A stretch of DNA of 64,000 nucleotides. Source: Isoetes taiwanensis (taxonomy: Eukaryota; Streptophyta; Lycopodiopsida; Isoetales; Isoetaceae). A model generated the notes under the pieces. The model made no database searches. It was given only the letters and a program-made list of their open reading frames with translations, and was not told where the DNA came from. The stretch lies in NCBI GenBank assembly GCA_021234155.1, contig JAJEKV010000017.1, positions 4,870,792 to 4,934,791 on the forward strand, in the 5' to 3' direction. Shown here piece after piece: positions 1 to 64,000 of this stretch. Positions within the stretch are counted from its first letter, which is position 1. Every line of letters starts with the position of its first letter. A program made the position numbers and the translations under genes.

Positions 1-503
1 CAGCTCACCAATTCACAATGGCAGACATGAAGAATAAAATGAGATAAAGAAGGTGGGCCGTCACTCAGAGCATCCATCTTTGGGTTCAAAGAGTTTGAGG
101 ACCTTACAGAAACTCCTTCCCCGCCCACCACGATTTGCTTCTAGCTACCAATACATCTATGGCCTGAAGCTTTGCCAGAACAACCTGGACTTAAGAACTG
201 AATGATTTTAGAAAGTTTAGAACATAGCCGAACTCCAGTGTCCACCGAAAGAATAGGTAATCAAGTTTTGCTTGCCATATCTACCGCAAGGCATGCAAGG
301 CATGATCTTGGAAAACACGATTCGGCGCCTCTTGATGGGAGGAAGCTCGATGGTTGCCGTGGTCTTGGAAAACACGATAGGGAAAAAGGATTTTTAGGGT
401 TAGAAATCACAGAAACTGTCTGATCTAAACTAGGAATGATCTCAGCCGTCCGATTTAGGGCGACATTCACAACAGACATTCATTATAATTTTATAATATA
501 GGA
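1..503 (-). mobile_element. Helitron, 5' end only (runs off the left edge)
   Basis: Read on the minus strand, the element starts TCCTATATTATAAAATTATA at 503 with an A before it (plus T at 504). This resembles the TCTTATATTATAA start of the complete Helitrons in the window. A CCCTAAATCGGACGG block follows within about 60 bases, as in copies 7594-9360 and 21024-22946. The 3' end lies outside the window. I see no gene in this stretch; the short reading frames on both strands look accidental. Confidence 0.6.
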
Positions 504-517
504 TTACTAGAAAAAGT

Positions 518-534
518 GCCCAGCGTTGCTGGGC
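518..534 (-). repeat. Helitron 3' hairpin
   Basis: Seven-base-pair perfect stem with a three-base loop, 7 bases before the terminal CTAG of the minus-strand element. Helitrons characteristically have a short GC-rich hairpin just before a CTRR end. Confidence 0.7.
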
Positions 535-1439
535 TTTTCGTTAGGCATGAGTTTAACAAACTAATACATATGGTGGATTTGTGTTGAATGAGTGAATGTT
601 AGTGATGGAATCATGAGAAAATTTGTGCGTGTGTTATCTATGTTGGTGCCATATGACATGGCAAATATGTTGCATTGCATTGTTTAAACTACTATCATGT
701 CAAAATTCTTGGCTATAGGCAAGTGAGCCAATAATCGTACCTTAAATCACAGAAAAGGACCGATAAGTCCACAAAAACATCGTGTATTTTTTTGTGATGT
801 GGTTCTAACTTCTCAAGATGTGGTTTTAACATGTCAAGGCCTCAAATATTTACGGCACTCCCAGAAAAAAAGTGGGAAAAGTGTGAGCCTTGTTGGAAAT
901 GAAGATTAATTTTTAAGTTCGTACTATTTTTAGAAGCACAAGATAGAGTGCATCTTTTCATGACCTATTATAATATTATAGCATCTGATCGAAGAAATAC
1001 TCTTAGACATTTCTAGAGATAGCACTTTTGACAAAACGATGAAATCTTGCCTCACAAAGTTGCCTCACAAAGTTGTTGTTGGCTGGACAAGCTATAGAGA
1101 AACTATTTAATTTGGATCCTCCTCTTCCACAAACACCAATAGTTAAAAGTACCATGAAGGAAAGTGTTGGAAGTAAATGTTGCATGTCCCTTTTGTCCAA
1201 GGTCACTAAAAATGGATGGCATGATTTTATCTATAATTGTTATAGAGTGTATGCAAGCCTCTAGGATGTTGAAGTTGGATTGTTGCATTTGTATCTACCA
1301 AGAGGACGGAGGGAGGGAGAGGAAAGAATAGTCTGTTTGCACCTGTGAGTTCTTGTCTTTCCAAAATATAGAACGCAAAAAGCAGTATAAAGAAATGCCA
1401 TTGTATTAGAATATTTATTGTCTTCTTCACCAATATCTT

Positions 1440-3175
1440 TCCTCTCATGAGTTCCAGCAAAATTATTTAACAGTACAGCTCTTGCTGTTACATTCAAAGG
1501 ATCCAATTTAACAACAAATTGAGCCACACGTCTTCCTATATCAATGTTGTGAAGACGTTTGCATGCATCAAGCAGTGTCAACCATAAAACAATATCTGGC
1601 AGAAAAGGCATTTGGTTCATCAAGTCCTCTGCAACATTCAGCAATGGCTCGACAAAGGAGATTAATCAAGCATCCAAAATGCTCCACTGTTGATGAGGTA
1701 CCATATTCAATTCCTATGGACATAAAATACTGACATCCTTCAACCATTGACCCAACAATGTTGAAACCTGCTAGAAGACTGATCAATGTGATCTTGTCTG
1801 CACTCTGTCCTTCTCGTTGCATTTGCTTAAAAAGGTTGAGGGCAACTTGGCCATGTCCGTGTTGCACATACGCAGCAAGAATAGTATTCCATGATATCAG
1901 ATCTCGTTCTCGCATCTTATCGAACATCCTGTGTGCATTCTGCAAGCTGGCGCACTTTATATACATACTAATAAGGGAATTTCCATCATCAACATCTGAC
2001 TCAAGCAACAATAATAGTCACCAGAATGTTATCTAGCAAGAATGCACGGGCAGGATGTCTAATATGAGACAGGATTTTACCTTCTTGAGAGACAGCAGAT
2101 GATAGCCTACATGTGTTTGCGCTAAGACTCTGTTTCTAGGCTTTTTGATCCAATGGCAAAAAGCTGGAAAAGCACATGGGCAAGCTGCTGGTCATCTTCA
2201 GCTTGAAGTTAATAAGGTTAATGCGCTTAAGAACTATGTTTTACTCTTATATCCTCGCACATTTTACCTGACAAAACGAATGGAGAGACCAATACCACTG
2301 GTAAGAAAAAGGATAGTGACCATAGCAGATATGTCTATATCCAAGGTAGCAATTGTCAAACAAATTGATGGCGAAACGAAAGCTGCACTTTGGCACAACT
2401 TCTTAACCTGGAAAAATAGCACCATTAATCAATCAAAGTTTATGCTGCATTTACTATGGTGAGTTCGACTCCAGAAGATATAAAGCAATTAATAGAATAA
2501 ACAATATGCTGTATCAAGAATAGCAACAAATGTGATTCTATTTGGCATGATCTCATTCGTATGCATATCCCACAGAAGTTTTAAAGCTTCCTTGATGCAG
2601 CCATGCTGTGAACATGCTGTTAACAAAGCTGTCCATAGTATTACATCCTTCTGATTAATCTTATCAAAGACCCTTTGAGCATCCTCCAGTCTCTTAAACC
2701 TTCCATACATGTCCACAAGGGCGGTACCCACTACAAGGTCTATTTCATATCCAAAATTTATAATCCATGCATGCATGAGCATACCAACAATTAAAGTTGA
2801 AGGGTACTGGCAGGCATCAAGAATGCTAACAAAGGTAATTTTATTTGGAAAAATTCCTTGCTCTTGCATTTGCTTTGGAAAAGGAGGAACACTTGTTTGG
2901 AAAATCCATGATGAGCATATCTTTGAAATCATTACGGTCCAGAGTACTATATCGCCTTGATATAAGAGACCAAATGTTGTCTTTATACTTTCTAAATTCC
3001 TATATCTCTGCGTACATGTTAATAAGAGCAAGTCCCTACAACAACATCTAGATCAAAGCCATTACATGCAAGCAAATGCATGAATGATCTTAGTTCAAAC
3101 GAGGGTAGAATGACGCGTGCATCAAGGATGTTGATGAAAGTAACCTTGTCAGCACTATACCTATGCTTTGTGTGT
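1440..3175 (-). pseudogene. PPR (PLS-type) protein pseudogene, captured by a Helitron
   Basis: PPR proteins bind organellar RNA. Several PPR blocks appear in order on the minus strand. One near 3040-3170 contains VTFINILDA. One at 2489-3031 contains FVSILDACQYPST, VVGTALVDMYGR and VFDKINQKDVILWTALLTAC. One at 1660-2011 contains SLISMYIKCASLQNAHRMFD and DLISWNTILAAYVQHG. One at 1440-1644 contains MPFLPDIVLWLTLLDACK and VAQFVVKLDP, which resembles the E motif that follows the repeats in plant PLS-class proteins. The blocks are in different frames with stops between them. About 450 bases near 2020-2480 do not read as PPR. It is therefore broken, lacks its N-terminal targeting region, and lies in the same orientation as the Helitron around it. 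Identification as PPR is firm; the specific gene is unknown. Confidence 0.8.
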
Positions 3176-3224
3176 GAAGCAATATGGGCATATTCTTTTT
3201 AGGCGTTACCAAACAGATGTCATT

Positions 3225-3385
3225 GTGGGAACTGCCTTGCTTAATACATTCTTATAGTACATCTGCCTTATAAGCTGGAAGATGCCTTGCTTAATATAAT
3301 TCTGTTGCATGCAAAGTACATCTGCCTTGCTTAATACATTCTGTTGCATGCAAGGAACTATAAGCTGGAAGATGTTGCATGCAAA
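3225..3385. repeat. Short imperfect tandem repeats
   Basis: The phrases CTGCCTTGCTTAATA, TTCTGTTGCATGCAA and TATAAGCTGGAAGATG recur two to three times in scrambled order within 160 bases. This looks like local slippage or patchwork duplication just upstream (minus sense) of the PPR remnant. No function is evident. Confidence 0.5.
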
Positions 3386-6300
3386 AGAAAGCCTGGATGC
3401 GCTAGTGCGAGCAATGCCCTAAACCGGCTTTGGAATACAGTCCGGCTGTTCTCCAGCTATTGTTCTTGTGCGCCCATTCAAAAGAGATTACAAGGAAAAA
3501 ATCGTGATCTAACTGCCTACAATGCAAGTTATTGAGATTTTTCCTAAATTTTCTTAATCCTGACCTTTCATATGCATCCACCAAAGGCAAATAAATAGAG
3601 AGCCAGATTGCAAAATGACACATGTTAAACATTAACGAATAAGGCAAGGACTTGAAAATACCTTCTTGAAGTCAGAAGCTCCACTGTCCATTCTAGGAAG
3701 AGATAAAGTGATGTTCGAGATAAGCCGAATTACAGGGCATCTCAAGACGGGCTTAAGCTTAAGCTTTAAGTCGCTGCTTAAGCTCTAAGTCTCTCTAGCT
3801 CAGCCACGTTTAAAGAAAGAATATGCTCAGGAAAAATGAAAGAAACGGGCTCCAAGAATGCCCTCCAAATCTGAACATATAGCAGGATTTGCCCAAGACT
3901 GTGTCCCCTGCCATAAAAAAACTTACAATGGTCTACAATAGTTCAAGGAAACAGAAAAATCCCTTCCGTAGAAGAACTGCTTTACAAATATTTACCTCTG
4001 CAAAGAAAAAAACCCGATGGCCCAATTTGTTTGCGGATTTGCTGAAGGCATTGTCCTTGTTCTAAAAAACCCATATATGTGAGATGGAAACAAAAAAACA
4101 AAAAACCGCTTTACACTTACCTCTGCAAGAAGAACGATGCTCCAAATCCAGATGATGCTTTCCAAGACAGAGCCAAGGTAGAGTTAAGATATAGCCAGAT
4201 TTGCTAACACGGTGACCATTGCCACAAGGACTTGAAACAAAAAGATCAGAAGAGCGGCTTCATATTTAGCTTTGCAAGAAGAATAACGTTCCAAATCTGA
4301 ATGAATGAATAGCGCTCCAAATCGGCAAGAAGAATAGCACTATGGCGATTTGGGTTAGGAGCCAAAAATGCAAAGCAAGATTAAATATGTGATAACGTAC
4401 CTATTCCCCACAAAACGTGAATAACCGACACAGCAGAAGCTGCAAAGAAAAAAACCAAAAAAAAAAATGGATCTGCCGGGCTCCATAAATTGCATACCCA
4501 GGATGTCACTGGAAGAACCAATTTCGAAGAGGGAACACCGCATCAAACAAAATTGAAACCGAAAATCCAACAAACCAAAATAAAATAAAAAAATCCATGG
4601 CCCAAAATGCGCGCACAGATTATCCCAAAACTCCTTTATTACTATACTAGAAAAAGTGCCCAGCGTTGCTGGGCTTTTCATCGAGCATAATTCCAAAACT
4701 CATATTAAATAAACAACAATAACAACAACAAAGATCTCGGTAATACCAACTTCTTTTGAAAATATAATATAAGTGATGCATTACCTTGACCTGTTAAGTT
4801 GTCTCCTGCATCCCATGAATGTTTATAGTTGAAACTGAATATAAATAATTCACTTATGATCATTATGTAATCTATTTGTAGTATATTGAAGCTCAAAGAA
4901 TGATTTTTGGGAGATGAATAAGATAATATGTGGATGGGATATGGGACTTCGCAACTTGAAAAATGCGTATATAGTATTTGAGGAATTATTCCAATTCCAT
5001 GTCACAACGTTGAGAATTTCCATTGTTTCTCAAACTTCCATGGAGATTATATCAATGTTTATGGAGTTCAAAATAAGATAAATGGGCCCCTTCTTATTAA
5101 GTTCTTAAGTTTTCGATGTACTTTTCTATTGCACCAATTTTTTATTTCTTCTAGAAGGAATTCCACGTGAATGAGTAGTCTTTTGGCACAAACAAGTTAT
5201 TTGTTTTTACACGACCATTACAAAACATATTGTTCTCGTTAAGCGTTAACGCGTTCACCCCCCAAAATTAACTCCGACATATTTTACAAGTTTGTGGAAT
5301 GTGATGCTTTGCTTTTCATTGACGTGCCACATATCCTTAAAGCTTGTCACCAAAAGAAGAAAATTTTAAATGGTCCAAAGGTTAAACAAAATATCCTCTT
5401 TTCATTCTCAAAGCGCACTAATATTGCTCCATTCTCATTCCCAAACCTTATTTATGGATTCTTATCTATGGATTCGTAAGAATATAAATAGAAATAGGGT
5501 ATTTCTTCACTATGGGCAAGCATGTCAAAGTTGCTTCAAGCTCAACATTGATACGGGCTTGAGCAATCTACCATAACCATAACGACATTTTCGTGAGCAT
5601 AGGCTTTAAGCCTTTTTTCAGAAAAATCAGAGACAAGCTCATTGGCATCGGGCTGGCCATAACATAAGCCGTTGTATTTAGAAAGTGCCAATACATGTGT
5701 CCTGCATTTTGTGGAGGGCTCAAAACATACCTGGTGAACAAATTAATGATATTTGCTTAAAAATCATCATGATCTCCATTATTGTTTCTCAACATACATT
5801 ACTTACATACAACACACGAAAGTTCTTTCCTCAATTGATTTAGGCATAGTATTGGCTCAATAAATGCTTGGCAAATATCCAAGACAAAGCTGCATTACAC
5901 ACAAAGCCATAAAGCTCAAGTTAGTAAGTATGATTTTGACGTTTTAAACAATAAAGTACGATATAACAACATTCATAACAGTATTTTATGCATGCTTTGA
6001 TAGTACAATATGATTAGTTTCATCTTGGTCACTACATTGGGCTTCAAGGCAGACAATGTATAAGATTAAAAAAAGTTTACCTTGTCATTTACATGCTGAC
6101 ATGCAGAATGGCACACATCTCTTTAGGCCAACTATAATGAGTAGAAAGCTTTTTGAAAAGCATGCATTGGATATGCATATGCATAATATAGATTAGAAAG
6201 AGAGTAATAAATATAAAGATGGAAATAAAGGCATGAAAGATATATAAATTCTTGCACAAATCTATAAGAAGGGCAGACCTACCTCATAGCCTGCACAAAG

Positions 6301-6510
6301 AATCAAACATGGTATGTTTACCCAATGTTAATTCAAGCATGAAATTGTCACAAAATGAAAATTTTCACAATCTGTTCAATCTTAAGATCAAATGGATATG
6401 GTGCTTGCTTGTAGAGACTAAATGGTAGTAAGACATTTTATCTACTTCAGTGCCTTGGTCTGCTAAATTAGCATGGGTTTGCAAAGTTTCTCTGATATGG
6501 CAAAATCATG

Positions 6511-6888
6511 GGAAAGAATTTGGTCAAATTTGGGCGAGGTAGTTCTCCGTGTATAGAGCTCTGATTTTTAGGATTCAAAGTCGAAAAATGATTAGCTCAA
6601 AGTCTAGTTTCCAAGGCAATTGGAATTACTTAATTCCAGTAAGTATAAGTCAACTTATCACATTCTGAGCAGACGCACCTATTTCTGGACAGTTTTATCA
6701 TGAGAAGGAATTTGGTTTACTTTGGACGGGAAGTTCTCCCTGTACAGAGCTCTAATCTTTGCAATTAAAAGTTGAAAAGTGATCACTCAAAGTCTAGTTT
6801 TCAATGCACTTAAAATCACTTAATTCCAGCAAGTATAATTCAACTTATCATATTCTGAACACACACACCTATTTCTGGACAGTTTTCT
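6511..6888. repeat. 192-bp direct tandem duplication
   Basis: Two adjacent diverged copies (about 6511-6696 and 6703-6888). Both hold AGTTCTCC, then AGAGCTCT, then CTCAAAGTCTAGTTT, then CACTTAATTCCAG or ACTTAATTCCAG, and end in ACCTATTTCTGGACAGTTTT. No reading frame is shared, so this is probably non-coding. Confidence 0.7.
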
Positions 6889-7593
6889 AAAAGTTGCAGA
6901 AACATTAATGAAGCTTGTCTTTGCTCTTAGTGGTCCTAGAGCAGTGCAAGTAATCAATTCACTATAGTGCACCAAAGCTTCTCCTGCACTGATCATTATG
7001 CTCCATGAGATTACACCTTGATTGTCAAGTAAAAAAACTTTGACATATACATGATGCCAGTGAGAAAGCAAAAATGGGCGTGGCCAATTTGGAGCTTTCT
7101 GAATATGAATGAGACGATAATAATATAACTGTGATGATATTCTCTATGAAGGCCTCAGAATCTAAAGTTCACAGATTTACCTCTGCAAGTCCAACACCTT
7201 TTTTGAGGATCAAGATCTTCAAGTGAGAAGTAGGTGAAGTACTTAGATTTTACGACTATCTCTGTCTTATTGCTGTGACATTTTGCTTCGGACAAACATT
7301 TGCTCAGCCCGTGATATTATACAGTATTTACAATCTGTTGCTAATCTGATCGACAATCACTTTAGCCATGTGAATGTGGCAAGAATCTCAACTTCTTAAG
7401 AAAACCTTTAAGAGTCATTGTGTGATGTGACGGGTACTTACATATTAAGCATCACCCAGGTGTGGCATGATATCCAAACTTTTGCTTCCCTACAGCTCAA
7501 CATCTAGAAATTTATATTTCGAATTCAACAGACTGTTTTTAACACTGACTTGGAATTTCTTGAACCACGATGATATACCGAGATTCCAGGACA

Positions 7594-9360
7594 TCTTATA
7601 TTATAAAATTATAGCGTGTGTCTTCAATGGAGCCCTAAATCGGATGGTCGAGGATTTGATTGACCAATGGTGGAGATGATGTGTGCATGTCTTCAACTAA
7701 AATTTCATCTTGACTATGGCTTCAATATGAAAAGGAAAAGGAAAAGGAAAAGGAAAAGGAAAAGGAAAAGGAAAAGGAAAAGGAAAAGGAAAAGGAAAAG
7801 GAAAAGGAAAAGGAAAAGGAAAAGGAAAAGGAAAAGGAAAAGGAAAAGGAAAAGGGAAAAGGGAAAAGGAAAAGGAAAAGGAAAAACGATGAAAGGGAAA
7901 AGGGCAAAGGGAAAAGGGAAAAGGAAAAGGGAAGGGAAAAGGAAAACGATGAAAGGGAATAGGGAAAAGGGAAAAGGAAAAAGGAAAAACAATGAAAGGG
8001 AAAAGGAAAAGGAAAAGAGAAAAGGAAAAACGATGAAAAGGAAAAGGGAAAAGGGAAAAGGGAAAAGGGAAAAGGGAAAAGGAAAAGGGGAAGGGAAAAG
8101 GAAAAACGATGAAAGGGAAAAGGGAAAAGGAAAAGGGGAAGGGAAAAGGAATAAAAGAAAGGTAAGAGGAAAAAGGAAAGAGAAGGAGAAAAGGAAAAAG
8201 GAAATAGAAAAAGGAATAGAATAGGCGAGGGGGAAAGGGAAAGGGAAAGGAAAAAGGGCACCGCGAGAAGGGTAAGAAGTAAGGGTGAGAAAAGGAGAAA
8301 AAGGTAAGGGAAAATAAGAAAAGGTTGCGAAGTTCATGGGAAAAAGGAAATTAAAAAGGAAAAGAGAGGGGGAAAGGGGCAAAAGAGAACTTGGGAAAAA
8401 GAACGAGAAAAAGAGAAAAAAGGAAAGGGCGTGGAAAAAAAGGAAGAGAGAAAGGGTGAAGAAAGAGAAAAAGGGAAGCAAAAAGAGCATCGAGAAAAAG
8501 GAAGAGGGAAAGGATGGAAAAAGGAGGAAAAGGGTGGGGGGAAAATAGAATAGACAAAGGGTAGGGAGCAAGGAATAGGAAAAGAGGAAGGAGAAAAGGG
8601 CACGAGAAAAAAGGGAAGAGGGAAAGAGTGAGGAAATAGAAAAAAGAAAGGGAAAAAGAGTATGGGAAAGGGAAAAGAAAAAAGAAACAAGAAAGGAGAA
8701 AGTGGAAAGGGGAAAAGGGGGAAGAGGATGGGGAAAGGAGGAAAAAGAGTACATAAAAAAGGTTGAGAAAAGGAATGGAAAGAGGCATATGAAAAGGGAA
8801 AGGGAACGGGAGAGGGAAAATGTAAAGGAAGGGGAAATAGAAAGGAAAGGGAAAAAGGGAACATCGCAAAGCAAAAGGGTGGGGAAAGTATGAAAAGGAA
8901 ATGGAAAGTTGAAAGGAAAAGGGAAGCGGAAAAAGGAGAAGGGAAAGCAAAAAGAGCATGAGGAAAAGGGGAGAGAGAAATGGGAAAAGAGATGGGGAAA
9001 AGGGCACGTGATCAAGAGGAAGAGGGTGGGGAAAGGAAGAAAAGGGCACATGAAAAGGTAAGCAAAAGAGAACGAAAAAAATGCATGAGGAACGGGAAAG
9101 AGAAAAGGAAAATGAAAAGGAAGAGGAAGAGGAAGGGGAAAAGGAAAGGGAAAAAGAGTCGTGGAAAAATGGGAAGAGCGGGGAAAGATAAAAAGGAAGG
9201 GAAAAAGCTGATAAGAAAAAGAGAAAGAAAAAAAGGAGAAGGGGAAAGGGAAGGCAAAGGGAGGGAGAAGGGGGTTAGAAAAAAAAAAAAAGGAGAATAA
9301 AAAAAGAAAGAAATTAAAGGTTCCTAATTTATGCCCAGCAAGGCTGGGTACCATTACTAG
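7594..9360 (+). mobile_element. A/G-rich (polypurine) Helitron, subfamily 2
   Basis: It starts TCTTATATTATAAAATTATA after an A and ends with hairpin gcccagc-aag-gctgggt (9333-9349), spacer and CTAG at 9357-9360 before a T. After about 135 bases of ordinary sequence (CCCTAAATCGGATGGTCGAG, then a conserved tract up to CTTCAATATGA), the body to about 9310 is almost pure A and G on the plus strand. Long frames rich in Lys/Arg/Gly (plus) or Phe/Pro/Ser (minus) here are products of composition, not genes. It has the same 5' block, body phrases and 3' end as 21024-22946. It lies inside the minus-strand Helitron 4647-10710. Confidence 0.85.
7730..7855 (+). repeat. Perfect (AAAAGG)21 microsatellite
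   Basis: Twenty-one uninterrupted AAAAGG hexamers at the start of the polypurine body. The equivalent stretch in the sister copy at 21150-21200 is interrupted and shorter, so the tract has expanded in this copy. Confidence 0.95.
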
Positions 9361-10710
9361 TTGATTCCATAATAACATATCTCCTTATTCTGCCATGGCG
9401 AGGGCCTAATATCATATCTCCTTATCTGGCCATGGCAAGGACCTCAGGCAGTTAGGTCCATAGCCAGATTAAAAGAATTCAAATGATTTCCTATCCATGG
9501 TCGGTAATGAAATTTTGACTCAACAAAAGCATTCACTTAAGAGAAATTCGATGTTAGAAATGATGAGAGATACATGACAAATGAAGAGAATAAACATTAC
9601 GGAAAATAAGGCTACATACCTTGCTGCTCGTGACTGGATGCAAAGAAATATTTTGGCTTGCCTGTAGGCCTTCCAAGGGAGAGGAAAGATCAAGAAGTGC
9701 TAGATTTCCCTGGAACCCGCTTCAACTAATATCAAGCCTCCTTCCAAACAAAACATAAAGTTTTAGCAATCACAAGCCGCATCTTCAAACATAAATTCAA
9801 ATGTAAAGAACAAAATAACAGAGGCAAAAATGAGGGAAAGGATCAAGCCTTCATTGCCTAACAGGATGCCGGACTAACCTTTCACCAACAACATCGTCCC
9901 TTTTTCCTTTTCTTTTGTTTGTAGAATCCATTCCCGTCCAGCATTAGTAATTGGCCTAAAAAAACTCCATGTCAATCCAACATTCGGATCGGCAAGGGCG
10001 CCTCCCATTTCATGCAAGGAATCAAGAAAAATATCTAGTAAAAATTCAGAACTTTAGAAGAATGAAAGCAAGCAAAAAAGTTACCTTGACTTATCTTATG
10101 GCATTATGTGCCGATCAACGCTTCACGCACAAATTTAGAAGGCGACCCACAAATGCCCGCACGAATGAAAAGGAGAGATCGCCTTCGTGTTAGGGTTTGA
10201 GTGGAATCCTATTCCAATAATCGCCGCGTAAACAAAACAAAATCAGAAATCCAAGGAACCAAAATAAAACAAAAAATCAACGGGCTAAAAGCGCGACATG
10301 CAAAGTGCCCCGAAATTCTCTCGCAATTCGCGGGCGTGGTATCCGGGTGATACAGATTCCATCACAACTCGCCTCGCTTTAGATCCTCCAATTGCGACGC
10401 CAAAGAAAACTTTTGGATTTGCCATGTTTATATATAACTGGTTGATCGAGAAAAGTACCTGCTCTGGAAGGGAAGGCTCAGCTTGATCTGCTACTCTGCT
10501 GCCCGCTTCATTGAATGGTGTCGAATAGCAAAATTCTTCACGGTGGTATCTAGAGCATTCTGCACCCGTTTCATGAAAAAAACACCCGAAACGGTTTCTC
10601 TAACGTGAATGCAAATCAACGACAAAAAAAAACCCTAAAAAAATTCTAACGCCCGAGATTTTGCGCACAGATTATCCTAAAACTCCTTTATTACTATAGA
10701 TAGATATAGA

Positions 10711-12597
10711 TCTTATATTATAATGTTATAGCGTAAGTATGTCATGAATGAAACCCTAATTTGGATGGTTGAGATCATCCGATTGCATTCGGAGGTCGAG
10801 ATTTATCACACGACTTCCCACCACTGTGATTAGTCACGCTTTGATCTCTTAAGAGGAAGAGGAAAAGGAAAAGGGAGGACAAAAGGGGAAAATGAAGGAT
10901 AAAAAGGCACGAGGAAAAGGGGAAGGGGGAAAGGGAAAAAGGGAAGGGAAAATGGCATGGGAAAAAGGGGAAGAGGAAAAGGGTGAGGAAAGGGAAAAAT
11001 AGTATGGGACAAAGGATAAAATAAGGTAAAAAAAAAGGGGGAGGGAGGAAAAGGAAGGGAAAAAGGGCAACGAGAAAAGGTAAAGGGTGAGGAAAGGAGG
11101 AAAAGGGAAGGGAACAAGGGAAAGAAACAAATGGTGGAGAGACGAAAAAAGACATGCGAAAATAAAAAGGGAAAGGAAAAACGAAAAAGGAGGCAAAAAG
11201 GGAAGGGAAAAAGAGCACGAGAAAACGAGAGAGGAAAATGGAAAAGAGGAAGAGGCAAAGGGCATGGGAAAAATTTGAAAAGGAAAAGGGTGAGGAAAAG
11301 AAAAAAAAAGAAAGGGAAAAAAGGCATGGGAAAGGGGAAAGGAAAAGGAGAAAGGGGGATAGGGAAATGGAAAATGGGAAAAGGGGAAGAGGGTGGGAAA
11401 GGAGGAAAAGGAGCACGTAGAAAAGGTGAGGAAAAAGGAATGGAAAAGGTATGGAAAAATAAAAATGGAAAAAGAAATGGAAAAGGAAGGGGGAAAGGGA
11501 AGGGAAAAAGGACACATGGAAATGGGGAAGGGATGAAAAAGGAAGGCAAAGGAAAAAGGAAAAGGGAGGCAAAAAGGGGAGGGGGGGAAGGAAGGGAAAA
11601 AGGGCGCGAGGAAAATGGAGAGAAAAGAGGAAAGGGCACTTGAAAAATGGAAGAGGCAAAGGGTGAGGAAAGGGAAAGAAAGCAAGGGAAAATGAGCATG
11701 GAAAATGAAAAAAGAAAGAGGGGAATAAAAAGAAGAAGAAGAAGAGATTTTAACGTCACGCCACAAGGCAGCGTCCTATCAGACATGTGACACTTTACAA
11801 CACACCCAGATGGGTCTTGCCCCCACCACGTAAAAAAAAAGGGGAAAAAAGGAATGGAAAACGGCAAGGAAAAATAGAAAGGGAAAAAAGAAAAGGAGAA
11901 GGAAGGGGGAAGGGAAATGGAAAAAAGGCACGGGAAAAAGGGAAAGGGTAGAGAAAGGATAAAAAAAAGGAAGGAAAATGGAGATTGAGAGGGGAGGGGG
12001 GAGGGGGGAAAAATAAAAGGGTAAAAAAAAGGGGAGAGAGAAATGGGAAAACGGAGAACATGGGATAAAGAGGAAGAGGGTGGGGAAAGGAAGAAGAGGG
12101 GCACATGAAAAAGATGGAAAAAAAAAGAAAACAAAAAAGGGCATGGGAAAAGGAAAAAGAAGAGGAAAGGGAAAAGGAAAAAGGGCACAGGAAAATTAGG
12201 AAGAAAGGGGAAAGACCGAAAAGGAAAGGGAAAAAGTCCATTAAAAAAAAGGGAAGGGAAAAAGAAAAGCGGAAAGAGAAGGGAATGGAAGGGGAGGGAG
12301 AAGGAGTTAAAAAAAAAAAAAAAGGGAGAAGGGAAAAAGAAGACGTGTAGGGAAAATAGGAATAAGGGAAAAGGGAAAAAGAAAGGGCGTAAGAGAATGA
12401 TGAAATAAGGAAACGTGGGATAGAGCAAAAAACAACGGAAAGGGAAGGGTGTTGGATATACAAAAACCTATTATAGCCCAGCAATGCTGGACTTGGTTTC
12501 TATTCTATTAGATTTATGAAAAGGAGTCTGAGATGAATATATTTTCGTCTACACAGGTTCCCAACTTATGCCCAGCAACGCTGGGTACCATTACTAG
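10711..12597 (+). mobile_element. A/G-rich (polypurine) Helitron, subfamily 1
   Basis: It starts TCTTATATTATAATGTTATA after an A. It ends with hairpin cccagc-aac-gctggg (12571-12585), spacer and CTAG at 12594-12597 before a T. The 5' block reads CCCTAATTTGGATGG, then ATCCGATTGCATTCGGAGG, as in the copies at 18762, 24427 and 38939. The body is nearly all A/G except for about 90 bases of mixed sequence at 11745-11835. A second, weaker hairpin-like CCCAGCAATGCTGG lies at 12478. The insertion point coincides exactly with the 5' terminus of the minus-strand Helitron 4647-10710. Confidence 0.85.
11745..11835. other. Mixed-sequence island inside the polypurine body
   Basis: About 90 bases of normal composition (containing AACGTCACGCCACAAGGCAG and CACACCCAGATGGG) interrupt the A/G tract. 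No other copy has an obvious counterpart. It could be a nested insertion, a captured fragment, or the seam between two fused purine tracts. Confidence 0.5.
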
Positions 12598-13550
12598 TCC
12601 AATCTTAATGAGCATATTTCGGAGATATTAAGTACACCATTCATTCCCTACATACTAATATCAAGGATGTTGAGGGAAGAGAGTTATGAATCAACATGTT
12701 GTTCACATCGTCATTTGTTGTAGTTGAATTCATTGCTAATAATCATCACCTAAGTGAGTAGTGTGTGAATATCAACCACTGGTTCATTAGTAAAAATGCA
12801 TTTAGGTCTGGTTGTGTCTGATTATGAACCATTGATACAACGATAACAACACATAGGTGCTCAATAATTTTTGACGTTCAGTCTGTCATTAAAATGGTTG
12901 AGATAATGATATACATTTTGCTCCGGAGGGAAAGGAAGCCATAAATAGTTTCTAGTGTGAAAATAATTCAAGCCAAATTTGCCTTTTTCAACAAGACCAT
13001 CATGTTGAAGTAGTTATGTACTTGGACTTCACTGAGTGATCCACTTAGTTATGCCATAACACATTTATGGCCTTCGAGTCTACGCATATTAAACAACATA
13101 TTCCATCTCACACAATCTGGGCTAGAAATATTTTTAAGAAAATGATGTGGAGGACTGAGTGCTAATTACCTTAACATTTAGCTATTTTCCCATTGAGTGT
13201 GGTGTTAGATTGATTTATTTTACCCTGCAACATATGTACGCTAAGGGGCAAAAATTAAGGCTCAAAACCACATAGTCAGTGTGAAGACAATATCATTCGT
13301 TCAATTTTGTTAGATTTAGACAATGAGATAACTTACACCACTTAGATCCAACCTTGAAATATGATATTCATGTGAGAAATACCATAGATACAATGAACAC
13401 ACTTAAGGCAATGCAACAAATTCACAATTCCAATGGTCAGACTAATATTTAAAATATCAGACCATCGGGTTACTGTAGCAAGTAACACTGATCACACACA
13501 ATGGGATTATTCAAAATGTTTTACTCTGCTTATTTGATGCCGATTCCTCC
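12598..13550. other. No recognisable gene
   Basis: AT-rich sequence with no coding frame, RNA gene or repeat structure that I can support. Confidence 0.5.
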
Positions 13551-13554
13551 CCCA

Positions 13555-13690
13555 GAATGGTCGATGAACCACCTGATGATCGAATTCATCTTCTGCCTGG
13601 TATTTTATGCTGTCTTCGATGGTTATGGCTCCAAATCAGCAGCTCGGTCCGGCCACCTATTTTGTTTTCTAAGTTTGTAATACATTTCCA
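13555..13690 (+). pseudogene. Possible PP2C phosphatase fragment
   Basis: One frame reads FYAVFDGYGSKSAAR, close to the FFAVFDGHGG-type motif I of plant PP2C Ser/Thr phosphatases, with the usual His replaced by Tyr. The preceding residues (DDRIHLLPG) are in another frame, so at least one frameshift is needed, and a stop follows soon after. With only about 15 informative residues this is a tentative gene scrap, not a working phosphatase. Confidence 0.3.
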
Positions 13691-14633
13691 TGTCACTATA
13701 ATAACAATAGTAACATTGGCCCTTAAACGAACTCAATGGCCATACCATTTTAAACTCAATGGTCGTAACCTTGCCTTATATTTAAATGGCATTTCATTCA
13801 TCCACACTAGGTCAAGATTCCCTAAGCTGCCGAAGCTTTAGAAATTCAATGCTTATGGGATTGCGGGAACAGTAAGCCTTGCAGATTTTGATATTATTAA
13901 ATGGGGCATAAGAGGAGCTAATTTTGAACGATTTGGTGTGGATACTTCTGATGTTTAGTTTTACTAGATGTGGTTGGCTTATTTTATTACACCAATCATT
14001 AAACCAACCCCAGGAACTGTCCCCATTTGGAACCATGACAACTACTATTGGTCAGCTATTGAACAAAAAAACCTTCAGGAGACCTGCCATTGTCTTGCCA
14101 CTGTCTCATGCATAGAAGGTGGAATCAAGTGATGATGGGATGGTACAGTTTGTTTCTGAGACCTACTGCATTTCAAAGTTGAGGAGTTTTTCTTAGCACA
14201 TGATGCAGCCAGGATTCCTTTGCAATTTATCTTAATTTACTAAGATATATGCAGAGCCCTGTGTATATCCAGTACTTCAAGTTAAGTCATATCTCTGTGA
14301 TCTTCAGAAGATCATTATGCAATAACTACTACATTTCCAACAAATTTTAACCTCAAATGGCAAGCTTATACACAGTTCTAATACAAGCCCTTCAGAAAAT
14401 ACATGCAAGGATATGAAAGTACATTCTCTCTTCACATTCTGTCACTGCTGCAGAAATGATATTATTTAAATTACAAGTAAAATAAGCTGCCTATCTGCCA
14501 TTTGAGCAAGGGAATTTTGCTGCTCAAAAGAGGATCGAGGATCTTGCCATAGACGTATGCACACTATCCTAACTCATATTCTTACTTGGATTTTCATCTT
14601 AGATTTTCATTGTTTTTTTTTTTGTTGTAATAG

Positions 14634-14793
14634 GATGAGCTACAATGGCCAGAATCCTTGACAATTTCAGCAATGAACAAGCGATTTGAGACATTAGACA
14701 ATGATGATGATGACTTTGAAGATCTTGGAAATACTGACACGCCAGTAACGTATGCTGCAAAGAAACGACGAAGCGATGGTAGTGTGAATTCGG
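14634..14793 (+). pseudogene. Isolated exon-like segment with an acidic stretch and a basic KKRR
   Basis: A T-rich tract ending in TAG gives a plausible splice acceptor at 14633, and GTGTGT at 14794 a plausible donor. The frame between reads DELQWPESLTISAMNKRF, then an acidic run (DNDDDDFEDL) and AAKKRRSDGS, a possible nuclear signal. I do not recognise the family. It may belong with the coiled-coil/En-Spm-like segment at 17010-18163, which has the same orientation, but no continuous gene can be assembled. Confidence 0.3.
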
Positions 14794-15868
14794 TGTGTAT
14801 TATCGCTCACCTCATAATGTTGCATTCATATCACTTTCTTCTTCGTAGTTCTGGATACTGCAGGTTAAAGATAGATGCATGCTAAAGATAGATGCATGTT
14901 CAGATAGGTTTGCTAGTCTAACATTAGGTCGCATGCATATGCTAGATGCTGGTCTACTCCGCCATCCAAGCAGCAACAGCCCAATAGAGATTAGAATCCA
15001 ACTATCCGATCTCCTGGTTGAAGTCAATGTTGACATCTTGAAAAGATTACAAAGCTTTACTGCTTAGTGAGTACAAGGTGCAGCTTTGATGTGTGCATTA
15101 AGAAATATGGAAGAAAAAAGGTTCCTGTTAAATAGATCATGCAAAACTGCATTAGACTATGCAGAACTCAAATAAATGGAGAGAGTGGTGAAACATAATC
15201 TTATATTGATATTGATATATTCATGAGAGATCTACAACTATGCTGCTACACCCTTTCCAAGGGCATAGTGCACAATGAGTCGTGCAGTAGAACTATCAGC
15301 TTCATCTTTTCCAAGGGCATAAGGCAAAATGCTCTCTTGGTATAGCAATTATGTTGTCTTTAAACAGCTGATGTCGTATGATTACCAAATCGTAGTAATC
15401 TCCACCCTTGGATCAGCATCTTGGCAATGGAAGTTATTTCCATGGCCTATTGCTCTCACAGATTCTCAGTTCCATGGCTGAGAGTGAGAGGATTATCAAA
15501 TCACCTCCAGCATGCCATAATAATACCTTCTCTTCAATAATCTTATGGAAAGCCATCGAATAGGCCATCATAGTGCCTTTCCTGTAATATTTTCCAGCTT
15601 AAAATGATATAGCGGAAGGCCATAGTCTAGGCCGATAAGCAAAACTTGAATATATAGTAGGGCTATCATAGAATGTGGTTTTACTAGAATATATAGCAGG
15701 GCAATCATGCTTTGTAAGGGAACATGAGCATGTTTTCAATACTTCTTCTCTAATTTCTGTCTTTAATGTATGATGCAATGTGCTTCCAGCCACTCCAGCA
15801 TTATTGATCTGCAGCAACTCATCTAGCTTGAGTTACATATCAGAATCTTAAGCAGCAATTAAATCAAC
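14794..15868. other. No recognisable gene
   Basis: Possible intron or spacer between two coding-like fragments. It contains short repeated phrases such as TTTCCAAGGGCATA near 15250 and 15310. The last 40 bases read as a glutamine/leucine-rich coil (QQLNQLLQKQIK), which links it to the segment after 17007. Confidence 0.35.
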
Positions 15869-15890
15869 TATTGCAGAAACAGATCAAGGA
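15869..15890 (+). repeat. 22-bp direct repeat, left copy, flanking the EIN3-like fragment
   Basis: TATTGCAGAAACAGATCAAG plus GA is repeated exactly at 17007-17028. Both copies encode part of a coil reading LLQKQIK. It looks like a duplicated junction around the EIN3-like insertion. Confidence 0.75.
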
Positions 15891-15901
15891 TCTTAAGCAG
15901 C

Positions 15902-17006
15902 ATGGATTTCATGGGAGATAATGACGCAGAGGGGATTGCAGACGATGATAGTGATGAGGATATTGATATTGACGAGCTTGAAAAGAGAATGTGGAGGGAT
16001 AGAATCAGGCTTAAAAGGATGAAAGATCGCCAAAAGTTAAAGGTCTGCTTGATAGGCCTAGGCAGAAGCAATCCCAAGAACAGGCCCGCCGAAAGAAGAT
16101 GTCTAGAGCTCAAGATGGCATATTGAAGTATATGTTAAAAATGATGGAGGTCTGCAAAGTACAGGGCTTTGTGTATGGCATTATCCCAGAGAAGGGTAAG
16201 CCAGTAAGTGGGGCTTCAGATAATATTAGGGCTTGGTGGAAGGAAAAGGTGAGGTTTAACGTAAATGGACCTGCAGCCATTGCTAAGTATCAAACAGAGC
16301 ATGGAATGCCCGAAAACCCGATGGTGGTTCTCTTGCAGCACCAACACCTCACACTCTTCGGGAATTACAAGACACTACTTTGGGATCACTACTTTTACGC
16401 CTTTAATGCAAAGATTGTGATCCTCCACAACGGCGATTTCCTTTAGAGAAGGGAACTCCGCCGCCATGGTGGCCATCTGCAAGTGAAGAATGGTGGCCCT
16501 CAATTAGGTTTACCAAAGGGCAAGGGCCACCTCCTTACAAGAAGCCTCATGATCTTAAGAAGGCCCGGTAGGTGTACTCACCGGCCAATCAAGCATATGT
16601 CCCCAGACATTACAAAGATTAGGAAGTTGGTCAGACAGTCAAAATGCTTGCAAGACAAGATGACAGCAAGGGAAAGTGCATCTTGGTTAGCAGTCCTTAA
16701 CCAGGAGGAGACACTTGCTCGCCAGCAGAACTTGACAGGTTGGCCAAATAGTGAAGGAACCCCAGGAAGTGGTAACGGTAATTGCCTCACACAAAGCAGT
16801 GCTAGTGAGTATGATGTGGAAGGATTTGAAGAATGCCAAAATGCTGTCTCTATTTCTTGTACTGAAGGAGGGCAGGAGAATGACTATGAAGAAAATGGTC
16901 CTTCCCTGAAATCTTCAGCAAATAATTCTTTTAAGATACGTCCTGCATCTCATGAGCCTGATTCGTGCTTAACTATTGCAGCTCGAACTGCAAAAAGGAA
17001 AAGTCT
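15902..17006 (+). pseudogene. EIN3/EIL-like transcription factor pseudogene
   Basis: EIN3/EIL proteins are plant nuclear DNA-binding factors of ethylene signalling. The fragment starts at MDFMGDNDAEGI with an acidic stretch and [18 protein letters not shown]. It continues in a second frame with [46 protein letters not shown] and [10 protein letters not shown]. Further frames give [23 protein letters not shown], then [20 protein letters not shown] and [20 protein letters not shown]. These are the conserved N-terminal DNA-binding blocks of the family in the right order. Frameshifts (near 16055, 16330 and 16570) and stops (near 16398 and 16570) disable it. The typical C-terminal half is missing: after about 16740 the sequence is a short non-conserved tail. 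There are no introns. A 22-bp direct repeat flanks it. Confidence 0.9.
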
Positions 17007-17028
17007 TATTGCAGAAACAGATCAAGGA
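17007..17028 (+). repeat. 22-bp direct repeat, right copy
   Basis: Exact second copy of 15869-15890. It directly follows the EIN3-like fragment and continues into a coil-coding stretch ([14 protein letters not shown]). Confidence 0.75.
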
Positions 17029-18163
17029 AATTAATGACTTGAGAAAAGAGCTACATAAGAAAGATTCTGCTTATTCTGATACTCAGTTATGCTTGCAAAT
17101 GAAGCAAGCAGAATTCTTAATGATAAAGTTAGAGACAGGGCAAGTAAAATGCCAGGTTTCTTGTATGCAACTTGCTCTGTCTCAGAAGGATAATCAGCTG
17201 AAAGTTACAAATAATGTTATTCCCCCAATTACTAGTTAGTAGCTTTTGTGTTATTACTAGCTTTTATGTCTTCAACTTTGAAAATGCATTCTTCACTTGT
17301 ATTGGAAGTGCAAGGCAGCATTAACTTCTAAAAATATCTCTCAATTGCATTGCAGGTTGTTGAAGAATATCGCAAGAACGAATATGTGTCTTTGCTTTGT
17401 GGCGACGAAAAATTTGGTTTGGGGCTGATTCATGAAACAGATCCTGCTGGTTTGGCACATGGGATACCAATTGGTGAAGGTAATGTTTCATTAAATATTT
17501 ATTATCTTGAAAAGGGTTCCGAAGAGCTACCAATGCCATTTCCGACGAGTGAACTCGAGATTTTTAATGATCTTGGCACTAATATGAAGCAATGGTTCGT
17601 GCGATGGCCAAAGTCAAGGCTTCGTCCCGTTCCTCAAATTGAAGCAAGGAAAATTTTGTCCGATTTAAGCACAATGGAGGAAGACAAGTCCATTATGGAA
17701 AAATCAGATGATGATAGCAGTGGCGATGATTTATAGGTATGTTATACTTCAAATTGTCCTTTTTCATGATACAATAATGGGGCTGCCATTGAAATTAAAT
17801 GTGCTGTTTTGAAATTCTTGTTTTTTATATTTTCTATGTGATTTGCATGTCGCAGACTACAAAGTCAAAGGAGATTAGAAGATTGGAAAAAATGCAGCCT
17901 CTCAAACACAAGATTATATGCATGATTGCGCTTGGCAAGGAGAAGATTGATGATGTTAATGCTGTAGATCTTCTTAAACTGAGCAAGGAATTGAATAAGA
18001 CACACAAGAAGGCATTTTCCGATCTATGTAAGTCCAAGGTGAGGGGTTCAGATTTGTATAAACTCTTTGCAATGGCATGCATAAAGTGCAATATCGTGAG
18101 AATCTCCAAAGACGGTTGGAGAACGGGAAACATCAACCATTCAACTGTCACTTTTACAGGGTG
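17010..18163 (+). pseudogene. Fragment resembling a plant En/Spm-associated (Ptta-type) transposon protein
   Basis: Three coding-like pieces lie in a row. (1) 17010-17239 is a coiled-coil stretch. (2) 17356-17736, after a good acceptor (TTGCATTGCAG), reads YVSLLCGDEKFGLGLI, then HETDPAGLAHGIPIGEG, then ELPMPF, then WFVRWPKSRLRPVP. The spacing of 'V-L-G-I..DP..hG..lG..v..LP.P..L.W' resembles the C-terminal domain of plant Ptta/En/Spm transposon proteins. (3) After a canonical intron (GTATGT at 17737 to GCAG at 17855), 17856-18163 is a basic helical region. A stop codon ends piece 2 exactly at the donor. The family assignment is by pattern only and uncertain. Confidence 0.35.
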
Positions 18164-18484
18164 ATTGCATATTGAGACCTTGGACAAACTTAAGACACAT
18201 GCATCTATTTATTATGTTTTATTATGATATTGCTTTAAAAGTTTAGTAGAACTTGCAATTGACATTTATTATATTGATCCATTGTCAATGTAATATTTAT
18301 TGTAGCCTTCTAGGCATTGATTTTTGAAATCAATCTATCTTTACTTTTGGCAAAGTAGTTGTGGTTACCACTTGTAAGCCATTAAAGAAGGACATGTAAA
18401 CACAAATGCTTTTAATGAAATGTAGTACTGGTTAAGAACTATTTCAAAATGCTATGAAACCATCGAGGAGAAGCTTAACTGCTT
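18164..18484. other. No recognisable gene
   Basis: AT-rich sequence downstream of the last coding-like piece. Nothing specific is seen. Confidence 0.4.
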
Positions 18485-18761
18485 GGACGTGAAAAATAAT
18501 CATGGTTAATAATCTTAACCACTAGGAGACCTAACTGCTTCTTGTAGTCTAATATTAGATGCTTGGTTGTGAAAAACATGTATGCTTGATAGTCGTAACC
18601 ACTAGGCATATGGACGCGAAAAACAATTATGGTTAATAATCTTAACCACTACGAGACCACTACATTTTAACTGCTTCTTGTAGTCTAATCTTAAGTGCTT
18701 GGACGTGAAAAACATTTATGATAAATAGTCTTAACCACTAGTCATATGGACATGAATAACA
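18485..18761. repeat. Minisatellite, left part
   Basis: Irregular repeats with the phrases TGGACGTGAAAAACA, GGTTAATAATCTTAACCACT, CTGCTTCTTGTAGTCTAAT and CATATGGAC. TTAA-centred inverted pieces (GGTTAAxxxxTTAACC) occur in most units. The same array resumes at about 20780, so it was split by the Helitron at 18762. Confidence 0.75.
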
Positions 18762-20766
18762 TCTTATATTATAATGTTATAGCGTAAGTATGTCATGACT
18801 GAAACCCTAATTTGGATGGTTGAGATGATCCGATTGCATTCGGAGGTCGAGACCTCCACCATGATTGGCCATGCTCTAATGTCTGAAGAGGAAAGGGAAA
18901 ATAAAAAGGGAGGAGAAAATGGCAAAGTGAAAAGCAAAAAGGCACGGGTAAAAGGGAAAGAAAGAAAGGAAAAAAGGAAAGTGAAAAGAGCACGAAAAAG
19001 GGAAAGGAAAATAAAGAAAAAAAGGACACTATGAAAAGGAGAAGATGGAAAGGATGAGGATAGGAGTAAAAGGGAAGTTGAAAAGGGGATGAGGAAAAGG
19101 GTAGAGAAAAAGGAAGGGAAAAGGAAAAGGGAAAAGGAAAGAAAAGGGAAAGGGAAAGGAAAAGGTAAAAGAAAGGGGGAGGAGGAGGGAGTGAAAAGGT
19201 ACACTGGGAAAGGGGAAGAGTAAAAAGGTGGGGAAAGGAGGAAAAGGGGAGGAGATAAAGGCAAAAAGGCACGGATAAAAGGGAAAAGGAAATAGAAAAT
19301 ATCACAAAAAAGAGAAAGGAAAAGTAAGAGAGAAAATAAAGGAAAAAAAATGACACTATGAAAAGGAGAAGAGGGAAAGGGTGAGGACGTGGAGTAAAAA
19401 GGAAGGGAAAAAAGGGGATGAGGAAAAGGGTAGAGATAACGGAAGGGAAAAGGAAAAGGGAAAAGCAAAAGGAAAAGGGAAAAGCAAAAGGAAAATGGAA
19501 AGGGAAAAGGGGAGAGGAGGAGGGAGCGAAAAGGGACAGTGGGAAAGGAAGAGAGAAAAAGGTGGGGAAAGGAGAAAAAAGGAAGGGAAAACGACACGAA
19601 AAAAAAAAAAAAAAGGAAGAGAAAAAAGGGAGGAGAGAAGGGATGGAAAGGGTAAAGGAAAAAGCGAGGAGGGGCAAAAGGAAAAAGGGCATGGGGAAAA
19701 GAGGAAGAGAAACGAAGGAGAGAAGGAAAAAGGAAGAGAAAGGAGGGAGGAAAGGGAAAAGGAAAAAGAAAAGAAACAAATGGGGAGGAAAGGGAAAGAA
19801 AAAGACTACGAGAAAAAAACTAAGAGGGAAAGGGTGGGCAAAGGGAAGGAATAGGGGAAGAGAAATAAAAAGGGAAGGAAAAAAAAGACAAGGAGGTTGA
19901 AAATGGAAAAGGAAAACGTGAAAAAAGTGGAAGCAAATGGAAAAACAAAAAGGGAAAAACCGGAGGTAAAATGGAAAAATAGAAAGGGGAGGTGAATAAA
20001 AAGGAAGAGCAAAATAGAAAAAGAAAAGAGAAGGAAAAGGAAAAAAGGAGGGGAGGAGGAAAAAGGTGAAGAAAGGGGAAAAGAGGAGCGAAAAAAAGAA
20101 TGAAAAATAGAAGAGAAAAGGGACATGGCAAAAAAAGGGAAGAGGGAAAGGGTGAGGAAAGGGAAAACCGAAGGAAAATGGACATGGAAAAAGGGAAAGG
20201 GAAAGAGGAAAAAGAAAAAAAAGGAGGGGGAAAAGAAAGGAAAAAAGGGCAACTAGAAAAAGGAAGAAGGGCTGGGCAAAAGAGGAAAAGGGAAGGAAAA
20301 AGGGGAAAAAAGAAAAGGTGGGGAGAAGGAAAGGGAAAAGGGAAAAAGGAAAGGAAAGGGGGAAAAGAAAGGAAAAACTTAGAAAGAAGGGCACGAGGAA
20401 AAGAGGAAGAGGGAAATGGGAAAAGAGATGGGGAAAGGGCAAGGAAAAGGGAAAAAAAGGCAACCACAAATTGGAGAAAAGGAAGGGAAAAATAGAAAAA
20501 GGAAAAATGGGGGTAAACAAAAAAAGAGAAAAAGAGGAAATGGAGTAATGGAAAAAGAAAAAAGTAAATTGAAAAATGTAAAAAGGGAAAAGGGGCAAGG
20601 GGGAAATAGGAAAAAAAAAATAGTAGACAAAGGCAAAATGAAAAAGGAAAACGGAAAAGATAAGGGGAAGTGCGAAATGTGGTCGAATGCTCTTGATTAT
20701 CCAAGAATCCATTTAACAATTGCTCCAAAGATGTCATTCCGCCGGTTCTAGCTATAAAGCAACTAG
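18762..20766 (+). mobile_element. A/G-rich (polypurine) Helitron with an atypical 3' end
   Basis: It starts TCTTATATTATAATGTTATA after an A, with the subfamily 1 block CCCTAATTTGGATGG then ATCCGATTGCATTCGGAGG. The body from about 18888 to 20670 is nearly all A/G. Phrases such as GGCACGGGTAAAAGGGAAA and GGACACTATGAAAAGGAGAAG occur twice, about 340 bases apart (18940-19040 and 19270-19370), showing internal duplication. The last 90 bases are normal sequence ending in CTAG at 20763-20766 before T, but the family hairpin is absent. The right boundary is therefore a guess between about 20680 and 20766. It interrupts a minisatellite. Confidence 0.7.
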
Positions 20767-20779
20767 TATGGCACTCACA

Positions 20780-21000
20780 TTAGTTTATGGTTAATGATCT
20801 TAACCAATAGGCATATGGACATGAAAAATGTTTATAGTTAATAGTCTTAACCAGTAGTAGACTACTATATTTTAACTACTTGTTTTAATCTAATCTTAAA
20901 TGCTTGGACGTGAAAAACCTTTGTGGTTAATAGTCTTTACCACTAGGCCTATGGGATTGAAAACATTTATGGTTAAGAGTCTTGACCACTAGGCATAAAT
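20780..21000. repeat. Minisatellite, right part
   Basis: Continuation of the 18485-18761 array (GGTTAATGATCTTAACCA, CATATGGACATGAAAAATG, GCTTGGACGTGAAAAACC). It resumes immediately after the Helitron. Confidence 0.75.
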
Positions 21001-21023
21001 GTCATAGAACAAATGCATACATA

Positions 21024-22946
21024 TCTTATATTATAATGTTGTGTAATGGACCGCACCCTAAATCGGACGGTCGAGGATTTGATTGACCAATGGTGGAGAT
21101 GATGTGTGCGTGTCTTCAACTAAAATTTCATCTTGACTATGGCTTCAATATGAAAGGGAAAAGGAAAAAGGAAAAGGAAAAGGGAAAAGGGAAAAGGGGA
21201 AGGGGAAGGGGAAGGGAAAAGGAAAAATGATGAAAGGGAAAAGGGGGAAAGGGGAAGGAAAAGGAAAACGATGAAAGGGAAAAAGGGAAAACTATGAAAG
21301 GGAAAAAGGAAAAGGAAAAGGGGAAGGGAAAAGGAAAAAAGATGAAAGGGAAAAGGGAAAACTAAAAGGGAAAATGGAAAACCGAAAAGGAAAAAAGGGA
21401 AAAGGAAAAGGAAAAGGGGACTCGGAAAAGGAAAAAACCATGAAAGGGAAAAGGGAAAAGGGAAATTGGAAAAGGGAAGGGAAAAGGAAAAATGATGAAA
21501 GGGAAAAGGAAAAGGGAAAAGGAAAAGGGGAAGGGAAAAGGAAATGAAAGGAAAAAAAGGGAAAGGAAAAAAAGGAAAAGGAAAAACGATGAAAGGAAAA
21601 AAAAAAGGGAAAAAGGGAAAAGGAAGAGGGAAGGGAAAAGGAAAAACGATGAAAGGGAAAAGGAAGAGGGGAGGGAAAAGGAAAACGATGAAAGGGAAAA
21701 GGAAAAGGGAAAAGAAGAGGAGAAGGGAAAAGGAAAACGATGAAAGGGGAAAAGCAAAAAAAGGAAAAGGGAAAAGGAAAAGGAATAAAGGAAAGGTAAG
21801 AGGAAAAGGAAAGAGAAGGAGAAAAGGAAAATGGAAAGATAAAAAAGAAAATAGAAAAAGAATAGAATAGGCGAGGGGAAAGGGGAACGGAAAAAGAGCA
21901 ATGGACAACGAGAAGGGTAAGAAGTAAAGGTGAGAAAAGGAGAAAAGGTAAGGAAAAATAAGAAAAGGTTGCAAAAGTCCATGGGGAAAAAGAAAAGTAA
22001 AAAGGAAAAGAGAGGGGGAAAAGGGAAAAGAGAACTTGGGAAAAGGGAACTAGAAAAAGAAAAAAATGAAAGGCGGAAAAAAAGGGGAAAAGAGAAAGGG
22101 TGAAGAAAGAGAAAAAAGGAAAGCAAAAAGAGCATCGAGAAAAGGAAGAGGGAAAGGATGGAAAATGAGGAAAAGGTGGGGGGAATTAGAATAGACAAAG
22201 GGTAGGGAGCAAGGAATAGGAAAAGAGGAAGGAGAAAAGGGAAAGGGAAAAAAAGGGAAGAGGGAAAGGGTGAGGAAATAGAAGAAAGAAAGGGAAAAAA
22301 GAGTATGGAAAGGGAAAAGAAAAAAAAAGAAACAAGAAAGGAGAAAGTGGAAAGGGGAAAAGGGGAAGAAGATGGGGAAAGAGGCATATGAAAAGCGAAG
22401 GAACGGAAAGGAAAAATGTAAAGGAAGGGAAAGAGAAAGGAAAGGGAAAAAGGGAACATCGCAAAGCAAAAAGGGTGGGGGAAAGTATGAAAAGGAATGG
22501 AAAGTTGAAAGGAAAGGGAAGCGGAAAAGGAGAAGGAAAGCAAAAAGAGCATGAGGAAAAGAGGAGAGAGAAATGGGAAAAGAGATGGGGAAAATGGCAC
22601 GTGATCAAGAGGAAGAGGGTGGGGAAAGGAAGAAAAGGGCACATGAAAAGGTAAGCAAAAGAGAACGAAAAAAATGCATGAGAAACGGGAAAGAGAAAAG
22701 GAAAAGGAAAAGGAAGAGGAAGGGGAAAAGGAAAGGGAAAGAGAGTAGTGGAAAAATGGGAAGAGCGGGGAAAGATAAAAAGGAAGGGAAAAAGCTGATA
22801 AGAAAAAGAGAAAGAAAAAAAGGGAAAGGGGAAAGGGAAGGCAAAGGGAGGGAGAACGGGGTTAGAAAAAAAAAAAGGGAGAATAAAAAAAGAAAGAAAT
22901 TAAAGGTTCCTAATTTATGCCCAGCAAGGCTGGGTACCATTACTAG
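21024..22946 (+). mobile_element. A/G-rich (polypurine) Helitron, subfamily 2
   Basis: It starts TCTTATATTATAATGTTGTG after an A and ends with hairpin gcccagc-aag-gctgggt (22919-22935) and CTAG at 22943-22946 before T. It shares with 7594-9360 the 5' tract (CGGTCGAGGATTTGATTGAC to CTTCAATATGA), many body phrases (for example GGGAACATCGCAAAGCAAAA and GGCACGTGATCAAGAGGAAG) and the same 3' end. The two are clearly sister copies with indels. No coding capacity. Confidence 0.9.
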
Positions 22947-23913
22947 TATATAATCAATAAGACTGCGCTTGTTTTCATTCATTAACCAAAAGTGCGTCAG
23001 ATCATAGAAAGGTAGTGACTTGTCATCATCACCATTGCTTGTATGATTGAAGAAACTATTAGGTCTTCAGTGAAAAGATCGCCATTCTTTCTATGCAGTA
23101 ACTTAAGAAGCTTAACACTAGAAATCGTTTGTGGTTTATCATTATTAACAAGTACACTTTGAGTGGGAAGAGCGTCATGCCTTTTATGCATTAATTGAAA
23201 TGCTTTAGACTAGAAGCCATTAGTGGATTACCAACTTTAATAAGTACTACAATACGTAAGAAACCATCCATAGTTCTTAATGGTTTTAGTCTATTAACTT
23301 GAAATGCTTCAGACTACATAACATTACTAGTTTATCATGATAACCATGAACCTGATGCATTACAAAACCATGCACATTTTGAGCAAAACAATTATATCTA
23401 ATTTTGATAAGCACAATAGTGCTTTAATAGAAAACTCTGAACACTTTGACTAATCAACTAATAGTGATTTATTGCTATTAACACAATTCGAACCGTGCAG
23501 GTTTACCATGAAAATTAGTCGGGCCAGTTTTCCACAATAACAAACCACAACAACTACCACATTATGAAATCACATGAATAGAGCACTACATTGAAACCAT
23601 ATCCACAACCATCATGTTATACCACATTGACAAACCGTACCCTAAAAACGATATAATGAACCACATCCACGTACCAACATATAATACCACTTTCACAAAC
23701 ACTAGAAATAAGCCATTTACAATCACCATAACGTAATACCACCTTAACAAACCTTACAAGAAGACCAACTAGTTTAGCCACATATGGTTTTTAATGAAAT
23801 TAACCCCCAAACACCCATTAGTTTTGTAGAATGGTTTTCTAGTCACAACCATAGAAAAAACCATGTAGTGTTTTAATTTTGGGTGCCTTGTGTAGCACCA
23901 CCGCCTTAGGGTT
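22947..23913. other. No recognisable gene
   Basis: AT-rich, with recurring short phrases around AAACCA/CACATT and simple dispersed similarity to itself (for example near 23160-23340). I see no coding frame or structural RNA. Confidence 0.4.
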
Positions 23914-24165
23914 TGAGGATAGAGTGCATAGATGGTATGGATTCCCTTGTCGTAGGGCTTCATTATTAGGATTCTACTTTTCAAAATAGGCATGCCTTAT
24001 GACGGTTTACATTTTTTGGATCCACATTCTTCATGTCTGGACACATGCTATGGACAACGTCTAGTAGAATCTCCACAAGGAAATGCTCAACGAGTAAGGT
24101 TGAACGATGCCTTTGAGATGAATTACAGAAGCCTCATATGACAAAGAATATAAATAGAAGATATT

Positions 24166-24237
24166 TGTGGTTGCTGGGAGTCGAGCCCAGGTCTCCACGG
24201 CCACAACGTGGAATTCTAACCATTAAACTACAACCAG
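24166..24237 (-). tRNA. tRNA-His-like (GTG), type 1 site
   Basis: Anticodon loop TTGTGGC inside stem CCACG/CGTGG gives GTG. The A box (TGGTTTAATGG-like) and the B box GGCTCGACTCC are readable. The first acceptor base is C instead of G, so pair 1-72 is lost. No T-run follows. Confidence 0.65.
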
Positions 24238-24426
24238 AACAACATAAGGAAGCAATTTTAGTAAAACATACGTATTCTAAACTTCTAATTGAAGTAAATA
24301 CAAAGTTTTTGGATTTCTACAAAATATAATCTTTCAATCAGGAGCAAAAACAATATCTACAAGAAACTTATATGCACGACAATGATGGGCATTTTTAGCA
24401 CATGTAAAATAAGTAGATGTCATGCA

Positions 24427-26293
24427 TCTTATATTATAAAGTTTTAGCGTATGTCTTGCATCAAACCCTAATTTAGATAGTTGAGATTGTCTGATTGCAT
24501 TCAAAGGCCGAGATTTATCGCACAACTTCCCACCACCGTGATTGGCCATGCTCTGATCTCTTAAGAGGAAAGGGAAAATGACAGAGAAAAGGGCAAAGTG
24601 AGAGGCAAAAAGGCACGGGTAAAAGGGAAAGACGGAGAAGGGAAAAGGAAAGGGAAAAGAGCACGAAAAAGGGAAAGAAAAAGAAAGGGAGAAAAAGGAA
24701 GGAAAAAAGGACACTATGAAAAGGAGAAGGGGGAAAGGGTGAGGACATAATAAGGGAAAAGAAAAGGGGAAGGGAGGAAAAGGAAGAAAAATAGGGCAAC
24801 GGGAAAAAAGGTGAAGACAGAAAGGGTGACGGAAGGGAAAAAGGGGAAGATAAGAATGATGGAGAGAAGGAAAAAAGGGCATGGAAAAATAGAAAGGGAA
24901 GGAAAAAGGAAAAAGGAGGCGAAAAAGGGAAAATGGCATGAGGAAAAGGGAGAGGGAAATGAGAGAGGATGAAGAAAGTGGCACGAGAAGAGGAAAAGGG
25001 TGAGGAAAGGAAAAAAAGAAAGGGAAAAAGAGATGGAAAAAGGGAAAAGGGAAAAGCGAAAAGCAAAAAGAGAACAGAAAACATGGAATAGGAAAAGAGG
25101 AAAAGGGAAAAGGGGAAGAGGGTGGTAAAAGGAGGAAAAAGGGCATGTGAAAAAGGGGAAAAAATGGAATGGAAAAAGGGTGGGAAAATGGAAAGGAAAA
25201 GAGAGAAGGAAAAAAAAAGAGTGGAAAGGAAAGAGGAAAAGTGCATGGAAAAAGAGAAAAAGATGAAAAAAAGAAGGAAAAAGGAAAAAGGAAATGGGAG
25301 GCGAAAAGGGAAAGGGGAAAGAAAAAAGAACACGAGGAATAAGGAGGGAAAATGGAAAAGAAGAAGGGAAAAAGGGTGGGAAAAAAAACCGGAAGAGGGA
25401 AAGGGTGAGGAAAGGGTAAAAAATAAAGGGAAAAAGAGAGCATGGGGAAAGGGAAAAGAAACTTCCTCTAAAAAAAGGGGAATAGGGATGGGGAAGAGGG
25501 AAGAGGGTAGGGAAAGGCGGAAGAAAAGGCAAGTAAAAAAAAAGTGGAAAAAAAGGAATGGAAAAATACATGAAAAGGGAAAAGGAAAAAGGAAAGGGAA
25601 AGGGAAAGGGAAAGGGAAAGAGAAAAGAGAAAAGGAAGGGGGGAAGGAAAGAGGAAAAGGGCACGGGAAAAAGGGAAAGGGTGGGGAAATGATGAAAAAA
25701 GAAGGAAAGGGAAAAAGAAAAAGGGAGGCAGAAAGAGGAAGAAGAAAATGGAAAAAAAGAGACATGAGATAAAGAAGAAAAGGGTGAGGAGAGGAAGAAA
25801 AACATAAAAAAAAAAGGTGGGGAAAAGGGAATGCAAAAAGGGCATGAGAAAAGGGAAGGGAAAAGAGAAAAGCAAAAGGAATGGAAAAAGGAAAGGGAAA
25901 AAAGAGCATGAGAAAAATGGGAAGGGTGGAGAAAGGTGAAAAGGGAAGGAAAAAAGCCGTCAAAAAAAGGGAAAGGGAAAGGGAAAAATGAGAAGGAGAA
26001 AAGGAAAGAAAAGAGGAGGGAGAAGAGGGTAAAAAAGAAAAGAAAAAAAAAAGAGAGAAGGAGAAAAGTAAATGTGCAGGGAAAATAAGAAAAGGGAAAA
26101 AAAAAGAAAGTCACGTGAAGAAAATGAGAAAAAAAAGGATATCTGAAGGATAGAGCAAAGGGAAGGTTATCAAATGCACAAAAACCTCTTATAGCTTAGA
26201 TATGATGGACTTGGTTAATGAGTCTGAGCTGAATAGGTTTCCATCCACAAATATTCCCAACATTTGCCCAGCAACGCTGGGCACCATTACTAG
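24427..26293 (+). mobile_element. A/G-rich Helitron, subfamily 1, with exact empty site
   Basis: It starts TCTTATATTATAAAGTTTTA and ends with hairpin gcccagc-aac-gctgggc (26266-26282) and CTAG at 26290-26293. The flanks are GTCATGCA on the left and TTCAATATAG on the right. The uninterrupted form GTCATGCATTCAATATAG is present in array units at about 47617 and 49983, proving insertion between A and T with no target duplication. The body is nearly all A/G. It is nearly the same element, in opposite orientation, as 38939-40801. Confidence 0.95.
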
Positions 26294-26423
26294 TTCAATA
26301 TAGACTTTTAGATATATTCGGGTCCATAGATGTCAAAGAGTACCAATTGTGAATGGTTTAGTGTAAAGACAGGTGGGCATTAGCCATTGAATTGGCTTGC
26401 AAGAATAATCTATAGTGATTTTT

Positions 26424-26495
26424 TGTGGTTGCTGGGAGTCGAGCCCAGGTCTCCACGGCCACAACGTGGAATTCTAACCACTAAACTACAACCAC
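26424..26495 (-). tRNA. tRNA-His (GTG), complete cloverleaf, type 2 site
   Basis: 72 bases with the discriminator A. Acceptor GTGGTTG/CAACCAC and anticodon stem CCACG/CGTGG pair fully, and the loop TTGTGGC gives GTG. T stem CTGGG/CCCAG, A box TAGTTTAGTGG, B box GGCTCGACTCC. It matches the plant nuclear tRNA-His plan. No TTTT terminator follows directly on the minus strand. This is the reference copy for the array. Confidence 0.85.
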
Positions 26496-27069
26496 AACCA
26501 CATCAATATAACTTCAATACATTTACCATTGTGTGAAAAAAGGGATCTTATGATCATTTTGTCACCGAAGAAAATACATATCTCGATTTCTCGTAAACTA
26601 CGGGGCCTTCAATCTGAAGCAAAGCTTCTACCTACTACAAACATACTGCCCAGGGATGTCGCGGATTTTTATCAACGTGTAAATGAGCAAAAGTAATGGA
26701 GTGAATAAATAGCTATAGACGTCATCGTGTCCATAGACAAAATAGAGTGTCAACTGCGAATTATTTAGGGTTCCTGGAGTTTAGCATTAGGCTAATTAGC
26801 CATGGAATAGAATGGATAGAGGATGCAGTGCATAGATGGTATGGATTCCCTTGTCGTCGGGCTTCATTATTAGGATTCTACGTTTCAAAATAAGAAGGCC
26901 TTATGACGGTTTACATTTTTTGGATCCGCATTCTTCATGTCTGGACACATGTTATGGACAACGTCTAGTAGAATCTCCACAAGGAAATGCTCAACGAGTA
27001 AGATTGAACGATGCCTTTGAGATGAATTGTAGAAGCCTCATATTACAAAGAATATAAATACATGATATT

Positions 27070-27141
27070 TGTAGTTGCTGGGAGTCGAGCCCAGGTCTCC
27101 ACGGCTACAACGTGGAATTCTAACCACTAAACTACAACCCC
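27070..27141 (-). tRNA. tRNA-His body with GTA anticodon, type 1 site
   Basis: The anticodon loop reads TTGTAGC, so positions 34-36 are GTA (Tyr) in an otherwise His-type body. The acceptor strand ends CAACTAC, needing a G-T pair, and the 5' side starts GGGG instead of GTGG. Probably a decayed copy. Confidence 0.55.
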
Positions 27142-27413
27142 AACAATATAAGGAAACAACTTTAGTAAAACATACGTATTCTAATCTTCTAATTGAAGTA
27201 AACACAAAGTTTTTGGATTTCTACAAAATATAATCTTTCAATCAGGAGCAAAAACAATATCTACTAGAAACTTATATGCACGACAATGATGGGCATTTCT
27301 AGCACATGTAAAATCAGTAGATGTCATGCATTGAATATAGAAACAATATCTACTAGAAACTTATATGCACGACAATGATGGGCATTTCTAGCACATGTAA
27401 AATCAGTAGATGT

Positions 27414-29178
27414 GGGATGTTAGGGTTAGGTTGCGCTTAGGGCGGTGGCAGGCGGCCGCCCATCTCGTGCAGAGCAAAAAATCCTCACATTTCTGCTGGA
27501 GGAGTGGTCGGAAATCATCCTTGACCACTGGCTTCTATGTTTCTGTAGTTTTTTCGTGGATTGGAGCATGCTGCTGAGCCCCAACGATTCAGACCTGTGG
27601 CAAAGGGGTTTTATTTCGAGCTCGCCTTAGCTCTGAAGAATCCTTAAGCACAAGACCCTGAGGTTAGAACAGTCGCATGTCTCCTTCCTACATTTTAACT
27701 AGAATGGGAAGCCAATCATGCATCAACAGTATGCTTTGTTTTGTTAGCTCATATTGCTGGGGAGGAGCCCAAATCATAATGGTATGCTTTATTCCCTTTC
27801 TCGATGTGTGCCTTGGGCCGATTTCTTTCTCGATTTAGACCGGATATGCTTTGACTCAATCGTAGCTTAGACGATCGCACTCATCGTAGCAAGGATTCGT
27901 TGCACTCACTGCAGCTTAGGGGGTACTAGATGGCTGCAGGCTGTATAGCAAGGATCTGCTGCACTTATTGCAGCTTAGGGACTTCAACTTATCTGGATTA
28001 TTCGGTTTCACTCCGGGCAGATGCTAGAGCAATACCATTTGATTGTGTTTCCCATTTTAAACATGGAAGGACATTTTCTGTTCAAAGATTATGTGTTATT
28101 GTGTTAGATTTCAGTTGGGGCAAGCAAGAACAAGAAATGTGCAGTCCTAGTTCTGATGTTCACTACTGCATTAGATTCAGTTTGGGGTATATCACATTTC
28201 TTATCTGCTACAGACTGGGCTCATCAAGATGAGTGCGTTAGAATTATTCAGCCGGCATCTAAGGTATGATTCTTGCAGTAGTCTATCTGGTGGTGGAGTA
28301 GTTTTGGAATATATTTAGTGTGATGGTCCTTGAGCAGTCCCCTCTGTGTGGATGAGCAAAGAAGACTTCTCAAGAATGGTGGACTTTAGCTTGAGCGATC
28401 CTCTTTTGCTGTGGAGGTCTTTGGGTGCATGTGGCAGCATTCTTCTGTTTTGGTTTAAGCCCTAATTGTTATAGATGTGATGGCATGTAACTTGGATGGA
28501 GCCTAGTTCTTTCATGTTGACCCTCTTTCATCCCAGCTGAAAGGAGGTGTGGATTTCAGAAGAGTGCATCATGAAAGCAATCTGCCTGAAGGCAAGTGAT
28601 TCTAGGAGAACATTGGACGGGAGGCCACATGTTCTTACAGCTGCTAGCAGGTTGAATGGTGGGTTATGAGCCAGCCAGTGGTGGGGGGCTTTAGTTTACT
28701 TTTTCATCCAGTTGGTAGAGCGTAGGGAAGACGAAACCCATTGCAAGTGTTCATGGGCAGTGAAGTGAAGGTGGACCATCCCATTGGGGAGAGGCCTTTG
28801 CATCTATATCTCAAAGAAGAAGGTGAGAATAACACTCTTAAGTACGAGAAATTGGAAAAAGCGTTTTTATTCTTCCAGTAGTACTGTGATATAGATAGTG
28901 TATGGGCCGAGTTAACGCCAGGAATGAAGCTTCCACTTTGTTTGTTGTTGTCCACTGCATTTTCGGAGACGGATCTTAAAGGGGTCTCATCTTCAGGATC
29001 AGGTTGACAGATGGATTATTGTAATGGTGCTTCTACATTTTATTCCATACCTGGGTGGATTGTGCTGAAATGTTTAGGCTATCAGGCTGCCATGGAGCCA
29101 GAAATAAATGTATTTATACATATTATATTATTAATAAAAAACATAAAAATCTTGCCTTAAAAAAAAAAAAAAAAAAAA
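27414..29178 (+). mobile_element. Poly(A)-tailed retroposon with 15-bp target duplication
   Basis: AAAATCAGTAGATGT precedes the element (27399-27413) and follows its poly(A) tail (29175-29189, overlapping the last A's). Removing the insert restores the array sequence AAAATCAGTAGATGTCATGC. The insert starts in a GC-rich stretch (GGGATGTTAGGGTTAGG, GGCAGGCGGCCGCC) and ends CTTGCCTTAA plus about 18 A's. The end resembles the LINE 3' end at 47402 (CTGCCTTAACCTC plus A's). It has no reverse transcriptase or long frame. A 50-bp-scale duplication (AGCAAGGAT...CTGCAGCTTAGGG) lies at 27879-27977. It is either a transcript copied by LINE machinery or an internally unrelated non-autonomous LINE derivative. 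Confidence 0.8.
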
Positions 29179-29325
29179 TCAGTAGATGTCATGCATTGAA
29201 TATAGAGTTTTAGATATATTCGTGTCCATAGATGTCAAAGAGTACCAATTGTGAATGGTTTAGTGTAAAGACAGGTGGGCATTAGCCATTGAATTCATTT
29301 GTAAGAATAATCTATAGTGATTTTT

Positions 29326-29397
29326 TGTGGTTGCTGGGAGTCGAGCCCAGATCTCCACGGCCACAACGTGGAATTCTAACCACTAAACTACAACCAC
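29326..29397 (-). tRNA. tRNA-His (GTG), type 2 site
   Basis: Same structure as 26424-26495; one change (C to T) in the variable region. Acceptor, anticodon and T stems are intact. Confidence 0.8.
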
Positions 29398-29956
29398 AAC
29401 CACAACCACATCAATATAACTTCAACACATTTACCATCGTGTGAAAAAAGGGATCTTATGATCATTTTATCACCGAAGAAAACACATAGTCTCTGGATTC
29501 TATAAACTACAGTCCTTCAATCTGAAGCAAAGCTTCTACCTACTACAAACATACTGCCCAGGGATGTCGCGGATTTTTATCAACGTGTAAATGAGCAAAA
29601 GTAATGGAGTGAATAAATAGCTGTAGATGTCATCGTGTCCATAGACGAAATAGAGTGTCAACTGCAAATTATTTAGGGTTCCTGGAGTTTAGCATTAGCC
29701 ATGGAATAGAATGGATAGAGGATGGAGTGCATAGATGGTATGGATTCCCTTGTCGTCGGGCTTCATTATTAGGATTCTACTTTTCAAAATAAGCAGGCCT
29801 TATGACGGTTTACATTTTTTGGATCCGCATTCTTCATGTCTGGACACATGTTATGGACAACGTCTAGTAGAATCTCCACAAGGAAATGCTCAACGAGTTG
29901 CCTTTGAGATGAATTGTAGAAGCCTCATATTACAAAGAATATAAATACAAAATATT

Positions 29957-30028
29957 TGTGGTTGCTAGGAGTCGAGCCCAGGTCTCCACGGCCACAACGT
30001 GTAATTCTAACCACTAAACTACAACCAC
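29957..30028 (-). tRNA. tRNA-His (GTG), type 1 site
   Basis: Anticodon GTG. The anticodon stem has one mismatch (A27 opposite G43) and the T stem one wobble. The acceptor stem is intact (GTGGTTG/CAACCAC). Confidence 0.7.
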
Positions 30029-30312
30029 AACAACATAAGGAAACAACTTTAGTAAAACATACGTATTCTAATCTTCTAATTGATGTAAACACAAAGTTTT
30101 TGGATTTCTACAAAATATAATCTTTCAATCAAAAGGAAAAACAATATCTACTAGAAACTTATATGGGCATTCTTAGCACATGTAAAATCAGTAGATGTCA
30201 TGCATTGATTATAGAGTTTTAGATATACTCGTGTCCATAGATGTCAAAGAGTCCCAGACAGGTGGGCATTAGCCATTGAATTGGCTTGTAAGAATAATCT
30301 ATAGTGATTTTT

Positions 30313-30384
30313 TGTGGTTGCTGGGAGTCGAGCCCAGGTCTCCACGGCCACAATGTGGAATTCTAACCACTAAACTACAACCAC
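30313..30384 (-). tRNA. tRNA-His (GTG), type 2 site
   Basis: Anticodon GTG. One anticodon-stem mismatch (A31-C39, from AATGTGG on the plus strand). Other stems are intact. Confidence 0.75.
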
Positions 30385-30844
30385 AACCACATCAATATAA
30401 CTTCAATACATTTACCATCGTGTGAGAAAAGGGATCTTATGATCATTTTGTCGCCGAAGAAAACACATAGTCTTTGGATTCCTGTAAACTACAGTCCTTC
30501 AATCTGAAGCAAAGCTTCTACCTACTACAAACATACTGCCCAGGGATGTCGCGGATTTTTATCAACGTGTAAATGAGCAAAAGTAATGGAGTGAATAAAT
30601 AGCTGTAGATGTCATCTTGTCCATTGACGAAATAGAGTGTCAACTGCGAATTATTTAGGGTTCCTGGAGATTAGCATTAGCCATGGAATAGAATGAATAG
30701 AGGATGAAGTGCATAGATGGTATGGATTCCCTTGTCGTAGGGCTTCATTATTAGGATTCTACTTTTCAAAATAAGCATGCCTTATGACGGTTTACATTTT
30801 TTGGATCCACATTCTTCATGTCTGGACACATGTTATGGACAACG

Positions 30845-31577
30845 TGTTAGAACTAGACAACACTTGTACAATTTAATCCTAGCAAAAATGTCTTTAAATT
30901 TCACTCTTATGATAATTCAAGCTTATCAAACTTTTTTATGCTTCACAACAACATTTGCATTTCAATCAAATCCTTCACACTAACAAGGAAGCCACATTAT
31001 GGTCAATAATTCCTTGCTCAAATTGATCTTCAACAACAACAAGTATGTACTAGTCAACTTTCTTTAGAATATAATCCTTCAACCATTAATTTCCCAACAC
31101 CAACTATTGTAATCGTTCACTGTAGCAAAGGGATTGACTGAGTTCCTGTAGCAACGTTGACTGCCTCCATTCGATCATATATGAGACGGATCAGAGCATC
31201 CTTGGATTCGAATCATTCTTCAAAGCTCTGCTCCACCTTATAATAGAACAGTCCGGCGGTTTAGCATTGCCGGATCAACTTTCTTATTCAAGCAAAGTCT
31301 TCATTCTAAATATCCCACATGCGTTTTCTTCAAAAACGATATTCGAGCTCAACCTTCGAATATTTACTATCTACAACTATTTCTTCAATGCTTAACCATT
31401 AACATCTTTAACCATAATTTTACTATTAACCTTTAGCTAACTTCCATAGCTTTAAGGTTTGCAATGATGCCATTAGATATTGTAGTTTCTATCTGCATGT
31501 GAGCCTCACTCAAAATTTATTTGACTGCAACAACCTATACTGTTCCTCATAATATGACATGATTCACATTTTCAACA
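30845..31577 (-). repeat. copia 3' LTR (733 bp)
   Basis: On the minus strand it begins TGTTGAAAATG directly after a purine tract and ends TTCTAACA at the array flank, giving the standard TG...CA ends. Confidence 0.8.
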
Positions 31578-31587
31578 CTTCCCCTTC
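31578..31587 (-). promoter_or_regulatory. Polypurine tract of the copia element
   Basis: GAAGGGGAAG on the minus strand lies directly before the LTR start. It is the usual primer for plus-strand DNA synthesis. Confidence 0.75.
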
Positions 31588-33106
31588 ATGTCATATCTCC
31601 TTGTGTCATATCTGAATCTGTATGCATGATTTGTTTTCTGAGCTCAGTGAACCTTTTCTCTGCCAGAACCTTTGTTAAAATATCTGCTACATGTTTATCT
31701 GTACTAATATAATTAACTTGGATCAAACCTTTGCATACTGCATCCATGATGAAATGCATTTCTAATTCTATATGCTTCGACCTTTCATGCATTACTGGAT
31801 TTCTGGTCATGGCTATGCAGCTTGTGCTGTCACATAGCATCTCACTAGAGTTTGGCTGCTCAACTCCAAGTTCTAAAATTAACCTCCTTTCCCATATTAG
31901 TTCTTTTGCACATAATGTGGCTGAGGCATATTCAGCTTCTGCAGTTGACAATGCTATAGATGACTGTTTTTTGCACTTCCAAGCTATAAGACCTCCTCCA
32001 AGCATCATAAGGTATCCTGATGTTGACTTTCTTGCATCTAAATCTCCTGCCCAGTCAGCATCACAGAAAGCAGTCAATATTAAGTTTTTTGAATTGTATG
32101 CAATTCCCATATCCATAGTGCCTTTTAAATCACGTTTTGCAGCAATCCAATGATCCTTCCCTGGATCATTGTTATATCTACTGAGCATGTTTACACTATG
32201 AGCAATATCTGGCCTTGTGCAATTAGCAACATAGGCTAGGCATCCTGTTAAAGATCTATATGGAATTTTCTCCATAATTTTCCTTTCTTCATCATTTTTA
32301 GGACACATGTCAAGAGAAAGCTTACATCCTGGTGCAGCAGGAGTTTTACTAATGTTACATTCTTTCATTTTAAATTTCTCAAGCATACCTCTGATCTGCT
32401 CCTTTTGAGTTAAAATGATGGTACCTTTATCCCTATTTCTTGACACCTCAATCCCTAAAAACTTTGTAAGTTCTCCAAGGTCTGACATTTCAAATCTGCT
32501 TTTCAATAACCTTTTGCACATCAATAAACATTTTGTCCCTTTGGCCACCATAATGTTGTCATCAACATATAAAGCAATAATGCACCAACCGTCTTGACAT
32601 TCAAATTTATACAAATTCCCATCATTCAAAAACTTAACAAATCCTTGTTCAATAAGATAAGAATCCATGCATTTGTACCATTCTCTAGGAGATTGTCTTA
32701 GCCCATAAACTGCCCTTTTCAATTTCCAAACCTTATCTTCCCCTTGCTCAAATCCTGGTGCTTGTTTCATGAAAATTTCCTCATCTAATTTTGCATTTAA
32801 GAAAGCAGTTTTTACATCCATGTGATGCACTTCTAGATTCCATGCATTTGCCAAAGCCAATAGCATTCTGACACTGTTCATTTTTACTAAAGGAGAAAAT
32901 GTTTCATCAAAATCCTGACCTTTTTTCTGTGAGAAACCCTGAGCAACCAGTCTGGCTTTGTATTTAGGTGATTTACCATCTGCTCCAGTTTTGATTCTGA
33001 AAATCCATTTATTGCCTACTATATTCTTACCTTCTGGAGTGTTCACTGTTTCAAAAGTGTCAGTCTGACAAAGGAGTCCATTTCCTCTTTCATAGCATTT
33101 AGCCAC
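31586..33106 (-). pseudogene. copia reverse transcriptase and RNase H
   Basis: Copies retrotransposon RNA into DNA in cytoplasmic particles. It reads NKWIFRIKTGADGKSPKYKA, then TAFLNAKLDEEIFMKQAPGF, the active-site LYVDDN (YVDD at 32558-32569), SRYNNDPGKDHW, and the RNase H region with DADWAGDLDARKSTSGY and SSIALSTAEAEYAS. It ends at a stop just inside the purine tract. This frame is open for 506 codons, so most of the domain is preserved. The join to the upstream integrase frame needs a frameshift near 33060, so the polyprotein is broken. Confidence 0.9.
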
Positions 33107-34440
33107 TGCTCTTTGTCATTTGAAACTAGAACATCATCTAAGGTTTTTGGCACTTCTGGGTTTAGGTGCATTAAAATTTCAAAAACATTGTTTACCTCAT
33201 GCTCCTGTTCAGCTTGCAATCTCCTACTCCTTCCAGCTTCATCACGACCATGCATCTCAGTCTCAAATCTCAAGCCTGCTTGAAGTTTTTGCACTTCTGT
33301 CATTCTTTTCCTTTTTTCTTGAGGTTGTTGTTGAACTATAGGTACAGATCTTTCAATCTGACTTGTATCTATTGATTCTTCTTCACCTCCCCCTAATGAG
33401 TCTTCAATTTCTTCCTGAAATTCTGTTTGTGTTTCAGCCTCAGTCTCAGCATCATCATCTGTATCAATCTCATTTACTTTGTCAGTAGATACAGCCTTAA
33501 CATTTTGTTCAGTCAACTTAACAGTTTCAGGTAGCTTTATAGGTCTGGATAATACTTTGTAAACTTGCCCCTCATCAAAGAAAACATCTCGGCTAACAAT
33601 TACCCTTCTTGCTTTAGGATCATATAGCCTATAAGCCTTGGACTGATTATCATACCCTATTAGATATGTAATTAGAGCCCGATCATCTAATTTTTTTCTG
33701 TTTTCCTTTGGTATATGAACAAATGCTAAGCATCCATACACTCTCAAATTTTCATAATTTGGTTTCTTTCCTAACCAAAGCATATCAGGAATTCCACCAT
33801 GTGTACTAGCAGATGGCAACATGTTCTGAATAGTCACAGCAGTTTGAACTGCCTCTTCCCATAAAAAATTTGGTAACCCTGCTGATTTTAACATGCTCCT
33901 AACAGCATTTAAAATTGTTCTGTTCTTCCTTTCAGCTACACCATTCTGTTGTGGGGAATGACTACAAGCTAGTTGCCTTTTAATGCCTTTATTCTTGCAA
34001 AACCTCTTAAATTCTCCTGATAGGAACTCACCTCCTCTGTCAGACCTCAAACATTTGATCCTTCTTCCTGTTTCAGTCTCCATCTCATTAACAAATTGTT
34101 TGAACTTTTCAAAAGCTGCATCTTTAGTTTTAATGCAATACACTTTAGTTTTTCTACTGAAATCATCTATTAGAGTCATAAAGTATCTCTTCCCACTCAA
34201 ACTAACAACATTAAGTGGTCCACACAAATCCGTATGTACCAAATCCAAAATACCCTTTGCTCTTGCACCTTTTTTCTTAAAAGGTAACCTGTTGTGTTTG
34301 CCAAGCATACATCCCATGCAGACTTGTTTTTCAGATTGAGTTGTGCTGGTATTAATGAATCCTTCCTTGTTTAATACCTCTATTGTAGCAGGATTAACAT
34401 GACATAATCTTTCATGCCAGATTTTTGAGAGATGGATAAG
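33043..34440 (-). pseudogene. copia integrase with GAG-pre-integrase remnant
   Basis: Inserts the cDNA into the host genome. A pre-integrase piece (WHERLCHVNPA) is readable around 34390-34440 in one frame. The core follows with LVHTDLCGP, LIDDFSRKT, RSDRGGEF and SPQQNGVAERKNR, which hold the D, D and E of the catalytic triad. The C-terminal part has YGCLAFVHIPKENRKKLDD and YRLYDPKARRVIVSRDVFFD, then an acidic linker. The frame ends at a stop after the shift near 33060. It belongs to the same element as the RT at 31586-33106. Confidence 0.9.
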
Positions 34441-34661
34441 TCGACAAATTTATCTTGGACATCAAATGTTGTCTGTTTTAATCCATATAAATTTCCAACT
34501 CTTTTTCCCACAAACATTTTTTTTTTATTACCAAGAAAAATATTACAATGAAGTTTTTCAAACACCACTTTATAGCCAAGATCAACCAAGCGGCATATTG
34601 AAATAAGATTTCTTATTAATCTGGTATGCACAACACATTTTTTACTTTCTGACTTTGCCTT

Positions 34662-35510
34662 CTAGGTCAAACAACTCTTAACTCCGGCACTCTCAATTCT
34701 TCTTAATTCCCCATTTCCAAACTGTACATGTCCTCCTTCTTTTCTCTGGCATTTTTTTAGCATTTTTGAGCTTCCTGTCACAGATCTCTCAGCTCCTGAA
34801 TCTAAGATAAGAGCATCAGTGTCAAATTTTGTATTAATCTTAGAACAAGCCTTAGACATATTTACCTCAATGTCTTCATCCTGCTCATCTTCCTCTTGGC
34901 GTGTTTCTCGAGCAATATTTAGGCTAGGCTTAGCCTTGGATCCTTTACCTTCAAATTTTTTCCCTTTCCCTCTTTTTGGACTTGAGCAGTTGGTTGCTAT
35001 GTGGCCTTTACCCTCACAATTGTAACAAATAACTTCCTTTCCAAGTTTAGGGCAGTTTATTTTAAGGTGGCCATAAGCATCACAGTTAAAGCATGGACCA
35101 ATTTGTTTTCTACTAAACACCTTCTTGCCTTTTTTCTGTTTTACAAACATGACCTCTGAATCATCATCATCATCTCCTTTGGTCTGCTCAAATTCTGTCC
35201 TGATCATTCTAATTGCATGTTCTTTTGATTTAGCTACATTTCTTAACAAAGTAGCTAACTGTGCATTATGGGAGACTGCTCTAGAAATAGCTAGAAGTTG
35301 ATAATCCTCATTTAACACAACTCCTGCTCCCTCTAAGTCAGCAATTATTGATTCAAATTTTTCCAGAAATTCAGTAATATTGTCTTTCTCATACAATTTT
35401 AATTTTCTCAATTGTTTCTCCAACACATCTATTTGAGAGGAGGACTTTTGCTCATAATTGTCTAACATAAATTTCCACATTTCTGCAGGAGACTTACCTC
35501 TGAGTTTTAG
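34662..35510 (-). pseudogene. copia gag (two CCHC zinc knuckles) and protease start
   Basis: Gag forms the particle and binds RNA. The frame enters truncated from about 35510 (GKSPAEMWKFMLDNYEQ-like). It has the helical core VLEKQLRKLKLYEKDNITEF and two zinc knuckles, CFNCDAYGHLKINC and CYNCEGKGHIATNC, followed by a basic stretch. Most copia Gags have one knuckle. The protease start is LILDSGAERSVTG, with the catalytic DSG. A stop at 34662 and a shifted piece at 34380-34631 break the link to integrase. The missing N-terminus fits the 5' truncation. Confidence 0.9.
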
Positions 35511-35689
35511 CTTTCCTCTGAGTTTTTAGCACATGTAAAATCAGTAGATATCATGCATTGAATATAGAGTTTTAGATATATTCGTGTCCATAGATGTCAA
35601 AGAGTACCAATTGTGAATGGTTTAGTGTAAAGGCAGGTGGGCATTAGCCATTGAATTGGTTTGTAAGAATAATCTATAGTGATTTTTTT

Positions 35690-35761
35690 TGTGGTTGCTG
35701 GGAGTCGAGCCCAGGTCTCCACGGCCACAACGTGGAATTCTAACCACTAAACTACAACCAC
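35690..35761 (-). tRNA. tRNA-His (GTG), complete cloverleaf, type 2 site
   Basis: Identical in all stems and in the GTG anticodon to 26424-26495. It lies about 165 bases from the truncated end of the copia element. Confidence 0.85.
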
Positions 35762-36326
35762 AAACCACATCAATATAACTTCAACACATTTACCATCGTG
35801 TGAAAAAAGGGATCTTATGATCATTTTGTCACCGAAGAAAACACATAGTCTCTGGATTCCTATAAACTACAGTCCTTCAATCAAGCAAAGCTTCAACCTA
35901 CTACAAACATACTGCCCAGGGATGTTGCGGATTTTTATCAATGTGTAAATGAGCAAAAGTAATGGAGTGAATAAATAGCTGTAGATGTCATCGTATCCAT
36001 AGACGAAATAGAGTGTCAACTGCAAATTATTTAGGGTTCCTGGAGTTTAGCATTAGCCATGGAATAGAATGGATAGAGGATGGAGTGCATAGATGGTATG
36101 GATTCCCTTGTCGTCGGGCTTCATTATTAGGATTCTACTTTTCAAAATAAGCAGGCCTTATGACGGTTTACATTTTTTGGATCCGCATTCTTCATGTCTG
36201 GACACATGTTATGGACAACGTCTAGTAGAATCTCCACAAGGAAATGCTCAACGAGTAAGGTTGAACGATGCCTTTGAGATGAATTGTAGAAGCCTCATAT
36301 TACAAAGAATATAAATACATGATATT

Positions 36327-36398
36327 TGTAGTTGCTGGGAGTTGAGCCCAGGTCTCCACGGCTACAACGTGAAATTCTAACCACTAAACTACAACCAC
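36327..36398 (-). tRNA. tRNA-His body with GTA anticodon, type 1 site
   Basis: Anticodon loop TTGTAGC (GTA). The anticodon stem needs a T-G wobble, the acceptor a G-T wobble (CAACTAC side), and the B box reads GGCTCAACTCC. Nearly identical to 48663-48734. Confidence 0.6.
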
Positions 36399-36717
36399 AA
36401 CAACATAAGGAAACAACTTTAGTAAAACATATGTATTCTAATCTTCTAATTGAAGTAAACACAAAGTTTTTGGATTTCTACAAAATATAATCTTTCAATC
36501 AGGAGCAAAAACAATATCTACTTGAAACTTATATGCACGACAATGATGGGCATTTTTAGCACATGTAAAATCAGTAGATGTCATGCATTGAATATAGAGT
36601 TTTAGATATATTCGTGTCCATAGATGTCAAAGAGTACCAATTGTGAATGGTTTAGTGTAAAGACAGGCGGGCATTATCCATTGAATTGGTTTGTAAGAAT
36701 AATCTATAGTGATTTTT

Positions 36718-36789
36718 TGTGGTTGCTGGGAGTTGAGCCCAAGTCTCCACGGCCACAACGTGGTATTCTAACCACTAAATTACAACCAC
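36718..36789 (-). tRNA. tRNA-His (GTG), type 2 site
   Basis: GTG anticodon. A box TAATTTAGTGG and B box GGCTCAACTCC each differ from the reference copy by one base; the T stem has one wobble. The anticodon stem has one changed base (ATACCACG start). Confidence 0.7.
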
Positions 36790-37392
36790 AACCACATCAA
36801 TATAACTTCAACACATTTACCATCGTGTGAAAAAAGGGATCTTATGATCATTTTGTCACCGAAGAAAACACATAGTCTCTGGATTCCTATAAACTACAGT
36901 CCTTCAATCTGAAGCAAAGCTTCTACCTACTACAAACATACTGCCCAGGGATGTCACGGATTTTTATCAACGTGTAAATGAGCAAAAGTAATGGAGTGAA
37001 TAAATAGCTGTAGATGTCATCGTGTCCATAGACGAAATAGAGTGTCAACTGCAAATTATTTAGGGTTCCTGGAGTTTAGCATTAGCCATGGAATAGAATG
37101 GATAGAGGATGGAGTGCATAGATGGTATGGATTCCCTTGTCGTAGGGCTTCATTATTAGGATTCTACTTTTCAAAATAGGCATGCCTTATGACGTTTACA
37201 TTTTTTGGATCCACATTCTTCATGTCTGGACACATGTTATGGACAACGTCTAGTAGAATCTCCACAAGGAAATGCTCAACGAGTAAGGTTGAACGATGCC
37301 TTTGAGATGAATTGCAGAAGCCTCATATGACAAAGAATATGAATAGAAGATAGCTGGGAGTCGTATGACAAAGAATATGAATAGAAGATATT

Positions 37393-37464
37393 TGTGGTTG
37401 CTGGGAGTCGAGCCCAGGTCTCCACGGCCACAATGTGGAATTCTAACCATTAAACTACAACCAG
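37393..37464 (-). tRNA. tRNA-His-like (GTG), type 1 site, beside the LINE
   Basis: GTG anticodon with an A31-C39 mismatch. The first acceptor base is C, so pair 1-72 is lost. The LINE starts six bases beyond the tRNA 5' end. A short duplication (AGCTGGGAGTCGTATGACAAA) lies just to its left. Confidence 0.6.
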
Positions 37465-37538
37465 AACAAGGAAAAAGTGGATTGGATGGCGGTTGGCGGT
37501 GGCGCTCCGAATTTTCCTGAGCGCTTGCACGGTGCGCC

Positions 37539-37817
37539 ATGGTAAGGGTATTTGCGATTCTGGAACAAGGGGCTCGGCATTCATGTGGATGGCTTCAGGG
37601 AGAACCAAATGAATTATGGAATTCACTGGTTATGCAGCAGTTTTTTCCAGATCATTTGTTTACCTACATTTTTTCGCACAATCTTGAAGAGTCTGTCCTT
37701 GCAGAGGAATCGTGGTTAGGAGAATTTCTGGGGGATAGAAATGCTACTGCCACTGGAGTCTTTTGGGTTTTTTGTGATTGGCAAAATGAAAAAATCTCAG
37801 TCAGAATTTATTCTTAA
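37539..37817 (+). CDS. Small frame in the LINE 5' region, unknown
   Basis: A 92-codon frame starting MVRVFAILEQGARHSCGW and ending 59 bases before the ORF1 ATG at 37877. I recognise no domain. It may be an N-terminal part of ORF1 cut off by a stop, or chance coding in the 5' leader. Confidence 0.3.
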   Translation: MVRVFAILEQGARHSCGWLQGEPNELWNSLVMQQFFPDHLFTYIFSHNLEESVLAEESWLGEFLGDRNATATGVFWVFCDWQNEKISVRIYS

Positions 37818-37876
37818 ATAAACAAAAAGCGCAACTGTTGGTTAGAAGTAGTTGTTGTTCGATTAGTTTGCATGCA

Positions 37877-38584
37877 ATGGAAAACAATAAAAATATTTTG
37901 GACAATGGGATGGTATGTCAGCTTTCAGATTCTGAACAGAATGATCTAACAATGATTGCCAAAAGGATGTCTGTCATGTCAGACATTGAAAAGAAGAAAT
38001 TGGCACAAATTTTAATGGATTTGGGCTCTGTTAAAAGTCAGAATTTAGCGGGCAGTCATAATGGTGCTAAAGAATTGGGAAAGGAAAAGGAAGTCGAAGA
38101 GAACCTTGTAACCTTCGGAGATTTCTTTACCTATCTAACGGAACCAGAATTGGAGTTGGAGAAGACGAACAGAAACATGGTAGCGACGAGGCAACAGTTG
38201 GGGATGGGAGCGGTCCAAAGGCAGCAGAACATTGTGAAGCCAATTCTGGAACATTTGAACCATTTGCAAGAGGAAGAAGCTGGAATTGTAGAGCAGAAGA
38301 CAAAGCATGTTTTCCACGGTAAAATCCTGAAAAACTCATTTGTGGAAGCTAGACTAAAACAAATGGCCAATCGAGCAGTAATCGGTTGTGTAAGGCATGA
38401 GGGAGTGAAACTCCCAATGATAAGAGCCGAGCTCGAAAAGCTGGTTGACAGCATTTCAATTTCCAAAATCTACTGGCTTGATTTTCCTTTTTTTATTGTG
38501 GAATGTGGAAACGAAATTTCTGTCAAAATGCTGCTCAAGCAGGGCACGATTACAAAGGCTAACACTCAAATCTTTTTCCAAATG
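37877..38584 (+). pseudogene. LINE ORF1 (Gag-like), N-terminal part
   Basis: ORF1 of plant L1 elements is a nucleic-acid-binding protein. The likely start is ATG 37877 (MENNKNILDNG); the frame is open upstream to 37838. After a charged helical region, residues AVIGCVRHEGVKLPMIRAEL, then KIYWLDFPFFIVECGNEI, resemble the DUF4283-type RNA-binding fold of plant LINE Gags. The frame runs up to the insertion boundary at 38584 and hits a stop a few codons into the inserted DNA. It continues at 41997. Confidence 0.75.
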
Positions 38585-41500
38585 AAACGCTCCTAGAGCG
38601 TTAAACACTTGAGATCAAACACGAGAGAGAATAAAGGACCCAGATAATAAATATCTTTCATTAATAATATTCATAACTCAAGGTTACAATTGGAACTACA
38701 TAGGAATTCAACACAAAATAGCATCTCTTCTATCGCTCATGCTCCCCTCGCTCAACGGTCACGTAACTACTAGAATAATCTGTAAGAAAAGGGAATGAAA
38801 TGATGGGGATTAGTCCAGGGCAAGGACTAAGTGGGCAACCGTTACCTGGTCTAGACAATCTGGAAAAGAAACGCAACATGGCAACACAACTTCAACAGAA
38901 AAGAAACACAACATCACAACACACAACATCATCAATTACTAGTAATGGTGCCCAGCGTTGCTGGGCAAATGTTGGGAACATTTGTGGATGGAAACCTATT
39001 CAGCTCAGACTCATTAACCAAGTCCATCGGCTATAAGAGGTTTTTGTGCATTTGATAACCTTCCCTTTGCTCTATCCTGCATATCTTTTTTTTCTCATTT
39101 TCTTACACACTTTCTTTTTTTCCTTTTCTTATTTTCCCTGCACATTTACTTTTCTCCTTCTCTCTTTTTTTTTTCTTTTCTTTTTTACCCTCTTCTCCCT
39201 CCTCTTTTCTTTCCTTTTCTCCTTCTCATTTTTCCCTTTCCCTTTCCCTTTTTTTGACGGCTTTTTTCCTTCCCTTTTCACCTTTCTCCACCCTTCCCAT
39301 TTTTCTCATGCTCTTTTTTCCCTTTCCTTTTTCCATTCCTTTTGCTTTTCTCTTTTCCCTTCCCTTTTCCATGCCCTTTTTGCATTCCCTTTTCCCCACC
39401 TTTTTTTATGTTTTTCTTTCTCTCCTCACCCTCTTCTTCTTTATCTCATGTCTCTTTTTTCCCATTTTCTTCTTCCTTTTTTCTCATGCTTTTGTTCCTT
39501 CTCCCCCCTTTCCGCCTCCCTTTTTCTTTTTCCCTTTCCTTCTTTTTTCATCATTTCCCCACCCTTTCCCTTTTTCCCGTGCCCTTTTCCTCTTTCCTTC
39601 CCCCCTCCCTTTTCTCTTTTCTCTTTCCCTTTCCCTTTCCCTTTCCCTTTCCCTTTCCCTTTCCTTTTTCCTTTTCCCTTTTTCCCATGTATTTTTCCAT
39701 TCCCTTTTTCCACTTTTTTTACTTGCCTTTTCTTCCGCCTTTCCCTACCCTCTTCTCCTCTTCCTCGTCCCTATTCCCCTTTTTTCTTTTTCTTTTCCCT
39801 TTCCCCATGCTCTTTTTCCCTTTATTTTTACCCTTTCCTCACCCTTTCCCTCTTCCAGTTTTTTCCGTGCCCTTTTTCCCTTCCTCTTTTCCATTTTCCC
39901 TCCTTATTCCTCGTGTTCTTTTTTCTTTCCCCTTTCCCTTTTCGCCTCCCATTTCCTTTTTCCTTTTCCTTCCTTTTTTCATCCTTTTCTCTTTTTCCAT
40001 GCTCTTTTCCTCTTTCCTTTCCACTCTTTTTTTTCCTTCTCTCTTTTCCTTTCCATTTTCCCACCCTTTTTCCATTCCATTTTTCCCACCTTTTTCACAT
40101 GCCCTTTTTCCTCCTTTTCCCACCCTCTTCCCCTTTTCCTCTTTTCCTATTCCATGTTTTATGTTCTCTTTTTGCTTTTCGCTTTTCCCTTCCATCTCTT
40201 TTTCCCTTTCTTTTTTTCCTTTCCTCACCCTTTTCCTCTTCTCGTGCCACTTTCTCCTTTCTCTCTCATTTCCCTCTCCCTTTTCCTCATGCCCTTTTCC
40301 CTTTTTCGCCTCCTTTTTCCTTTTTCCTTCCCTTTCTATTTTTCCATGCCCTTTTTTCCTTCTCTCCATCATTCTTATCTTCCCCTTTTTCCCTTCCGTC
40401 ACCCTTTCCGTCTTCACCTTTTTTCCCATTGCCCTATTTTTCTTCCTTTTCCTCCCTCCCCTTTTCTTTTCCCTTATTATGTCCTCACCCTTTCCCCCTT
40501 CTCCTTTTCATAGTGTCCTTTTTTCCTTCCTTTTTCTCCCTTTCTTTTTCTTTCCCTTTTTCGTGCTCTTTTCCCTTTCCTTTTCCCTTCTCCGTCTTTT
40601 CCTTTTACCCGTGCCTTTTTGCCTCTCACTTTGCCCTTTTCTCTGCCATTTTCCCTTTTCCTCTTAAGAGATCAGAGCATGGCCAATCACGGTGGTGGGA
40701 AGTTGTGCGATAAATCTCGGTCTTTGAATGCAATCAGACGATCTCAACTATCTAAATTAGGGTTTGATGCAAGACATACGCTAAAACTTTATAATATAAG
40801 ATTAATGTTATCCAGGGATGATCAGTCCCTCGCCCAGGCTCTCACGTACACCGTTCGCGACACGGATGCACGTTCACACACCAATCACCTGGTGTGCACG
40901 ATGCTCAACCGCTCCAGCCCTCCGGCATCGACGAAGGGAGCGGGTTCATTCACACAATTATTCCATATCTTATTAACATTCCGTTGACAATCATATTAAT
41001 CAGCAAAACCATAAATAAAGAGCAATGCTTCAACAAACATTAACTACAAAGAAGAATTCCTTTGTAAAACACTCGGTAAGTATGTTTGGGACAATAAAGC
41101 ATAACAGAGGTTAAAAAGGAAAACTAGGCAAAACTTGGGTTTCAACCAGAATTCAAAACTGGATCTATGGGGCAACAAGTTAAACCCTTAACCAACTAAT
41201 CCATCAATGGGTTTTAAAACACGTCGTGAAATATAAATTATGAACGATACAAATAGGTTTCAAAGGATTAAACAGAAGCCTTTAGCTGCGCAGAGCAGGG
41301 CGGACTTGGCAGAGATGGCCGGAACTCAACAAGGAAGGGCGGAGCAGGGCCGGAATGAGCAGATCTCGTGTCGGGTTTAGTTAAACACAAGCTTTTCCAC
41401 GATCTTTATCACATCTCAAACTGGGTAGATCCCGCACAAAAGATTAGGGTCTGCGGGCTCATCGGTTATGGGCTGCGATTTGGAATCTGAGGAAGATACC

Positions 41501-41990
41501 GGACAACTTCTGTTTCATTTGGGCTCAAGCAATAGCCATAGAGTTCTTAACCTTATTCTTTGTGATTAAACATGATTCCTAAGTAGATAGCAGATTAGCT
41601 AGATGGGAAACTTAAAGCGAACCGGCATTCTTCCGCAACTAAAACTAGCAAATAAGCAAATACGGCCGGGCCATCACGGATTTTTCAAGGATTTGGCTCG
41701 GTTAACCCACTGCTTGGATTGTTCTCCTTCGTAACTAAGCTCGATGGCGCAGGCTAAGCTCTCCAGAAATTTCCAAACAAAAAGACGTTTCCCCTTTAAA
41801 ATACCCTTACTCCTAAGGTTAAGAAAAATATCTTCCCTTTTCCCAAACTAACAATAAAATCTTCGTAAACTTAGCTTCACTATTCATATCTGATATTCCA
41901 TCAGATATCTAGCATGATACGAATACCGTATTTATCGTATTTTCATAATCTCTTTCAAAGTTAATTATTTCTAACCTATGATTAAAAACT
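38585..41990. mobile_element. Insertion in LINE ORF1 (possible solo LTR, class unresolved)
   Basis: CAAATG occurs at both edges (38579-38584 and 41991-41996), consistent with a target duplication. The left edge has a perfect inverted repeat AACGCT-cctag-AGCGTT. On the minus strand the insert can be read as beginning TGAGTTTTTAATC and ending GGAGCGTTTCA, that is, TG...CA like an LTR, but a TG...CA reading uses part of the shared hexamer. Without the nested Helitron it is about 1.54 kb. No coding frame of note; the 40802-41990 part holds mixed non-coding sequence. Confidence 0.5.
38939..40801 (-). mobile_element. A/G-rich Helitron on the minus strand, nested in the LINE insertion
   Basis: The minus-strand start TCTTATATTATAAAGTTTTA at 40801 is preceded by A. 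The hairpin at 38950-38966 and CTAG at 38939-38942 are followed by T. The purine-rich strand is the minus strand, the same as the element's own 5'-to-3' strand. Sequence and frame content closely match 24427-26293, with small indels, so both derive from a recent common source. The Phe/Pro/Ser-rich long frames on the plus strand are artefacts of composition. Confidence 0.95.
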
Positions 41991-41996
41991 CAAATG

Positions 41997-43075
41997 TTAA
42001 CTTGTCTGCCAACCCCCTAGGTGTGTCACACCAAAAATGGTATCCGGCTTTTGATCCTCGAGATATTAAGCAGCTTTTCCATCCTGCATGCACTTCGGTT
42101 CAAGGCCTTAGCCCAATTTACTGGAGTGAGGAGATTCTAAAAAACTTGTTTCAGGAATTAGGTGACTTCATTGGTATGGAAACAATGCCGGATCAACCCC
42201 CGAGGGTCTGGGTCCAATTGGATCTTCTCAAACCAATTCCTGAAAGAATTGACTATTGTGATTACTTTGGGCTGAAGAAATGCCTCCCCCTGCAGTGGCG
42301 GGAAATCCCCACCCCCTGTAGTGCATGTGGTATCAGGTTGCACGGAGGTGGAGTTTGCAAAGGCTTTGTAGAGAGGAAAATAAATGTTGAGCCCTCTAAT
42401 CAGTGGGTCACTCCTTATAAGAAGCCTTCTTCGGCCCTTAAGAAACAAAATGTAAATGGTAGTGTGAAAAGAAAGGCTCGCAAGCAGAGAATTAGAGAGG
42501 AGCGGGAAAAGGCAGAGCAGACATTGTTGGCCCAAAAAAAAGGGAAAATGACTTGGATCAGAAAATCTGGTGAAGGGAGTGTGAAGGTTCTAAACAGAGG
42601 AATTACAATTAGGGAACCTTCATCACAAAAAAGCTCTCCAAATTCTTCAAATTCTCCTAATTCCCCCTCTACTCGGGAAAAGGGGGAATGTTCCCACAAA
42701 ATGTCTGAATTCCCTGTTCAGAATCTTTTCCCAGGTCGGGTTGAGCCTCAGATGGAAGGAACTGGTGAGCTTTTTAAGCAACAGCCAGTGTCCTTAAACC
42801 AAGAGAAAAATGAGGATTCTGGTGAGCTTTTCAAGCAACAGCCTGGATCCCCCAGACCTTCCAGCATTATTATGGATGAACATCATGACATAAGGATGAT
42901 TGAGAGTGACTTCAATGAGGAAATTCTTCCTACTAATGACCTTGTCATGTCAACTCCTTCACAACCTGCTGTTGAAGAGTTCTTTACTCCACAGACAACC
43001 AGGAAAAGGAACAAAAAAATGGTCCTCTTTAACTTGGATGGGCCTGCCTCTAATACAAGAAACAAATCTTTATGA
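41997..43075 (+). pseudogene. LINE ORF1, C-terminal part with zinc-knuckle-like motif
   Basis: It resumes ORF1 after the insertion: WYPAFDPRDIKQ, ELGDFIGMETM, PPRVWVQLDLLKPIPERID, then PLQWREIPTPCSACGIRLHG, where the Cys/His cluster resembles the zinc knuckle after DUF4283 in plant LINE Gags. A long basic and Ser/Pro-rich tail follows, with a repeated GELFKQQP motif (twice, about 23 residues apart). The stop at 43073-43075 overlaps the ORF2 start. The frame across the insertion site does not join cleanly, so ORF1 was probably already shifted or was altered at insertion. Confidence 0.8.
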
Positions 43076-46000
43076 AGATTGTGTGCTGGAATCTAAGAGG
43101 TATAAAGAATCCTTTGAAAAGAAAAAGGGCTCTCATAGCAATTCAGGAAATGAAGGCAGATCTCATTTTACTACAGGAACACAGACTTCCCCCTTTTGAA
43201 TCTTCAAAATTGGGGGATTGGATATGTCCAGGCAGTGGCTCTACATGGGCTGCAGCCAATGGCACTAAGGGTGGAATTTGTACAATCTGGAAAGGATTTT
43301 CTTCTGCTGGTTCATATGTGTCCCCCTTGGGCAGATGGTCTGTTAGCTTTCTCAATATCAAAGGTCATTTGACTGGAATAATAAATGTCTATGCTTCCAC
43401 AGAACCTCATGAAAGAGAAATGCAATGGAGGGAAATGAATTTCTGGATAGATCAACAAAGCCATGTTCATAATTGGCTGTTAGCAGGAGATTTTAATAAC
43501 ACTCCCCCGTGGGATCAAAAGCTTGGAAAAAAGATCAATATGACCAAGAATGAGAGAAGTGAATGGGATAAATTGGTTGGCAAATTTGTCTACCATCCCC
43601 CCTCCTCATCAGCCACATATTCTTGGAGTAATAAGAGAAAGGGTCCAGAAAGAACATTTTGTTTGTTAGATAGGTTCTACACTCTCTCAGTTGACCTGGA
43701 TTTGTGGGACCAAATTGTCATTAAGTCAGACTGTAGTAATTCTATTTCTGACCATTTTCCTCAAGTCATGGAGACTCTTGCCCTCCCTTCCTGAGCTACA
43801 CAGGTCAGTACTCCCTTCAAATTCAATGTTCAATTGCTGCAGGTTCAGCAATTTTGCTCACAACTGAGGGAGTATTATATATCTCTCCCCAAGATTGGAA
43901 ATAGCAAATCTATGATTGGGTTTGTGCAGAAACTAAAAACGTTGAAACATTGGATTAAAAAATGGGGGAAAGATTGGGCAGAAAAGAAGAGGAAACAAAA
44001 GAATGAAATTTATATTGAAATGAAAAAGGTAAGAGAATTTCTGTTTTTGGATAAAGATAATCAGACTTTGCAGGATCTAGAAAGTCAACTGGAGATCAAA
44101 GTCAAACATGTGGAGGAAATGGAAGCTCAGTCTTTGGCAATCAGAAGTAAATGTCAGTACATCAATTGTATGGATAAGAGTAGTTCCTCCTTCTTTTTCA
44201 GGGCTGCTAAGAGTCGGATCATCAATAATGGCATCATCTCAGTTCAAAATGATCAAGGGGAAACTATTCAAGGACAACCTGAGATACAAAGATTTTTTGC
44301 TCATAGATATCAGGAATTATTTGATAAGCAGCCAACATCTCAAACAGATATTGAGCAATTCTTTAGCATGGTTGACTTGGATTCTGACTCCTCAATTGTT
44401 AATAATGATGCCCTTATGGCTATTCCACAGAAGGAGGAGATTCTCCGAATCTTGAATTCGATGGCTTCTGGAAAAAGTCCTGGACCTGATGGCTTTCCCC
44501 CAGAATTCTTTAGAGAATTTTGGGATATAATGCAGGATGATTTCACAACTTTTGTGCAAGGAGCCTGGGTGGCAGATAGTTTACATCCTGCAATCAATGC
44601 TGGTCTAATTGCACTGGTCCCAAAGGTGGACCAACCTATGTCCTTTTCTGATTGGAGGCCAATCTCATTGACCAACACCGTTTATAAAGTTCTTGCAAAA
44701 ATTCTAGCAAACAGGGTTAAGCCTACCCTGGAAAGCCTCATTAGTCCCCTACAGACTGCTTTCCTTCCTGGAAGGAGTATCCTTGACAACTTTATTGGAG
44801 CTTATGAAGGATTACATTGGAGTAATCTAACCAACCAGAATTGCATGCTCCTGAAACTGGATTTTAAAAGGGCATTTGATACTATTAATTGGGATTTTTT
44901 GAGTAGGGCCATGGAGGTTTTGGGATTTTCTCAACAGGTGATCAATCTGGTTCTTGCCTTCAACAAGGAGGCCAGATCTGCAGTCTTGATTAATGGCTGC
45001 CCCTCCTCTTTTTTCCCCTGCAAAAGAGGAGTGAGGCAAGGGTGTCCTTTGGCTCCTTACCTCTTTTTAATAGTTGCTGAGATGGTGACCAGGGTTACTC
45101 TCAAGCTTCAACAGAATGGACAAATCCAAGGCCTCCAGATGCCAAATGAAGGTATGCCTCTTTCTCTGATGCAATATGCTGATGATACTTTCATTTTTTT
45201 GGAGGATGATGGGAAAAGCATCTTTGCCTTTCTGTCTGCCATGGAGACCTTTGGCAAAGCCTCAGGAGTTTTATTGAACAAAGCCAAATGTACCATCCTC
45301 TTGGATTCTAAGGAGGAAAAAATTGCTGATATAGTAATTCTCGAAAAAGGGATGGCCACCAAACTGTTGGGTCTTCCTCTTGCACCAGACATGAGTTTGC
45401 ATGGTCTTTGGTCTCCTATTACAAACAGGATTAAAAGAAAATTCATGATGTATCCTGCCTCTCTTTCATTGGCAGGAAGGGTTGAAATTGCCAACACAGT
45501 AATCACCAGCACGCACATCTATTTTTCATCTGCAATTGTGGCTGACAAAGCAACCTATCAGGAAATTCAGACTGCCATTAGAAAGTTTATATGGCAAGGG
45601 GACTATAAAGTTGCTTGGCAGAATCTCACCACTCCCAAGGATTCTGGGGGCCTAGGATGCAAGGGTCTGTTCAAACAAAGCTCGGGCTTTAGCCGCAAAA
45701 TTGATCCGGGCGTGCTTTATGGTCTCCTCATCTTTCTCCCCGCCATGGCCTTTTTATCGTCACCGGGTTCAGCAAACTAAACCTGTGGGAAACAATTCAA
45801 TTCAACATCAGCTCCCAGATTCGGCCTTCTACCAGTTAACAGCTGGCCCCCATACATCTTCTATCATGAGGAGGCTTTTAGAGGCCTGGAATGAAGTCTC
45901 CCATTGTTTTCATGCAGATAATCTTCATAAGGTTAGTTCCAAGTTTCATTTCTTTTGGCATCACAATTTACTTCCTACAGAGGCAGGATGCTTGGCTCTC

Positions 46001-46864
46001 AAACATCCGAGAAAATATAAAGAATGGAGTGATGCAGGTCTCAAAACTATAGCTGATCTCAGGCGTAATGGCAATTGGCTTACCTGGCATGAGCTGATTG
46101 CAAGAATCAGTGATACACAGGTCAACAAAAAGATTTTCTCTGACATCTCTAGTTCCTTGAGCAACTGGGAAGACTCAATGGATCCTATTTCATGGAGCTG
46201 TGAAGGAAAAAAGAGATACAGTGTGTCCAAGATCTACAAAATGATCATTCAACCTTCTGATCTTAAGGTCACTACAAAATGGGGTTGCACTCAGCATGAG
46301 GCAATCAAAATAATCATTGAGGGATGGCAGGCACATTGTGCAAAAAAGATTCTTCTTTTTAGATGGCTTCTGTTGAATCAGAGTTTGTCCACTAATGAGA
46401 GAATATCAAAATATAAGGCTGCTCAGTCCAATATTTGCCCGTTAGGCTGCCAGCTTCCAGAATCCAACCTGCATGTCTTTCAGTGCCCGAGGCTTCTGCC
46501 CTTCTGGCTCTGGGCAAAAAATCTCTGTAAGTCCACTCCTGGTTCATCTTCACAAGAATTTTTTGACTTTCTAAGTTTCCCTAGTGCCTTCTGTGGTACT
46601 TTGAGAACTCTGGCCCTATGGTCTATTTGGAAGCACAGAAACAGAATCGTTCATGATCACAAAACATTTAATCTCAATTGGATTAAAGCCTGCTTTCAGT
46701 CCCTGCTGGTTGAGACAACTATAGCACATAGAAGAAGCAAGGGCTCAGCATATGACAGAAATTGGGATTCTTTAGGGAATTACCATGGTTTTTATGCTTT
46801 CTTTAAACTTACTATCTCTGATGCTGATGTTGACATTGACAGATTTTGTGACCGAGCATTATGA
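43072..46864 (+). pseudogene. LINE ORF2: endonuclease, reverse transcriptase, zinc-finger region
   Basis: ORF2 nicks target DNA and primes reverse transcription there. Endonuclease: MKIVCWNLRGI, LLQEHR, AGDFNNTP and SISDHF, holding the expected N, E, D and SDH residues of APE-type nucleases. Reverse transcriptase: WRPISLTNTVYKVLAKILAN, FLPGRSILDN, LDFKRAFDTINWDFL, GVRQGCPLAP and the catalytic QYADDTFIF (YADD at 45175-45186). The C-terminus resembles the zf-RVT region (FHFFWHHNLLPT, CPLGCQLPESNLHVFQCP). Two defects: an in-frame TGA at 43792 between endonuclease and RT, and a frameshift near 45680. The ATG overlaps the ORF1 stop as ATGA. Confidence 0.95.
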
Positions 46865-47192
46865 TATGGTTATCCCCCCCTCTCGTGGAAGGTATGATCC
46901 TAAACCGGCTTTTGAGCAGTGGACGAGGGAGGTAATCAAGGCCAAGATGATTCACCTGAAGCAGCACATTTTGGCACAGACAGCTTTGGGAGTCATTCTG
47001 GATGATGAAGATCTTTGGTGGTGGAATGATTTGAAGATTTACTTTGCTGCAAAATGGGAGGAGCACTTTGACATCACCTCTGAAATCATGCTGCAGTTCA
47101 TGGTCCATACCCCTTTGGATCTTGATGAGCTTGAGACAGTATTCCATATTGTCCAGGTTGATCCATTGGAGTTTGTTTTGGGCTATGAGTAG
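46785..47192 (+). CDS. Open frame at the LINE 3' end, unknown
   Basis: A 135-codon frame overlaps the end of ORF2 in another frame and has coding-like composition after residue 25: FEQWTREVIKAKMIHLKQHI, DDEDLWWWNDLKIYFAAKWE, FDITSEIMLQFMVHTPLDLD. It is acidic and Trp/Leu-rich with no Cys/His cluster. It could be a C-terminal extension of ORF2 shifted out of frame, a third frame, or host sequence carried along. I do not recognise it. Confidence 0.4.
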   Translation: MVFMLSLNLLSLMLMLTLTDFVTEHYDMVIPPSRGRYDPKPAFEQWTREVIKAKMIHLKQHILAQTALGVILDDEDLWWWNDLKIYFAAKWEEHFDITSEIMLQFMVHTPLDLDELETVFHIVQVDPLEFVLGYE

Positions 47193-47751
47193 AAACTTCC
47201 AGTTCTGTTTTCTGTCTTGAACTATTACAGACATCTAAATTGATCTGATCTTTTTTGTCTAGCTGGTACAGCAAATTTTGAATATCTTGCTGTGCTATGC
47301 CTCTTTCAGTCCCTTCTTGGGACAAGTAAGCATTGCAAAGGTTTCTCCTTTTGCAATTGTTGTACATATTCATGTAACCTCTTTTGCATGTAATATCAAC
47401 CTGCCTTAACCTCAAAAAAAAAAAAAAAAAAAGAACAACATAAGGAAGCAACTTTAGTAAAACATACGTATTCTAATCTTCTAATTGAAGTAAACACAAA
47501 GTTTTTGGATTTCTACAAAATATAATCTTTCAATCAGGAGCAAAAACAATATCTACAAGAAACTTATATGCACGACAATGATGGGCATTTTTAGCACGTG
47601 TAAAATAAGTAGATGTCATGCATTCAATATAGACTTTTAGATATATTCGGGTCCATAGATGTCAAGAGTACCAATTGTGAATGGTTTAGTGTAAAGACAG
47701 GTGGGCATTAGCCATTGAATTGGCTTGTAAAAATAATCTATAGTAATTTTT

Positions 47752-47823
47752 TGTGGTTGTTGGGAGTCGAGCCCAGGTCTCCACGGCCACAACGTGGAAT
47801 TCTAACCACTAAACTACAACCAC
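47752..47823 (-). tRNA. tRNA-His (GTG), type 2 site
   Basis: GTG anticodon; acceptor and anticodon stems intact. One T-stem mismatch (CTGGG opposite CCCAA). Same variant as 50120-50191. Confidence 0.75.
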
Positions 47824-48662
47824 AACCACATCAATATAACTTCAACACATTTACGTGTGAAAAAAGGGATCTTATGATCATTTTGTCACCGAAGAAAACA
47901 CATAGTCTCTGGATTCCTGTAAACTACAATCCTTCAATCAAAAACAAAGCTTCTACCTACTACAAACATCGCCTGTGGATGTCGGAGTTTTTATCAACAT
48001 GTAAATGAGCAGAATTAATGGAGTGAATAAATAGTTGTAGATGTCATCGTCTCCATAGACGAAATTGAGTATCAAATAGACTACAACCACAACCACAACC
48101 ACATCAATATAACTTCAACACATTTACGATCGTGTGAAAAAAGGGATCTTATGATCATTTTGTCACCGAAGAAAACACATAGTCTCTGGATTCCTATAAA
48201 CTACAGTCCTTCAATCTGAAGCAAAGCTTCTACCTACTACAAACATACTGCCCAGGGATGTCACGGATTTTTATCAACGTGTAAATGAGCAAAAGTAATG
48301 GAGTGAATAAATAGCTGTAGATGTCATCGTGTCCATAGATGAAATAGAGTGTCAACTGCAAATTATTTAGGGTTCCTGGAGTTTAGCATTAGCCATGGAA
48401 TAGAATGGATAGAGGATGGAGTGCATAGATGGTATGGATTCCCTTGTCGTCGGGCTTCATTATTAGGATTCTACTTTTCAAAATAAGCAGGCCTTATGAC
48501 GGTTTACATTTTTTGGATCCGCATTCTTCATGTCTGGACACATGTTATGGACAACGTCTAGTAGAATCTCCACAAGGAAATGCTCAACGAGTAAGGTTGA
48601 ACGATGCCTTTGAGATGAATTGTAGAAGCCTCATATTACAAAGAATATAAATACATGATATT

Positions 48663-48734
48663 TGTAGTTGCTGGGAGTTGAGCCCAGGTCTCCACGGCTA
48701 CAACATGAAATTCTAACCACTAAACTACAACCAC
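48663..48734 (-). tRNA. tRNA-His body with GTA anticodon, type 1 site
   Basis: Loop TTGTAGC gives GTA. The anticodon stem is further weakened (ACATGAAA on the plus strand). Nearly identical to 36327-36398, as expected from the higher-order repeat. Confidence 0.55.
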
Positions 48735-49053
48735 AACAACATAAGGAAACAACTTTAGTAAAACATACGTATTCTAATCTTCTAATTGAAGTAAACACAA
48801 AGTTTTTGGATTTCTACAAAATATAATCTTTCAATCAGGAGCAAAAACAATATCTACTAGAAACTTATATGCACGACAATGATGGGAATTTTTAGCACAT
48901 TTAAAATCAGTAGATGTCATGCATTGAATATAGAGTTTTAGATATATTCGTGTCCATAGATGTCAAAGAGTACCAATTGTGAATGGTTTAGTGTAAAGAC
49001 AGGCGGGCATTATCCATTGAATTGGTTTGTAAGAATTATCTATAGTGATTTTT

Positions 49054-49125
49054 TGTGGTTGCTGGGAGTTGAGCCCAAGTCTCCACGGCCACAACGTGGA
49101 ATTCTAACCACTAAATTACAACCAC
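49054..49125 (-). tRNA. tRNA-His (GTG), type 2 site
   Basis: GTG anticodon with an intact anticodon stem. A box TAATTTAGTGG and B box GGCTCAACTCC as at 36718-36789. Confidence 0.75.
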
Positions 49126-49729
49126 AACCACATCAATATAACTTCAACACATTTACCATCGTGTGAAAAAAGGGATCTTATGATCATTTTGTCACCGAAG
49201 AAAACACATAGTCTCTGGATTCCTATAAACTACAGTCCTTCAATCTGAAGCAAAGCTTCTACCTACTACAAACATACTGCCCAGGGATGTCACGGATTTT
49301 TATCAATGTGTAAATGAGCAAAAGTAATGGAGTGAATAAATAGCTGTAGATGTCATCGTGTCCATAGACGAAATAGAGTGTCAACTGCAAATTATTTAGG
49401 GTTCCTGGAGTTTAGCATTAGCCATGGAATAGAATGGATAGAGGATGGAGTGCATAGATGGTATGGATTCCCTTGTCGTAGGGCTTCATTATTAGGATTC
49501 TACTTTTCAAAATAGGCATGCCTTATGACGGTTTACATTTTTTGGATCCACATTCTTCATGTCTGGACACATGTTATGGACAACGTCTAGTAGAATCTCC
49601 ACAAGGAAATGTTCAACGAGTAAGGTTGAACGATGCCTTTGAGATGAATTGCAGAAGCCTCATATGACAAAGAATATGAATAGACGATAGCTGGGAGTCG
49701 TATGACAAAGAATATGAATAGAAGATATT

Positions 49730-49801
49730 TGTGGTTGCTGGGAGTCGAGCCCAGGTCTCCACGGCCACAATGTGGAATTCTAACCATTAAACTACAACCA
49801 G
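49730..49801 (-). tRNA. tRNA-His-like (GTG), type 1 site, empty for the LINE
   Basis: Same variant as 37393-37464 (A31-C39 mismatch, C at position 1), here followed directly by GAACAACATAAGG with no LINE. Confidence 0.6.
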
Positions 49802-50119
49802 AACAACATAAGGAAGCAACTTTAGTAAAACATACGTATTCTAATCTTCTAATTGAAGTAAACACAAAGTTTTTGGATTTCTACAAAATATAATCTTTCA
49901 ATCAGGAGCAAAAACAATATCTACAAGAAACTTATATGCACGACAATGATGGGCATTTTTAGCACGTGTAAAATAAGTAGATGTCATGCATTCAATATAG
50001 ACTTTTAGATATATTCGGGTCCATAGATGTCAAGAGTACCAATTGTGAATGGTTTAGTGTAAAGACAGGTGGGCATTAGCCATTGAATTGGCTTGTAAAA
50101 ATAATCTATAGTGATTTTT

Positions 50120-50191
50120 TGTGGTTGTTGGGAGTCGAGCCCAGGTCTCCACGGCCACAACGTGGAATTCTAACCACTAAACTACAACCAC
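50120..50191 (-). tRNA. tRNA-His (GTG), type 2 site
   Basis: GTG anticodon, acceptor and anticodon stems intact, one T-stem mismatch. The last well-preserved copy before the degraded stretch. Confidence 0.75.
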
Positions 50192-51076
50192 AACCACATC
50201 AATATAACTTCAACACATTTATGATCGTGTGAAAAAAGGGATCTTATGATCATTTTGTCACCGAAGAAAACACATAGTCTCTGGATTCCTGTAAACTACA
50301 ATCCTTCAATCGGAAACAAAGCTTCTACCTACTACAAACATACTGCCCAGGGATGTCGCGGATTTTTATCAACATGTAAATGAGCAGAATTAATGGAGTG
50401 AATAAATAGTTGTAGATGTCATCGTCTCCATAGACGAAATTGAGTATCAAATAGACTACAACCACAACCACATCAATATAACTTCAACACATTTACGATC
50501 GTGTGAAAAAAGGGATCTTATGATCATTTTGTCACCGAAGAAAACACATAGTTTCTGGATTCCTATAAACTACAGTCCTTCAATCTGAAGCAAAGCTTCT
50601 ACCTACTACAAACATACTGCCCAGGGATGTCACGGATTTTTATCAACGTGTAAATGAGCAAAAGTAATGGAGTGAATAAATAGCTGTAGATGTCATCGTG
50701 TCCATAGACGAAATAGAGTGTCAATGCAAAATTATTTGGGTTCACACAGGTTTAGCATTAGCCATGGAATAGAATGGATAGAGGATGGAGTGCATAGATG
50801 ATACATGGATTCCCTTGTCGTAGGGCTTCATTATTAGGATTCTACTTTCAAAATAGGCATGCCTTATGACATTTATTTTTGGATCCACATTCTTCGTAAT
50901 GCGGACACATGTTATGGACAGCGTCTAGTAGAATCTCCACAGGAAATGCTCAGGTAAGGTTGAGCGATACCTTTTGAGATGAATTGCGGAAGCCTCATAT
51001 GACAAAGAATATGAATAGAAGATATTTGTAGTTCTTTGGGAATTAGATATGACAAAGAATATGAATAGAAGATATT

Positions 51077-51148
51077 TGTGGTTCTTTGGGAGTCGAGCCC
51101 GAGGTCTCCGCAGCCACAGCGATGGAATTCTAACCATTAAACAACGAG
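51077..51148 (-). pseudogene. tRNA-His-like remnant, type 1 site
   Basis: Recognisable from GTGGTT...GGAGTCGAGCCC and GGAATTCTAACCATTAAAC, but with TTCTTTGGG in place of TTGCTGGG and several indels. Confidence 0.6.
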
Positions 51149-51464
51149 AACAACATAAGGAAACTAGCTTTATTAAAACATCACATTATTCCTAATATCT
51201 TCTAGTGAAGTAAGCCGCAAAGTTTTGGATTTCTACAAAATATCATCTTTCAATCGAGAACCAAAAACAATATCTACACAAAGAAACTTATATGCGACAA
51301 TGATGGGCATTTTTAGCACATGTAAAAAAATCATTAAGATATCATGCATTGATTATAGAGTTTTAGATATATTAAGGTGTCCATAGATGTCAAGAAGTAC
51401 CAATTGTGAATGGTTTAGTGTAAAGACCATTGAATTGGTTTGTAGAATAATCTATAGTGATTTT

Positions 51465-51539
51465 TGGCAATGAGTTCTTGGGAGGTCGAGCCGGTCTCCA
51501 CGGCCTAGCGATAGATTCTAACCACTAAACTGCAACCAC
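51465..51539 (-). pseudogene. tRNA-His-like remnant, type 2 site
   Basis: Only GTCTCCACGGCC and TTCTAACCACTAAACTGCAA remain clear; the anticodon region is altered (TAGCGATAG). Confidence 0.5.
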
Positions 51540-52114
51540 AAACCACATCAATATAACTGCTTGCATTTACCTCAGCCCGAAAAAAGGGATCTTGCTGATC
51601 ATTTGTCACGAAGAAAGCACACATAGTCTCAGTTCACATAAACCACAGGTCCTTCCAATCCCAAGAAACAAGCACACCACTACAAACATCAGGGGATGTC
51701 GGCGGTTTTTATCAGTATTGTAAATGAGCAAAAAGTAATGGAGTGAATAAATAAACATGGAATGTCATAAATTGTCCATAGAGCGAAATAGAGTGTCAGC
51801 GCAAAATTATTTAGGGTTCACGGAGTTTAGCATTAGCCATGGGGAATAGAATGGATAGAGGGATGGAGTGCATAGATGGTATGGATTCCCTTGTAGGTAG
51901 GGCTTCATTATTAGGATTCTACTTTTCAAAAGTAAGCATGCCTTATGACGGTTTACATTTTGGATCCATTCTTCATATGCGGACACATGTTGGCGGACAG
52001 CGTCTGGTAGAATCTCACAAGAAAGGAAATGCTCAAGGGTAAAAGGTTGGGTAGAGATACCTTTGAGATGAATTGCGAAGCATAGCATGACAAAGAATAT
52101 AAATACAGATATTT

Positions 52115-52181
52115 TGTAGTTCTTTGGTGAGCCCGGGCTCCCGACACAGCGTGGAATTCTAACCACTAAACTACAACCCCC
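52115..52181 (-). pseudogene. tRNA-His-like remnant, type 1 site
   Basis: TTCTTTGG variant with several deletions; GTGGAATTCTAACCACTAAA is kept. Confidence 0.5.
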
Positions 52182-52496
52182 ACAACAACATAAGGAACAA
52201 CTTTAGTAAAACATCACGTATTCTAATCTTCTAATTGGAAGTAAACACAAAGGTTTTAGTTTCTACAAAATGCAATCTTTTAATCGAGGGCAAACAATAT
52301 CACGGAAACTTATATGCCGCGACAATGAGTGGGCATTTTAGCACATGTAAAAATCGGCCGGATGTCATGCATTCAATATAGGATTTTAGACCATATTGGT
52401 CCATAGATGTCAAGAGTACCAATTGTGAATGGTTTTGAGTGTAAGCAGGGTGAATAGCCATTGAATTGGCTTGTAAGAATAATCTATAGTGATTTT

Positions 52497-52569
52497 TGTG
52501 GTTCTTTGGGAGTGGTGAGGATCTCCCGCGACCACAGCGTGGAATTCACAACCACTAAACTACAGCCAC
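52497..52569 (-). pseudogene. tRNA-His-like remnant, type 2 site
   Basis: GTGGTTCTTTGGGAG, then CCACAGCGTGGAATTC; the B-box region is destroyed. Confidence 0.5.
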
Positions 52570-53152
52570 AACCACATCAATATAACTAGCATTTCACAGA
52601 TCATGGCAGAAAAAAGGGATCTTATGATCATTGTGTCACGAGAAGAAAAACACATAGTCTCACGGATTCACATAAACTCACGGTCCTTCAATGCGGAAGC
52701 AAAAGCTTCTACCTACCTGAAGCTTATACTTGCCCGAGGATGTCACAGTTTTTATCAGCGTTTAAATGAGCAAAAAGTAGCCAGGTGAATAAACTAGCTA
52801 TAAGATATCATCATGTCCATAAGGCCAGCATAAAGTGTCCAGCTACCGAGGTGGCAGGTTTCTGGAGTTTAGCATTAGCCATGGAATAGAATGGGTAGAG
52901 GATGGGTGCATAGATGGTATGGATTCCCTTATGCGTCCGGGCTTCATTATTAGGATTCTACTTTTCAAAATCGCTGAGGCCTTATGGCCGGTTTACATTT
53001 TGGATCCGCATTCTTCATGTCACGGACACACATGTTGGACAGCGTCTAATTAGAATCTCCACAAGGGAAGATGCTCCAGCGAGTAAGGTTGAGCGATGCC
53101 TTTGAGATGGATTGGCGGCCTCATGTTACAAAGAATATAAATACATGATATT

Positions 53153-53227
53153 TGCATAGTTGCTGGAAGTTGAGCCGAGGTCTCCACGACTACAGCATTG
53201 AAATTCTAACCACTAAACTACAACCAC
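53153..53227 (-). pseudogene. tRNA-His-like remnant, type 1 site (GTA-type)
   Basis: AGTTGCTGGAAGTTGAGCC and GACTACAGCATTG; corresponds to the GTA-type copies at 36327 and 48663. Confidence 0.5.
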
Positions 53228-53416
53228 AGCAACATAAAGGAAACAACTTTAGTAAAACATACATTATTCTAATCTTCATTGAAGTAAACACAAAGTTTTT
53301 AGTTTCTACAAAATATAATCTTTCAATAGGGAGCAAAAACAATATCTACTAGAAACTTATATACCCATTAATGATGGAGCATTTTTGCTTTATGTAAAAT
53401 CGGTAGATATCATGCA

Positions 53417-55745
53417 TCCTATATTATAATGTTTTAAGCGTGTGTCCGTTTTCCATCAAACCCTAAATCTAATGGTGTAGATTTGATTGAAACTAATCGG
53501 ACAGTGATGATTTTATTACAATATCGAATTAAGGAAAAGGGAGAATAAAAAGGAAAAGTGAAGGGAGAAAAAGGCTTACGAGGAAAGGGAAGAGAGGGGA
53601 AAAGGGCATGGGAAAAGGGAAAGAAGAGAAAAAAAGTGGCATATGGGAAAAGGGAAAAAAGAAAAGAAAAAACAAAAGAGGGAGAGAGGAATGGGGAGCG
53701 AGGAAGGGCAATATGAGGAAAAGAGTGGGGAAATGAGGAAAATTATGAAGGAAAAGGGGGCATTGAAAAGCGAAAAGGAAGAAAAATCACGAGGAAAGGG
53801 ATAAAGGGAAAGGGAAAATGGGCATTTGGAAAGAAAGGGAAGAGATAGAGAAAAAGGGCTTACGGGAAAAAAAGAGGGCAAAAAGAGTTGAAAAGAGAGA
53901 GAGAAAAAAGGAAGGAAAAAAAAGAGCATGGAAAAAATAAAAAGAAAAAAAAAAAAAGGAGGAGAGATGCTCAAAGGGAAAAGAAAGAAAGAGGATAGAG
54001 AGGAGGAAAAAGGAAGCGCATGGAAAAGGAGGAAAAAGGGAGAGCAGGCGTAATGGAAAAGGGAAAGAGAAAAAAAGAAAGGAGGGAGAAAAAGAAAAAG
54101 AACCGCGGGGAAAAGGGAGGTTAGGGAAAGGAAAAAGAAAAAAGGGGGTGGAAAGATGAAAAAGGAAAAGGAAAAAGAACCACGAGGAAAAGGGAGAAGA
54201 AAGGGAAAAAGGGAAGGAATGAAGTGGTGAGGAAGGAGGATAAATAGCAGGGAAAGAGAAAAAGAAAGGGAGGAGGGAGGAAAGGGAAGGAAAAAAAAAA
54301 GACAATGGGAAAGGGGAAGAGGAAAGAGGCATGGAAAAGAGGAAAATAGAAGCAAAAAGAGGGAAGAGAGGAGAATGATGTAGAAGTGAAGAAGAAGGAG
54401 CATTTAAAAGAAAAGGAAAAAAGGAATGCAAAAAGGGAAACTGGGGAAGGGAAAATATAAGAGCCTGAGGAGAAAGGAGAGGGAAATTGAAAATGGGAAG
54501 GGGAAAGGAGAAAAAGGGCCGCGAGGAAAAGGTGAGAAAGGGAAAAAAGGAAAGGGAAAAAGCATGGAAAAACGAAGAAAAAAAGAAAAAGGAGGAGAAA
54601 GCGGTATGAGGGGAAAAAGAGAAAGAGGATGGAAAAAAGCGAAAAAGGTCCAGGAGAAAAGGGAAGCGCCCACATTGGAAAAGGGAAAAGAGAGAAAGGG
54701 AAAGGGGAAAGAAAGTGAAAAAAGGACAGGAAAGAGGAAAGGATGAAAAGGGAAGGGAAAGAAAAAGAAAAAGAGTGGAAAGGAAAACAAAAGGAAGAGG
54801 AAAAAAAAGGACAGGAATAGGAAGAGGAAATGAGAAAAAGAGAGAGGGAAAATGGCATAGAAGAAAGGAAGAGAGAGAAAGAGATTAAGAGAAAAAAATG
54901 AAGGAAAAAAGAAAGCATGGGACAAAAGGGAAAAAAATAAAGGGAGAAGGGCATGAGGAAAGCAGGGGGAAAAGAGGTCGCGAAAAAGAAGAAAAGGGGA
55001 CACATGAAAAAGGGGGAAAAATGGAAGGAAAAAAATGGCACAAGAAATGGGAAGAGAGGAAATGAAAAAAGAGAGGAGGAGAAAGGGCATGAAAAAAAGG
55101 AAGAAGAGAGAGGAAGGGTGAGAAAAAAGAAAAGTGAAGAGCATGGGACAATGGAAAATAGAAAGAAAGAAAAAGATACTAGGAAGAAGAGCCTGAGGAA
55201 AAAAGAAAGGAAGAAGGTCGAAAAAAAGAAGAAAATGGACATGAAAAAGGTGGGAAAAAAGGAGGCATAGGAAAGAGGAAATAGAAAAGAGGAAAAGGAA
55301 GGGGGGAAGAGGAGAAAAGAGGAAAAAGAAAAAGGAAGAAATTTGGGGAAAGGATGAGGGAAGGAAAAAAATCATCGAGAGAAAAAGGAAAGGAGAAAAA
55401 AAGGAGGAAACGGGATGTGGAAAGGGAAGGGAAGGGAAAAAGCGAGATAAAAAAAGGGGAAAGAAAAAGGGAAAAAATTGTGTGTAGGGAAAAAGAAAAA
55501 ATAGAATTGTGTAAGGAAAATGGGAAAAAAGAAGAGAAAAGAAAAAAAGGAAATCTTGGGATAGAATAGAATAGAGCAAAAGGCAAAAAGATAAAAAGGG
55601 AAATGATACTCGAGTGCACAAAATCTCTTGAGCTTAAATTCTATTATCTAAAGATTTTATATGAAAAGAGAGTTAAGACGAACATGTTTTCCTCCATACA
55701 GTTTTCAACTTATGCCCGGCAACGGCTGGTACACAAATTACAGAT
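53417..55745 (+). mobile_element. A/G-rich Helitron with degraded 3' end
   Basis: It starts TCCTATATTATAATGTTTTA after CATGCA, the same array position hit by 24427-26293. The 5' block CAAACCCTAAATCTAATGG is present, then a nearly pure A/G body from about 53520 to 55600. The 3' end reads TATGCCCGGCAACGGCTGGT and then ACACAAATTACAG, an altered form of the family hairpin and CTAG. The array resumes as ATTGAATATAGAG. The right boundary is accurate only to a few bases. Confidence 0.8.
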
Positions 55746-55882
55746 TGAATATAGAGAGTTTTAATATATTAGAGTATCCATAGATGTCAAAAAGAGTACA
55801 ATTGTGAATGGTTTTAGTGTAAGAGCAGTGGGCATTATCCATTGAATTGGTTTGTAAAATAATCTATATGAAGAGTGATTTT

Positions 55883-55958
55883 TGTAGTTTAAGCAGGGAG
55901 TTGAGCCCAAGTCTCCCGCGACCACAGCGTGGAATTCTAACCACTAAATTACAACCAC
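55883..55958 (-). pseudogene. tRNA-His-like remnant, type 2 site
   Basis: GGGAGTTGAGCCCAAGTCTC and CACAGCGTGGAATTCTAACC are present; the acceptor 3' side is altered (TAGTTTAAGCA). Confidence 0.5.
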
Positions 55959-56836
55959 AGCCACATCAATACCTGCTTCAACACATTTTACCGCCGTGCG
56001 AAAAAGGGATCTTATGATCATTTGTCACTACATAGTCACAGTTCCCGCAAACTACAGGTCTTCAATGCGAAAGGCAAAGCTTCTACCTACAAACATATCT
56101 TTGCTTGAGGATGGCCGCGGATTTTTTATCAGCGTGTAAATAAAGAGCAAAAGTAATAGAAGTGAATAAATGACATAGATGTCATAGGTGTCCATAGGCG
56201 AGGAAAATAAATTATCAAGCACCAAAATTATTAGGGTTTTGGAGTTTAGCATTAGCCATGGAATAGAATGGATAGAGGATGGAGTGCATAAGATGTTATG
56301 GATTCCCTTGTCATTGAGGGCTTCATTATTAGGATTCTACTTTTTCAAAATAGGCGTACCTTATAGCCAGTTTTACATTTTTGGATCACATTCTTCATGT
56401 CACGGACACATGTTATGGACAAGCGTCCTGAAGTAGAATCTCCACAAAGTACTCCAGTAAGGTTGAGCGATGCCTTTGAGATGAATTGCATAGGATGGAG
56501 TGCATAGATGGTATGGATTCCTTGTCGTAGGGCTTCATTGTTAAGTTCTACTTCCAAAATAGGCATGCCTTATGGCCGGTTTACATTTTTTTGGATCCAC
56601 ATTCTTCATGTCACGGACACATGTTATGGACAGCGTCACAGTAGAATTCTCCCGCAAGGAAATGCTCAAGCGAGTAAGGTTGAAGCCGATGCCTTTGAAG
56701 GATGAATTCGCGAAGCCTCCTTATGACAAAAGAATATGAATTAGAAGATACATACTTGACAAAAGAATATGAATAGAAGATATTTGTAGTTCTTTGGGAA
56801 TTAAAAGTATGACAAAGAATATGAATAGAAGATATT

Positions 56837-56887
56837 TGTGGGGAATTTGGTACGCGACTGCAGATTCAAGCGTTAAACTACAGCGAG
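56837..56887 (-). pseudogene. Badly decayed tRNA-His-like remnant, type 1 site
   Basis: Only the flanks (GAATAGAAGATATTTGTGG, GTTAAACTACAGCGAGAACA) place it; most of the body is deleted. Confidence 0.35.
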
Positions 56888-57001
56888 AACAACATAAGGA
56901 AGCAGCAGTAAAACATCATTATTCTTTTCTAATTAAGTATAAACTACAAAGGATTTTGGATTTCTACAAAATATAATCTTTCAATGGGAGCAAAAACAAT
57001 A

Positions 57002-60000
57002 TCAATCTTGTTAATTTGGGATTTTCGGGTTGGTGAAAAATATTTTTGGAATTTTTAGCTTGATTTCTAAAAGATTTTTGTAGGTTTTAAAGCTGACGAA
57101 ACATCACGATAGTCAAATATTAGAACTTTTAGCTATGATTTTGCTTCTTGGATTTCCCTCTTAGCGATAAGGCATGATACAGCACTCATTTGCCATATAC
57201 AAGCCGCATGCATTTAGAGGATTTTCTGCGGGGCAAGTGCGGCGGCAAAAGTACATGTACATGCCATTGTTTATTACGCGCTCGCGCCATATCACGTTCT
57301 ATTTTGCGGTACATGCTTTGCGGAAGAAGGGGATATACTTATCGCGATTATCACGGAAAGCATGGTTTCTATTGTTGATTGATTATATATATAAGAAAGC
57401 TAAAGCATGTCATTCTTATTTTCAATAGCCTTTATTACAGTGCGCAACAAATGCGATATGGAAGGAGGCAAAAAGGCGTTATCGGAGGACATCATTACGG
57501 CATATTACAAAACATAGAGTTATTTCGATTTACGTATTTGTTGAAGGGAGCTTCTTAAGTTATGATAAGGTGACCCGGCTATTCTCAAAAATCCAAGAAT
57601 ATTTCCTATTGCGTGCATGGCACCACCATTTTTCAAAGCGTTACTAGCATTGCCCAACTCTAGCAGGACAATCGCAGAGACAAGATGTTACGGAATGTTT
57701 TGGAGTCTTTCTCATAGGTGCAGCGGCCCTCTTAACAGAGTTCGCTGATATCTTTCTTTTCTCCTAGGTTGAGCTTTCTCCTTTGGCGGACTCGAAGACT
57801 TAGAGTGTTGTATAGTCATTTTGCTCTCTTGGAAACAAATGTCTTGATGGCATAGCATGTGAGTTTGTTTTGGAATAGGTAAAACCATATAGTAGTTGGA
57901 GCCTATCCATTTTTTAGATGCCTACAGAGCTAATCACATACTATTTCCATGTGAATTGAGATTATAGTATGCATTTTTCGAGGTCAATATGAATGTTTAT
58001 ACAAAACAATTATCATCTACTTTTCGCGGTTAGGAAGTTCAAGCACATTTCAGCTATGTAGAATTTCTCAAGTTGAAGCGATTTGAAACTATAGGTCCAT
58101 ATGAAAATGGATGCATTTGTACTACCAAAAACTAAATATCAACGCGAAGCGAGGTAAGGTTTATGTTTGTAAGATTGGGTATATCATAATTACGGATTTT
58201 TCAAGTCTCTAATATTTGCATTTTATCATACTTTGCTGACCTAGAGTTTCATTTTCTTTATTCAAAAGAATTCTTAAGGGGTCAATTTTGGCCCCGAAGT
58301 AGTTAAGCGAAACATTTTCTCCATAATGCGATCATGAGGAGTTAGGCAGCAACTACTACGAGAGGTGAAATCGGTTGATACATGGCGCTAGAGAATAGAA
58401 GTCTTGAAAATTTTACATCTCCTTCAACATCTTTTGGAAATCAGCGTTTGAATCTTGATGTGATTTCTACTATTTAGACTATGAATGGAGTATTTGTAGT
58501 ATATGACAACTAATATGATACAATGGAAGATATGAATGAGATGGTGAATCATGGTGTAATCCGTATAGGATATGATGGAATATTAATGGGTGGCGATGCT
58601 GATGCATGGCACCTCTCATGTGATGGTTTAAGAAGATTTCCCTTGACTATAGAGGCGGCGAGAATTCCCATGACTATAGAGGCATGATCACGACTAATAT
58701 GTGAGAAAGCATTACAACTTAAAATTAACATGTAGAAACTGCTTGATGGTTTGGGGACACTCTTATGTTTTAAGACAAAGGGGCTTTGGGATTTTATTAG
58801 GGGCGACCTCTAAGACATTGGCCCGGCTTTGTTTCCCGGTGCCTCTGTGCATATTGTTTTTCGCGGTCACAAGGTCTTCTATTCTAATGACATCTATACT
58901 TGGTATGATATGTTTGGATTTTCTTGCATGAAATCTTTTGTTTTATTGTTGGGCATTGCACTAGGGAGTAAGACATTTGCATAAAAAGTCGAGAAATATG
59001 CGTTTGGATGCTACTTTTCACGAGGAACCATGTTTCTTAGGTTTGCGTGATCACACGGCGGCGACAATCCGTGGTATGCCACTTTAGTCACAATATGAGG
59101 AACCTCTAGCAGTACTTGAGTACATGGTATGACATTTCTTTGCATGAAACCTTTTGTTTTATTGTGGGCATTACACTTAGGGGTAAGACATTAAGCATAA
59201 AATTTCAGAAATATGTGTGTTTGGGACCGCTACTTTTCGGAGAACCATGTTTCTTCACGTTTGTATCCCCGATCTGGGCCGGCTGACAATTCTTCTTGGC
59301 CTTTTATGCCACTTTCCGCAATATGAAGGAAACCTCTAGCTGAGGTGCTTTTATGATGAACTCCATCTCCTTCCTTGCTCAAGTTATTATTGGTTGCATA
59401 TTGCTTCTCTTTACTAAAAACTAGGTCTCTTCACAATTTGAACATCACGGATAGTTGCTTCATAATGGGATCGGGGGCTATTCATTTTGGATAAAAAGAA
59501 ATTAGTTTGTGCTCAATGTATGGAGGTCAGATCTCATCCTAGACATGGATCATTGTTAAATGCCATTTTGAGTCATGAAGAAGGCTATCTTGAAAGAGTT
59601 CTTATATTGCGAGGGGAAAATATTCACCTTTATCTACCATTGCATTATGGTGACATTATATCTGAAATTCTCATTTATAACTACACATGCCTTAATTTAT
59701 AATTTTTGTGTAGTTTTACGTGGTTTAAATTTCAAACTTATATACATAGTTCCTTCTTATAAAGTATATTGCCGTAGGAAATAAGAACTAGGTTTCTTGA
59801 CCTTTCATTTATTCTCATAATACAATCATTGACTTCCACCATTGGATTTTTCCTGCACCTTCTAGAAACACTTATGCCTATAAAGTTAAGAATAGAATGC
59901 ATGTTAAAGGTGCTTTCGGAAGTGATGGGACTTTCCTTCAAGTGATCACGTTGCATTTACAATGCACAAAATTATAAGCTTCCCGATTGCTTTATCTTTG

Positions 60001-61880
60001 GTGAACCTATAGTTGTTTACGTTATACTTTATCTTTAAGCTTTGGGTAAGATACCATGTTTTTGATGTACTTTTCTGATATACACTATAAGTTGAGGATT
60101 AAAAGCAGAAGTTTTTGTGTTCTCATTCTCCGGGATGTGCAAGGCGTTGAAGATGTATTTAACATTGGTCAACAATCTTACTCAAATAGGACTTATTCTT
60201 GAAGTTGGGCTTTACATTACGGCGAACTTTGGGTACATTAGTTATAGAACCCTTGAGGAGTGAGGAAGCCCGGATTATATCAGTGAAAGATGCACATTAT
60301 CTTCTTTCTTGAAGAAAAGATCTTATGGAACGTTTGATCTTCTTTTACATTTAGATTTTCAAAAGCATTTTTTTACTTCTGTCACCACATCCAATATGAT
60401 GCATTTGTATTTGCGTTTGCTATTGCTTGCAGAGTTGCTCATACTTTATAACATTTATCTGGATAATAATGCAGATAGGAATCTAATTTCCTGCAAATAT
60501 AGTCATGGAAACAACTAGATCTAAAATAACAAGTTTGTTAAGTTACAATGTGTAGACACTTGGTTGTTTCCAAATTGGAGTCAACTAGACACATATTTGA
60601 AGATGAGATAGAAGACTCTACATACTTCCAACAACTACAACATGTATTGACAGGAGTAAAATTAGTGGTGGTCTCATAATTTAAATAGTGATGACACATT
60701 CAGCTCAAATCTCTATCAATTCCTTATGCACATGTTCCCCACAATACTTTCTTATTTTTATCATAATATCAATTGTCTATCTGTATTTTCCTATCGTAAA
60801 TAAATTCAGGTCTCCAAAAACTGCAGTGAAATGTAGATTGCTGACTTATATCAATTGCCTCCACAAATTTAGAATTGCCAACTCTTGGTTTCTGCAAATA
60901 CCATCTAATCACAAGACATGCCTCAAATGCTTGCACAAATTTAGAAAATAAGGCCAATAAGAGTTGTACACAAATATCACGTAATGGTATGTGATTGGGG
61001 ACGTAATAATACACTTTGTCTAGAACCAAATGTAGCACTTTTGTAGAGGTATTGCTTTTGTTGCTCGCGTAATTTTTTTATATTGCTAAATTTGAATAGG
61101 GTCTTAAAGTCTTTTGTTGATTCCTTTGCATTTGAATGACATTGCCATTTGTTGACCATGTACCTTCACTCAAACCCAAAGGTTATATAAGAATATAATG
61201 AATAATATAGCTGGTTGGCCTTAAAATGAATGCAAAGCTGAGTTCACGTTTTGTGAACTGCAAACAACTTAATGCTGAGGTAGATAAACTATAACAAATT
61301 ACACCCCTTGCTACTATTATGTGACTTAGCACCAACCAGTGTATACTCACTGACCATCTCTAACATAGACTACTAACATCATTTGCAACATCATTCCATC
61401 TAAACAACTTTAGATCCTATTGAATCCTGAGCAATGACTATAATTTGAACATTTACAAAATCACATTGAAAGCCTGGCAACAATGATCCCCTTCATAGGA
61501 GCATCGATATTATTGTGACATTTGAATTTGATATTTGAAAACATAATGGCCTATTATGATTCATGTTATGTGCCTTTGGAACTATTTCATGGAGTCGTCT
61601 TATGCTACAACAATGACCAACAACAAGCTAAAATATTTTGATATTCCATGATGATTCTACATTCTTATCCAAAGTTGTATTACTCACAACATAATACGCA
61701 CATAATTCTACTACCAACCATACACATATGTATGTATATAGAATGAACATCAATCTTGGACAATAACTTAAAAGGAGCATGATTAACAACCCTACAAATC
61801 TCCTTAGATCCTAGATCTTATTCATATAATTCTACGATAAAATTGTATTTACGCCCGGCAACGCCGGGCACCATAACTAG
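57002..61880 (+). mobile_element. 4.9-kb Helitron without a polypurine body, exact empty site
   Basis: It starts TCAATCTTGTTAATTTGGG after AACAATA and ends with hairpin gcccggc-aac-gccgggc (61853-61869), spacer ACCATAA and CTAG at 61877-61880 before TCTACAAGAAAC. Other units contain the joined AACAATATCTACAAGAAAC (for example near 47545 and 49915), so the borders are exact. The inside has no Rep/helicase and no gene that I can name. It is AT-rich, with short frames only (the longest about 80-90 codons, none with a recognisable domain) and a direct duplication at 58901-59345. Confidence 0.85.
58901..59345. repeat. ~226-bp direct duplication inside the Helitron
   Basis: Two diverged copies share TTTTGTTTTATTGT-GGGCATT, AGTAAGACATT/GTAAGACATT, AGAAATATG-GT-TTTGG, GAACCATGTTTCTT and CAATATGAGGAACCTCTAGC or a close form. 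The first copy is about 58901-59124, the second about 59127-59345. Confidence 0.7.
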
Positions 61881-62079
61881 TCTACAAGAAACTTATATGC
61901 ACGACAATGATGGGCATTTTTAGCACGTGTAAAATAAGTAGATGTCATGCATTCAATATAGACTTTTAGATATATTCGGGTCCATAGATGTCAAGAGTAC
62001 CAATTGTGAATGGTTTAGTGTAAAGACAGGTGGGCATTAGCCATTAGATTAGCTTGTAAAATAATCTATAGTGATTTTT

Positions 62080-62151
62080 TGTAGTTCTTTGGGAGTCGAT
62101 CCAGTCTCCCGCGACACAGCCTGGAATTCTAACACTAAGCTTCACAACCAC
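62080..62151 (-). pseudogene. tRNA-His-like remnant, type 2 site
   Basis: GTAGTTCTTTGGGAGTCGA and CACAGCCTGGAATTCTAACA; degraded copy. Confidence 0.5.
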
Positions 62152-62716
62152 AACCACATCAATATAGCACAACACATTTTACCATTTGTGTGAAAAAGGG
62201 ATCTTATGATCATTTGTCACAGAAAGAAAATAGGTCTACAGTTTCTTGTAAACTAAGGTCCTTGTCCCCGGAAGCAAAGCTTCTACCTGCTACACTTGAG
62301 GATAGCCGGCGGATTTTTATCAGCGTGTAAAGCGAGCAGTAATGGAGTGAATAAATAGCTATAGGCGTCATACGTGTCCATAGACAAAATAAATTAATCC
62401 AGCTACTTGAATTATTTAGGGTTCTGAGTTTAGCATTAGCCATGAATAGAATGGATAGAGGATGGAGTGCATAGATGTATGGATTCCCTTGTCGTCGGGC
62501 TTCATTATTAGGATTCTATTTTTCAAAATCCGGCGAGCCTTATGATGGCCGGTTTTACATTTTGGATCCGCATTCTTCGTAATGCGGACACATGTTATGG
62601 ACAGCGTCACAGTAGAATCTCCACAAAGGAAATGCTCAGCAGTAAGGTTGAGCGATGCCTTTGAAGGGATGAATTGTAGAAGCCTCATATTACAAAGAAT
62701 ATAAATACATGATATT

Positions 62717-62789
62717 TGTAGTTGATGGGAGTCGAGCCCAGTCTCCACGGCTACAACGTGGAGATTCTAACCACTTAAACTACAACCAC
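62717..62789 (-). pseudogene. tRNA-His-like copy, GTA-type, type 1 site
   Basis: Better preserved: GGGAGTCGAGCCCAGTCTCC and GGCTACAACGTGGAGATTC give a GTA loop, with three small indels. Confidence 0.55.
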
Positions 62790-63111
62790 AACAACGCAGA
62801 AATAATTTTGGTAAAATATCATTATTCTAATCTTCTAGTGAAGTAAACACAAAGTTTTTGGATTTCTACAAAAATATAATCTTTCAATCGAGGGAGCAAA
62901 ACAATATCTACTAGAAACTTGCCAATACATGACAATGATGGGCATTTTTAGCACATGTGAAATCGATAGATGTCATGCATTGAATGCGAGTTTTTAGATA
63001 TATTGAGTGTCCATAGATGTCAAAAAGAGTACCAATTGTGAATGGTTTAGTGTAAGAGAGCGGTGGGCATTAGCCATTGAATTGGTTGTAGGAATAATCT
63101 ATAGTGATTTT

Positions 63112-63181
63112 TGTAGTTCTTTGGGAGTCAGGCAGTCTCCGCGGCCTAGCGATGGAATTCTAACCCATAAACTACAACCAC
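63112..63181 (-). pseudogene. tRNA-His-like remnant, type 2 site
   Basis: TTCTTTGGGAGTCAGGC and GCGATGGAATTCTAACCC; anticodon region altered. Confidence 0.45.
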
Positions 63182-63766
63182 AACCACAGCCACATCAATA
63201 TAACTTCAGCACATTTACCATACGTGTGAAAAAGGAATCTTATGGTCATTTTGTCCGCCGGGAAGAAAACACATAGTCTCACGGATTCCGCATAAAACTC
63301 ACGGTCCTTCAATGCGGAAGCAAAGCTTCTATCTACTACAAACATATCACTTGAGGGGATGTAAGCGGATTTTTATCCCAAAAGCGTGTAAAATGAGCAA
63401 AAGTAATGGAGTGAATAAATAAGTACATGGAAGTATCATGACATCCATAGAGCGAAATAAATTAATCAGCTACAAATTATTTAGGGTTCTTTAGCATTAG
63501 CCATGGAATAGAATGGATAGAGGATGGGTATAGATGAGTATGGATTCCCGCGTACCATTGGGAGCACATTATTGGGATTCGCACCGAAATAAGCATGCTT
63601 ATGGCGGTTTACATTTTTGGATCCGCATTCTTCATGCGGACACATGTTATGGACAGCGTCAGTAGGAATCTCCCACAAGGAAGTACTCCAGCGAGTAAGG
63701 TTGAGCGATGCCTTTTGGGGATAGATTACGGGAAGCCTCATATGACAATATAAATAGAAGATATTT

Positions 63767-63835
63767 TGTAGTTCTTTGGGAGTGAGGCGGTCTCCACGGC
63801 CACAATGTGGAATTCTAACCACTAAACACAACCCC
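63767..63835 (-). pseudogene. tRNA-His-like remnant, type 1 site
   Basis: GTCTCCACGGCCACAATGTG (GTG loop retained) and AATTCTAACCACTAAAC; the T arm is damaged. Confidence 0.5.
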
Positions 63836-63953
63836 ACAGCAACATAAGAAATAACTTTTAGTAAAACATACGTTTTCTAATCTTCTAATTGAAGTAAACA
63901 CAAAAGTTTTTGGATTTCTACAAAATATAATCTTTTAATGGGGAGCAAAACGA

Positions 63954-64000
63954 TCTTATATTATAAAGTTTTTAAGCGTATGTCTTTGCATGAAACCTAA
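63954..64000 (+). mobile_element. Helitron, 5' end only (runs off the right edge)
   Basis: TCTTATATTATAAAGTTTTT follows GAGCAAAACGA of the array, then GCGTATGTCTTTGCATGAAA as in copy 24427. The rest is outside the window. Confidence 0.8.

Follow-up and report, generated by a model that had tools for sequence, protein, structure and literature searches.

The window analysed here, a stretch of 64,000 nucleotides from the genome of Isoetes taiwanensis (contig JAJEKV010000017.1, positions 4,870,792 to 4,934,791), carries units with two tRNA-His sites each (hereafter sites A and B), arranged head to tail as in plant tandem tRNA clusters of the SYY kind. This two-tRNA unit, noticed in a first-pass annotation of the bare sequence and described as ~1.03 kb long, is confirmed: the consensus unit measures 1,035 bp, and its tRNA starts lie 635 and 400 bp apart. 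The tandem array that the annotation had drawn at 23914..63953 is interrupted: unit sequence, confined to the region from 23876 to the right end, amounts to 14,553 bp of the window, the remainder being other sequence, mostly insertions. The proposed number of about 26 tRNA-His-like sequences is close if degraded copies are counted, since 25 were recovered (E <= 0.01) when the consensus tRNA served as query of a profile search. All 25 lie on the minus strand, as had been claimed for the whole array, whereas outside the window unit matches occur on both strands.

Between 24165 and 62789, ARAGORN predicted 17 tRNAs, each on the minus strand; 12 have a GTG anticodon and the other 5 have GTA, called as Tyr. 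The gathering score of the Rfam model RF00005 was reached at 15 places of the window, and the top value of 62.5 bits was shared by the copies at 26424, 29326 and 35690. The 10 of the 25 copies that lie from 51.08 kb rightwards score just 17.8-40.7 bits in the profile search.

The series of units, all on the minus strand, opens with a partial one (23876..24432), whose site-B tRNA-His (GTG, 24166-24237) was found by both ARAGORN and Rfam. It is followed by a putative Helitron-like insertion (24433..26294, ends set by eye), with a polypurine interior and a hairpin plus ACTAGT at its right end, of which an inverted copy, 93% identical, occurs at 38938-40802. The next unit is complete (26295..27340) and served as reference: its site-A tRNA-His (GTG, 26424..26495, 62.5 bits) equals the array consensus, and its site-B copy (27070-27141) shows a GTA anticodon. 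A retroposed sequence (27414..29175), with an A-run at its end and a flanking direct repeat of ~14 bases read directly from the sequence, splits the array before a block of ~1.6 units (29198..30847), with tRNA-His genes at 29326-29397 (A), 29957-30028 (B) and 30313-30384 (A). Beyond a copia-type retrotransposon remnant (gag, RVT_2; 30848..35522, minus strand, ends approximate), another ~1.8 units (35560..37469) contain tRNA-His genes at 35690-35761 (A), 36718-36789 (A) and 37393-37464 (B), together with a site-B GTA copy at 36327-36398; ARAGORN, Rfam and the profile scan underlie both blocks. A further block (47434..50450) carries tRNAs at 47752 (A), 48663 (B, GTA), 49054 (A), 49730 (B) and 50120 (A). 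The units at 50452..53423, located by ARAGORN and the profile search, are divergent from ~51 kb on, with degenerate tRNA copies at 51079, 51476, 52126 and 52506 (22-31 bits, profile search) and a GTA copy of 40.7 bits at 53157. Old degenerate unit fragments follow at 55755..57005 (tRNA remnant at 55892-55958, profile search), and two old units at 61871..63969 (ARAGORN, profile search) keep tRNA remnants at 62089, 62717 (GTA), 63121 and 63775. Unit pieces continue past the right end of the window.

A variant tRNA-His spread over about 1 Mb

The locus reaches well beyond the window, as unit matches on one contig extend over about 1 Mb (C985:4.714 to 5.746 Mb); this span is a lower bound, and a 250-kb profile scan adds pieces from ~4.705 Mb. 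Genome-wide, 3′ halves of the array type outnumber canonical ones by 90 to 6, and 88 of those 90 fall within C985:4.747-5.745 Mb, with two on C907, so that the units form long arrays at few chromosomal places, in the manner of satellites. A 27-nt tRNA core found 126 matches in the genome with at most one mismatch, while its reversed control pattern found none, which, together with ARAGORN and the Rfam scores of the window, rules out a chance or misannotated tRNA. The gathering score was also reached by 77 tRNAs in 14 of 20 retrieved loci.

For comparisons among copies, 123 unit pieces were reduced to 111 by removing one identical row and 11 pieces of less than 150 bp, and then to 108 by dropping three rows of locus L006, which overlaps L005; the 108 aligned rows (at least 150 bp) come from the 250-kb stretch and loci L003, L005 and L008. 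Stem pairs and anticodons were counted in the 104 deletion-free copies among 143 that span a site (39 had a deletion), and flanking motifs were counted for 93 array copies predicted by ARAGORN, 5 of them unassignable to A or B.

The array tRNA reaches a cloverleaf score above the Rfam gathering value, as expected of a nuclear tRNA-His gene, with a best score of 62.5 bits versus 64.4 for five of the six canonical dispersed genes; two of these six (L033 and L034) are near-duplicates. The array tRNA is an isodecoder of its own, separated from the usual canonical gene by four changes: positions 5, 59 and 68 read C, A and G in all six canonical genes and T, C and A in the array, and position 20 is T in the array, A in five canonical genes and G in one. 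Two of these changes swap one acceptor-stem pair in a compensated manner, and the four together leave the fold preserved. Both ancestral acceptor-stem changes stand in a CHG context when the sequence is inspected directly, and two deaminations could therefore have produced the compensated pair. What we take to be the A and B boxes appear intact in the array consensus. For charging by histidyl-tRNA synthetase, tRNA-His needs the addition of G-1.

Since the array tRNA shares 68 of its 72 positions with five of the dispersed genes and 67 with the sixth, an organellar origin was set aside. A canonical gene (L030, L036) that lies ~37 kb to the left of the first unit piece found was rejected as the source, its proximity being the sole support: its flanks gave no alignment above shuffles in a comparison set outside C985:4669001-4690000.

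The GTG anticodon is kept in 97 of the 104 deletion-free copies, as in a nuclear tRNA-His gene, and the exceptions are four GTA at site B and two GGG plus one AGG at site A. The GTA copies were rejected as genuine tRNA-Tyr genes, since they are tRNA-His bodies with an altered anticodon, in which an intron would find no room, and intron-containing tRNA-Tyr genes were reported in all plant genomes of one survey (PMC11700998).

A probable course from conserved duplicate to decaying copies

Upstream of the tRNA, the flanks of sites A and B are identical in 176 of 246 aligned columns (71.5%; 28.5% differ), with a local score of 85 against 14.7 +- 2.5 in 1000 shuffles (maximum 26); the downstream flanks are unlike each other (score 12, shuffles 13.1 +- 2.2). 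This comparison argues that both sites descend from one older tRNA-bearing monomer. A SINE was dropped as a candidate, given that the homology is confined to the upstream side of the tRNA. The consensus tRNAs of A and B are identical in all 72 positions, an outcome with a chance of 3e-11 at 28.5% divergence, and this identity next to diverged upstream flanks suggests that the tRNA was kept unchanged in the period preceding amplification.

Since amplification, the tRNA copies have decayed much like their flanks, with little or no structural constraint. Diversity over the 108 rows is 0.095 at site A and 0.092 at site B versus 0.083 in the flanks, tRNA divergence follows flank divergence copy by copy with a slope of 1.12 (n = 138), and transitions matched for context are as frequent in the tRNA (0.0320) as in the flank (0.0317). 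Context-matched substitutions of all kinds are 0.0501 in the tRNA and 0.0585 in the flank (P = 0.077). Transversions are the exception to a satellite whose units evolve with little or no constraint: fewer in the tRNA (0.0181 vs 0.0266, P = 0.014), they give a weak hint contrary to neutral decay. The decay is also uneven across bins of flank divergence, as the tRNA value (0.023) lies below that of the flank (0.041) in the 0.03-0.06 bin (58 copies) and above it in the other three (59, 10 and 11 copies). Per site, substitutions are more frequent in stems (0.0355) than in loops (0.0196), an excess found within three of four context classes (CG, CHG and CHH; not A/T), and the number of broken stem pairs, 68 of 2184, equals the permuted expectation of 66.4 +- 1.8. 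Transitions are raised at CG (0.080) and CHG (0.096) sites with respect to CHH (0.027) and A/T (0.017), but this putative methylation signature is not pure, because transversions at CHG sites are raised too. A score as pseudogenes for all copies, part of what the first-pass annotation had named as fatal to its proposal, was not obtained: all 21 stem pairs and the GTG survive in 54 of the 104 deletion-free copies, and 21 of these 104 are letter-perfect.

A proximal poly(T) terminator, expected of an active plant tRNA gene and present in 67-72% of the genes in an angiosperm survey (PMC11700998), is missing from most array copies. A TTTT within 50 nt downstream occurs in 19 of 93 of them, the first TTTT lying at a median of 146 nt, whereas all six canonical genes have one 2-16 nt downstream. 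The CAA motif, expected near the start of an active plant tRNA gene, was found upstream of the array copies in 0/93 within 10 nt and 7/93 within 50 nt; this lack is only partly specific to the array, since the canonical genes show the motif in just 2/6 and 3/6. At site B, copies with a TTTT within 50 nt carry fewer tRNA changes than those without (1.67 vs 2.97, P = 0.019; 15 vs 33 copies), and at site A the figures are 1.0 and 1.81 (P = 0.16; 4 vs 36). Most array copies are probably silent or poorly productive. The missing terminators and the near-neutral decay disfavour the tRNA supply array that was among the three readings offered at first. The data favour a mix of the other two, a satellite that captured a tRNA and a dead amplified block, with the correction that, judging from the A and B tRNAs, the captured gene would have stayed constant for long before amplification and decayed only afterwards.

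Possible origins and roles of the array

The array resembles the SYY cluster of Arabidopsis thaliana, in which tandem tRNA-Tyr/Tyr/Ser units lie in heterochromatin of chromosome 1 (PMC12308677). Both have a tandem multi-tRNA unit, a major intact type accompanied by variants and pseudogenes, and one unit position more variable than the rest (PMC12308677). However, SYY is described with a core of intact pairs and a demonstrated conditional expression (PMC12308677), and the array here consists of His genes in a 1.03-kb dimeric unit over ~1 Mb, with strand switches, much inserted sequence and mostly no proximal terminator. Single-isotype tandem amplification is also known from plant tRNA-Pro clusters and a tRNA-Ile cluster of 28 genes on maize chromosome 2 (PMC11700998); our array is larger, a compensated pair sets its tRNA apart from the dispersed canonical gene, and the array would fall short of the three or more genes per kb that the cluster survey required (PMC11700998). 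The tRNA-Cys cluster of A. thaliana, with a one-tRNA unit of ~0.4 kb, recalls the inferred ancestral monomer, but comprises four genes only, of another isotype (PMC10701932). A His array of comparable kind was met neither in the passages of PMC9526063 on tRNA-His nor in the open-licence papers searched; PMC12652284 mentions tRNA clusters of up to 110 genes, and a prior listing in its cluster tables is possible.

We consider it likely that a once-functional variant tRNA-His gene was multiplied into a mostly silent satellite. A nuclear gene of this type would first have been duplicated as a monomer of ~370-405 bp, and both copies would have remained functional while their upstream flanks diverged by nearly 30% and their tRNAs stayed identical. 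The dimer, together with a spacer of ~265 bp, could then have multiplied as the 1.03-kb unit through unequal exchange and some inverted duplication, giving dozens of units over ~1 Mb. Selection on individual copies would have been largely lost at this point, the tRNAs decaying about as fast as the DNA around them, and the array would now behave as a methylated, transposon-riddled satellite whose copies mostly lack a proximal Pol III terminator. One sequence would have passed through two phases, strong conservation and near-free decay, and the array is an apparent natural record of a functional tRNA duplicate turning into a satellite. Hummel et al. 2020 reportedly described the silencing of tRNA gene clusters in Arabidopsis.

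The four diagnostic bases of the array copies could allow tRNA-seq or small-RNA data to tell whether such arrays contribute tRNA. By analogy with SYY, whose methylated genes nevertheless yield tRNAs in cells of the root cap (PMC12308677), a mostly silent array might be transcribed in particular cells or under stress, raising the supply of the variant tRNA-His. The many copies with intact pairs and anticodon, the predominance of array-type 3′ halves, the presumably intact boxes, the deficit of transversions and the less altered site-B copies near a T-run all agree with such a conditional reserve; we nevertheless deem it unlikely, as the stems show no sign of constraint, tRNA diversity resembles that of the flanks, and both terminators and upstream CAA are scarce. 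Somewhat less likely still seems an array that lives on as a store of a specialised histidine isodecoder, with conditional transcripts bearing 3′ trailers of ~150-180 nt, the distance at which the first TTTT usually lies, and a near-T-run subset supplying the variant tRNA-His, whose genes outnumber canonical ones by ~15 to 1.

The identity of the A and B tRNAs could instead stem from local gene conversion, a process common in tandem arrays: short tracts in the sole highly similar stretch would have homogenised a satellite that was never a functional isodecoder. The frequencies of variants at the two sites are in fact correlated (Pearson 0.60, Spearman 0.34, over 216 possible changes). However, nine changes reach at least 10% at either site, and five of them are CG or CHG transitions (context as seen in the consensus), for which recurrence is expected; the GTA base occurs in 8 of 77 site-B rows and 1 of 72 site-A rows, and the fold survives all four departures from the canonical gene. 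Conversion between neighbouring A and B copies was rejected, as 52 adjacent pairs showed no significant excess of shared variants over permuted ones (0.135 vs 0.101, P = 0.26). Homogenisation without past function is improbable.

A tRNA body retained as a TFIIIC-binding or boundary element, not for supply, would make the missing terminators irrelevant and would agree with a B box that we take to be intact in the consensus, but is the most improbable of these readings, since the identity preceding amplification spans all 72 nt, beyond the boxes, and present constraint within the array is little or none. Its model would be the human tRNA VNTR at 1q23.3, also a tandem unit with tRNA genes, which has been proposed as a boundary element and shares little between human and mouse besides its tRNAs and a CTCF site (PMC4041453). 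The human unit differs from ours in being 7.3 kb long, GC-rich and CTCF-bound, with 9-43 units per allele (PMC4041453).

The tRNA-His array and its extent

The tandem array described in the first-pass annotation, in which each 1.03-kb unit (consensus 1,035 bp) carries two tRNA-His genes at sites A and B, is real, with 17 tRNAs in the window called by ARAGORN, 15 by Rfam and 25 by a profile search. Their placement on the minus strand only holds for the window, where all 17 ARAGORN tRNAs have this orientation. The window covers C985:4870792-4934791, and unit sequence occupies 14,553 bp of it between position 23876 and the right edge, in blocks interrupted by other sequence, mostly insertions. 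The array was thus correctly recognized, but it is larger than noted at first: a search of the genome (1.66 Gb, 1110 contigs) with a single unit found at least 124 pieces, 5 of them on contig C907 and at least 119 on contig C985, where they span at least 4.714-5.746 Mb.

When the window was joined with 200 kb of sequence from around it, 67,194 bp of the resulting 250,000-bp stretch (L009-L028) proved to be unit sequence, with 93 tRNAs called by ARAGORN (83 His, 6 with a GTA anticodon, 2 Pro (GGG) and 2 unassigned). Units occur on both strands of this 250-kb stretch, with four strand switches on C985 at about 4737-4747 kb, 4763 kb, 4780-4783 kb and 4843 kb. At two of them the units abut almost gap-free, which suggests inverted duplication.

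Other elements were also observed in the window. LINE-type frames (endonuclease, reverse transcriptase and zf-RVT) lie within the array span (43054-46861), and strongly strand-biased polypurine/polypyrimidine tracts of several kb occur at 7700-12600, 18500-22950, 24433-26294, 38938-40802 and 54000-55640, two of the five within Helitron-like elements. To the left of the array, pieces of an EIN3-type DNA-binding domain were found in two adjoining frames (16015-17031), together with a pentatricopeptide repeat fragment (2489-3049). Along with the retrotransposon frames, these two domains indicate a plant nuclear genome.

A variant tRNA-His and its history

Copy types were told apart by 41-nt patterns of the tRNA 3′ half, allowing at most 1 mismatch. 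Genome-wide, array-type 3′ halves occur at 90 loci (88 on C985 and 2 on C907) and those of the canonical, dispersed tRNA-His genes at 6 loci on five contigs, while a core pattern common to both kinds gave 126 matches and its reversed control 0. The array consensus shows four differences from the usual canonical tRNA-His (position numbers are our own assignment): one acceptor-stem pair is T-A instead of C-G, owing to the two changes C5 to T and G68 to A; a T at position 20 of the D loop, which is A in five and G in one of the six canonical copies; and a C in place of the canonical A59 in the T loop. One canonical copy, L034, carries one extra change. The fold is unharmed by the four array changes (62.5 bits, versus 64.4 bits for the canonical tRNA). 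Because both acceptor-stem changes sit in a CHG context, two deaminations could be an alternative source of the T-A pair.

A lone dispersed array-type tRNA-His with two changes (L029, C963:14066200-14066600) carries a short piece of the site-B flank and a T-run 21 nt downstream. Since its downstream side shows a weak likeness, above shuffles, to both sites A and B, this locus may be distantly related to the unit. L036 (C985:4666501-4669000) holds a canonical tRNA-His about 37 kb leftward of where unit pieces were first seen, and its flanks showed no likeness to the unit.

The unit itself is a dimer: the upstream flanks of its two sites, A and B, are 71.5% identical over 246 columns, far above shuffles. 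No alignment was found between the downstream flanks, and the consensus tRNAs are identical at 72 of 72 bases. Upstream flanks that diverged around identical tRNAs point to a monomer of about 370-405 bp, already carrying the tRNA, whose duplication long predates the multiplication of the 1.03-kb unit; the remaining roughly 265 bp of the unit are the spacer after site B. Between both events, the tRNA was probably kept constant by selection. Very local conversion, which fits the correlated variant frequencies of A and B (Pearson 0.60), is less likely, as neighbouring A and B copies show no significant excess of common variants over permuted ones.

Probable decay of the array and its transcription signals

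Most likely, a variant tRNA-His gene that was functional in the past gave rise by multiplication to a satellite of megabase size, which would now be decaying and mostly silent. The earlier constancy of the tRNA is not seen after multiplication: diversity is no lower in the tRNAs (0.095 at site A, 0.092 at site B) than in the flank (0.083), and the divergence of each tRNA copy from the consensus tracks that of its own flank (slope 1.12, n=138). No sparing of stems relative to loops was seen, and broken stem pairs are as frequent as under random dealing of alleles. Against unconstrained decay count the context-matched substitutions, slightly fewer in tRNA than in flank when all are considered (P = 0.077) and clearly fewer for transversions (P = 0.014), as well as a tRNA divergence below that of its own flank in one of four flank-divergence bins (58 copies). 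At site B, copies that have a T-run close by likewise carry fewer tRNA changes (P = 0.019); the corresponding value for site A is P = 0.16. These contrary signals may reflect subfamily age or a slight leftover constraint. Transition rates are 0.080 in CG, 0.096 in CHG, 0.027 in CHH and 0.017 at A/T, and the significant CG/CHG excess is as expected for DNA long methylated at these sites, a signature that is supportive rather than proof because CHG transversions are likewise raised.

A TTTT lies 2-16 nt downstream of all six canonical genes (two of them near-duplicates of each other) and within 50 nt in 19 of the 93 array copies, so most array copies would yield predicted transcripts without a proximal stop; in the remaining copies the typical distance to the first TTTT is about 146 nt at site A and 178 nt at site B. 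A CAA triplet within 50 nt upstream occurs in 7 of 93 array copies versus 3 of 6 canonical genes. In a survey of angiosperms, T-runs and CAA within 50 nt accompany 67-72% and 78-82% of tRNA genes, respectively (PMC11700998).

The rival explanation that deserves a test is conditional expression of the array tRNAs, for which the four diagnostic bases offer a simple assay. The system nearest in kind, the Arabidopsis SYY cluster (PMC12308677), has units with several tRNAs of major and minor types, pseudogenes among them, and is silenced in most tissues but expressed in the root cap. Simpler cases are the tRNA-Pro clusters of plants and the tRNA-Ile cluster of maize (PMC11700998). The human 1q23.3 tRNA repeat, proposed to act as a boundary, is put to another use (PMC4041453). 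In the open literature searched, including passages of a 50-plant survey (PMC12652284), no tRNA-His array of this size was met.

Anticodon variants

The tRNA-Tyr calls of ARAGORN correspond to tRNA-His bodies with a changed anticodon, GTA instead of GTG. Of the six GTA copies in the 250-kb stretch, five could be assigned to a site; each of these is a site-B copy lying within the window. In the alignment the GTA base is present in 8 of 77 site-B rows versus 1 of 72 site-A rows. This distribution fits a single change propagated mainly via unit duplication. The middle anticodon base is altered in three site-A tRNA-His copies (C985:4747175, 4762613 and 4824028), two of which are called tRNA-Pro (GGG) by ARAGORN.
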